The notes below the pieces were generated by a model. That model saw nothing but the letters and a program-made list of their open reading frames with translations, searched no databases and was not told the DNA's origin. Positions 1 to 33,186 of a stretch of 33,186 nt of DNA are shown piece by piece. The number at the start of each line of letters is the position of its first letter. Within the stretch, counting starts at the first letter, position 1. Origin of the DNA: a virus; the IMG/VR virus record IMGVR_UViG_3300014325_000034, positions 1-33,186 of that record; one strand, written 5' to 3'. Position numbers and translations under genes: made by a program.

Positions 1-465
1 CTCGCCGAGCAGCACAACCCCCCGGTCGCGGCGGATCGCCCGGGCCTGGTCCGTCAGTTTCGACCACACCTCGGGCTCGTTGTCGGTCGCGGCGCGTTGG
101 CGTAGGTCGTCCTGCTCGGACACCCACCACCACCGCAACTGCCGCCCGACCAGCCGGAACGCGCCGATGAACGCGAACCACAGCAGCAGCAGCCCATGCC
201 ACGGGGCGCGCAATGCGTGCCACCGGACGATGTGCCACCACCGGCCGGCGATGCGCCGCGCACTCGCCCGTGCGTTGTCCAGCGTCCGCCAGTTCGCCGG
301 CACGATCGGCAGCAACTCGTCGTTACGTGCGACGACGTCCACGTACACCGGCTCATGTCGCCGCGGCCGTTCTTCGTCCAGCTCCACTTCGAAGCTGGTG
401 TCCGACCCCTCGCGCGGCGTCTTCGCCGGATCGAACGGACCGAGCGTCTCCGGTTCCGTGGTCAA
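1..465 (-). CDS. FtsK/TraB-like conjugative DNA translocase, N-terminal part (cut by window edge)
   Basis: 155 codons are visible before the gene runs off position 1. The start is a TTG at 465-463, chosen because GGAGGAG lies 7 nt upstream and the alternative GTG (in another frame) meets a stop at once. An acidic N-terminus is followed by a basic W-rich stretch and a hydrophobic segment near residues 95-115 (LLLLWFAFIGAF), then a cytoplasmic start ending in VVLLGE. This arrangement matches the N-terminus of the FtsK/SpoIIIE-type translocases that move double-stranded DNA in actinomycete AICEs. The ATPase motor with Walker motifs would lie outside the window, so the call rests on the N-terminus and on the neighbouring DUF2637 gene. 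It ends a leftward run of small genes. Confidence 0.6.
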   Translation of the reverse strand, partial: MTTEPETLGPFDPAKTPREGSDTSFEVELDEERPRRHEPVYVDVVARNDELLPIVPANWRTLDNARASARRIAGRWWHIVRWHALRAPWHGLLLLWFAFIGAFRLVGRQLRWWWVSEQDDLRQRAATDNEPEVWSKLTDQARAIRRDRGVVLLGE

Positions 466-489
466 CTACTCACTCCTCCAAAAGGGGGG

Positions 490-537
490 GCGGGGTGCAG
501 TCAGGGACCCCTACCAAAGGACAGGACCGCACCCCGC
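490..537 (-). terminator. inverted repeat between small gene and translocase gene
   Basis: GCGGGGTGC at 490-498 pairs with GCACCCCGC at 529-537, a perfect 9-bp stem around a 30-nt loop. It fills the gap between the 48-aa gene and the translocase gene, so it could attenuate readthrough or set relative expression. There is no U-run, so intrinsic termination is uncertain. Confidence 0.35.
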
Positions 538-548
538 GGTCTCTACTT

Positions 549-695
549 CTACTTCGTGCCGAGGTCCGAGCGACGGTTCCAGCCGTTCACCCCGTCGGTC
601 TTCGCCTCGCGTCGCGCGGGCGCCAGAATCCGGTCCAGCGCCTCCGACGCCTTCGCTGCCTGACGCTCCTGCTGAGGTGTCAGCTTCTGTGCCAT
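549..695 (-). CDS. small basic protein, 48 aa
   Basis: This short gene starts at ATG 695 behind a strong AGGAGGAG ribosome site and ends at TAG 549-551. The product begins MAQKLTPQQERQAAKASEAL and is rich in Q, R and K with one predicted helix. I do not recognise a family. It lies in the leftward run between a 42-aa gene and the translocase gene, where AICEs usually carry small accessory genes. Its reality rests on the ribosome site, codon use and context. Confidence 0.55.
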   Translation of the reverse strand: MAQKLTPQQERQAAKASEALDRILAPARREAKTDGVNGWNRRSDLGTK

Positions 696-707
696 CTCGA
701 TCTCCTC

Positions 708-836
708 CTACTTCGACCGCTCCACGCGGTCAGCCAACCGTTCGGTCCGTGCCGCCACGTCGCGCAGGCCGGCCTCCCGGTACCTCTCTGCGTCCTTCCG
801 CAGGCGCTCCGCCTTTTGCTGTGCCGTCTCCGCCAC
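708..836 (-). CDS. small charged helical protein, 42 aa
   Basis: The GTG at 836 is preferred over longer in-frame starts because GGGAGG lies 6 nt upstream. The product (VAETAQQKAERLRKDAERYR and onward, ending in VERSK) is almost entirely charged and helical, with a heptad-like pattern suggesting a short coiled coil. It ends about 12 nt before the next gene in the same run. No function can be assigned. Confidence 0.5.
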   Translation of the reverse strand: MAETAQQKAERLRKDAERYREAGLRDVAARTERLADRVERSK

Positions 837-900
837 GGGAGACCTCCCTTCTTCCCGGGGGTCCCGGCCGGCGGGGGAAGCGCCGTCCGGGACCACGTAC

Positions 901-1098
901 CTACTCGGACCTATCGAGCAACGCGAAGAACAGGACGATCGGCGTCGTCCCCCCGACCCGCTCGCCGATCAGTCGCGAGACAACCTCGATGTCACTCATG
1001 CCGCGGATGGGTTTGGTCAGCGACAGGTCCGTACAGCCGAACCCGCCCGCGTGGGCGTAGGAGACGAAGTAGCGGTGCAGAACGGGAGGTGGTGCCAT
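901..1098 (-). CDS. conserved-looking small protein, 65 aa
   Basis: ATG 1098 follows the stop of the DUF2637 gene by only 2 nt, and the ribosome site GAGGAG lies inside the last codons of that gene, so the two are probably translationally coupled. The product has a mixed beta/alpha pattern (LHRYFVSYAHAGGFGC, then VVSRLIGERVGG, then IVLFFALLD) and no signal or full membrane segment. I do not recognise the family. Its fixed place after DUF2637 suggests a transfer-related accessory role. Confidence 0.6.
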   Translation of the reverse strand: MAPPPVLHRYFVSYAHAGGFGCTDLSLTKPIRGMSDIEVVSRLIGERVGGTTPIVLFFALLDRSE

Positions 1099-1100
1099 GG

Positions 1101-1874
1101 CTAGATCTCCTCGGAGTTTGTGGTGCGGACCGTCGTGGTCCGCCTCGATGTCGTGGACTCCGCCGCCACCGCGGCTTTGGGTCGGCCGCCCCGCGGGCGG
1201 CGCGCATTCGATGCCGCCTCATCCGCCCAGCGGTGAAGCGTCCCCACAGTCACCCCCGCTTCTGCAGCGATCGCCGCAGGATCGGCATCCACTAAGGCCA
1301 GAGCCGCCAGGGCGGCCGCCCTGCGCGCGGCCCGCTCGGCGAGCGGGTCGGCAGCGGCAATCTCGCGGACATCGCCGGGGCTATCGGCCTCGCCGGATTC
1401 CACCGGCATCGGCGCAGGTAGACCCCCCTCCTGGGCTGCGGGATTGGCCGGCTCGGGAGAGCGCATCGGGACGGTCGACCCTGCGGACCTGATCTGGTCC
1501 GCGAGTTCGACCAAACAGATCGACGCGACGACGATCAGGCCGTCGACCGAGAGCGGGATAAGGTGCGCCGCGTCGGATGCCTCCCCGTACCGCGCCGCCA
1601 CCGCGGCCATGTGCCAATAGCTCACCCAGGCGGCGATGCCCGCGATCGTCCCGGTCGCGACGATCCGCGCGATAGCGAGCGCTCGCCGATGGACCGGAAC
1701 CCGGGCGATCAGCTCCAAGGTGATCAGCAATGCTGCGGGCGGCCAGCCGGCAATCATGCGGGCGACGACCGGCGGCTCGGCGTGCAGCACGTTCGCCGCG
1801 ATGCTCGCGATGATGCCGAGCACCAGCGCAGCACGGACCGCCCAGCGGATCCGCTTGAGCTGCCGCGCGGTCAT
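1101..1874 (-). CDS. DUF2637 membrane protein, 257 aa
   Basis: The start at ATG 1874 overlaps the upstream stop as ATGA, which favours it over the longer reading at 1967. Residues 1-125 contain about four hydrophobic helices (VLGIIASIAANVL, WPPAALLITLELIA, ARIVATGTIAGIAAWVSYWH, SVDGLIVVASICLVEL), the pattern of DUF2637, a family common in actinobacterial plasmids and AICEs and thought to be linked to intermycelial spread. The C-terminal third is soluble and Ala/Arg-rich, with a small helix-turn-helix-like segment (AAIAAEAGVTVGTLHRWADE). Its position directly before the translocase run fits a conjugation module. The spread role is inference. Confidence 0.75.
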   Translation of the reverse strand: MTARQLKRIRWAVRAALVLGIIASIAANVLHAEPPVVARMIAGWPPAALLITLELIARVPVHRRALAIARIVATGTIAGIAAWVSYWHMAAVAARYGEASDAAHLIPLSVDGLIVVASICLVELADQIRSAGSTVPMRSPEPANPAAQEGGLPAPMPVESGEADSPGDVREIAAADPLAERAARRAAALAALALVDADPAAIAAEAGVTVGTLHRWADEAASNARRPRGGRPKAAVAAESTTSRRTTTVRTTNSEEI

Positions 1875-2494
1875 CGCCGCACCGCCCGAAGGCCAAGGGC
1901 AACGATGGGCGCGAACTCGATTCCCGAGAAGTACTCGCGTCGCTCGCGGGAGCCTAGCTTCAGGCATTCCCGAATCAGCCGCGTCTCACTGAGGACGTAA
2001 TCCCGGTGGGCGGCCGAAATCCAAAGGTTGACGACGGCTATCCCGTACGCCGCGGCGTGGCTGCGGTGATTGCCGAGGCGAGCGCGTGGGTCGATCGTCT
2101 GGCCGACCTTGATCACGCCGGTAGAGAACGCGACGGCGTAGAGGTAGCCCTTGCCGGGGACGACCGGTGGGAGGGCCGCATAGCGCCGGTCGATCAACTT
2201 CGCAAGTTCGGTGCCGGGCGTGCGAACCGATGCCTTCCCTGCTTCCTTGCCCGCCTGGAGGCCGGCCTTGAACCCGGCCTCGTAGGCCGGCCCCGGAACC
2301 AGGGCCAGGGCGGACACCGCCGCGAGCACGCCAAGACATGCGGCTTGCAAGTACAGGTCGAGGACCAGGCAGGAGTAGGCAAGTCCGCTGGTGACAAGCA
2401 GGCATCGGACCAAGGCGCCAGTCGTTCCACGGCGGAACGGGGTAACCAAGCAGGCCATGATCGCTCTCCACTCGGCGGCAACCGGCTCCGTCAT
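1871..2494 (-). CDS. membrane-anchored GIY-YIG-like nuclease protein, 207 aa
   Basis: The start is ATG 2494 with AGGAGG 9 nt upstream. Two hydrophobic segments at about residues 28-65 precede a soluble C-terminal domain. That domain has YLYAVAF, VIKVGQT, an Arg in DPRARL and a conserved-looking Glu in SETRLIREC. Order and spacing match the T5orf172/MUG113 branch of the GIY-YIG superfamily. Whether it cleaves DNA is unknown. It is the first gene of the leftward run and overlaps the DUF2637 gene by 4 nt. A nuclease-like domain tethered to the membrane beside a conjugation gene could act in DNA transfer, which is inference. Confidence 0.65.
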   Translation of the reverse strand: MTEPVAAEWRAIMACLVTPFRRGTTGALVRCLLVTSGLAYSCLVLDLYLQAACLGVLAAVSALALVPGPAYEAGFKAGLQAGKEAGKASVRTPGTELAKLIDRRYAALPPVVPGKGYLYAVAFSTGVIKVGQTIDPRARLGNHRSHAAAYGIAVVNLWISAAHRDYVLSETRLIRECLKLGSRERREYFSGIEFAPIVALGLRAVRR

Positions 2495-2521
2495 CGCTAC
2501 TGGCCTCCTGGCTCCCGGGAC

Positions 2522-2548
2522 GTTAGTGTGCCGATATGGAACACTAAC
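2522..2548. promoter_or_regulatory. palindromic operator candidate between divergent genes
   Basis: GTTAGTGT at 2522-2529 is repeated inverted as ACACTAAC at 2541-2548 with an 11-nt spacer. It lies in the 114-bp gap between the leftward GIY-YIG/DUF2637 run and the rightward HTH gene. On the minus strand TTGTTA overlaps the right arm and could be a -35 element. A regulator bound here could control both directions. The regulator is not identified. Confidence 0.5.
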
Positions 2549-2608
2549 AAGGGGTGCGGCGCGGCGACAAGATGCTGTGCCGAACTGACACAGAAAGGAC
2601 CTAGGATC

Positions 2609-2863
2609 ATGTCGATGCCGAGACCGAAGTGGGAGCCGACGACAGCCGAGCAGCGGGCTGCGATCGAGGCTGTCATCCGCGCGGCAGCAGCGACGGCCGC
2701 GGCGGCAGACGAGTTGCGGAAGGCGGTCGAGGCCGCCGACCGGCTCGACGTCCCCCGCTCGCACCTCGCCGAAGCGGCCGGCACACCGCGGACCACCTTC
2801 TACCGCCGACTCGCGGCCTGGGGCGCCAAGCTCGACGCCGCCACACACCGCAGAAACATGTAG
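2609..2863 (+). CDS. small helix-turn-helix protein, 84 aa
   Basis: ATG 2609 lies 8 nt after AAAGGAC. Residues 15-50 are an Ala-rich helix (AAAATAAAADELRKAVEAA). Residues 50-75 form a likely HTH (VPRSHLAEAAGTPRTTFYRR), so it is probably a DNA-binding regulator. It is divergent from the transfer run and shares the palindrome at 2522-2548, a natural target for autoregulation. Its last 64 nt overlap a leftward ORF on the other strand. Confidence 0.65.
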   Translation: MSMPRPKWEPTTAEQRAAIEAVIRAAAATAAAADELRKAVEAADRLDVPRSHLAEAAGTPRTTFYRRLAAWGAKLDAATHRRNM

Positions 2864-3057
2864 TCCGCCTCACCCAGCACCCCCACGTCCACCGGCACAC
2901 CCAGCGCCACGAGCACCCCCGTGAGGTGCTCGTAGGCGCAGGACATGGACCCCTCATCCGTGGAGATCTCGGCGCCGGCGTGACGCAGGCGGAGCAGAAC
3001 CTCGGCGAGGACCAGCGCCGGGTCCACCTCGACACGCACCAGTTCACCGCTGCGCAT
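2800..3057 (-). CDS. hypothetical protein, 85 aa
   Basis: ATG 3057 lies within the last codons of the upstream 81-aa gene, giving a 14-nt overlap. The product starts MRSGELVRVEVDPALVLAEV and has regular alternation of beta and helix up to about residue 65. The last 20 residues run under the opposite-strand HTH gene and look less natural. I do not recognise a family. The reading is plausible because of the coupled start, but it may be a shadow. Confidence 0.4.
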   Translation of the reverse strand: MRSGELVRVEVDPALVLAEVLLRLRHAGAEISTDEGSMSCAYEHLTGVLVALGVPVDVGVLGEADYMFLRCVAASSLAPQAASRR

Positions 3058-3289
3058 CGTGGACCCCCCGCCGCGGACGGTTCGGCTCGTGCAGCTCGGC
3101 GACGATGGCCAGCATCCGGGCGATCGCCGCCTCGTCGAGGATCCGGTCCCGCTGGTCCCGGGCGTTGTGCCAGAAGCCGCAGGGCCAACGCCCGCAACCC
3201 TGCTGGCAGCGTCTGATCCCGACGACGATCCACCAGCGGCTGGGCTGGTGCCTGCGCATGACGGCCCGGGCGGTCTCGGTGGGGTCCAT
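3044..3289 (-). CDS. hypothetical protein, 81 aa
   Basis: The ATG at 3289 gives a product beginning MDPTETARAVMRRHQPSRWW, with a Cys pair in CQQGCG and a second helix AIARMLAIVAELHE near the C-terminus. It is transcribed away from the XRE regulator gene, with 58 bp and a perfect palindrome between the two starts. It is therefore a likely direct target of that regulator. Divergent pairs of an XRE/TPR regulator and a small gene are common in actinobacteria. No function is assigned. Confidence 0.55.
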   Translation of the reverse strand: MDPTETARAVMRRHQPSRWWIVVGIRRCQQGCGRWPCGFWHNARDQRDRILDEAAIARMLAIVAELHEPNRPRRGVHDAQR

Positions 3290-3304
3290 GGCGCGACGCT
3301 ACGT

Positions 3305-3331
3305 ATCCGTATCGCAATCAGTGATACGGAT
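3305..3331. promoter_or_regulatory. perfect 9-bp palindrome, likely XRE operator
   Basis: ATCCGTATC at 3305-3313 and GATACGGAT at 3323-3331 form a perfect inverted repeat with a 9-nt spacer. It lies between the leftward gene starting at 3289 and the rightward XRE gene starting at 3348. Arm length and centre-to-centre spacing suit a dimeric helix-turn-helix protein, most simply the product of the adjacent gene. Confidence 0.65.
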
Positions 3332-3347
3332 GTGTAACGTTGAGTTC

Positions 3348-4532
3348 GTGACCTCATCGATCGGCGAACGAATCCGCGCCCAACGCCTCGCCCGCGGCCT
3401 GTCCGCCCGCCAGGCCGCCGACTACGCCGGCATCTCGATCGCCAGCTGGAGCCGCATCGAGAACGGCAAACAGTCCGCCGACAACCGGTTCGTCATCGCC
3501 CGCATTGCCACAGCACTGCGCTGCTCCGTCGCCGAACTCACCGGCCGGACCGCCGTGCCCGCCGACCGGGAACAGGCCGAGACCGGCGGCACCGCCTACG
3601 AGCTGATGCGCGCCGTGGTCGAGGCCGACCTCACCTACACCCCGGACGGCGAACCCGGACCGCTCGACGAGCTGGAACGCGAGTTCCACCTGATCCGTGA
3701 CCTGCGGGACCGCTGCGACGACTACGCCGCCGCCCGCCGGCTGCCCGCGCTGATCCGCTCCCTGCACGCCTCCGCGTTCGGCCCGGCCAAGGCCGGCGCG
3801 CTGCGCCTGCTCGTCCGCACCCACGAGACCGCCTCGTTCGGCATCCGCTACCTGGGTGAGCCGACCGGATCGGTACTCGTCGGGGAGCGCGCCCAGCAGG
3901 CCGCCGAACTGCTCGGCGACCCGGTCATGCTCGGCCTGGCCGCGTACTCCCGGGCCCACGCCGCCACCGGATGCGGGCTGTACCGGCGCGCCCAACTCGT
4001 GGCCGACTCCGCGGCCGCCGAACTCGCCGCGCACGTCGACCAGCCCGACGCGCTGGAGGTCCGCGGGCAACTGCTGCTCACCGCCGCGTTCGGCGCCTAC
4101 GCCCAGGGCGACGAGACGGGGGCCGCCGAGCGGATCGCGGAGGCTGAGGCCATAGCGGCCGCGACCGGGCAGACCACCACGCTCGGGCTCAACTTCGGGC
4201 CCACCAACATCCGGTTCTGGCGGGTGTCCATGGAGGCCGACGGCGGCGACCCCGGCAAGGCCGTGGCCATGGCCAACGAGACCCAGGCCGAACAGGTGGC
4301 CTCGGTCAGCCGCCGGGCCACCTTCTACCTCGACGTCGCCCGCGCGCTCGCCGCGACCGGCCGCGACCCCGAAGCCGTACGCATGCTCGCGGCCGCCGAA
4401 CGGCTCGCCCCGGCACGGACCCGGGCCAACCCGCTCGCCGCGGAGACGGTGCGGTTCCTGCTCGACCGGGCCCGCCGCCGGTCCACCGGCGAGCTGTACG
4501 GGCTGGCGGAGCGGATATCCGGACACCGGTAG
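3348..4532 (+). CDS. XRE-family regulator with TPR-like C-terminus, 394 aa
   Basis: The GTG at 3348 starts the HTH domain directly, so it is preferred over the much longer open frame. Residues 5-60 are a classic HTH_XRE domain (IRAQRLARGLSARQAADYAG, then SWSRIENGK). The remaining 330 residues are Ala- and Leu-rich paired helices, like the TPR-type sensor tail of many actinobacterial XRE regulators. It is probably a transcriptional regulator of its own region through the palindrome just upstream. The ligand is unknown. Codon use is typical high-GC and the frame is intact to TAG 4532. Confidence 0.85.
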   Translation: MTSSIGERIRAQRLARGLSARQAADYAGISIASWSRIENGKQSADNRFVIARIATALRCSVAELTGRTAVPADREQAETGGTAYELMRAVVEADLTYTPDGEPGPLDELEREFHLIRDLRDRCDDYAAARRLPALIRSLHASAFGPAKAGALRLLVRTHETASFGIRYLGEPTGSVLVGERAQQAAELLGDPVMLGLAAYSRAHAATGCGLYRRAQLVADSAAAELAAHVDQPDALEVRGQLLLTAAFGAYAQGDETGAAERIAEAEAIAAATGQTTTLGLNFGPTNIRFWRVSMEADGGDPGKAVAMANETQAEQVASVSRRATFYLDVARALAATGRDPEAVRMLAAAERLAPARTRANPLAAETVRFLLDRARRRSTGELYGLAERISGHR

Positions 4533-4580
4533 CCGATCAGCTGAGTGACCGGCTTGCCCCCTGGCGACACACTGTGTCGC

Positions 4581-4927
4581 GTGACCGTGTCCTCTACGTT
4601 CCGACGTGCGTCGATGCCCGCCGTTCTCGCCCTGGTGCTGCTGCTCGCCGGCTGCGACGACGACAAGCCCGCCGAACGCAAGCAGGACGGCGGCAAGCTC
4701 TCCGACGCCGCACTGAAGGATGCCTGCCACGGCGCGGTGAAGGACCGGCTGAAGTCCCCGCCCAGTTCGGCGGGGAGTTCCTGCGCGAGTCCACCACCCC
4801 GGAGCTGGTCGGCTGGGTCGACGCGCAGAACGGCTTCGGCGCCCTGGTGCGCTCTGACTGGGTATGCACCGGGACGAGGACCGACGTGGGGTGGAGCGTG
4901 CAGGTCACGGTGACGCAGAAGTCCTAA
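4581..4927 (+). pseudogene. lipoprotein gene with a one-base frameshift
   Basis: The first frame (GTG 4581 or ATG 4614) encodes a signal peptide and lipobox (VLALVLLLAGC) followed by a charged linker and ACHGAVKDRLKSP. It then runs into Ser/Pro/Arg-rich nonsense. The -1 frame picks up a sensible continuation from about 4760 (AQFGGEFLRESTTPELVGW, then VDAQNGFGALVRSDW) to TAA 4927. Joining the two at 4758-4761 gives a coherent secreted lipoprotein of about 115 residues. A lost G (CCGCCC for CCGGCCC) would explain it. It is either a real pseudogene or a sequencing error. The function of the intact family is not known to me. Confidence 0.65.
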
Positions 4928-5106
4928 CGCCCCGGCACCCCGCCGCCGGGGTACGAGTTCTGCGTCGTCGAGTGCCCGCACGGTTCCAGCACCAGCCACG
5001 CCCCGCCGCGGTGCATGCGGTGCTGGACGACCGAGGTGACCTCGGCGCGGCAGTGTGGGCACGGCGGGTAGGTCGGCTCCACCGGTGACGGCGTGGGATC
5101 GGTCAT
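4924..5106 (-). CDS. zinc-ribbon-like small protein, 60 aa
   Basis: ATG 5106 has AGGAG 8 nt upstream. The product has a Cys pair CPHC near residue 16 and a C-x-H pair in EPCGHS near residue 44, the usual ligands of a small zinc ribbon, with Pro-rich ends. Its stop overlaps the stop of the convergent lipoprotein gene by a few bases. The function is unknown. Confidence 0.55.
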   Translation of the reverse strand: MTDPTPSPVEPTYPPCPHCRAEVTSVVQHRMHRGGAWLVLEPCGHSTTQNSYPGGGVPGR

Positions 5107-5140
5107 GCCGAGTTCTCCTGGGGGACACAAAGAAGGGGGA

Positions 5141-5180
5141 CCGGGCCGGAGTTGGTCCCTGGCGGGGGGCTCCGGCCCGG
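5141..5180. terminator. 11-bp hairpin in the 175-bp gap before the GntR gene
   Basis: CCGGGCCGGAG at 5141-5151 pairs perfectly with CTCCGGCCCGG at 5170-5180 around an 18-nt loop. It lies between the divergently transcribed zinc-ribbon and GntR genes, so it may be part of the leader of the leftward gene or an insulating hairpin. No T-run follows on either strand. The rest of the gap (5181-5281) probably holds the GntR promoter, but I cannot pick out clear hexamers. Confidence 0.35.
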
Positions 5181-5281
5181 GGGGCTGAAGCCCTGGCCGC
5201 CAAGCCGGGGAAGAGGCCCCACTGGGAACATAGTCGGCTAAGCTGGCTAGGGCAACGAGGTGTTGTGCACAGAGTGAGGGC

Positions 5282-5551
5282 GTGATGATATTGGCGGGCC
5301 GCCAAGCTGGGAGTTTCGCCGTGCCCGCCGAGTACATCCGTGTCTATGAGTCCGTCGTCGCCCGGATCCGTTCCGGCGAATGGCCGCCGGGCCACCCGCT
5401 GCCGTCGATCTCCAAGCTCGCCGAGGAACTGGACACGAGCCAGACCACGGTCAAGTCCGCGTTGATGCTGCTTGGTCGGGATGGGTGGACAAGGGGACAA
5501 CAGGGCAAGGCCACGTACGTTGCGGACCACCCACCTGTCGATCCCGAGTGA
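5282..5551 (+). CDS. GntR-type regulator, HTH domain only, 89 aa
   Basis: The frame opens with GTG 5282 then ATG 5285, and GTGAGGG just upstream is a weak ribosome site. Residues 18-75 form a winged helix of the GntR type: YIRVYESVVARIRSGEWPPG, then LPSISKLAEELDTSQTTV and a wing with GQQGKATYV. There is no effector domain. Short GntR proteins of this kind include KorSA-like regulators of AICE transfer genes, so control of transfer here is plausible but inferred. A palindrome at 5854-5869 is one possible binding site. Confidence 0.75.
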   Translation: MMILAGRQAGSFAVPAEYIRVYESVVARIRSGEWPPGHPLPSISKLAEELDTSQTTVKSALMLLGRDGWTRGQQGKATYVADHPPVDPE

Positions 5552-5564
5552 CCAGTCGCGTCCG

Positions 5565-5681
5565 CTAGCGGACGCTGAGTTGCACCAGGGCCTGGACCAG
5601 CAGGACCGGGGTCAGGCAGGTGAGCAGGCGCCAGGTTCGCGGCCAGGAGCCGATGGCGTACCGCAGTAGGTCGATCAACAT
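5565..5681 (-). CDS. single-pass membrane peptide, 38 aa
   Basis: ATG 5681 has GAGGAGAG 7 nt upstream, which decides this start over the longer open frame from 5885. The peptide is MLIDLLRYAIGSWPRTWRLL followed by a hydrophobic stretch (TCLTPVLLVQALVQLSV). One membrane helix is likely. Peptides of this size occur in AICEs, but the role is unknown. It is convergent with the GntR gene, with 13 nt between the stops. Confidence 0.5.
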   Translation of the reverse strand: MLIDLLRYAIGSWPRTWRLLTCLTPVLLVQALVQLSVR

Positions 5682-5853
5682 GGTGGGGCTCTCCTCTGTG
5701 CTCGGGGGTTCACTGACGTAGGTCAGCGTGGCGCCCGGGTATGGGAGGGCGTTCGGGTGTGCACTGGGAACGGGCTGGGTAGGGCGATCGGCACCGGTTC
5801 GGATCAGAAGTAGCTGACTCGCCCAACGGGTTACTTTGTGCCTGCCGGAAATT

Positions 5854-5869
5854 ACTACGAGTTCGTAGT
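5854..5869. promoter_or_regulatory. 7-bp palindrome upstream of the membrane peptide gene
   Basis: ACTACGA at 5854-5860 and TCGTAGT at 5863-5869 form a perfect inverted repeat with a 2-nt spacer. It is about 175 bp upstream of the leftward membrane-peptide gene and close to the att region. It could bind the GntR protein or a recombination directionality factor. Neither is shown. Confidence 0.4.
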
Positions 5870-5898
5870 GACTCATGGCTGACACATGGAGATCAAAA

Positions 5899-5930
5899 AG
5901 GCCCCTCGGGAGTGATCTCCGTCAGGGCCT
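5899..5930 (-). terminator. Rho-independent terminator downstream of the tRNA fragment
   Basis: On the minus strand AGGCCC (5930-5925) pairs with GGGCCT (5904-5899) and is followed by a run of T residues (5899-5895). An inner complementary pair GGAGATCA/TGATCTCC at 5888-5895 and 5913-5920 gives an alternative fold. It lies 13 nt beyond the tRNA 3' end, where a tRNA terminator is expected. Confidence 0.65.
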
Positions 5931-5942
5931 CTGAGCTGGGCG

Positions 5943-5988
5943 TGGGCGATACTGGGATCGAACCAGTGACCTCTTCGGTGTGAACGAA
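5943..5988 (-). other. tRNA-Val(CAC) 3' fragment, probable att core
   Basis: On the minus strand the sequence runs from the 3' side of the anticodon stem region to the discriminator base. It includes anticodon loop TTCACAC, stem CGAAG, T arm ACTGG-TTCGATC-CCAGT and acceptor strand ATCGCCC. The pairing partner on the 5' side stops after TTCG, and no D arm or GGGCGAT acceptor strand follows, so the gene is not complete. A 46-bp tRNA 3' end beside an integrase gene is the standard signature of a tyrosine-recombinase attachment site. The intact tRNA would lie at the other end of the element. Confidence 0.75.
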
Positions 5989-6115
5989 TGGAGGTCGATC
6001 CGTTGACCAGTACCGCCGCAACATACGCACTGATCAGGGCCCGTTTCGCGATCCAGTAGGGACCACTAAGAACCAGTGGGCGCAGGGGTCCTGACTCACG
6101 GGTGACTCATGGAGA

Positions 6116-7264
6116 TCAACCCGTCTGCTCCCCGTCGATCCGGCCCCGTTCGGTCGCCCTACGGGTCCGCTCGTGCCGCCCGTCACCGGAGTGCAGGTAC
6201 CGCTGCGACGTCACGATCGACTCGTGACCCATGTTCCGCATGATCTCATGCACCGGCTGGCCCTGCTCGCCCAGCCGCGTGCCGTAGGTGTGCCGCAGGT
6301 CGTGCGGGGTCGGCTGCGGATCGGCCAGGCCGGCGCCCGGCATCACCGGCCGCGGCCGGGCCCGCCGCGTACCCGGCACCGCCGGGCGCCCCTTGAGCGC
6401 CACGCTCCACACCCGGGCGTGCCACCGCGAATAGTTCAACGGCTTCCCGGCGGGCGTGGTCACCAGCAGCTGGCCCTGCCCGAGGGTCAGCAGGTACGGC
6501 CGCAGCCGCTTCCAGAACTTCCCGTCGACCGCCACGTCACGCACTCCGGCCGGCGACTTCGGGTAGGGCCGGATCGTGCCGTCGCGCTCCAGCACCGGGC
6601 CGACCTTCACCACCGCCTCACCCTTGACCAGGACGACATGGTCCCGGTCGAGCGCGCCCATCTCCTCCCACCGCAGCCCGACATACAGCATCAGCTCCAC
6701 GGCGAGCCGCCCGTCGGGGCGGTCACCGAACATGCGGTCCATCGCGTCGAGGAGCATCACGTCCTCCGCCGGGGTGAGGACCCGGTCGAGGTGGGCGTTG
6801 CGGCGCGGCGCGTTGACCTCGCGGGCCGGGTTGTGGGCGATCAGCCGGGCCTCCACCGCCAGCTTCAGCACCGAGCGCAGCACGCCGAGCGCCCCCTCGA
6901 TGGTGGCGGCGCCGACGCCGCGGCGCTCCATCGCAACGACCCACGCCCCGATGTCCGGCGGCAGGATCCCACCGACCGGCACCTTGGCCCACTTCGGTGC
7001 GACGTGGACCCGCCAGTGCGACTCGTCGCGCTTGCGGCTGGCCTTCTCCAGCCGCCGGGACTCGCCGTAGCGTTCCCACACCTCGCCCACCGTGATCGCC
7101 CCGCTGCGTGGGTCGATCCACTCGCGGCGGGCGATATTGGTCTCCTGCTCGCGGGCCCAACTCCTCGCCGCGCTCAGCAGCTCGAAGGACTCGGTGATCC
7201 GGCCCATCGGGGTCCGCACGGTGGCGGCGTAGAGCCCGGACGGTAGCTTGCGGATCCACGCCAT
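6116..7264 (-). CDS. int: tyrosine-type site-specific integrase, 382 aa
   Basis: The product has an N-terminal arm-binding region, a SAM-like core-binding domain (about residues 55-150) and a C-terminal catalytic domain. Visible catalytic residues are Arg in LMLYVGLRWEEM (about residue 199), His and Arg in PHDLRHTYGTRL, His in MGHES and Tyr in TSQRYLHSG (about residue 353). Length is normal for actinobacterial phage and AICE integrases. ATG 7264 overlaps the upstream stop (TGATG) and has GGGAG 5 nt away, although the preceding GTG is also possible. It catalyses integration and, with a directionality factor, excision at the adjacent tRNA-Val site. The stop lies 128 bp from the att core. Confidence 0.95.
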   Translation of the reverse strand: MAWIRKLPSGLYAATVRTPMGRITESFELLSAARSWAREQETNIARREWIDPRSGAITVGEVWERYGESRRLEKASRKRDESHWRVHVAPKWAKVPVGGILPPDIGAWVVAMERRGVGAATIEGALGVLRSVLKLAVEARLIAHNPAREVNAPRRNAHLDRVLTPAEDVMLLDAMDRMFGDRPDGRLAVELMLYVGLRWEEMGALDRDHVVLVKGEAVVKVGPVLERDGTIRPYPKSPAGVRDVAVDGKFWKRLRPYLLTLGQGQLLVTTPAGKPLNYSRWHARVWSVALKGRPAVPGTRRARPRPVMPGAGLADPQPTPHDLRHTYGTRLGEQGQPVHEIMRNMGHESIVTSQRYLHSGDGRHERTRRATERGRIDGEQTG

Positions 7265-7740
7265 CACGACTCCCGGCGGCTGATGGAGGACACGGTGCCG
7301 TTGGACCGGCCGGCGGCCTCGTCGATCATTCCCCTAGTGTGCGCCCGGTCGAGCCACGTTTCGACCTGCTCCCCGAGCGAGTTGCTGAGGTCGGCCCGCA
7401 CCCCGGCGGCGACCTCGCGGATCGCGGCGACGAGCTGGTCGTGGGCGGCGCCGGCGGTGCGTTCGGCCACCCGGTACAGCAGCTGTTCCAGGGTGCCGGC
7501 CACGGAGTGGGTGACGGTGGCGGCGATGCGCTCGGCAGACCGGCGGGCGGCGGCCTGTACCTGCCAGCCGTGGACCGCGACGAGCGCCCCGACGATCGTG
7601 ACGGTGAGCAGGATCGTGCCGAGCTGGCGCGGCATCCGGATCCCTTCCGGATCGACGGCGGTGCCGATGAGTGTCATGACGTAGAAGACGGCGCAGCCGG
7701 CGGCGGTCGTGCCGCATGAGCGCACGATGAAGCGGTACAT
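7264..7740 (-). CDS. two-pass membrane protein with helical tail, 158 aa
   Basis: ATG 7740 is chosen because GGGGGC lies about 6 nt upstream. A longer start at 7815 (MKVPACRLADRR) has no good ribosome site but cannot be excluded. Two membrane helices (about residues 8-28 and 40-62: AAGCAVFYVMTLIG and ILLTVTIVGALVAV) precede about 95 residues of amphipathic helix. It is translationally coupled to the integrase gene by a 1-nt overlap. I do not recognise a family. Lysogeny-linked roles such as exclusion of other phages are possible but unproven. Confidence 0.6.
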   Translation of the reverse strand: MYRFIVRSCGTTAAGCAVFYVMTLIGTAVDPEGIRMPRQLGTILLTVTIVGALVAVHGWQVQAAARRSAERIAATVTHSVAGTLEQLLYRVAERTAGAAHDQLVAAIREVAAGVRADLSNSLGEQVETWLDRAHTRGMIDEAAGRSNGTVSSISRRES

Positions 7741-7939
7741 CAGGTGCCCCCTGAGTTCCTCGGCGGTGGGCGGGTCCGGGCGCCGATCCGCCAATCGGCA
7801 GGCGGGGACCTTCATATCTGGGGGAACCCCAGGGTCCGGGGGGCTCGTGGTGCTGATCCGAACATGGTGTAACCGAGCGGTGCCTGATCGGAAGGGCAAG
7901 TGAGTGAACGTGGAAGATCTGGCACGTCCGACGGCCCGC

Positions 7940-8377
7940 TCAGCCGGCCCGGCGTCGCCCGGACGGCTTGACCTGCGATTTGGCCAACTCGGCACGCAGC
8001 CCTGACGTGATGTAGGCGACGGTCTGCCGTGCGTACCGGCGCTGGTCATCTGTTAGGCGGTCGTCGAGGTACAGGGTGATGAAGTCGCGGATCTCCGCCG
8101 GTAGCACGGTGAGGTCGACCTGACCCGAGAGGTCCAGTTCCTCCGCGTCGGTGACCCCGGCCGCCAGGTACAGCTTCACCGGCGGGACCCCGAGGGACGG
8201 CGCGATCCGCTTCAGGCTTTCCCGGCTCGGCTTCGCCAACCCGCGGCGCCAGTTGCTGAGCTGCGTCTGACTCACTCCGGTCAGCCGCGAAAGTTCCGCA
8301 AAGTCCGGTATGTGGGCAGCCGTCATCAGCAGCCGCAGGTAGTCGCGGAACTCGTCGACTGGCCACGAAGGAGCCAC
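7940..8377 (-). CDS. XRE-type phage repressor candidate, 145 aa
   Basis: GTG 8377 gives a product beginning VAPSWPVDEFRDYLRLLMTA. Longer starts back to TTG 8464 exist and the ribosome site is weak, so the start is uncertain. Residues 8-70 are an HTH_XRE domain (FAELSRLTGVSQTQLSNWRR, then SRESLKRIAPSLGV). The C-terminal half is an unclassified helical domain (PAEIRDFITLYLDDRLT). It is transcribed away from the early block across a 211-bp region with several palindromes. That is the layout of a CI/Cro-type switch, so the lysogeny repressor is the best guess. Confidence 0.7.
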   Translation of the reverse strand: MAPSWPVDEFRDYLRLLMTAAHIPDFAELSRLTGVSQTQLSNWRRGLAKPSRESLKRIAPSLGVPPVKLYLAAGVTDAEELDLSGQVDLTVLPAEIRDFITLYLDDRLTDDQRRYARQTVAYITSGLRAELAKSQVKPSGRRRAG

Positions 8378-8588
8378 ACGAAAGAAGGTATGGCAACTTT
8401 GCCCGGTGGTCACTCGCGACCGAGTAAGTAGCGGTGCAGGTCGGCGCCCATCAGCAAGTTGCAATCGTTGATGGTCGGCCGGTCTCGCTCGCTTTCCTCA
8501 GGCAAAACCAAGGTTCGCCTTAGGTGTCGAGCGACTCAGCCGAACGGTTGACTTGCTCGCTCCTGAGTGAGCGAGTAGCTTGGCTTTC
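8378..8588. promoter_or_regulatory. divergent switch region with operator palindromes
   Basis: This 211-bp gap holds ACTCG-N4-CGAGT at 8412-8425, a half-site CTCGCTC at 8484-8490 and CTCGCTC-N6-GAGCGAG at 8556-8575. A near-palindrome CCTCAGGC/GCCTTAGG lies at 8496-8503 and 8517-8524. TTGACT at 8548-8553 is a -35 candidate for the rightward early block and lies just before the last palindrome. Shared CTCG/CGAG half-sites beside both divergent genes suggest a common repressor. Confidence 0.65.
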
Positions 8589-8843
8589 GTGAGCCAAAGC
8601 GGAACGGGAAAGCAGATCTGGTGGCCCGGCTTCGACCGGATGACCGGGCTCAAGGGCTGGACATCGGATGCGGAGCGCGCGCGCCAACTCGGCATCAGCC
8701 ACGCCACGCTGACGAACCTGCGCGCCGGCCGGGTGCTGGCCGGGACCAAGGTCGTGGACGCACTGCTGACCGCCTTCGGCGATGTCTTCTACAGCGTCCT
8801 GTTCGACGACGCTGCCAACTCCGACGACGAGGCGGCGGCGTGA
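8589..8843 (+). CDS. Cro-like HTH protein, 84 aa
   Basis: GTG 8589 starts VSQSGTGKQIWWPGF. No ribosome site is evident upstream and the promoter may lie close, so a leaderless message is possible. An HTH is visible at about residues 28-50 (ARQLGISHATLTNLRAGRVL). It is the first gene of the rightward block, opposite the repressor, and probably plays the Cro role or is an early regulator. It overlaps the next start by 1 nt (TGATG). Confidence 0.65.
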   Translation: MSQSGTGKQIWWPGFDRMTGLKGWTSDAERARQLGISHATLTNLRAGRVLAGTKVVDALLTAFGDVFYSVLFDDAANSDDEAAA

Positions 8844-9043
8844 TGGCCCCCGCTCCGGAGATGACCGTCATGGACTTCGCCAGGCGGATCGGTAAGGGCG
8901 TTGCGACTGCCCGCCGCATCATCGCCCGCGGCGAGATCAACGTGGTCAACGTGGGCAGCAAGCAGCGGAAGTGCCTGCGGATCACCGAGGCCGAGTACCA
9001 GCGCTATCTCAAGTCCCGCGAGATCAAGGGGCGTGCGGCATGA
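8843..9043 (+). CDS. excisionase-like winged-helix protein, 66 aa
   Basis: The product has a MerR/excisionase-type winged HTH: MTVMDFARRIGKGVATARRI, IIARGEINVVNVG and a basic LRITEAEYQRYLKS. Size, charge and location fit an Xis-type directionality factor, although a general DNA-binding adaptor is equally possible. ATG 8843 overlaps the previous stop. Confidence 0.65.
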   Translation: MAPAPEMTVMDFARRIGKGVATARRIIARGEINVVNVGSKQRKCLRITEAEYQRYLKSREIKGRAA

Positions 9044-9234
9044 CCAGTCCTACAGCAGAAGAAGTCTCCTGGAACGTCACAGACGACCAGCAGTACGCGG
9101 TAGACGCCGTAGAGCGGACCCAAGAACGCGCCGAGTTGATGGCGTGGGAGCAGCTCGACGCCTCGTACGACGCCCGTGAGGCCGGCCGGTTCGAGCGGCA
9201 CCTGGATGCGATGTTCTCCGGCGGTGCGCGATGA
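9040..9234 (+). CDS. acidic hypothetical protein, 64 aa
   Basis: The start overlaps the previous stop as ATGA. The product is acidic and probably helical (VSWNVTDDQQYAVDAVERTQ, then ERAELMAWEQLD). No family is recognised. Codon use and 4-nt overlaps at both ends support it as a real gene of the early block. Confidence 0.6.
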   Translation: MTSPTAEEVSWNVTDDQQYAVDAVERTQERAELMAWEQLDASYDAREAGRFERHLDAMFSGGAR

Positions 9235-9662
9235 GCCGCCTCTACCTCGACGACTGGGGCGACGAAGTCCTAGCCCTGCCCCGCAAGTACGCACCAGCCA
9301 GCACCGCACTCGGCCGTGCCCACAAACCCGGCGACGGGTCGGCGAGGTGGGCGACCACGGTCGGAGCGGTAACCGTCGGGCACCGAACCAAAGCGGCAGC
9401 GACGAAGGATCTACGGGAGCGTGCAGCAGCGGTGAACCTGCTCGCGCCGACGGCCGCCGACATCGCCTCCGCTCGCCGGGCGCTGGACGAGGGAGCTACG
9501 GACGACCACACCGCCTACGTCCACGCGCTCGGCTGGATCGAGGGGTCCCTCAATCATGCGGCCGAAGCTGAGGCGGAAGGCGACGACCTCAATCGTGATC
9601 GGTCCATCCGTTCTGCCAGGGCCATGGTTGTGGCTCTGGGTGAGTGGCGGGGTGCGCAGTGA
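9231..9662 (+). CDS. hypothetical protein, 143 aa
   Basis: ATG 9231 overlaps the previous stop by 4 nt. The first 60 residues are mixed. Residues 60-143 are helical with an acidic pattern (AADIASARRALDEGATDDH, then LGWIEGSLNHAAEAEAEGDD). No motif points to an activity. Confidence 0.6.
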   Translation: MSRLYLDDWGDEVLALPRKYAPASTALGRAHKPGDGSARWATTVGAVTVGHRTKAAATKDLRERAAAVNLLAPTAADIASARRALDEGATDDHTAYVHALGWIEGSLNHAAEAEAEGDDLNRDRSIRSARAMVVALGEWRGAQ

Positions 9663-10549
9663 GCGCGGACCTGACCCTGTTCGGCTCGACCGGCGACAGC
9701 AGCCCGTTCGACTCGATCCGGCACGTGCGCCCGGACGGCTCGGAGTTCTGGTCGGCGCGCGAGCTGATGCCGCTGCTGGATTATCTGCGGTGGGGGCGGT
9801 TCGCGGATGCGGTCGACCGTGCGAAGGCATCCGCCAACGCCGCTGGACTGACCAATGTGGACAGTGAGTTCCGGCGGATCGCTCAGCTTCGCGGCGCCGG
9901 GAACCTGGGCGACCAGGAGCGCATCGATTTCGAGCTGAGCCGATACGCCGCGTACCTCGTCGCGATGAACGGCGACGTCCGCAAGCCACGTATCGCCGCA
10001 GCTCAGGCGTACTTCGCAGTCCGCACCCGTGAGGCAGAGACGGCCTCCGCGCGACGCCAGATCCCATCGCATGCCGAGTCGCTTCGCGGTTGGGCCGCCG
10101 AGGTCGAGGCGCGGGAAATGGCGGAACGGCGCGCGGCGCTGGCCGAGACGAAGGTCTTCGAGCTGGAGCCGAAGGCCGCCCAGGCGGACCACTTCCGCCA
10201 GGCGGACGGCCTCTACGCAATCGCCCAATTCTGCAACGACCTTGCCCTTCATGCCCGGGAGAAGTACGGCGTGAAGCTGCTCCACGAGGGCATCCGCGAT
10301 TTTCTCGGCGAGATCGGGATGGTGATCCGCTCGAAGTCGATCCGGCGAAACGAGCCGACGGCCGCCGCCATCAAGAGCGGCTGGATGCGACCGAAACATA
10401 CGTCCATCGAGCGCAGCACCGGCCCGCAGGACCGGGTCTCGGCCCGGCTGACCACGAAGGGCTGGTCCCACGCCTGGGACGCCGCCGTTCGCCGGCTCGC
10501 CGTGCACGGCTCGCTCGCCCCCGTCAAGAGCATCGAGAGGTCGGCATGA
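9659..10549 (+). CDS. DinD/BRO-N type phage antirepressor with KilAC-like C-terminus, 296 aa
   Basis: GTG 9659 overlaps the upstream stop by 4 nt. Residues 15-125 resemble the DinD/BRO-type N-terminal domain (FWSARELMPLLDYLRWGRF, VDRAKASANAAG, YAAYLVAMNGDVRKP, AAAQAYFAVRTRE). The second half (about 165-285) resembles the KilAC DNA-binding domain of phage antirepressors (LEPKAAQADHFRQADGLYAI, FLGEIGMVIRS, TTKGWSHAWDAAV). Such proteins bind or oppose the phage repressor or act as host-takeover regulators. Placement four genes after the switch region supports an antirepressor role. Confidence 0.8.
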   Translation: MSADLTLFGSTGDSSPFDSIRHVRPDGSEFWSARELMPLLDYLRWGRFADAVDRAKASANAAGLTNVDSEFRRIAQLRGAGNLGDQERIDFELSRYAAYLVAMNGDVRKPRIAAAQAYFAVRTREAETASARRQIPSHAESLRGWAAEVEAREMAERRAALAETKVFELEPKAAQADHFRQADGLYAIAQFCNDLALHAREKYGVKLLHEGIRDFLGEIGMVIRSKSIRRNEPTAAAIKSGWMRPKHTSIERSTGPQDRVSARLTTKGWSHAWDAAVRRLAVHGSLAPVKSIERSA

Positions 10550-10908
10550 AGGTCATCCCGTTGCGGACCCGGGAGTCGGACGGCCCGGCCGGCGACTTCC
10601 AGGAGCAGAACACGCCGTGCACGGTGTGCGTACGGTCGATCGCCGCCGGCCAGGAGATCACGTACTTCCGTGGCTGGGCGCACGCCCGCTGCGTCACGGA
10701 CGCGCTGCTCAACAGCGAAGCGGCGAACGCCTGGCTCGTCCTCGGCAGTCAACTCGCACGCCGCCCGAGTCACTTCAACGCCACCGAGGTCCGGGCGATC
10801 GTCGGACAACTGCTTGCGATCACCGGCGACCTGCCCGTCGAGAAGTGGCTGCCACCAGCGCCGAGCCTCGACGAGCAGGCGCGCCGAGCCCAGACGGCCT
10901 GGGCCTGA
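10546..10908 (+). CDS. Cys/His-containing hypothetical protein, 120 aa
   Basis: The start overlaps the antirepressor stop (ATGA). Residues 25-52 carry CTVCVRS and HARC, a likely zinc site in the pattern C-x2-C-x17-H-x2-C. The C-terminal half is helical (FNATEVRAIVGQLLAITGDL). It probably binds zinc; partner and role are unknown. It ends the first early sub-block, and a 238-bp non-coding gap follows. Confidence 0.6.
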   Translation: MKVIPLRTRESDGPAGDFQEQNTPCTVCVRSIAAGQEITYFRGWAHARCVTDALLNSEAANAWLVLGSQLARRPSHFNATEVRAIVGQLLAITGDLPVEKWLPPAPSLDEQARRAQTAWA

Positions 10909-10921
10909 ACCCCCCATGACC

Positions 10922-11114
10922 CCCCGACCGGTCAGTGAACCCATCCTCCTCCGCGTGCCTTCCGGGTGGGTTCTCCGTGATCGCTTCCGGCGCGCTTCCG
11001 GCCGAGCGTGTGCTGACCGGTCGGGGTCCTACGTCCCGCCCACCCGCAGACCCGGCTTTAGCGGACGGGGGAGCGGACCGGTGTTTGCCGCACCGGGATC
11101 CCCGGGTGGGCGGG
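10922..11114 (+). other. non-coding region with two long-range inverted repeats (structured RNA candidate)
   Basis: CCCCGACCGGTCAG at 10922-10935 pairs perfectly with 11013-11026 (14 bp, 77-nt loop). CCCGCCCACCCG at 11035-11046 pairs perfectly with 11103-11114 (12 bp). An inner CCGGTG/CACCGG hairpin lies within the second domain. Three CTTCCGG repeats lie inside the first loop. Open frames across it have poor codon use. It ends 32 nt before a GTG start, so it could be a structured leader, a small RNA or a protein-binding region. Confidence 0.5.
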
Positions 11115-11146
11115 CCACAAACCAACTACGGCACCAAGGAGATGAC

Positions 11147-11302
11147 GTGACGTACGGGCAGAGGTTGAACGCCTACCTGCGGCAGACGGGTCGGGTCAGT
11201 CCGACGCGTCGGCAGCACCGGCGGTTGGTGAAGAAGCTCCGTGACGCCTCGGTGCGGTTTGAGATGTCGGACAAATCGACGCCGCACCCGATTCACCAGT
11301 AG
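11147..11302 (+). CDS. small basic protein, 51 aa
   Basis: GTG 11147 has AAGGAGAT a few nt upstream. The product begins VTYGQRLNAYLRQTGRVSPT and continues with a very basic RRQHRRLVKKLRD segment, like small basic phage proteins seen in actinophages. RNA or DNA binding is a reasonable guess from charge only. It directly follows the structured region, so its expression may depend on it. Confidence 0.6.
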   Translation: MTYGQRLNAYLRQTGRVSPTRRQHRRLVKKLRDASVRFEMSDKSTPHPIHQ

Positions 11303-11305
11303 ACG

Positions 11306-11349
11306 CCGGTCCGGCGGTGCTGGCATACGCAACCCCGCCGCCGGACCGG
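11306..11349 (+). terminator. 12-bp hairpin after the 51-aa gene
   Basis: CCGGTCCGGCGG at 11306-11317 pairs perfectly with CCGCCGGACCGG at 11338-11349 around a 20-nt loop, starting 3 nt after the stop codon. There is no U-run. Its position fits a terminator or an mRNA 3'-end stabiliser. Confidence 0.55.
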
Positions 11350-11379
11350 GACCTACCTGAAACGGCACCACACAACGAA

Positions 11380-11418
11380 GCGGTCCCGCTTACCCGTGTC
11401 CAACAGCGGCGGGACCGC
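11380..11418 (+). promoter_or_regulatory. 10-bp hairpin just before the next gene
   Basis: GCGGTCCCGC at 11380-11389 pairs with GCGGGACCGC at 11409-11418 around a 19-nt loop, ending 21 nt before ATG 11440 and just before its AAAGGGG ribosome site. It could be a second terminator half, an operator or a translation control hairpin. Confidence 0.4.
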
Positions 11419-11439
11419 CCCGAGAAAGGGGATTATCCC

Positions 11440-11697
11440 ATGGCCACAGGGCCAGAGCATTACCAGGAATCCGAGAACCTGGCCGAGCAGGCCGCCCGCG
11501 CGGCGGACAAGGGCGCCGAAGGGGTGGCACGGCTGCTCATCGGGCTGGCCCAGGTTCACGCCACCCTCGCTCTCGCTGCGGCGACCGCTGGTCTCGACGC
11601 CCACGAAGGCCCGGGTGGTGGCTCCGCTACCGGCCGGACCGCGGTCGACGGCTACGCGTGGGACGCCGTGACGTACCGGGAGATGTCTTCCCAGTGA
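11440..11697 (+). CDS. Ala-rich hypothetical protein, 85 aa
   Basis: ATG 11440 has AAAGGGG about 8 nt upstream. The first 55 residues form one long Ala/Glu helix (ESENLAEQAARAADKGAEGV, then ARLLIGLAQVHATLALAAAT). The Gly-rich tail ends YREMSSQ. It resembles helical phage proteins of unknown role. It starts the long overlapping block that runs to 21819. Confidence 0.6.
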   Translation: MATGPEHYQESENLAEQAARAADKGAEGVARLLIGLAQVHATLALAAATAGLDAHEGPGGGSATGRTAVDGYAWDAVTYREMSSQ

Positions 11698-11957
11698 GCA
11701 CCGACCTGACGTCTGACCTACGCCCCGCCCTCGTAGACCTGCTCCTGGCCATGCCTGCCGGCTACGTCTACGGCAGCGGCGACTCCAAGTACCTGCGCAC
11801 CCCGGCCGGCGATGCGAAGCGCACCCCGGAGGTGGACGAGTTGATGTGCCTCGGGTTGGCGTGCCGCGGGTTGCGCGGTGTCCCCGAGTACCCGGTGGTT
11901 CCCACCGATGCGGGCCTGCGGGAGATCCGTAGGCGGATGAACGGAGCGGGCAGATGA
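11694..11957 (+). CDS. hypothetical protein, 87 aa
   Basis: GTG 11694 overlaps the previous stop by 4 nt. The product has a helical start (SDLRPALVDLLLAMPAG) and a C-terminal VVPTDAGLREIRRRMNG that resembles the end of a winged helix. A DNA-binding fold is possible but weakly supported. Confidence 0.55.
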   Translation: MSTDLTSDLRPALVDLLLAMPAGYVYGSGDSKYLRTPAGDAKRTPEVDELMCLGLACRGLRGVPEYPVVPTDAGLREIRRRMNGAGR

Positions 11958-12187
11958 CACAGCCACCGCACGTCGTGGCGCTACTCGACCAGGCAGCGGC
12001 CGCCTTCGGCGCCGAACTGGACCGTCTCACCGCGGCTGTTGCCGCCGGCATTGCGGAGAGTGGGCGTGAGCAGACGATCAACGACTTCACCGCCTTCTTC
12101 AACCGCAGTAACGACTTCAACCGTGTGATCCTCGCCGCGTTGCTTGCTCAGGCATTGGCCGACCGAGCGATTGGGGCGGGCAGATGA
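11954..12187 (+). CDS. helical hypothetical protein, 77 aa
   Basis: Overlaps of 4 nt at both ends place it firmly in the block. The sequence is largely helical (VALLDQAAAAFGAELDRLTA, then NDFNRVILAALLAQALA) with no clear membrane segment. No family is recognised. Confidence 0.55.
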   Translation: MTQPPHVVALLDQAAAAFGAELDRLTAAVAAGIAESGREQTINDFTAFFNRSNDFNRVILAALLAQALADRAIGAGR

Positions 12188-12681
12188 GCGCCCAGGTTGA
12201 GGCGGTGACCGCGTTGTGCGGGCTGGCCACGCTGGCAGGTGGGGTGGTGCTGTGGATGTTCTGGCCCACGCCGCGCCGGGTGCAACAGGCCCAGGACGAG
12301 GCGCGCGACGAGGCCCGGAAAAAGCGCGCCGAGGAGATCGCCGCGGCGGCGGCCAGCCTGCGCGAGGAACAGGTCGCGCTCACCGTCACCTCGGCACCGG
12401 CGAACTACGCATCGGGGGAGTACCCGCTGGTGCCGCCGCCGAGGCACGCCGCGGTGGAGGCGTCCACCGATGAGCCGGAGTACGTGGCCGAGCCGGCCGA
12501 GCCGGTGTTCCCGTGGCTGCGGCCGGTCCTGGACACCGAACCCACGCCGATCTTCCACTCGACCGGGTCCTACCCGGTGCTGGATCTGGACCTGTCCGCA
12601 ACGAACTCGTGGAACCGGGCTGAGCTGCTGGAGCGGATCCGCCGGGCCGAGGCTCAGCAGGCGGGGGTGGAAGCAGCATGA
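12184..12681 (+). CDS. single-pass membrane protein with coiled coil, 165 aa
   Basis: An N-terminal hydrophobic helix (about residues 8-27, ALCGLATLAGGVVLWMFW) is followed by a strongly charged coiled coil (residues 33-65, QAQDEARDEARKKRAEEIAA). A Pro-rich linker and a short helical C-terminus (ELLERIRRAEAQQAG) complete it. The topology suggests an inner-membrane anchor with a cytoplasmic tail. The role is unknown. Confidence 0.6.
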   Translation: MSAQVEAVTALCGLATLAGGVVLWMFWPTPRRVQQAQDEARDEARKKRAEEIAAAAASLREEQVALTVTSAPANYASGEYPLVPPPRHAAVEASTDEPEYVAEPAEPVFPWLRPVLDTEPTPIFHSTGSYPVLDLDLSATNSWNRAELLERIRRAEAQQAGVEAA

Positions 12682-12890
12682 GCGGCGACCTGACCCGCAT
12701 CACCGTGAACCTCCCGCCGCGCGGCCTGGCCGCCCTCGCCGAGGTCACCACCGCCGCCGCCTGTGGCAAGGCGGACGCCGTTGTCCGGGCCCTGCTGACC
12801 CTGGCCTACCTGCTCCGGCGCACCGCCGCGGGCGCAGTGCTGAAGCTCCACGATCCCGACGGCTCCGTGGAGGCGGTGACGTTCCTATGA
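12678..12890 (+). CDS. ribbon-helix-helix-like protein, 70 aa
   Basis: The N-terminal strand DLTRITVNLPP followed by two helices (GLAALAEVTTAAACGKADAV and RALLTLAYLLRRT) matches small RHH-type proteins common in actinophages. The C-terminus ends in a short beta segment. RHH proteins bind DNA as dimers, so it may be a regulator of the early block. Confidence 0.65.
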   Translation: MSGDLTRITVNLPPRGLAALAEVTTAAACGKADAVVRALLTLAYLLRRTAAGAVLKLHDPDGSVEAVTFL

Positions 12891-13093
12891 CGATCATCGA
12901 GAACCCCACCTACAAAGGCCCGTTCATCGAGGTCGACAAGCAGGGCGGGTGCCGGACGTGGCCCTCGTTCGCCGGACCCGAGCCCGAGGAACTGCTCCCC
13001 GGCTGGGCGCATTACGTAGACGACGGACCCCTTCCGGTGCTGGTTGAGCCCGGTGTTCTCCACGACCCGATGGAGGTGGGCTCCGATGGGTGA
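12887..13093 (+). CDS. acidic hypothetical protein, 68 aa
   Basis: ATG 12887 overlaps the RHH stop. The product is Pro- and Glu-rich (IIENPTYKGPFIEVDKQGG, then FAGPEPEELLPGWAHYVDDG), probably with mixed beta structure. No family is recognised. It shares 8 nt with the next gene. Confidence 0.5.
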   Translation: MTIIENPTYKGPFIEVDKQGGCRTWPSFAGPEPEELLPGWAHYVDDGPLPVLVEPGVLHDPMEVGSDG

Positions 13094-13331
13094 CTTCGCG
13101 TACCGGATCGAGGTCGACGGCGAGCACCGCGAGTTCCAGCGGCTCCACGACGTTGAGGAAGCCGCGGTCGCGCTGGACGCCGCCGGCACCGAGGTGCGGA
13201 TCGAGTACCGCCGCACCGACGGTGAGGAGCCCGCCGAGTGGGAGCCGCTGGACTTCAGGGACACCGTCGCTGGTCGCCTCGGCTATAAGCCGTTCCCCGG
13301 GTATGGGAAGGCGGGTGAGTCCGGTGAGTGA
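13086..13331 (+). CDS. hypothetical protein, 81 aa
   Basis: ATG 13086 has GGAGGTG about 8 nt upstream and overlaps the previous stop by 8 nt. The product has regular beta/alpha alternation (FAYRIEVDGEHREFQRLHDV, then EEAAVALDAAGTEVRIEYRR) and a Gly-rich tail. Function unknown. Confidence 0.55.
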   Translation: MGDFAYRIEVDGEHREFQRLHDVEEAAVALDAAGTEVRIEYRRTDGEEPAEWEPLDFRDTVAGRLGYKPFPGYGKAGESGE

Positions 13332-13722
13332 GCTGGACCTGGACGCCATCAAGGACCGGCTGAGGGCCTTCGAGGGTCGCGACTGGATCGACACCGCGTA
13401 CATCGCGAACGCGGCCTCGTTCGTCGAGGACGTACCGCGGCTGATCGCCGAGATCGAGCGGCTCCAGCGCCTCGCCGGTGCCGATCCTTCCCCGTCGTCG
13501 TACGTCTACGAGTCCGCGATGCAGGCCCTCGCCGACGAGCGGGCGAAGGTCGAGTCGCTAACCGGCCTGCTCGCCGAGATTCTGCACTCGTTCGAGAGCG
13601 CCGGTGCCGTCGTCGACTCGTACCAGCCGGACCATGACGCGGACACCTTCAGATCCGACTGGGTTATGCGCGTCACGTTGGAGCGTTGGCGTTCTCACCT
13701 GCGAGGCGAGACCAGTGGATGA
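13324..13722 (+). CDS. Ea22-like phage protein, 132 aa
   Basis: GTG 13324 (or in-frame GTG 13315) starts VSELDLDAIKDRLRAF. The first 50 residues fit the Ea22-like pattern of an opening D-L-D-x-I helix, a W near residue 20 and DVPRLIAEIERLQRL. The rest is helical and ends SHLRGETSG. Ea22-type genes are frequent in phage early regions and have no settled function. Confidence 0.55.
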   Translation: MSELDLDAIKDRLRAFEGRDWIDTAYIANAASFVEDVPRLIAEIERLQRLAGADPSPSSYVYESAMQALADERAKVESLTGLLAEILHSFESAGAVVDSYQPDHDADTFRSDWVMRVTLERWRSHLRGETSG

Positions 13723-14053
13723 GCTGACCCGTGAGGAACTGGCCGACCTGGTTCGGGCCGCGTTGGTGGAGTTGGGCGACACGGCCGACAGGGTTGCCGA
13801 GACGATCCGCCTGTTGGGGATCGTGGGCGAGCGTGAAGACCCCTGCGGCTGCCCGCTGGCGCTTTATCTGGCGCGCGTGGTGCCGGAGCTGGACTACGGC
13901 GACGGGCGTTTCGTCTGGCGGGTGGGGCGCAACGGCGTCCTAGCCGACGACGACACCGTGTGGATGATCACGCATCCACTGGCGGTTCGGTCCTTCATCA
14001 CCGCGTTCGACCTGGAGGAGAACTACCAGGACCTTGCGGCGGTGCGGTCATGA
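13715..14053 (+). CDS. hypothetical protein, 112 aa
   Basis: GTG 13715 overlaps the previous stop by 8 nt and has GAGGCGAG upstream. The product has a helical N-terminus (LTREELADLVRAALVELGDT), a CGC motif near residue 47 (EDPCGCPLALYLARVV) and a beta-rich middle. It resembles small actinophage proteins without known function. Confidence 0.55.
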   Translation: MDELTREELADLVRAALVELGDTADRVAETIRLLGIVGEREDPCGCPLALYLARVVPELDYGDGRFVWRVGRNGVLADDDTVWMITHPLAVRSFITAFDLEENYQDLAAVRS

Positions 14054-14406
14054 GCGACTTCATCGGCCCCCTGATCCTGATGTCCGGCGCCGTGGTGCTG
14101 CTGGTCTGGATCGCGGGCGAGTTGTTGCCCGCGTCGGGGCGGCTGTTCCGGACCCTGCGGGGCCGGGGCGAGGTCGACGTGCTCGACGTGGAGCTTCGGG
14201 ATCGCATCGACGGCGCCGAAGGCTCCCGCGCCAGGCAGTTCATCGACGGCATGTGGCAGTTGGTCGAGCCCCCCACCCCGCTATACGACCAGGCCACCGA
14301 ATCGGACTGGCCGGTCAACCTCCCGCTCCGTCACCGCCCGGATGGTGCGGTCGATGTGGACGGGCTTGTGGATGAGATCTACGCACACCTGGAGCAGCAG
14401 CGATGA
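14050..14406 (+). CDS. single-pass membrane protein, 118 aa
   Basis: ATG 14050 overlaps the previous stop (ATGA). A hydrophobic helix at about residues 3-25 (FIGPLILMSGAVVLLVWIAG) is followed by a soluble tail with VEVLDVELRD-like alternation and a helical C-terminus. It is likely membrane-anchored with a cytoplasmic domain. No family is recognised. Confidence 0.55.
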   Translation: MSDFIGPLILMSGAVVLLVWIAGELLPASGRLFRTLRGRGEVDVLDVELRDRIDGAEGSRARQFIDGMWQLVEPPTPLYDQATESDWPVNLPLRHRPDGAVDVDGLVDEIYAHLEQQR

Positions 14407-14765
14407 GTTCCGATTTGTTGCGCCGTGCAGCAGCCAAGCTGCGCGAGCACGCCGAAGCAGCGTCACCCGGGCCGTGGCGAACCCATGACACCTGGTTGGA
14501 CTGGGGTGGCCATACCGCAACCGTGCTCCGGGGTGCCGAGGGTCAGCCGAGCATCGATGGCGTGGCGTGGCTACCAACGTTCGCCGACGATCCATGGGAC
14601 GGCAAACGCAACGTGTGGAACGACGCCGAGTACATCGCGTTGATGCACCCGGCGGTGGCTCTGGCCCTAGCTGAGTGGCTGGAGTCCGAAGCGGCACTGC
14701 TCGGCTTCCTTGGCGGCACCGCTGTGGCTCATGCGGTGCTCCGCGAGGACGGTGGGTCCCGGTGA
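14403..14765 (+). CDS. Ea22-like phage protein, 120 aa
   Basis: The start ATG 14403 overlaps the previous stop by 4 nt. LLRRAAAKLREHAEAASPGP, the W that follows and NDAEYIALMHPAVALALAEW are the hallmarks of a widespread actinophage group related to Ea22-type proteins. It may be a distant paralogue of the protein at 13324. Function unknown. Confidence 0.6.
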   Translation: MSSDLLRRAAAKLREHAEAASPGPWRTHDTWLDWGGHTATVLRGAEGQPSIDGVAWLPTFADDPWDGKRNVWNDAEYIALMHPAVALALAEWLESEAALLGFLGGTAVAHAVLREDGGSR

Positions 14766-15121
14766 GCGCCCCGCTGGAGTGGTGCACGACGGAGTCCCGC
14801 CGCCTGCGGCACTTGTCCGATCAGCTCGTCCCAGACCGGCACGCGCCGCGGCGGGACGGTCGGGGCGGTCCGACGCTGTGTGGGCGGGACGGCCGGGATG
14901 AGGCGCGGGCCAACGCCCCGCGGAAGGTTTACGACGACAACGGTGTGACGTGGGCGATGTTGCCGCCGACGCGGCGGGTGGTCGTCGGGGCGTTGCCGGA
15001 GTGCCGTTCGTGCTTGCGCTGCGCGGGCGCGTTCAATCGCGCGCTGCCCGACGTTTCCGCCGTAGGCGGGGAGCCGGAGGCGACACATGAGAATGCTTCT
15101 GATCTTGGTGGTGGGTCATGA
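14762..15121 (+). CDS. Cys-containing hypothetical protein, 119 aa
   Basis: GTG 14762 overlaps the upstream stop. The product has a basic, Arg-rich N-terminal half with LCGRDGR and a Cys cluster near the C-terminus (ECRSCLRCAG), which may bind zinc. The last residues (SAVGGEPEATHENASDLGGG) are encoded by the first copy of the two-hairpin element and may be a neutral tail. Function unknown. Confidence 0.55.
   Translation: MSAPLEWCTTESRRLRHLSDQLVPDRHAPRRDGRGGPTLCGRDGRDEARANAPRKVYDDNGVTWAMLPPTRRVVVGALPECRSCLRCAGAFNRALPDVSAVGGEPEATHENASDLGGGS
15057..15085 (+). repeat. two-hairpin RNA element, copy 1
   Basis: Hairpin 1 is CCGCC-GTA-GGCGG (15057-15069), linker GGA, hairpin 2 is GCC-GGA-GGC (15073-15081) and tail GACA. 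It lies inside the end of the 119-aa gene. GGAGG in hairpin 2 is placed 6 nt before ATG 15087, which opens a 29-codon frame overlapping the next gene. It is one of six copies compared in the findings. Confidence 0.6.
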
Positions 15122-15384
15122 CCTTCCCTGCTTCCGACCGTCGGATCGAGTTGGCCCGCGCGATCAAGGCCGGTGAGGTCATCGACCACGGCCATGTCAG
15201 GGGCATGGTGACCTGGCAGAAGGGTCCTGCGAGTCAGGTTGTGGTTACGGGGAGGGTGGCTGAGTTCCGTCGGGCGGGTCTGTTGGAGGGTCCGTCGGCG
15301 GTTGGGGTTCGTCCTCCGTATTCGGTGCGGTTGAACGCCGCCGGTAAGGCGTGGCTGGCTGAGCACGGTGGGGGTGTCGCATGA
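15118..15384 (+). CDS. small winged-helix-like protein, 88 aa
   Basis: ATG 15118 overlaps the previous stop (ATGA). A helical start (RRIELARAIKAGEVID) leads into beta/alpha alternation with a likely turn (VAEFRRAGLLEGPSAVGVRP) and a C-terminal strand-helix (SVRLNAAGKAWLAEHG). This is the topology of a small winged helix, so DNA binding is possible. The end (LAEHGGGVA) resembles that of the next gene. Confidence 0.5.
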   Translation: MTFPASDRRIELARAIKAGEVIDHGHVRGMVTWQKGPASQVVVTGRVAEFRRAGLLEGPSAVGVRPPYSVRLNAAGKAWLAEHGGGVA

Positions 15385-15806
15385 CGGCGACTCTGCGCGG
15401 CCCGGCGCCGCGCCCGTGTGAGTCCTGCCCGTACCGTCGCGATGTCCCGTCCGGGGTGTGGGCGGCCGAGGAGTACGACAAGCTGCCCCGCTACGACGAT
15501 CCGACCTACGCGCAGCCGGCCGGCGTGTTCCTGTGTCACCAGCGGGACGGCCGAGTGTGCGCCGGTTGGGCCGGCTGCCACGACGGCGCTCACCTGCTGG
15601 CGCTCCGGATCGCCGTCCGGGCCGGCGAAATGACGGTCGCCAGCTACCGAGCGACGGTCACGTACTCCTCTCCGGTGCCGCTGTTCGCCAGTGGTTCGGA
15701 GGCTGCGGTGCACGGCAAGGCCGGCATCAACCAGCCCGGCGCGCCTGCTCGACGGGTCATCGCGAAGGTGTCCCGCCGGCTGGCTGAGCACGGGGGTGCG
15801 GCGTGA
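15381..15806 (+). CDS. DUF6283 family protein, 141 aa
   Basis: The N-terminus has CESCPYRRDVPSGVW, then YDDPTYAQPAGVFLCHQ and CAGWAGCHD. This Cys/His set and order match DUF6283, an actinobacterial and phage family of unknown function that probably binds metal. ATG 15381 overlaps the previous stop by 4 nt. The end (RRLAEHGGAA) repeats the tail of the upstream gene. Confidence 0.75.
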   Translation: MTATLRGPAPRPCESCPYRRDVPSGVWAAEEYDKLPRYDDPTYAQPAGVFLCHQRDGRVCAGWAGCHDGAHLLALRIAVRAGEMTVASYRATVTYSSPVPLFASGSEAAVHGKAGINQPGAPARRVIAKVSRRLAEHGGAA

Positions 15807-16282
15807 AGCGCGGCGGCGGTCTCAAGCGCACCGGCGAGTTGGTTCGGCACACCCCGCTCCGGGCGAAAGCGAAGCTGACGGCGCGGGTCGGCATGACGCG
15901 CCGTAAGGCGCAGAGCGCGAAGCGCGTCAAAGACACCGGTCCTAAACGCTCTGTTGTCGAGTTGGTCTTCGACCGTGACGGTGGCTGCTGCGTCCGCTGC
16001 GGCACCGCTCAGGGTCTCCGCTCCACTCACCACAGACGTCCGCGGCGAGCTGGCGGGGATCGGCGTCCGGAGACGAACATGCCGGCGAACCTGATCACGT
16101 TGTGCGGGTCGGCGACGTCGGCGGGCGGCTGCCATGGCGAGGTCGAGCGGTCGCGTACTGCGGCGCTCGCCGCCGGCTGGCTGCTCCACGCCAACGACAC
16201 CCCTTCCTTGGTGCCTGTTCTTACCTGGTGGGGCCTGGTTCTGCTGGATGACGAGGGCCGCTGGACGGAGGTCCCGTCATGA
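15803..16282 (+). CDS. HNH-type endonuclease, 159 aa
   Basis: A very basic N-terminal half (LKRTGELVRHTPLRAKAKLT) precedes an HNH fold: CVRCGTAQGLRSTHHRRPRR, an Asn in ANLITLCGS and GCHGEVE. The core H-N-H residues and two Cys pairs for a structural zinc are present. Phage HNH proteins of this type nick or cut DNA. Whether this is a homing, packaging or host-DNA nuclease cannot be told. GTG 15803 overlaps the DUF6283 stop. Confidence 0.8.
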   Translation: MKRGGGLKRTGELVRHTPLRAKAKLTARVGMTRRKAQSAKRVKDTGPKRSVVELVFDRDGGCCVRCGTAQGLRSTHHRRPRRAGGDRRPETNMPANLITLCGSATSAGGCHGEVERSRTAALAAGWLLHANDTPSLVPVLTWWGLVLLDDEGRWTEVPS

Positions 16283-16710
16283 CGGACTTCGTGATCTTGT
16301 TGACCGCCTCGCGCTCGTGGGACAGGCCGGACGTGGTGGACGAGACGCTGCGGATCCTGGCGAACTCGGCGTGGGAGTCGGGCTACAGCTACGTGGTGGT
16401 GCGGCATGGCGCCTGCCCGCAGGGTGGTGACGCGCACGCCGACGCCTGGGTCCGCCGTCAGCGGCACGAGGGTCTTGGTGTGCAGGCGGACCGGTGGCCG
16501 GCGGACTGGAGCGGGCTGGGTAAGCGGGCCGGCTACGTCCGGAACGTGGCGATGGTCCAGGCCGAGCCGACCGCCGACGTCTGTGTCGCGTTCATCCGTG
16601 ACCTGTCGACGGGCGCGAGCAACTGCGCTGAGCTGGCCGAACGGGCCGGTATCCCGGTGCAGGTCATCGACTACGACGACATCTCGGACGCTGCACAGGT
16701 GTCCCCGTGA
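16279..16710 (+). CDS. DUF2493/SLOG-family protein (YspA-like), 143 aa
   Basis: The product opens with a Rossmann-like strand (FVILLTASRSW) and continues with VVVRHGACPQGGDAHADAW, FPAD-like WPADWSG, RNVAMV and FIRDLSTGASN. These are the nucleotide-binding motifs of the DUF2493 branch of the SLOG superfamily, thought to bind nucleotide-derived ligands. In phages its role is unknown. ATG 16279 overlaps the HNH stop. Confidence 0.8.
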   Translation: MTDFVILLTASRSWDRPDVVDETLRILANSAWESGYSYVVVRHGACPQGGDAHADAWVRRQRHEGLGVQADRWPADWSGLGKRAGYVRNVAMVQAEPTADVCVAFIRDLSTGASNCAELAERAGIPVQVIDYDDISDAAQVSP

Positions 16711-16958
16711 CGACCCGGACACCTGTGCGGTGCGGCACCTACGGCGGCTATCAGCGGCACACCCGGCGCGGTGAGGTGCCGTGTGCCGAGTGCAAGAAGG
16801 CCAATCGGGAGTACGCCGCTGCGCGACGGGCTGACGACGCGGTCCGTTTGGAGCAGAACGCCCGGACCGCTGCCCGGAGCCGCGCGTTGTGGCGGCTGGC
16901 CGCCGAATACCCGGACCGGTTCCGGCAGCTGTTTATCGAGGAGGTGACGGGGACGTGA
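16707..16958 (+). CDS. zinc-ribbon-like small protein, 83 aa
   Basis: GTG 16707 overlaps the previous stop. The N-terminus has CGTYGGYQRHTRRGEVPCAE followed by C, giving a C-x8-H-x7-C-x2-C site shared with many short actinophage proteins. The C-terminal half is helical (ALWRLAAEYPDRFRQLF). It probably binds zinc and nucleic acid, which is inference. Confidence 0.6.
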   Translation: MTTRTPVRCGTYGGYQRHTRRGEVPCAECKKANREYAAARRADDAVRLEQNARTAARSRALWRLAAEYPDRFRQLFIEEVTGT

Positions 16959-17314
16959 CCACCTACAACCTGACCCCGGTGGGAGCCCGGGGGCGGATCG
17001 AGGGACGGACCGCGGAGGTGGAGGGCCCGGACCTGGAGAGGCCGCCGACCCGTTTGGATCTGCTGGCCCGGTTGGTGGAGCAGGGGCTGGAGTTGGAGCG
17101 GTTGTGTCGGCAGGTGGCGGTCGCGCAGGCCGCGGCCCGGCATATGGAAGAACTGCGGCTGCGGATGGACAACGAGGCAGCGCTGCGGGTCCGGGTGAAG
17201 CAGCGGCTGGATCGGGTGGCGCTCGTGTTCGCGGAGTTGGCCGATTCGCATCCGGAGTTGGCGGGGTCGATCGAGGCGGCACGGAAAGAGATCTGGAGGG
17301 ACGGGGATGTCTGA
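16955..17314 (+). CDS. coiled-coil hypothetical protein, 119 aa
   Basis: GTG 16955 overlaps the previous stop by 4 nt. After about 35 residues the protein is one long helix with heptads (LDLLARLVEQGLELERLCRQ, then AAARHMEELRLRMDNEAALR). It resembles small actinophage coiled-coil proteins. Its stop overlaps the remnant start of DUF5131 by 8 nt. Confidence 0.55.
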   Translation: MTTYNLTPVGARGRIEGRTAEVEGPDLERPPTRLDLLARLVEQGLELERLCRQVAVAQAAARHMEELRLRMDNEAALRVRVKQRLDRVALVFAELADSHPELAGSIEAARKEIWRDGDV

Positions 17315-17357
17315 GACCAGCATCGAGTGGACGCGGCAATGGCCGGCAACGCACTAG
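17307..17357 (+). pseudogene. orphaned start of the DUF5131 gene
   Basis: ATG 17307 begins MSETSIEWTRQ and stops at TAG 17357. The first nine codons match the start of the intact gene at 17785 (MAKTSIEWTG), including the identical ATCGAGTGGAC. The 8-nt overlap with the upstream stop is the same as at three later junctions, so this was probably the original DUF5131 start before an HNH gene was inserted. Confidence 0.65.
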
Positions 17358-17785
17358 GGGCACAAAAGGTCGCCGCTGGACGCGTCGGCGTCACGCTGGA
17401 CGAATACAGAGCGCGCTTAGCCGCTAACGAGAAGTGGTGCTACCGGTGCAGGGCGTGGCATCCGATAACCGCCTTCCCGCTAGATCGGAGCCGAGGCGAT
17501 CGACGCAAGTCGTCCTGCCTCGCGTCGTGGCACGGTGTGCGGAAACGCGCGCCTAGCCCGATTCGCGATGCCGCACGCTCCGCCGTCCGACACGCAGTTC
17601 TAAGCGGTCGCATGCCCCACCCGAACTCGGTCCCCTGCACAGATTGCGGCGATATCTGGCGGGATGGCGAACGACGTCACGAGCATGACCACCACCTGGG
17701 TTACGAGCCCGCACACCGCCTTGACGTCGAGGTGGTCTGTACCACTTGTCACGCCGACCGGGAGAAGAAGCGGAGGGCCGCATAA
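17339..17785 (+). CDS. free-standing HNH endonuclease, homing type, 148 aa
   Basis: ATG 17339 lies inside the remnant (GTG 17327 is an alternative). The product has VAAGRVGVTLDEYRARLAAN, a first zinc pair CYRC in KWCYRCRAWHP, and an HNH site: CTDCG, HEHDHHLGYEP, VVCTTCHADREKK. This matches free-standing HNH nucleases that move by homing in phages. Codon use is less GC-biased than in neighbours (several TCG, ACA and CTA codons), which fits recent arrival. Its TAA overlaps ATG 17785. Confidence 0.85.
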   Translation: MAGNALGAQKVAAGRVGVTLDEYRARLAANEKWCYRCRAWHPITAFPLDRSRGDRRKSSCLASWHGVRKRAPSPIRDAARSAVRHAVLSGRMPHPNSVPCTDCGDIWRDGERRHEHDHHLGYEPAHRLDVEVVCTTCHADREKKRRAA

Positions 17786-18645
17786 TGGCCAAAACATCAA
17801 TCGAGTGGACCGGCCGCCTCGGAACTATCGGCGAGACATGGAATCCGACTACGGGCTGCGATCGGATTTCGACCGGGTGTGATAACTGCTACGCCCTGAC
17901 CCTGGCCCGCAGGCTCAAGGCGATGGGCTCGGCGAAGTACCAGGCCGACGGCGACCCGCGCACCTCGGGGCCGGGGTTCGGGCTGGCCGTCCACGAGGAT
18001 GCGTTGACGATCCCGCTGCGTTGGCGCCAGCCGAGAACCGTGTTCGTCAACTCCATGTCGGATTTGTTCCATGCCCGGGTGCCGCGCGGGTTCGTGGCCC
18101 GGGTGTGGGCGGTCATGGCGCGCACACCGCAGCACACCTACCAGATCCTCAGTAAGCGGCCGGAGCGAATGGCCCGGATCGTCGGGGACGACTTCGGCGA
18201 CGGGCAGGTGCTGCTGTCGGAGCTGACCGAGGAGGTCGCGGCGACGGCGCTGTATGAGCAGCCCTGGCCGCTGCCCGGCGTGTGGCTCGGCACGAGCATC
18301 GAGTCGGAGCAGCACGTCGGGCGCGCGGACCATCTGCGCCGCACCTCGGCCGCGGTCCGGTTCATCTCCGCTGAGCCGTTGATCGGTCCGCTGTACGGCT
18401 TGGACCTGACCGGGATCGACTGGTTGATCATCGGCGGTGAGTCCGGTCCGGGCTCGCGCCCCATGGACCTCGGCTGGGTTCGGGACCTGATCGCGCTGGC
18501 CCGCCAGTCCGGTACCGCCGTGTTCGTGAAGCAGCTCGGCGCGGTGCTGTCCGGCGGCGGTAAAGGCACGGACTGGTCGCGGTGGCCGGAAGACCTGCGG
18601 ATCCGCGAGTACCCCGAGCCTTCCCGGGGGGTCTCCGGTGTCTGA
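17785..18645 (+). CDS. DUF5131 (phage Gp37/Gp68) family protein, 286 aa
   Basis: The N-terminus has SIEWT, TWNPTTGC and a Cys cluster C25-x6-C32-x2-C35 (TGCDRISTGCDNCY). Later motifs are FVNSMSDLFH, YQILSKRPERM, VWLGTSIESEQ, FISAEPLIGPL and WLIIGGESGPGSRPM. These define DUF5131, a full-length family member found in many phages. The clustered Cys and barrel-like motif series suggest a radical-SAM-like iron-sulfur protein, but the reaction is not established. The start was rebuilt after HNH insertion. Confidence 0.85.
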   Translation: MAKTSIEWTGRLGTIGETWNPTTGCDRISTGCDNCYALTLARRLKAMGSAKYQADGDPRTSGPGFGLAVHEDALTIPLRWRQPRTVFVNSMSDLFHARVPRGFVARVWAVMARTPQHTYQILSKRPERMARIVGDDFGDGQVLLSELTEEVAATALYEQPWPLPGVWLGTSIESEQHVGRADHLRRTSAAVRFISAEPLIGPLYGLDLTGIDWLIIGGESGPGSRPMDLGWVRDLIALARQSGTAVFVKQLGAVLSGGGKGTDWSRWPEDLRIREYPEPSRGVSGV

Positions 18646-18988
18646 CCACGACGTGCAGGAACTGCCGCACGAGGACACGGTTCTGGACCTAAGGATGCAG
18701 GCGGCACGCGACTCGTTCGCTGCCGGCCGGGTCCATTCGCGGCTGATGCAGGAGTGGCGCGCGAACCGCGATCAGTACGCGCCCGCCGAGATCCACGAGC
18801 AGATGCTGACAGCGGTCGCGGCCGCCAACTACAGCTCGGCGCTTGTCGAGGTGCTCGGCTGGCTCGGTGTAGAGCACCCCAATCTCGTCTTCCAGGCAGG
18901 CTGCATCGCTCAGATGGTGATGATCGATGGCGGAGGGCGTTGGTCTGAGGACATTCCGTGGCCGCCGCCGGAGGTGTCCGGTGTCTGA
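18638..18988 (+). CDS. helical hypothetical protein, 116 aa
   Basis: GTG 18638 lies in the repeated junction CCGGTGTCTGA and overlaps DUF5131 by 8 nt. The sequence is helical (HSRLMQEWRANRDQYAPAEI, then LTAVAAANYSSALVEVLGWL) and ends with the shared tail PPEVSGV. No family is recognised. Confidence 0.6.
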   Translation: MSDHDVQELPHEDTVLDLRMQAARDSFAAGRVHSRLMQEWRANRDQYAPAEIHEQMLTAVAAANYSSALVEVLGWLGVEHPNLVFQAGCIAQMVMIDGGGRWSEDIPWPPPEVSGV

Positions 18989-19496
18989 GCTGTACGCGAT
19001 CACTGTCCGTCTCCCATGGGCGGCGGCGATCAGGGACGGGGAGAAGCTGGTCGAGAACCGGGGTCGGATGGTTGCGGCGGATCACATCGGCCGGCGGGTC
19101 GCGATCCACGCCGGATCGGTGTGGGATGCGGCGGCGGTTACGGATCCGCGGCTTCGTCGCTGGTGGTACGGGCACGAGGCGCAGCGCAGCCTGAGCGGGT
19201 CGGAGTTCCATGGGCTGTTCGGGAAGGTGTTGGCGGTGGCCACGCTGGTCGGCTGCCACGAGGCGAAGTGGCCGGCGTTGGAGCCGAGGGGCAACTGTTG
19301 TGCCCCGTGGGGTGACGCGTTCTACGGCCCGCCCCGGCAGGGTGGTCGACCGGTGGCCAAGCATCTGGTGCTGGCCGATGTGGTCGCGCTGGTCGAGCCG
19401 GTGGAGACCCGCGGCTACCTTCCGGTGCCGTGGTTGATGCCCGCCGACGTTGCACGCAGGGTGCTCGACCAGTTGTCGGGGGTGTCCGGTGTCTGA
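18981..19496 (+). CDS. ASCH-domain protein, 171 aa
   Basis: GTG 18981 sits in the second junction copy (8-nt overlap). YAITVRLPWAAAIRDGEKLV, ENRGR and GRRVAIHAGS form the ASCH/PUA-like beta-barrel RNA-binding fold. KVLAVATLVGC and ALVEPVETRGYLPVPW complete it. ASCH proteins bind RNA or modified nucleotides and a few cleave RNA. Role here unknown. Confidence 0.8.
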   Translation: MSELYAITVRLPWAAAIRDGEKLVENRGRMVAADHIGRRVAIHAGSVWDAAAVTDPRLRRWWYGHEAQRSLSGSEFHGLFGKVLAVATLVGCHEAKWPALEPRGNCCAPWGDAFYGPPRQGGRPVAKHLVLADVVALVEPVETRGYLPVPWLMPADVARRVLDQLSGVSGV

Positions 19497-19848
19497 GTCC
19501 TGGCACCTGCAGGCGAAATGCCGCGACCTGGATCCGGACCTCGCATTCGCGAGGGCGGACAGCCCGGAGATCAAGCAGTTCATCGGGGAACTCTGCCGCC
19601 GTTGTCCGGTGGCCGAGGAGTGTCTGTCCTTCGCGCTGCGCATCGAGAGCAGGCTGCGTACCGGCCAGTCCCGGTTCGGTGTGTACGGCGGGTTGACGGG
19701 TGAGGAACGGGCCCGGCTGTCGCGGTGGGGTGTGCGGTCCTGCATCGAGTGTGAGAAGGAGTTCGTGCCGCGGAACCGGGTGAACGTGCGATGCCGCCGG
19801 TGCGCCGCCAGGGCGGAGCGGCGCCATGAGCTGCGGAGCGCGGCATGA
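19489..19848 (+). CDS. WhiB-family protein with an added zinc finger, 119 aa
   Basis: GTG 19489 lies in the third junction copy. The four WhiB Cys are C11, C36, C39 and C45 (C-x24-C-x2-C-x5-C), expected to hold a 4Fe-4S cluster. GVYGGLTGEER is the usual G-[VI]-[WY]-G-G turn. Unlike standard WhiB proteins it continues with CIECEKEFVPRNRVNVRCRR and a final C (C85-x2-C88-x13-C102-x2-C105), a likely second zinc site. It probably acts on the host RNA polymerase sigma subunit, as known phage WhiB proteins do, but that is inference. Confidence 0.8.
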   Translation: MSESWHLQAKCRDLDPDLAFARADSPEIKQFIGELCRRCPVAEECLSFALRIESRLRTGQSRFGVYGGLTGEERARLSRWGVRSCIECEKEFVPRNRVNVRCRRCAARAERRHELRSAA

Positions 19849-20243
19849 CAGGCACGGGGTGGATGTTTCGCGCGTCGTGGCCGATCCTGCGCCCCGAGTT
19901 GCCGCTGTCGATGCTCCGCGCCGAAGCGTGCCGGGAGCTGGACGAGATGGCCCGCGAGGCACATTGCCGCATCGTCGGCGAGGTGTCCTGGTCGGTTGTG
20001 GACGGCCGGCTGTATGCGCACGCCGCGGCGGCGACGCTGACCGCGGAGCGTGGGTCGGTGATGGCGAAGGCCCCGTTGATCGCGCGGATGGCCCGGTCGG
20101 GGATGACGGATCGGCGGATTGCGGACTCGTTGGGGTGCTCGGAGTCGGCTGTGGCGAAGGTGCGGCAGCGGACCGGGGTGGCTCCGGGGGTGGGGAATCC
20201 GGCGATGTCCGGGCAGCAGCAACGGAAGGGCAAGGCTGCGTGA
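19845..20243 (+). CDS. HTH-containing hypothetical protein, 132 aa
   Basis: ATG 19845 overlaps the WhiB stop. The first 80 residues are mixed. Residues 78-110 form an HTH (LIARMARSGMTDRRIADSLG, then CSESAVAKVRQRTG) like the HTH-38 type used by resolvases and small regulators. It stands directly before the replication gene, so a replication-linked role is possible. Confidence 0.6.
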   Translation: MTGTGWMFRASWPILRPELPLSMLRAEACRELDEMAREAHCRIVGEVSWSVVDGRLYAHAAAATLTAERGSVMAKAPLIARMARSGMTDRRIADSLGCSESAVAKVRQRTGVAPGVGNPAMSGQQQRKGKAA

Positions 20244-21067
20244 GCGTTCAGGCGATCACATGGGTGCTGGAGGAGGCGGTCGACGTCCGGCCGCACCTCG
20301 TGGCCACGCTGATCGGCTTGGCCAACCACGCCGACGGCGATGGCCGTAGCGCCTATCCGTCGCAGGCGACGCTCGCCCGGTACACCCGCAAGACCCCACG
20401 GGGAGTCCGGAACGACCTGGCCCAGCTCGAAGCGGACGGTCTGATTGCCCGCGGCAACCAGAAGCTGGTGCAACACATTGCAGCGGACGAGCGACCCATT
20501 GTGTGGGATCTGCGACTGGACCGGAAGTGTGCTTCCGCTCGAACCGGGAGCGGCAACGATGACCGTGGATCTACGGAAAAATCGCAGGTCAGCGCCACGG
20601 ACGACTCCACCGGGGAGGGGTTGGCCAGGAACCACGGTTCCGCACGGAAGCCCACTTCCGGCCGGAAGTCCAGCGTCCGAGGGACCGGAAGTGGGCTTCC
20701 CGAGGGACCGGAAGTGGGCTTCCTACAAACCGTCCTTGAACCAAGTACTAAACCGTCATCATCGGGGGCGCGCGACGGCACGGTCCGGTTCGTTGTCGAC
20801 AGGCTCGGGTGCGACGACGACGACGCCCGATGGATTGTCGATCAAGTGCAAGCGCGGCACGCCCCGCGGCGGATCGCCGGCTACGTCCGGGGGATGTCCC
20901 ATGAAGACCTCGCCACGCTGCTGGCCGAACGGCATCCGCCGCCGAGACCCGAGCCCGAGCCGGCCTGCGGCCAGTGCGGACCCAACCGGCTCGTCGAACG
21001 GGACAACCCCAACCGGCTCGTCCGCTGCCCGATCTGCCATCCCCTGCGAGAGGAGCGTGTCGCGTGA
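20240..21067 (+). CDS. phage replication initiator-like protein with internal origin, 275 aa
   Basis: Residues 3-90 form a winged-helix domain (LVATLIGLANHADGDGRSAY, PSQATLARYTRKTPRGVRND, LAQLEADGLIARG) typical of phage helicase-loader/initiator proteins. Residues 95-180 are a low-complexity Ser/Gly/Pro linker whose DNA carries the iterons at 20520-20723. The C-terminal part has an ordered helical segment and a zinc pair site CGQCG/CPIC. In phages such as lambda the origin lies inside the initiator gene in the same way. GTG 20240 overlaps the previous stop by 4 nt. Confidence 0.7.
   Translation: MSVQAITWVLEEAVDVRPHLVATLIGLANHADGDGRSAYPSQATLARYTRKTPRGVRNDLAQLEADGLIARGNQKLVQHIAADERPIVWDLRLDRKCASARTGSGNDDRGSTEKSQVSATDDSTGEGLARNHGSARKPTSGRKSSVRGTGSGLPEGPEVGFLQTVLEPSTKPSSSGARDGTVRFVVDRLGCDDDDARWIVDQVQARHAPRRIAGYVRGMSHEDLATLLAERHPPPRPEPEPACGQCGPNRLVERDNPNRLVRCPICHPLREERVA
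20520..20723. repeat. iterons inside the initiator gene, putative replication origin
   Basis: ACCGGAAGTGTGCTTCC at 20520-20536 has near-copies ACCGGAAGTGGGCTTCC at 20684-20700 and 20707-20723 (23-bp period). An inverted copy lies at 20646-20661 and a half copy CCGGAAGT at 20662-20669. Each unit is itself a near-palindrome (GGAAG-N4-CTTCC). Repeats of this type in an initiator linker mark a likely origin bound by the gene's own product. Confidence 0.7.
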
Positions 21068-21285
21068 TCGAGCCCCGCCGCCGCGTTGACCTCGCCGCCC
21101 TCGCCGCCCACCTAGCGGAGAAGATCGACGACCCCGCATCGCGGGCACTGCGCCGCAACCGCCGCAACGGGCACTCCGCCGACTGCCCGAACTGGCGCCG
21201 CCCGGTCGACCTGTGCGGGGTCTGCCGGGCCGAGGTCAACGGCCGAACCACGGAAGGGGCCGGCGATGAGCCTGACGATCGATGA
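21064..21285 (+). CDS. small Cys/His protein, 73 aa
   Basis: GTG 21064 overlaps the initiator stop. The product begins VIEPRRRVDLAALAAHLAEK and carries ADCPNWRR and CGVCRAEV, a likely zinc site. Function unknown. Its last 20 nt overlap the next gene. Confidence 0.5.
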   Translation: MIEPRRRVDLAALAAHLAEKIDDPASRALRRNRRNGHSADCPNWRRPVDLCGVCRAEVNGRTTEGAGDEPDDR

Positions 21286-21559
21286 CCCACCCGAAATCGC
21301 CGGCTGCTTCCGATGCTCACGCCCACTGGCCTGGCTGTACTCGGCCCGCACCGGCCAATGGGTCGCCTTCGCCACCACACCCGACGACATCCGGCTCCTA
21401 CGGGTCCACGAATGCCCGAGATACCCGGGCGACCGGCCGCCACCAGCGTGGCGGGACATCGTCGAGCAGCCACCGGAAGTGATCCAGGCCGGTGCCGCTC
21501 TTGTCAGGGAAGCCATAGATCGAACTACGAAAGATCACCAAGGAGGAGACCAGCAGTGA
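21266..21559 (+). CDS. hypothetical protein with a Cys pair, 97 aa
   Basis: ATG 21266 is inside the previous gene (20-nt overlap). The product has CFRCSRPLAWLYSARTGQWV and HECPRYPGDRP, suggesting a small metal site, then a helical end (EVIQAGAALVREAID). Function unknown. The AGGAGGAG ribosome site of the next gene is inside its last codons. Confidence 0.55.
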   Translation: MSLTIDDPPEIAGCFRCSRPLAWLYSARTGQWVAFATTPDDIRLLRVHECPRYPGDRPPPAWRDIVEQPPEVIQAGAALVREAIDRTTKDHQGGDQQ

Positions 21560-21819
21560 AGCGAAGGATCATCGCCGCGGCCGTGACGCTCGCCGTCGGC
21601 TCAGCGGCCGGTTGTGGAGCGAAGGCCAACGAGCCGTTCAAGGACGCACCGAGAACGGGAACGACGAACTCAACGCCCGCCGACACGATCACCATGCCGG
21701 ACGGCTTCTCGAACGTCGGCACCAAATGCGATCACGGGAACCGGATCTACGTCGTCTACCACGGCGACTCGGCGTACGCCTCGATCGCCGTCGTACCGGC
21801 CGACCCGACCTGCCGTTAA
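21556..21819 (+). CDS. probable secreted lipoprotein, 87 aa
   Basis: GTG 21556 has AGGAGGAG 9 nt upstream. A basic start (VKRRII) and hydrophobic run end at SAAGC near residue 20, a tolerable lipobox. The mature part is small with two Cys (KCDHGNRIYVVYHGDSAYAS, then DPTCR) that could form a disulfide. This resembles lipoproteins that phages encode to alter the host surface. Function unknown. Confidence 0.6.
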   Translation: MKRRIIAAAVTLAVGSAAGCGAKANEPFKDAPRTGTTNSTPADTITMPDGFSNVGTKCDHGNRIYVVYHGDSAYASIAVVPADPTCR

Positions 21820-21845
21820 CAACCCCCATCCCAGGAGGAGAGATC

Positions 21846-22493
21846 ATGTTCGGCAGAACCAAGAGCACCACCGAGCCCGCCGCACCCGTAGCGGCACCGC
21901 GCGGCGGCATCAACCTCACCAAGGGCGGAGCGCCGGTAAGGCTCACCAAGACCGCCACGGTCACGGCGACCGCGTCCTGGTCGTCGAGCACCGACTACGA
22001 CCTCTACGCGATCGTCGTCCACCGCGCCGGGGAGTTCACCTACGTCGCGAACTTCGGTGCCGAGGGCGTGCCGGCGTGCTCGAAATACCGCGGCGTGCAA
22101 CTAGGCGCCGATGTTGGGCGCGCCGCCGGCGGCGCGGGGACGGCCGAGGAGACGCTCACGATCAGCTTCGACGACTCGGTCCTTGCGGTCGTGCCCGTGG
22201 CGTACTCCGCGCAGTCGAACGGCTCCGGGTCGTTTCGCCGCTACCGGGTCTCACTCGCGGTAGACAACGGCGCGGGCGAGCGGGTCACGGTCGACGCCTC
22301 GAACGCGAACCGTGACGATGCGGTCTACACCTGCGTCCCGGCAGTGATCTACAACCGGCCGGACGGCGTGGTCGTCGAGTACCTGGAGGCGTACAGCGCG
22401 CGGGGTTCGGAAGACCGACCCGCAGTGAAGGTGCTCCCGGACGGCCGGGTCGAGGTCCAGATGGATGCTGGCCCACGTAACGACTACAAGTAG
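21846..22493 (+). CDS. TerD-like protein, 215 aa
   Basis: ATG 21846 follows AGGAGGAG by about 7 nt. After a 20-residue linker come INLTKGGAPVRLTKTATVTA, WSSSTDYDLYAIVVHRAG and later TLTISFDDSVLAVVPVAYSA. The order and the N-L-T-K-G-G opening match the TerD/CABP beta-sandwich family linked to tellurium resistance and stress in actinobacteria. In phages its role is unknown. It is set off by a 26-nt gap and a terminator-like hairpin, so it may be separately expressed. Confidence 0.7.
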   Translation: MFGRTKSTTEPAAPVAAPRGGINLTKGGAPVRLTKTATVTATASWSSSTDYDLYAIVVHRAGEFTYVANFGAEGVPACSKYRGVQLGADVGRAAGGAGTAEETLTISFDDSVLAVVPVAYSAQSNGSGSFRRYRVSLAVDNGAGERVTVDASNANRDDAVYTCVPAVIYNRPDGVVVEYLEAYSARGSEDRPAVKVLPDGRVEVQMDAGPRNDYK

Positions 22494-22508
22494 CCGCTCG
22501 GCGTGGAC

Positions 22509-22537
22509 GGGCCGGGCGTCCCGTATCCGCCCGGCCC
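22509..22537 (+). terminator. 10-bp GC hairpin after the TerD-like gene
   Basis: GGGCCGGGCG at 22509-22518 pairs perfectly with CGCCCGGCCC at 22528-22537 around a 9-nt loop, starting 16 nt after the stop codon. GCTT follows but there is no long U-run. It is the best terminator candidate between the two halves of the early block. Confidence 0.65.
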
Positions 22538-22562
22538 GCTTGATCAAGAGTAGGGGAGATCC

Positions 22563-22847
22563 ATGACCACCACACACCGAACCAGCCTCAACGGCATGGT
22601 CGCCCAAGCAGTGGCCCGGGAGCGGAGAGAACGCGCCGACAAGCGATGGAAGACGGCAGGCCGCTGGCTCGCCGAAGCGACCGCCGTGCTGGCCGCCGGC
22701 TGGCTGCTCATGCTCGGCGTGGGCGTGATCCGGCACGACTGGATCCACACCTGCCCCACCGTCGCCTACCCACCCGCGGTCCTGCTCGCCGCCCTCACCT
22801 CGGCGCTGGCCCGGATGTTGCGACTGGCGAGCGGGGGCAGGCCGTGA
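22563..22847 (+). CDS. two-pass membrane protein, 94 aa
   Basis: ATG 22563 follows GGGGAGAT. A basic helix (GMVAQAVARERRERADKRWK) precedes two hydrophobic segments (AVLAAGWLLMLGVGVI and AVLLAALTSALARML) joined by a short loop with one Cys. It is likely an inner-membrane protein with basic ends inside. No family is recognised. Confidence 0.55.
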   Translation: MTTTHRTSLNGMVAQAVARERRERADKRWKTAGRWLAEATAVLAAGWLLMLGVGVIRHDWIHTCPTVAYPPAVLLAALTSALARMLRLASGGRP

Positions 22848-23071
22848 CCTGGCGACACTCCACCCGGTGCGAAGCCGGAGCATGCCTCGAAGCCAACGGA
22901 CCCTGGACCAAATCCACCTACAGCAGCGAGTCGTTCAACTGCGTCCAGGCCCGACAGGACGGCACGGTGCTCGTCAGGGACTCCAAACTCGGGGATCGGT
23001 CCCCGGTGTTGGAGTTCGAGGCCGGGGTGTGGGTCGAGTTCGTGGACTGGCTGAAAGGCGAAGGATCATGA
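22844..23071 (+). CDS. DUF397 protein, 75 aa
   Basis: GTG 22844 overlaps the previous stop. Residues 20-72 carry WTKSTYSSESFNCVQARQDG, VLVRDSKL and VLEFEAGVWVEFVDWL. These are the DUF397 signature (W-x-K-S-[ST]-Y-S, N-C-V, V-R-D-S-K, W-x-x-F). In actinobacterial chromosomes DUF397 proteins pair with XRE/DUF5753 regulators in a control of differentiation. None of that type is nearby, so this may be a phage-borne orphan. Confidence 0.85.
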   Translation: MTWRHSTRCEAGACLEANGPWTKSTYSSESFNCVQARQDGTVLVRDSKLGDRSPVLEFEAGVWVEFVDWLKGEGS

Positions 23072-23637
23072 GCGATTTGGATGGCGTAGCCGGGGAGCCG
23101 GAGGCGACAACCGAAGAAGCCCCTCAGGTCGCCGTCACCGATTCGCCTACCCAAGTACCCGTACCTGACCCCACCGAGCCCGTAGTGGCGATCCTGGCGG
23201 GCGGAGCGCTGGTCTCCGCCGAGGCTGTGGCCCGCGCTTTCCATGAGACGTACGAGCGGCTCGCTCCGTCGTTCAGTTACGAGACCCGCAAGGCGTCGGC
23301 GGTGCCGTGGGAGCAGGTGCCGGAGAACAACCGGGCGTTGATGACGGCGGTCGCGGCGGAGGTCGCTCCTCTGGTAGCCGCACAAGCCCTGCGCTCGGCG
23401 TACTGGAAGCTCCGCGAGCACGCCTCCAGCTACCGGGGTGCCGACGCGTTCCGGAGGGTCGTCGAGCGGTACGAGGCGTCCGATCGGGATGAGCGGCTGT
23501 ACCGGGGTGTGGTGATCGACGAGTGGTACGCCCGGGGGATCGAGGCGGCGGCCAGGGATGTGGCCGAGTTGCTCGGCATCGAGGAGTACGACATCGAGGG
23601 CGAGCGCGCCGACGAGCTGGAGGCCGGCCGTGGCTGA
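23068..23637 (+). CDS. actinophage protein with conserved AFHETYERLAP motif, 189 aa
   Basis: ATG 23068 overlaps the previous stop (ATGA). A 45-residue disordered N-terminus contains copy 2 of the two-hairpin element (VAGEPEATTEEAP). The core AFHETYERLAPSFSYETRKA, VPWEQVPENNRALMTAV and VAPLVAAQALRSAYW is a recurring actinophage module. The tail RADELEAGRG resembles that of the next gene. Function unknown. Confidence 0.65.
   Translation: MSDLDGVAGEPEATTEEAPQVAVTDSPTQVPVPDPTEPVVAILAGGALVSAEAVARAFHETYERLAPSFSYETRKASAVPWEQVPENNRALMTAVAAEVAPLVAAQALRSAYWKLREHASSYRGADAFRRVVERYEASDRDERLYRGVVIDEWYARGIEAAARDVAELLGIEEYDIEGERADELEAGRG
23082..23109 (+). repeat. two-hairpin RNA element, copy 2
   Basis: Hairpin 1 is UGGC-GTA-GCCG (82-92, last pair a wobble), hairpin 2 is GCC-GGA-GGC (97-105) and tail GACA. 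It lies 14 nt inside the start of the 189-aa gene. The hairpin 1 bases differ from copy 1 but still pair. Confidence 0.55.
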
Positions 23638-23932
23638 CACCGAGATCACCCGTGAGGTCATGGACGCGGCGATCAGCGCCGACGTAGCCCATGGCCTTGC
23701 CGCTCACCCGGACGGGCGGGGGCACTACGTCCAATGCTGCCTGGAGGCTGGGCTACGGGCGGTTGCTCCGCTGATCGCCGCACAGGCCCTGCGCCAGGCC
23801 GCCGACGAGATACGCAGCCACATCTCCGCCCCGCGTGCCCGCGTCGTCGCTGCCGACGTGCCGCTCGACGTGGCGGCCGGGATCGTCGAGCGGCGCGCCG
23901 ACGAGCTGGAGCGGGGGACCGACCATGGCTGA
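23630..23932 (+). CDS. hypothetical protein, paralogous to upstream gene in part, 100 aa
   Basis: GTG 23630 overlaps the previous stop by 8 nt. VAPLIAAQALRQAADEIRSH matches VAPLVAAQALRSAYWKLREH of the upstream gene. Both end in RADELE, so they look like a partial duplication. The end (ERGTDHG) repeats in the following gene (ERGTDQ). Function unknown. Confidence 0.55.
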   Translation: MADTEITREVMDAAISADVAHGLAAHPDGRGHYVQCCLEAGLRAVAPLIAAQALRQAADEIRSHISAPRARVVAADVPLDVAAGIVERRADELERGTDHG

Positions 23933-24281
23933 CGATGACCGCGCCACTACCCCGAAGCCCGGCAAGCCGCGCGACACCCGCTGGACGTGGCAGTCGAACA
24001 GCAACGACCTGCGGGTCGGCTACATGGCCGTTGACGGCCGCATGTCGATCACCGACCTGATCGAGTACATGGCCACCGTCGCCCCCGGCGTTGACCCGGC
24101 GGACATCCACATCAACTGGTCGACGGTGACGTGGACCCGGCCGGCGAACGCCGACGAGTTGGCGCAGCGGCGGGCGGCGATCGCCCGTCACGATGCGCGC
24201 CACGAGGCGTGGGAGCGGGAGACCCTTGCCCGACTGCTGGCCAAGTACGGGGACCCGCTGGAGCGGGGGACCGACCAGTGA
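23925..24281 (+). CDS. hypothetical protein, 118 aa
   Basis: ATG 23925 overlaps the previous stop by 8 nt. The product has a disordered start, a beta/alpha centre (LRVGYMAVDGRMSITDLIEY) and a helical basic end (ARHEAWERETLARLLAKYGD). No family is recognised. Confidence 0.5.
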   Translation: MADDDRATTPKPGKPRDTRWTWQSNSNDLRVGYMAVDGRMSITDLIEYMATVAPGVDPADIHINWSTVTWTRPANADELAQRRAAIARHDARHEAWERETLARLLAKYGDPLERGTDQ

Positions 24282-24574
24282 CCGCACCATCGGCCGACGA
24301 TCGTCCAACCCCGGAGGAGTTCGCCGCCTTCGATGCCGCCCTGGCAACCCTGCGAGGTGACGGGGCTGCCGGCGGGCACGTGTACCTGTCGACAGCCTGT
24401 TACCACGGTGAGCACGGCTACTGCGCGGCGATGACCGGCTGGCAGGGGGAGAAACGCCCAGGTCAGTGCAAGTTCTGCGAGGCGCGCTGCGTCTGCGCCG
24501 AGTGCGATCACGGCGGCGCCCCAGCCACCCCGGCGTCAGCCGGAGAGCCGAAGGCGACAAATGAAGGGGGTTGA
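24278..24574 (+). CDS. Cys-rich actinophage protein, 98 aa
   Basis: GTG 24278 overlaps the previous stop by 4 nt. The centre has TACYHGEHGYCAAMTGW, GQCKFCEARCVCAECDH: six or more Cys with His, likely binding zinc. Similar Cys-rich proteins recur in actinophages. The last residues (ASAGEPKATNEGG) are coded by copy 3 of the two-hairpin element. Confidence 0.55.
   Translation: MTAPSADDRPTPEEFAAFDAALATLRGDGAAGGHVYLSTACYHGEHGYCAAMTGWQGEKRPGQCKFCEARCVCAECDHGGAPATPASAGEPKATNEGG
24530..24559 (+). repeat. two-hairpin RNA element, copy 3
   Basis: Hairpin 1 is CCGGC-GTCA-GCCGG (24530-24543), linker AGA, hairpin 2 is GCC-GAA-GGC (24547-24555) and tail GACA. The fourth pair of hairpin 1 is G-C here but C-G in copy 1, so the change is compensated. 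GAAGG is followed after 6 nt by ATG 24561, a seven-codon frame that overlaps the next gene start. Confidence 0.6.
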
Positions 24575-24576
24575 TC

Positions 24577-24795
24577 ATGCCTGACGACACCCGAGCGGAA
24601 CGCGAAGACCGCCACGGAGACCACTGGGTGCGGCGCGGGGAGTCCTGGTGGCGGGTTGAGGACCACCGCATGGTGGCCAGCACGGCTGATCTGGAGCGCG
24701 ACTACGGGCCGACCAGGGAGGGTCACGGGCCGGATTGCATCCGTCCCCGGATCGAGGAGATGGACCGCAATCGAAGGGATCGGGAGCGTGGCTGA
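24577..24795 (+). CDS. charged hypothetical protein, 72 aa
   Basis: ATG 24577 follows GGGGG-TTGATC and overlaps the seven-codon frame opened by copy 3. The product is rich in D, E, R and W (DDTRAEREDRHGDHWVRRGE, then SWWRVEDHR). No family is recognised. The next start overlaps its end by 8 nt. Confidence 0.5.
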   Translation: MPDDTRAEREDRHGDHWVRRGESWWRVEDHRMVASTADLERDYGPTREGHGPDCIRPRIEEMDRNRRDRERG

Positions 24796-25189
24796 CGACG
24801 CCCGTACTGAAGCCCGCCTCTGGTTCATCCAGGCACTCGTCGACCACCGCCCGGTCGGCGCCCGTTGCAAGTGCGGCGTCGGCCCGTTCGACGACGGCAA
24901 CCATGACCTGCACGTGGCCGACGCCTTGCTGTCGATGTTCCCGGACATCAGCGTCGAGAACACGACCCAGATGCCGGGCCCCGGCACCTACGCGCAGACC
25001 GACCGTCGGGTGCGGTACGGCTCACGGTTGGTGTTGCGCGGTCCGGTGGAGCCGGTCACCGAGGAGTCCCCGAAGGTCGGCCGTTGCCCCGGCTGCGATG
25101 CCGCTGATGGGGAGCGGCACGACGACGGATGCCACGGGGCGGAGTGGGGCCAGTACGCCTGGCCGGTCACCGAGGAGCGTGAGCCGTGA
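24788..25189 (+). CDS. Cys-containing hypothetical protein, 133 aa
   Basis: GTG 24788 overlaps the previous stop by 8 nt. There are CKCGVGPFDDGNHDL near residue 26 and CPGCDAADGERHDDGCHG near residue 102, giving two possible metal sites. The middle is beta-rich. Function unknown. Confidence 0.55.
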   Translation: MADDARTEARLWFIQALVDHRPVGARCKCGVGPFDDGNHDLHVADALLSMFPDISVENTTQMPGPGTYAQTDRRVRYGSRLVLRGPVEPVTEESPKVGRCPGCDAADGERHDDGCHGAEWGQYAWPVTEEREP

Positions 25190-25368
25190 ACCATCATCCG
25201 TTCCTCGCCGGCTGTCGTCGACTCGGCTGGTGGTCGGTATGCCGGTGCGGGTGGAAGTCCCGCTGGTCGTACACCACGGTCAGCGGCGCTCACCTGGCAT
25301 TCGGAACACATCTGCTGGAGTCCGCCCACGCCCCGCGGGAGTTCGAGGGATCGGAGACACCGAGATGA
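25186..25368 (+). CDS. zinc-binding-like small protein, 60 aa
   Basis: GTG 25186 overlaps the previous stop. The sequence VNHHPFLAGCRRLGWWSVCR, then CGWKSRWSYT has one Cys, a Cys pair and a His pair, with basic and aromatic residues. It probably binds metal; role unknown. Confidence 0.5.
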   Translation: MNHHPFLAGCRRLGWWSVCRCGWKSRWSYTTVSGAHLAFGTHLLESAHAPREFEGSETPR

Positions 25369-25913
25369 CCACCGAGACCTGGTACGCCCACCCCAACGAC
25401 CTGATCGGCGGCTGGTCAGTGCTGAACCGGGACCACCCGCCCAGCGGCCTCAACCGGGTCGACGACCGCGACGGACGCGAGGTGGCCACGTTCATGAGCG
25501 AGGCCGACGCGCGGCGGATCGCGGATCTCCACAACACGGAGGCGCTGTATGTGTGCGAGTCCTGCCCCGACAACGGGTGGGGATGCTGCGGCTCCTGGAA
25601 CGGCGGTGCCGACCGTCGGGCGTTCGTCGCCGGCCGGCGCCGGGAACGCGAACGCCTCGCCGCTGCCGGTCGTCTCCTCCCGGACGGAGGAGAAACCCGC
25701 ACCGAATGGGAGGTGTGGTGGCACGTCGGAGACGAGGGCGGCATCGCGCTGAGCGAGCGGCATCTCGCCTCGAGGGAGCAGGCCGAACAGCGAGGACGGA
25801 AACGGATCGGCGAGTACGCCATTACGCGGTTCACGATCCATTGCCGCGATCACCTCATCTTCGCCGATGGATCTTCGTTCACCGGCCCGTGGGTGGAGGT
25901 CACCGATGCCTGA
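25365..25913 (+). CDS. hypothetical protein with central Cys cluster, 182 aa
   Basis: ATG 25365 overlaps the previous stop by 4 nt. The N-terminal part is beta/alpha (YAHPNDLIGGWSVLNRDHPP, then VATFMSEADARRIADLHN). A CESCPDNGWGCCG cluster lies near residue 64. The C-terminal half has ITRFTIHCRDHLIFADGSS and ends GPWVEVTDA. It is joined to the next gene by the GGAGGTCACCGATGCC module. Confidence 0.55.
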   Translation: MTTETWYAHPNDLIGGWSVLNRDHPPSGLNRVDDRDGREVATFMSEADARRIADLHNTEALYVCESCPDNGWGCCGSWNGGADRRAFVAGRRRERERLAAAGRLLPDGGETRTEWEVWWHVGDEGGIALSERHLASREQAEQRGRKRIGEYAITRFTIHCRDHLIFADGSSFTGPWVEVTDA

Positions 25914-26229
25914 ACCGACGTCTCAGCAGCTGTTGGACTTGCCGCTGCCGCCGGACAACCCCTCAGGTGCGACGACGGTACGCGGCTATCTGATCAAGCT
26001 GCTGCACAACCTGTGGCGCGACGAGGCCAACTTCAACTCCAAGCGCCCGTTCGGCTACTCGGGCTGGGCGCATGACCTGTACGTCCCCATGGTCAAAGCG
26101 GGCATGGTGGCGGGGGTCTTGTCGAAGGACGGCTACGACGAGTTGGACGAGTTCGACTACAAGCCCGCTGACCGGCTCATTCTCGCTGCGATCTTGTCGT
26201 TGGGGGAGGTCACTGATGCCACCGGATGA
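25906..26229 (+). CDS. conserved-looking actinophage protein, 107 aa
   Basis: ATG 25906 overlaps the previous stop by 8 nt and has GGAGGT 6 nt upstream. GYLIKLLHNLWRDEANFNSK, RPFGYSGWAHDLYVPMVKAG and DRLILAAILSLG resemble a short protein that recurs in actinophage early regions. Function unknown. Confidence 0.6.
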   Translation: MPEPTSQQLLDLPLPPDNPSGATTVRGYLIKLLHNLWRDEANFNSKRPFGYSGWAHDLYVPMVKAGMVAGVLSKDGYDELDEFDYKPADRLILAAILSLGEVTDATG

Positions 26230-26524
26230 GCGGCCGAAGTGCGGGACGTGCGACGACATCGGGTGGGTCGACGACCCGAGCGCCTGCGGGGATCTGGAGC
26301 ACTGCTCGCCGGTGGTCCAGTGCCCTGATTGCGACCAATGGAGGGACGACGACTCGACGCTGGCCGTCCACGTCGCCGACTGGATGCCGGACGACATGGT
26401 CCTGCTCTACGCCCCACCCGAACACGACGACCCAGATCCAGACGCGTCGCTGCCCCGCCGCGCCGCGATCATCCGGCTCGCCGTAGACCCACAACCGAAG
26501 GAGGTCACCGATGCCGTCGGATGA
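26216..26524 (+). CDS. zinc-finger-like small protein, 102 aa
   Basis: ATG 26216 overlaps the previous stop by 14 nt with GGAGGT 6 nt upstream. The N-terminus has CGTCDDIGWVDDPSACGDLE and CPDCDQW, consistent with a zinc ribbon. The C-terminal half is acidic and ends AVDPQPKEVTDAVG, the tail module shared with other genes here. Function unknown. Confidence 0.5.
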   Translation: MPPDERPKCGTCDDIGWVDDPSACGDLEHCSPVVQCPDCDQWRDDDSTLAVHVADWMPDDMVLLYAPPEHDDPDPDASLPRRAAIIRLAVDPQPKEVTDAVG

Positions 26525-26723
26525 TCCAAACCGTCTGCGCCGCTACTGCCTCTGTGGCGCGTCTCTGCACGGCCGTGCCGCACCGGCCGGCCTCCACGCC
26601 GCGCTTCTGACCGCGTGGGCCGGCGTCCACCACGGGCCGGGACACGGCACCGCCACCCCGGCGCAGGCCCGCAACGCCCGGCGCCGCGCCGACCGGAAGG
26701 AGACCGCCGATGCTGCGGGATGA
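26511..26723 (+). CDS. basic hypothetical protein, 70 aa
   Basis: ATG 26511 overlaps the previous stop by 14 nt. The product is basic and Ala/Gly-rich (PNRLRRYCLCGASLHGRAAP, then HGTATPAQARNARRRADRK) with one Cys pair and several His. A small zinc or RNA-binding protein is possible. It ends KETADAAG, again in a 14-nt overlap. Confidence 0.45.
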   Translation: MPSDDPNRLRRYCLCGASLHGRAAPAGLHAALLTAWAGVHHGPGHGTATPAQARNARRRADRKETADAAG

Positions 26724-26937
26724 GCCAAGCCGGGTTCCGTTGGAGGACTACCTCGCCAGGATCGGGACCGGCTTGGTACCGCAGAGTGGCTGGGCGCTCA
26801 GCAAGGAGCGTGCCGCCGCGCTCGACGGGCAACTGAGGCGCCTGGATCGCGCTCGCAGGGTCGCTGCCCTGGAGCTACGGAACTGGACTCCCGGCCCATG
26901 GGTGGCCGTAGACCCGGTGGAGGTGAGCGATGCCTGA
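26710..26937 (+). CDS. helical hypothetical protein, 75 aa
   Basis: ATG 26710 overlaps the previous stop by 14 nt. The first 60 residues are mostly helix (VPLEDYLARIGTGLVPQSGW, then LDGQLRRLDRARRVAALEL), and the end PGPWVAVDPVEVSDA contains the shared tail module. Function unknown. Confidence 0.5.
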   Translation: MLRDEPSRVPLEDYLARIGTGLVPQSGWALSKERAAALDGQLRRLDRARRVAALELRNWTPGPWVAVDPVEVSDA

Positions 26938-27169
26938 GCCCGCCGAGTCGGCGTTGCCGACGGATCGTGTCGGCCGGGTGGCGATCGCGATGTTCACCCT
27001 ATACGTGCGCTCCTGTGAACACTTCGATGACCGATTTCCAAGCCGCACCAAGGTCGCCCGCGAGTGGCGGAGCCAGTCCGCTTTCCTCCGCGAGGGATGG
27101 CTCGCGGAGGCCCGCTACGTGCTGCGAGCTGCCGATGCGGTCGTAGACCCGCAACCGAAGGAGGACTGA
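26930..27169 (+). CDS. helical hypothetical protein, 79 aa
   Basis: ATG 26930 overlaps the previous stop by 8 nt (GGAGGTGAGCGATGCCTGA). The core VGRVAIAMFTLYVRSCEHFD, TKVAREWRSQSAFLREGW suggests two helices and a short strand. It ends VVDPQPKED, a shortened form of the shared tail. Confidence 0.5.
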   Translation: MPEPAESALPTDRVGRVAIAMFTLYVRSCEHFDDRFPSRTKVAREWRSQSAFLREGWLAEARYVLRAADAVVDPQPKED

Positions 27170-27172
27170 CCC

Positions 27173-27457
27173 ATGCCCCTGACCTACCGCAAGCGGCCGA
27201 TCGTCATCGAGGCCATGCAGTACACCGCCGACTCGTGTCGGTCCCTGCATGCCTGGATAGGGCTGGAGCACGCCGACCACGACGAGGACTGCGACCAGGG
27301 CATCTTCATCGACACGCTCGAAGGACTGATGGAGGCCAGCCTCGGGGACTGGATCATCCGCGGCGTGAAGGGTGAGTTCTACCCCTGCAAGCCGGACATC
27401 TTCGAGGCAACGTACGAGCCGGTGGCCGTAGACCCCGAGGAGAAGCCGGGTGCTTGA
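27173..27457 (+). CDS. phage protein of the KRPIVIEAMQY type, 94 aa
   Basis: ATG 27173 has GGAGGACT upstream. LTYRKRPIVIEAMQYT, SLHAWIGLEH, LGDWIIRGVKGEFYPCKPDI and FEATYEPV match a small protein found in many phages and prophages (strand-rich, unknown function). It ends AVDPEEKPGA, the shared tail in a new variant. Confidence 0.75.
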   Translation: MPLTYRKRPIVIEAMQYTADSCRSLHAWIGLEHADHDEDCDQGIFIDTLEGLMEASLGDWIIRGVKGEFYPCKPDIFEATYEPVAVDPEEKPGA

Positions 27458-27638
27458 CGCCGTCCGTCGCCGCTGGCCGCTGCTGCTCACTGTCGGGCAG
27501 GCGGTCTACGCCTACGCCGGGCGTCACAGGCTTCCTGAAGCGGGCTTCTGGGTTTTGGTGACCCTGCTGCTGGCGATCGTGTACGAGGTCCGTGACCTGC
27601 GGCTCGCGCTCCAACCCGACCCCGAGGAGAAGCCGTGA
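27450..27638 (+). CDS. single-pass membrane protein, 62 aa
   Basis: GTG 27450 overlaps the previous stop by 8 nt. A basic start (VLDAVRRRW) precedes a weak hydrophobic stretch, then EAGFWVLVTLLLAIVYEVRD forms a clear membrane helix. It ends LQPDPEEKP, again the shared tail. Function unknown. Confidence 0.5.
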   Translation: MLDAVRRRWPLLLTVGQAVYAYAGRHRLPEAGFWVLVTLLLAIVYEVRDLRLALQPDPEEKP

Positions 27639-27814
27639 GCAGTGCGACCTTCAACCCGCCGACCGCCGAAACGGGCCCATTCACGGTCACCGTCCCGGCG
27701 GTTGTCCCGCACCACGACCGGATGTGCCGCTGCGGGCGAATGCACACCCCGACGTCGGCGCCGTGCCGATGGTGGGGCCGGTCGGTGCACCCCGAGGAGA
27801 AGCCGAATGGCTGA
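27635..27814 (+). CDS. small Cys/Pro-rich protein, 59 aa
   Basis: GTG 27635 overlaps the previous stop by 4 nt. The product has a Thr/Pro/Val-rich half and CRCGRMHTPTSAPC, a possible metal site, then VHPEEKPNG with the shared tail. It is short but sits with 4-nt and 8-nt overlaps between two plausible genes. Confidence 0.45.
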   Translation: MSSATFNPPTAETGPFTVTVPAVVPHHDRMCRCGRMHTPTSAPCRWWGRSVHPEEKPNG

Positions 27815-28229
27815 GTACCCGCGTCCTCATATCGTGATCGACCCAGCCATGTGCTTCGGCTCCCCGCAGATCAGGGGTGTCTCCACCGATGCGATCGCAA
27901 GCCTGGTCCGGGCTGGCGAGGACTTCGGCACGGTGGCTGACGAGTACGGCCTGAGCCGGCATGAGGTGGTGGACGCGCTTCACTGCACCTGCATCCAGGA
28001 GGTCGTCGACACGTTCGGCGACCCGGCTGCCGTTCGTCTGTCGTGGTGCCCGGTCCACTCCGCCGGAGGCGGGGAGCGCAGCGACATCCGAAAAGGCGGT
28101 AAAGAGTACGAAACGGCGCTGCTCCGGCAGCGTTACCACGATCTTCGGGCCGCTGTGATCCGGGATGGGTTGCCGAATCTGGTGGCGAGGATCGAGGCAG
28201 CGGAGTTGCGTACGCAGTGTGACGAATGA
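27807..28229 (+). CDS. DUF433-domain protein, 140 aa
   Basis: ATG 27807 overlaps the previous stop by 8 nt. HIVIDPAMCFGSPQIRGVST, AIASLVRAGEDFGTVADEYG and LSRHEVVDALH are the DUF433 pattern (strand, G-x-P-x-I-x-G-x-x, and an HTH), known from VapB-like antitoxins. No PIN-domain toxin is next to it. The C-terminal half is helical. Copy 4 of the two-hairpin element lies in its middle (VHSAGGGERSDIR), in a segment that looks like an insertion. Confidence 0.75.
   Translation: MAEYPRPHIVIDPAMCFGSPQIRGVSTDAIASLVRAGEDFGTVADEYGLSRHEVVDALHCTCIQEVVDTFGDPAAVRLSWCPVHSAGGGERSDIRKGGKEYETALLRQRYHDLRAAVIRDGLPNLVARIEAAELRTQCDE
28060..28086 (+). repeat. two-hairpin RNA element, copy 4
   Basis: Hairpin 1 is CCGCC-GGA-GGCGG (28060-28072), linker GGA, hairpin 2 is GC-GCA-GC (28076-28082) and tail GACA. 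It lies inside the DUF433 gene, at the boundary between the domain and the helical tail. Confidence 0.55.
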
Positions 28230-28276
28230 AGATCAATCTATCCGGATTTACGGGCGAGAACGTCAAGGGGGTAGCG

Positions 28277-28645
28277 GTGAGTGATCTGGTGGCGTGGCTC
28301 AACGCCCAGATCGACCATGATGACCTGACCCGCCGCGAGGCTCTGGAGCATCTGCTCGACGGTGGCCGGCACGGGTTCGACTGGTCCGGTCTCCCGGACC
28401 CTGTCCGGGTCTTCGTGATGACGTGGACGCCAGGTAGGGCGGAGCTGGAGGTGGCCGCCTACCGGCGCATCCTGGCCGCTCTACGGCTGGCTGAGTCCCG
28501 GCAGCTGTACTACGAGCGGGACGGCGAGGAGCCGTTCGCGAGCGAGTCACGCGCGTTCGTCGAGGCGATGAAGCAGGCGGTTCGGACGATCGCCGCGATC
28601 TACTCGGACCGTGAGGGCTTCGATCCGGCATGGGCGGTGGAGTGA
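28277..28645 (+). CDS. DUF6221-like protein, 122 aa
   Basis: GTG 28277 has GGGGG about 6 nt upstream and gives the usual opening VSDLVAWLNAQIDHDD. An in-frame ATG at 28226 overlaps the previous stop but lacks a ribosome site. The end (YSDREGFDPAWAVE) and YRRILAALRLAESRQ fit the DUF6221 family of actinobacteria and phages. Function unknown. Confidence 0.65.
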   Translation: MSDLVAWLNAQIDHDDLTRREALEHLLDGGRHGFDWSGLPDPVRVFVMTWTPGRAELEVAAYRRILAALRLAESRQLYYERDGEEPFASESRAFVEAMKQAVRTIAAIYSDREGFDPAWAVE

Positions 28646-28983
28646 TGACCAGACCACCTGCACCGGCTGGGGTCAGTGCCAGGGTTATCGCTAGGACGCG
28701 GGTGCTGCGGAGGGAGCGTGGTTGGTCGGGTCGGGTGTTGGCGGAGCGGTTGACTGCGGCCGGGTGTCCTACGTCCCAGAACATGATCGAGAGTCAGGAG
28801 GGTCGGGGTTCCCGGTTGTCGGCGGAACAGGTAGTCGCTGTGGCCGCGGTGTTCGGGCTGTCCCTGGACGAGTTGTTCGGTAACGGGTGTGGGCGTTGCC
28901 AGGGGGCGCCGCCGGCGGGGTTCGTGTGTGGGGCGTGCGGCTTGGAGGCCGTGCCGGCCGAGCAGGGGAGGTCTGACGGATGA
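28645..28983 (+). CDS. XRE-type HTH protein with zinc ribbon, 112 aa
   Basis: ATG 28645 overlaps the previous stop by 1 nt. Residues 12-85 are an HTH_XRE-like domain (VLRRERGWSGRVLAERLTAA, MIESQEGRGSRLSAEQVV, VFGLSLDELFG). The end has CGRCQGAPPAGFVCGACG, a zinc ribbon. The combination suggests a late-early regulator. The zinc ribbon may be a second nucleic-acid contact. Confidence 0.7.
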   Translation: MTRPPAPAGVSARVIARTRVLRRERGWSGRVLAERLTAAGCPTSQNMIESQEGRGSRLSAEQVVAVAAVFGLSLDELFGNGCGRCQGAPPAGFVCGACGLEAVPAEQGRSDG

Positions 28984-29651
28984 CCGAGCCGAGCCCCGAG
29001 TTCTGGGACGCCATGCAGACGATGATCGTGCACCAGGGCGGCACCGATGAGGAGTGGGAGTCCTACCGCCGGACCTTCCCGGAGCGGGTCGAGCCGCCGT
29101 TGCGGGAGCCGTACGACAGTGACGATCCGTGTCCGACGTGCGGCACTCCGATCGTCAGCATGTTGATGGGCGACGCGGTCTTCCTGCCGTGCCGGCACGC
29201 GTTCGTAGTGGACGACGAGTTCGACGGGGTGGCGTACAACTGGAGGCGGGGGCTGCTGCGCTTGCTCCGGCGTCGCTGCCGGGACTGCGGAGCGCTGCGC
29301 GGCAAGCCGCATGAGGGCGGCTGCGACGTGGCCCGCTGCCTCGCCTACGGCACGCAGCGGATCCAGTGCGGTGACGGCGCCCGGCTCGTGGTCGTCGGCT
29401 TCTACCCGTGGGGGTCGCCGATCGTCCGGCATGAGTGGGACGGTCACGACTGCGGCAAGGATGTCTGGTCTGGGCGCTGGCCGGGTGTGGCGGATGCTGA
29501 GCGGCTGGGCTGGTACGCCTACTTCGTGCCCAACGGTGACCCGTCGTGGGTGCCCTGCGGCCCGGATCATCCCGGTGCCCGCCCTGACCTGAACAGGCTT
29601 CAGGTCGAGGGCCGGTGGAACCCCCGGCTGCTTCGATGGGAGGCCCGGTGA
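28980..29651 (+). CDS. Cys/His-rich hypothetical protein, 223 aa
   Basis: ATG 28980 overlaps the previous stop (ATGA). There are CPTCG at about residue 51, CRDCGALRG near residue 100, HEGGCD and later CGKDVW and CGPDH, so one or more zinc sites are likely. A long central part is beta-rich (ARLVVVGFYPWGSPIVRHEW). No family is recognised. Confidence 0.55.
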   Translation: MTEPSPEFWDAMQTMIVHQGGTDEEWESYRRTFPERVEPPLREPYDSDDPCPTCGTPIVSMLMGDAVFLPCRHAFVVDDEFDGVAYNWRRGLLRLLRRRCRDCGALRGKPHEGGCDVARCLAYGTQRIQCGDGARLVVVGFYPWGSPIVRHEWDGHDCGKDVWSGRWPGVADAERLGWYAYFVPNGDPSWVPCGPDHPGARPDLNRLQVEGRWNPRLLRWEAR

Positions 29652-29770
29652 GCTTCCGTCGCCGTCTCGAAGACGGCTACCAGTGCCTTGTCCTGGTCCT
29701 CATGCTCGGTGTCGCTGGGCTGCTCGGTGCTGTGGCTGGCGCCTTCGTGACCTGGAGCGTGATCGGCTGA
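29648..29770 (+). CDS. single-pass membrane peptide, 40 aa
   Basis: GTG 29648 overlaps the previous stop by 4 nt. The peptide is VSFRRRLEDGYQ followed by a 25-residue hydrophobic helix (CLVLVLMLGVAGLLGAVAG). Basic residues at the start put the N-terminus inside. Size and placement suggest a phage membrane peptide. Function unknown. Confidence 0.55.
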   Translation: MSFRRRLEDGYQCLVLVLMLGVAGLLGAVAGAFVTWSVIG

Positions 29771-29967
29771 TGAGTGTCAGTGACGAGTTCGCCGCCGGCC
29801 TGGCGTTGATGCTGGAGCAGATCGCCCCGGTGAAAGAGGCTGCTCAGGGCTATCGGGAGCAGCTGCGTCGCGATGGTTGGTCGGAGCCTGCGGCTGAGGA
29901 GATGGCAATGGAGTTGCACAACCACATGATCTCGATGGTCTTCGCGAAGATGGGCGGCTCGCGGTGA
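29770..29967 (+). CDS. helical hypothetical protein, 65 aa
   Basis: ATG 29770 overlaps the previous stop by 1 nt. The product is helical: FAAGLALMLEQIAPVKEAAQ, then GYREQLRRDGWSEPAAEEMA, MELHNHMISMVFAKMG. It resembles small structural or scaffold-type phage proteins, but no family is recognised. Confidence 0.55.
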   Translation: MSVSDEFAAGLALMLEQIAPVKEAAQGYREQLRRDGWSEPAAEEMAMELHNHMISMVFAKMGGSR

Positions 29968-30215
29968 CCGAGTATCACGAACGGTACGGACTTCGTCCCA
30001 CCGCCCGCCGCATGGTCTACATCCAGGCACATCTGGCCGGCTTGGCCGAGGCCCAGCGGCGCGGAGTTTCATCCGCTGACAGCAACGCCATCACCACTGC
30101 GGCCGCTACTGCGGTGTTGGAGTTGTTGGAGTCGTGGGGATTGGCGCCGGACGGTGAGCCGGACTGCTCCGCCGTAGGCGGTAAGCCCGAAGGGCGCCAA
30201 GAAAAAGGATCTTAG
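29964..30215 (+). CDS. helical hypothetical protein, 83 aa
   Basis: GTG 29964 overlaps the previous stop by 4 nt. The N-terminal 55 residues are helical (PTARRMVYIQAHLAGLAEAQ, then ITTAAATAVLELLESWG). The tail CSAVGGKPEGRQEKGS is coded by copy 5 of the two-hairpin element and is probably neutral. Confidence 0.5.
   Translation: MTEYHERYGLRPTARRMVYIQAHLAGLAEAQRRGVSSADSNAITTAAATAVLELLESWGLAPDGEPDCSAVGGKPEGRQEKGS
30169..30199 (+). repeat. two-hairpin RNA element, copy 5
   Basis: Hairpin 1 is CCGCC-GTA-GGCGG (30169-30181), linker TAA, hairpin 2 is GCCC-GAA-GGGC (30185-30195) and tail GCCA. Hairpin 2 is one pair longer than in copies 1-3 and both strands changed together. It ends 16 nt before the stop codon and 25 nt before the hairpin at 30224. 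Confidence 0.6.
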
Positions 30216-30223
30216 GAAGGTTG

Positions 30224-30255
30224 CGGCCCTCAGGTCTTCGACTACCTGAGGGCCG
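30224..30255 (+). terminator. strong 12-bp hairpin after the 83-aa gene
   Basis: CGGCCCTCAGGT at 30224-30235 pairs perfectly with ACCTGAGGGCCG at 30244-30255 around an 8-nt loop, starting 8 nt after the stop codon. No U-run follows. It is the clearest transcription break in the second half of the early block. The gap to ATG 30334 (78 bp) may hold a promoter, but I see no convincing hexamers. Confidence 0.7.
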
Positions 30256-30333
30256 GTGACGAGGATACCGACGCGCACCCAAACGCATTGGATCTCGACC
30301 GCAGGATAGCTGACCAGTGCGGATGGGGTTCGG

Positions 30334-31077
30334 ATGTCTGAGTTCGAGTTGCTGCATAGGGCGGTGGGGGCGCTGCTTCGGCGTCCGCAGATGCGAATTG
30401 ATGTCGGACCTGTGTCGTACTGTGTTCGGGCTCCGTGTCTGCTTCGTCAGTTGGAGGAGGCGATCGCCTCGTCGAGTGGTGGGGTGGGTGGTCGGACGTC
30501 GCCGGGGACGCGGGCTCCGTTGGATCAGGGTGCGTTGGATTTGTGGACGGAGATCCTGGCCAGTGTGGGGGCGTGGGCTGCGGTGCTGGGGTTGGACCGC
30601 CGCCGGTACCGCAACGGCCCGACCGACACGGACCCGGATTCTCCGCCGATGATCGGGCTGCTGTTGCGGGCGGTGGCTGCGGCGATCGCGGGGCGGACGG
30701 ACCGGGACCTGATGGCGGTGGCGGTGGAGCGGAACTGCCGCAGGTGGAAGATCCGCATTGAGGGGATGTTGTCCCCGCCGGAGTCGGCCGGCCGCGGCAT
30801 CGTCGGCGTGTCGTGCCGGCACTGTGGGGAACGGTGGGTGGTGTCGGTCCCGGATCCGGAGCCGGGTAGGCCGGATCAGGTGCGCTGGGTTCCTGCGGTG
30901 GAGGAGCCGGGGGAGACGAGGCAGCCGGCGGTATGGGTCGAGCGCGGCGAGACCGGGGTGATCCGCTGCCTCTGGTGCCGATCTTGCGGGCAGCACACGT
31001 GGCGGGATGACCTCGCTGCTGAAGCGGCGGAACATGACGGGCTGGACAACGAGCATCCGAACGGAGCAGCGGCATGA
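30334..31077 (+). CDS. phage zinc-ribbon protein (DUF7341-like), 247 aa
   Basis: ATG 30334 begins MSEFELLHRAVGALLRRPQM. LLRQLEEAIASS, GTRAPLDQGALDLWTEILAS and LLRAVAAAI give a helical N-terminal half. The second half has CRHCGERW and CLWCRSCGQHTW, two Cys pairs consistent with zinc ribbons. The set resembles DUF7341-type actinophage proteins, a tentative match from memory. It starts after the strong hairpin and ends NGAAA. Confidence 0.55.
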   Translation: MSEFELLHRAVGALLRRPQMRIDVGPVSYCVRAPCLLRQLEEAIASSSGGVGGRTSPGTRAPLDQGALDLWTEILASVGAWAAVLGLDRRRYRNGPTDTDPDSPPMIGLLLRAVAAAIAGRTDRDLMAVAVERNCRRWKIRIEGMLSPPESAGRGIVGVSCRHCGERWVVSVPDPEPGRPDQVRWVPAVEEPGETRQPAVWVERGETGVIRCLWCRSCGQHTWRDDLAAEAAEHDGLDNEHPNGAAA

Positions 31078-31709
31078 CACCTGAGCGCGAGTCGTACCTT
31101 GCCAGAGCAGCGGCCATCGGCGTGTCGGAAGAGGAAGCACTCGCAGCGCTCGGCGTCGCTTACCGCGAGGCTCTCGAACGCGGGCAACGCCTTGACCCGT
31201 ACGGGGATGCGTGGCGGCGGTTGGTGAGCAGCCCCCGTTGGTGCCCCAAGGTCACGGGCCGGCTGTTCGTGGCCGAGCTGAACACTGAGCCGCCGGACAT
31301 GACGGCGAAAGACGGTACCTTCGCCGTTGGCTGGCGGAAGCCGTGGTTGCCGGCGGGTGTGGTCTACGCAAAGCCGATCGAGATGCGGCCGGCTGATCTC
31401 GTGGACCATGTGACGGAGTTCGGTGTGCTGGATCGGACCTTTGGTCCTGCCGGTTACCTGCTGAAGGTGCCCACGGCTGACGTGGGCGAGTGGCCGTCGA
31501 GGTACCGCCCAACGACGTTGTACAGCCCGCCGTCGATCTATGAGGTCAAGTTCATGGTCGGGTGGGAATCCGCTGACCGGGCTGAGCGGATCGTCTGCCG
31601 GCAGGTGCTGTCGGTGGCGTGGCCTCGGGTCTTCCGGGTGGAGTCTCATCCGGAGGGTTCGTGGACCATGTGGCGCGCCGCCATGGGGCGGGCCGGAGCA
31701 GCGGCATGA
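31074..31709 (+). CDS. hypothetical protein, 211 aa
   Basis: ATG 31074 overlaps the previous stop by 4 nt within GGAGCAGCGGCATGA. A helical start (ESYLARAAAIGVSEEEALAA) leads into a mostly beta middle (TGRLFVAELNTEPPDMTAKD, YEVKFMVGWESADR). It ends AGAAA, coded by the same boundary sequence again. No family is recognised. Confidence 0.55.
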   Translation: MTPERESYLARAAAIGVSEEEALAALGVAYREALERGQRLDPYGDAWRRLVSSPRWCPKVTGRLFVAELNTEPPDMTAKDGTFAVGWRKPWLPAGVVYAKPIEMRPADLVDHVTEFGVLDRTFGPAGYLLKVPTADVGEWPSRYRPTTLYSPPSIYEVKFMVGWESADRAERIVCRQVLSVAWPRVFRVESHPEGSWTMWRAAMGRAGAAA

Positions 31710-31939
31710 AGCCGGTAAGGGCAGTCATCGCGTCATGGCTCCTGCGCGAACAGTTGGCCGCCGCCATAAGGCTGATCAACGACTTGACCGACCCCGACGA
31801 CTGCTGGTTCGACCACCACGGTGGCTGCCAGGCTCACGGCTACCTGTCGCTGGAGCCCGGCGAAAAATGCCCCCAGCGGGAAGCGAAAGAGATGGTCGAA
31901 GCACACCGGGCGCTTATCGAGGACGGGCTCCGTGATTGA
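31706..31939 (+). CDS. hypothetical protein, 77 aa
   Basis: ATG 31706 overlaps the previous stop within the repeated GGAGCAGCGGCATGA. The product is helical with CWFDHHGGCQAHG and EKCPQ, a possible metal site. Function unknown. It is the last gene of the tight block, and copy 6 of the two-hairpin element follows its stop by 9 nt. Confidence 0.55.
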   Translation: MKPVRAVIASWLLREQLAAAIRLINDLTDPDDCWFDHHGGCQAHGYLSLEPGEKCPQREAKEMVEAHRALIEDGLRD

Positions 31940-31948
31940 TCAGCCACT

Positions 31949-31976
31949 CCGCCGTGAGGCGGGGAGCGAAGCGACT
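31949..31976 (+). repeat. two-hairpin RNA element, copy 6
   Basis: Hairpin 1 is CCGCC-GTGA-GGCGG (31949-31962), linker GGA, hairpin 2 is GC-GAA-GC (31966-31972) and tail GACT. Here it lies outside any convincing gene, between the last tight-block gene and the lipoprotein gene, so it is not kept by coding need. Confidence 0.6.
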
Positions 31977-31989
31977 CCCATCTGTCTAT

Positions 31990-32023
31990 GTGACAGGTTG
32001 TGGTCTGGGTCATACTGTGAGCC
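31990..32023 (+). promoter_or_regulatory. promoter candidate for the lipoprotein gene
   Basis: GTGACA at 31990-31995 and TACTGT at 32013-32018 with a 17-nt spacer resemble a -35/-10 pair. A transcript start near 32024 would fall at the GTG codon, giving a leaderless message, which is common in actinobacteria. No ribosome site is visible upstream of that GTG. Confidence 0.4.
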
Positions 32024-32530
32024 GTGACTCGACCCGTGTTAGTGGTTGCTGCTGTCGCTCTGTTGTTGCTGGCTGGCTGTTCGGACGATGGGTCGCCGTC
32101 CCCGACCGGAGGCCGCCCGTCTGCGGAACCCGCACCAAATCCGGTCTCGCCGTCCTCGTCGAGCAGGTCGGGGGAGGTGGGTAAGCCGTTCGACGTGCCG
32201 GGTTGGCGGATAGTCCTGGTCGGCGCGCAGTGCGGCGAGGCGGGCAAGCTGCTCCAGAACGGCGATGATGCGGGTCATCCGGGGCGGGTGTGCGTGGCGT
32301 CGATCGAGTACACCAACACCAAGGCGGAGCCGGCGCGGTTCGACGACAGTTCGAGCCCTGACTTCGCCGCGTTCGACGTGAAGGGACGCCGGTACGAGGG
32401 CACCCGCTGGCTCGCGGGCCCGGTGAACCCGGGGGTGAAGGACACGAACCAGTACGTCTTCGACGTCGGCGATGGGGTTCGGATCACGTCGGTGCTGATT
32501 GGTGATGTGCTGATCGACGTGGCGACTTGA
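32024..32530 (+). CDS. secreted lipoprotein (possible lysogenic-conversion gene), 168 aa
   Basis: GTG 32024 gives VTRPVLVVAAVALLLLAGCS, a clean signal peptide with lipobox LLAGC. A Ser/Pro-rich linker (about residues 22-48) precedes a beta-rich domain (WRIVLVGAQCG, VCVASIEYTNT, AFDVKGRRY, YVFDVGDGVRI) like DUF4352-type surface domains. It is separated from the early block and may have its own promoter, as phage morons do. Expression in the lysogen and action at the cell surface are inference. Confidence 0.75.
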   Translation: MTRPVLVVAAVALLLLAGCSDDGSPSPTGGRPSAEPAPNPVSPSSSSRSGEVGKPFDVPGWRIVLVGAQCGEAGKLLQNGDDAGHPGRVCVASIEYTNTKAEPARFDDSSSPDFAAFDVKGRRYEGTRWLAGPVNPGVKDTNQYVFDVGDGVRITSVLIGDVLIDVAT

Positions 32531-32666
32531 CGGATTCGCTGGTCAGGACAGATGATCGGCACGCCGGACTTCTGCGTGCCCGCAATCAGGCACCTCGCCG
32601 GACTCCCTTACCCCCCTGTAGGAGGGGAACCCCCATGCCCGCACCCTGGCGCTGTACCCCGTAGCT
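32531..32666 (+). other. 136-bp gap without a recognised gene
   Basis: The gap has C/G-rich short inverted repeats (ACCCCCCT-GTAG-GAGGGG near 32612-32630) and a nine-codon frame from ATG 32636 behind GTAGGAGGGG. I see no larger gene. The short frame could lead translation into the HNH gene, but its stop (TAG 32663-32665) is just before GTG 32667. Confidence 0.4.
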
Positions 32667-33023
32667 GTGGGCAGGCTCAGGCACCCCACGTACGCCGAGC
32701 GTAAGCAGCGGTGGACCACATACAGGGACCCTGAGCTGCGTAAGGGCCGTATGGGTAGGCCGTACAGGCGGTGGCGGGAGAAGGTACTGGCTGCTGCTGT
32801 ACCCATCTGCATCCGCTGTGGTCGTGCCATCGACAAGCGACTCAGGTATCCGCATCCGATGTCGCCGAGCGCGGATCACATCCTCGCGATGACGCGTGGT
32901 GGTGCACCGCTTGACCCTGCGAATGGTGGGCCTTCCCACTTGGTGTGCAACAAGCGGCACGGCAATGGTGCGGGTGGTGTGGTCGCGCCTGTGGTGAGGC
33001 CGAGCGCTGATCGTCGTTGGTGA
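32667..33023 (+). CDS. HNH endonuclease of the packaging-associated type, 118 aa
   Basis: GTG 32667 starts VGRLRHPTYAERKQRWTTYR. The HNH motif is CIRCGRAID, PSADHILAMTRGGAPLD, N and HLVCNKRHG: the Cys pair, D-H-I, Asn and H/C-N-x-x-H of the family are all present. Small HNH proteins of this form usually stand directly before the terminase genes and assist DNA packaging. That location fits here because the window ends just after it. Start codon choice is uncertain. Confidence 0.85.
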   Translation: MGRLRHPTYAERKQRWTTYRDPELRKGRMGRPYRRWREKVLAAAVPICIRCGRAIDKRLRYPHPMSPSADHILAMTRGGAPLDPANGGPSHLVCNKRHGNGAGGVVAPVVRPSADRRW

Positions 33024-33186
33024 CAAGGCCGCCTATCGGCGCCGATCTTGGGGTACGTGACGCTGTGTTACATTGATCGGGCGAGACATTGATCATGAGA
33101 TGTTACGCTCGGTTACATCCCAAGGATGATTAACGCAGAGTTACAGAGTCCGGCGTCGATTTTTTCCTGATCTTGACGCGGGCGAC
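33024..33186 (+). other. repeat-rich intergenic region before the expected packaging genes
   Basis: GTTAC occurs at 33067-33071, 33102-33106, 33112-33116 and 33140-33144, and ACATTGATC occurs twice (from 33070 and 33087). The DNA is less GC-rich than its surroundings. A T-run (33160-33165) lies inside a GCGTC/GACGC pair. It could be a terminase recognition site, a late promoter or an operator cluster. No gene is visible before the window ends. Confidence 0.45.

Follow-up and report, generated by a model that had tools for sequence, protein, structure and literature searches.

Several related, uncultured soil phages carry, in their early region, a short two-hairpin element with a core of about 30 nt, present in several copies per genome and at ten loci across the group. 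The element is a real repeat and apparently undescribed, no earlier account of it having been found, as the sequence-only reading of this DNA had supposed; the broad kind is known, that of the group-specific dispersed repeats of actinophages, and the structured family described here is a new variant of it. Our preferred explanation, to which we assign a probability of roughly 40%, is a group-specific dispersed element of temperate actinophages acting as folded DNA at gene borders. A temperate phage is indicated by the presence of integrase, repressor-like HTH and antirepressor genes.

The window, by which we mean the whole analysed stretch of 33,186 nucleotides (IMG/VR record IMGVR_UViG_3300014325_000034), was searched with a descriptor consisting of a first stem, closed by C-G and 4 bp or longer, that carries a G-N-A or G-N-N-A loop, then 2-4 nt, and a second stem with a G-N-A loop. 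This gave seven matches on the + strand and none on the - strand (Table 1), against a mean of 0.1 and a maximum of 1 for both strands together in 200 dinucleotide shuffles of the window, which rules out a chance origin. All six copies previously proposed, each on the + strand, were confirmed at their positions, and a seventh (A2, at 15898) had been overlooked. The covariance-model (CM) score of A2 is weak because its stem lengths depart from the model, and its probable membership rests on architecture, conservation and the tail of its counterpart in phage G010 (GACTCCCAAA).

Table 1. Copies of the two-hairpin element in the window, and the gene fused with copy B
Feature	Position	Strand	Sequence	CM score (bits)	Context
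A	15057..15085	+	CCGCC GTA GGCGG GGA GCC GGA GGC GACA	58.7	within the coding sequence for the C-terminal tail (SAVGGEPEATHENASDLGGGS*), ORF 14675-15121; orthologues in G001, G005, G010
A2	15898..15928	+	GCGCC GTAA GGCGC AGA GCGC GAA GCGC	12	near N-terminus of HNH endonuclease gene (15803-16282); orthologues in G001, G005, G010
B	23082..23109	+	TGGC GTA GCCG GGGA GCC GGA GGC GACA	34.5	
Gene fused with B	23068..23637	+			MSDLD joined to GVAGEPEATTEE
C	24530..24559	+	CCGGC GTCA GCCGG AGA GCC GAA GGC GACA	58.8	final codons of ORF 24131-24574
D	28060..28086	+	CCGCC GGA GGCGG GGA GC GCA GC GACA	54.1	domain junction of ORF 27642-28229
E	30169..30199	+	CCGCC GTA GGCGG TAA GCCC GAA GGGC GCCA	26.3	final codons of ORF 29964-30215
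F	31949..31976	+	CCGCC GTGA GGCGG GGA GC GAA GC GACT	51.2	most likely intergenic, after ORF ending 31935 and before 32024

The architecture is strict. Every one of the 246 stem pairs is G-C, with no G-T and no A-T; stems of this composition are partly expected from a G+C content of 69%. Loops are GNA or GNNA apart from two stem-1 loops (GCG in copy A of G010, GCAG in copy A2 of G005), a count that is partly circular in that G..A loops are required by the descriptor itself. The tetraloops follow GNNA and not GNRA, and include GTCA and GTTA (GUCA and GUUA). The length of stem 2 varies between 2 and 4 bp, and the half-sites differ among loci with pairing kept and the spacer G and A fixed; the stem 2 of copy E, for instance, is mirrored as GGGC/GCCC in copy H of G005 and G009. 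The compensatory stem changes claimed earlier hold: in 23 aligned copies 100% of cells are paired and 14 are altered on both sides, so that the stems vary by paired changes only and pairing is not broken as often as it is kept. Covariation is 0.204 against 0.044 in shuffles and disappears when the alignment is slid, a statistic carried by two variable pair positions only and by copies of which those of one locus are not independent; paired changes beyond these positions come from a structural alignment made by hand across loci. The 3-nt linker of the earlier description, taken together with the GAC tail, may equally be seen as lengthening stem 2 through tandem G.A pairs (GGA/GAC), and some copies have Watson-Crick pairs (AGC/GCC) in their place. 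The tail is rich in A and has no more than a degenerate CT-containing stretch; computed folding energies clearly favour neither DNA over RNA nor either strand.

As had been anticipated, further copies occur in relatives, several in each of four related IMG/VR phages (G001, G005, G009, G010). The sites are scattered along some 17 kb of the early block, at the starts and ends of small early genes and also within coding sequence, and they mostly keep to one strand as proposed, nine of the ten loci being sense (binomial p = 0.02). Four phages have the inverted locus, I, in intact form, with a variable loop base between a constant G and A. Beyond the group the element is hard to find. Strict patterns run over 2.9 million viral contigs matched only the phage group, bar one weak match with a differing tail (IMGVR 3300024186_000177); another matched contig, IMGVR 3300005841_000080, is the G001 phage itself (99.99%). 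Six contigs picked up by a first, loose pattern (L005, L006, L007, L009, L010 and L011) have single matches each, probably due to chance. Rfam gave no match in the window above gathering score, a blastn search for cultured relatives, run with one copy on 50,697 phage records, returned only weak partial matches, and the descriptor found no element in phiC31 and part of BaxterFox, nor was one present in relatives by capsid or portal protein, which are mostly structural-gene fragments. The covariance-model search yielded further copies within the phage group, and in 396 Actinomycetota genomes, among which the true host is perhaps not included, nothing comparable beyond three isolated matches of about 28 bits, which disfavours a host-wide repeat. 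Scans of genome contigs for a host gave no match by capsid and, by portal, one 44% relative in an Acidimicrobiia MAG.

Many of the sites coincide with places where the phages differ. Flank identity drops to background on one or both sides of elements that are themselves 75-98% identical, and the sequence subtype is specific to each locus and constant there even with the neighbouring genes replaced; at locus C the GTCA subtype occurs in five of five phages despite swapped flanks. Copy B itself lies at a deletion junction, where an inverted copy (I) and a cassette of 93-231 bp, present in four relatives, are absent from the window, and this accounts for its first stem, previously taken to be intact as in the other copies, having a damaged 5' arm of three Watson-Crick pairs and a T-G where the relatives have CCGGC/GCCGG. 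The MSDLD start of the resulting fused gene is common to the gene that bears the inverted copy in the relatives, which have three unrelated in-frame cassettes at the joint. An inversion switch was rejected, since no reverse-complement relation exists among the cassettes that I and B enclose. Homology breaks at elements number 37 against 7.1 expected from shifted positions, but this enrichment largely vanishes against other gene ends (5/7 elements versus 25/47 element-free gene ends; Fisher p = 0.44), so the idea of elements as special recombination hot spots was dropped, and these counts do not show the element to cause exchange. Other short boundary sequences in these phages behave alike, and the five records yielded no RecT.

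Known actinophage repeats resemble the element in part. Like them it is a short multi-copy repeat restricted to a single phage group, with most copies in non-structural genes and most in one orientation. The SAS/ESAS repeats of Cluster K mycobacteriophages and of Microbacterium phages in Cluster EF, whose role is not established in the literature, are also group-specific and short, lie in non-structural genes and, a few inverted copies aside, nearly all point the same way, and ESAS has inverted repeats (PMC3203893, PMC7302621). SAS, however, is a 13-bp repeat that overlaps the ribosome-binding site and lies 3-7 nt upstream of start codons (PMC3203893, PMC7302621), whereas our copies differ in sequence, form two hairpins of fixed geometry and lie at gene tails, at starts and inside coding sequence: A, C and E code protein tails, A2 is intragenic, and the 3' end of F is about 50 nt ahead of a start codon, so they are not Start Associated Sequences. 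The 17-bp Cluster O (Corndog) and 18-bp Cluster EG inverted repeats are similarly small, dispersed, and both intergenic and coding (PMC4351075, PMC7302621), but in Cluster O the arms form single dyads and do not vary, in contrast to two adjacent dyads with paired arm variation and fixed G..A loops. Boundary sequences and the 29-bp LRRHood repeat are short and sit at gene ends where modules swap (PMC3029335 and its references); unlike the element, they are not described as conserved structures.

In the folded-DNA explanation the coding strand would form two abutting ultra-stable mini-hairpins, with G-C pairs only and C-G-closed GNA or GNNA loops, with the linker and the GAC tail perhaps stacked in tandem G.A pairs. 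Extraordinarily stable DNA mini-hairpins have a GNA or GNNA loop and at least two G-C pairs (PMC4686876), a sequence rule obeyed by all copies bar the two stem-1 loops noted above, and copy F includes exactly GCGAAGC, the type sequence of such a hairpin. The GTCA and GTTA tetraloops fit this DNA rule and not the RNA GNRA rule, which favours folded DNA; the sense bias counts against it, because RNA action predicts the same bias. N4 promoter hairpins are used by a giant virion RNA polymerase of about 3500 residues; the five records, of which some are incomplete, contain no stop-free frame longer than 1260 codons, and the element does not fit an N4-type hairpin promoter. The likeness is in the fold: N4 early-promoter hairpins act at the DNA level with a 3-nt loop, 5' G and 3' A on a short C-G-closed stem, and their closing pair and loop G and A are needed for extrusion at physiological supercoiling (PMC4496689), although they are single hairpins on the template strand and here the GNA strand is the coding strand. 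By analogy, the GNA strand would fold in supercoiled DNA, or in DNA made single-stranded by transcription or replication, and be bound by a candidate structure-reading protein of phage or host. Less confidently, we infer that the short shared sequence may serve as a joint for early-gene cassette exchange by homologous recombination.

A role through folded DNA is more likely than one through antitermination RNA, the nut/boxB- or put-like element of the sequence-only reading, which was not supported. On that reading, which is possible but doubtful, two hairpins repeated along a long early operon would recruit either RNA polymerase, as put does, or a phage or host factor, as nut does, to effect antipausing or antitermination, or mark or protect mRNA 3' ends. 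The sense bias, the confinement to the early block and the paired stem changes agree with it, yet the antisense locus is intact and equally well conserved in four phages, and neither a GNRA preference nor a single G-U pair is seen. boxB has a GNRA-like pentaloop and adjoins boxA; here loops are GNA/GNNA, boxA is not established and no N-like protein was recognised (Pfam; 25/71 PHROG families looked at). HK022 put shares the two stem-loops and the early location, but it is an RNA of about 70 nt with a triplex, present only as putL and putR downstream of the early promoters (PMC9378689), as opposed to several sites per genome with a far shorter core. put acts by way of the beta' zinc-binding domain, through which it suppresses pausing and termination.

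It seems rather unlikely that the element is a boundary sequence of neutral or selfish nature, passed from one gene end to another by recombination and with hairpins left by a non-autonomous REP/MITE-like element. This would account for the copies at gene ends, matches the other boundary sequences, with parallels in the 29-bp LRRHood repeat and the 17-bp repeat at Corndog gene 14, and suits the inverted pair I/B flanking a cassette missing from the window, much as YungJamal gene 60 lies between imperfect inverted repeats and is missing in relatives (PMC4351075, PMC7302621). Paired changes in both stems with fixed loop bases at ten loci nevertheless require selection for the fold, identical loci are retained in diverged phages, and neither a Y1 transposase (PF01797, five records) nor abundance in the 396 Actinomycetota genomes, with the true host perhaps outside them, was found, as REP/RAYT or IS200/IS605-derived elements would have. 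Several early-region sites with one main orientation in a temperate phage also recall stoperators, but a double-stranded binding site for a phage regulator, its dyad reflecting a dimeric protein, is improbable given half-sites that differ with pairing retained, the variable length of stem 2 and the invariant spacer G and A. Far less credible is a conserved peptide, (S/T)A(V/S)(G/A)GEP(E/K)AT at protein tails or linkers, with nucleotide conservation secondary: A, B and C, and E loosely, share one reading phase, but D, F, H and A2 give other peptides, G009 reads D in another phase, F is apparently intergenic and I is antisense. On account of the changing phase, the antisense locus I and the intergenic copy F, a protein motif is ruled out as the full explanation, in agreement with the earlier rejection of protein coding as the cause of conservation.

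Phage mosaicism is pervasive, and it is an old question whether short conserved sequences guide its joints or these arise at random. Here a repeat with a clear fold is kept at fixed addresses while neighbouring genes exchange, and its loop grammar points to folded DNA. It would be a long shot that the twin mini-hairpins represent a folded-DNA site of a new class, which extrudes from one strand at gene borders and is recognised by a structure-specific protein, with each subtype as the mark of one address, allowing gain, loss or swap of early-gene cassettes at defined joints while their neighbours stay undisturbed. For guided cassette exchange, and for hairpin extrusion beyond N4, the element is a specific case that can be tested; were it instead to act through RNA, actinophages would have in it an elongation or stability signal with many sites.

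Judged from its gene content, which includes an integrase, an HTH regulator, an antirepressor, a replication-initiation protein and HNH genes, the 33,186-base virus record (69% G+C) is a temperate phage, and its protein relatives place it in actinobacteria. All six copies of the two-hairpin element claimed by the sequence-only reading were found, and a structural descriptor search of the window added a seventh at 15898, so that the + strand has seven matches and the - strand none, where shuffles expect 0.1. Exact-pattern scans of 2.9 million viral contigs were used to trace relatives, of which G001 (IMGVR 3300026088_000018), G005 (3300005617_000513), G009 (3300044709_000074) and G010 (3300032003_000001) were examined over their full sequence. 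These four phages share the sites of the window and have additional ones, so further copies do exist in related phages. Ten loci are known in all, and the one-strand arrangement noted at first holds for nine (A, A2, B, C, D, D5, E, F and H, all sense; p = 0.02) and fails for locus I, which is antisense and intact.

The element appears specific to this group. A covariance model gave 26 matches at E <= 5e-6 in the 561 kb searched, all within the five records, and the two strictest degenerate patterns matched nothing outside the group except, weakly, a single unrelated contig. Three isolated weak matches were seen in 396 Actinomycetota genomes, the element was absent from those checked among 20 IMG/VR capsid relatives (mostly structural-gene fragments), and an Rfam search of the window returned no matches. 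The unrelated contig L076 (IMGVR 3300024186_000177) reads CCGCC GCAA GGCGG CGA GC GCA GC GAG at 8773-8798, keeping the architecture with a different linker and tail, probably by chance.

The consensus is RACCACT - CCGSC GNA/GNNA GSCGG - (G/A)G(A/C) - G..C GNA G..C - G(A/C)CA NNC AAA, with a first stem mostly of 5 bp and a second of 2 to 4 bp. Across loci the fourth pair of stem 1 alternates between C-G and G-C, outer stem-1 pairs are altered in A2 and D5, and stem 2 occurs as GC/GC, GCC/GGC, GGC/GCC, GCGC/GCGC, GCCC/GGGC or GGGC/GCCC; every stem pair counted is G-C (246/246, with the window's damaged copy B not counted). The compensatory changes first proposed were borne out in a 23-copy MAFFT alignment, in which 100% of cells pair and 14 are changed on both sides, at two variable pair positions only and with same-locus copies non-independent; sliding the partner strand abolishes this signal. 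In most copies linker and tail read GGA/GAC or AGA/GAC; C of G001 has AGC/GCC there, and I has either that or GGC/GCC. The pattern resembles a possible lengthening of stem 2 by tandem G.A pairs that Watson-Crick pairs replace in some copies, and E and H do not fit it past the first mismatch.

Protein coding as the cause of conservation was rightly excluded, since peptides and phases differ (..GEP(E/K)AT in A, B and C; for D, GERSD in the window and a differently phased GSEAT in G009; GKGEAR in H; RRKAQSAKR in A2), copy F is apparently intergenic, and locus I lies antisense. On these comparisons, conservation acts on nucleotides and not on the peptide.

Between phages the element is 75-98% identical, while identity in the 60 bases to one or both sides of it has often dropped to background. 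Locus C keeps its GTCA subtype although both flanks differ in several phage pairs, and the sequences upstream of B are identical in G001 and G010 but those downstream are unrelated. Ends of local homology fall within 10 bp of elements 37 times, versus 7.1 at shifted positions, a fivefold excess. This enrichment is weakened by a control on gene ends in the window, where homology ends at 25/47 without an element versus 5/7 with one (p = 0.44), and by unrelated 25-60-bp border sequences that are likewise conserved between swapped genes; its position at exchange joints is explained by its position at gene borders, and a causal role in exchange is unsupported. The most telling joint is I/B, where in four phages a gene start is followed by inverted copy I, an in-frame cassette (three unrelated kinds, 93-231 bp) and B. 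Both cassette and inverted copy are missing from the window, whose copy B is the scar of their loss.

The reading we favour, at a probability of roughly 0.4, is a folded-DNA site at gene borders, which draws on a loop rule, on features of extrusion and on the intact inverted locus. Extraordinarily stable DNA mini-hairpins, typified by GCGAAGC, have a GNA or GNNA loop and at least two G-C pairs (PMC4686876), and N4 promoter hairpins depend on a C-G closing pair and on G and A in the loop to extrude at physiological supercoiling (PMC4496689). Nearly all loops of the element are GNA or GNNA, C-G-closed and above at least two G-C pairs, and copy F includes GCGAAGC exactly. Weighing against folded DNA are computed folding, which favours no side, the failure to find a Y1 transposase, RecT or a frame long enough for an N4-type polymerase in searches of the five records, and the predominance of sense loci.

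That same orientation speaks for action as RNA, which ranks second and is rather doubtful, as the loops have no GNRA preference, G-U pairs are absent and I stays intact when inverted; the suggested likeness to HK022 put is not supported, put differing in size, number and position. A boundary repeat with no function of its own is ranked third and is somewhat less likely again.

Coordinates of features in the window
Feature	Position	Remark
Tyrosine integrase gene	6116-7267	
tRNA-like stretch	5942-5988	47 bp, minus strand
Element copies A, B, C, D, E, F	15057, 23082, 24530, 28060, 30169, 31949	starts
GGAGGTCACCGATGCC	25895-25910, 26205-26220, 26500-26515, 26919-26934	four copies
ACCCCGAGGAGAAGCCG	27432-27457, 27619-27644, 27789-27814	three copies
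Further border sequences	18626-18646, 18969-18989, 19477-19497; 23900-23925, 24252-24277; 15778-15806; 16255-16285; 14721-14772	short, conserved
Inverted repeat GGGCCGGGCG...CGCCCGGCCC	22504-22558	strong
GC-rich hairpin	30224-30255	immediately 3' of copy E

Other sequences also mark borders. ACCCCGAGGAGAAGCCG lies at or near stop codons of successive small genes and is common to the window, G001, G009 and G010 despite differing flanking genes. The further border sequences surround stop or start codons, several recurring in adjacent genes, and are common to phages whose neighbouring genes are swapped; they may form a general repertoire of linkers at gene borders. The inverted repeat, common to G010 and G005, is likely a terminator or other border hairpin, and the hairpin beside copy E matches G001 in inverted orientation only, its loop flipped (CTTCGACTA versus TAGTCGAAG). 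Adjoining the integrase, the tRNA-like stretch can be read as the 3' portion of a tRNA gene (possibly Val, anticodon CAC), is inverted in G001 and G010, is 98% identical to human faecal phage record MT838510 and is a probable attP core.

GGAGGTCACCGATGCC covers both the Shine-Dalgarno and the start codon in a series of consecutive small genes and is much like a Start Associated Sequence. Group-specific dispersed repeats of unknown function are found in actinophages of Cluster K (SAS/ESAS), Clusters EF and EG, and Cluster O, and the 29-bp repeat of LRRHood exemplifies single border repeats. The element family falls within this broad kind; its anatomy of two hairpins, with changes that come in pairs and loops of fixed grammar, is undescribed for those repeats and in the literature searched, and on the favoured reading its members would act as folded DNA at gene borders.
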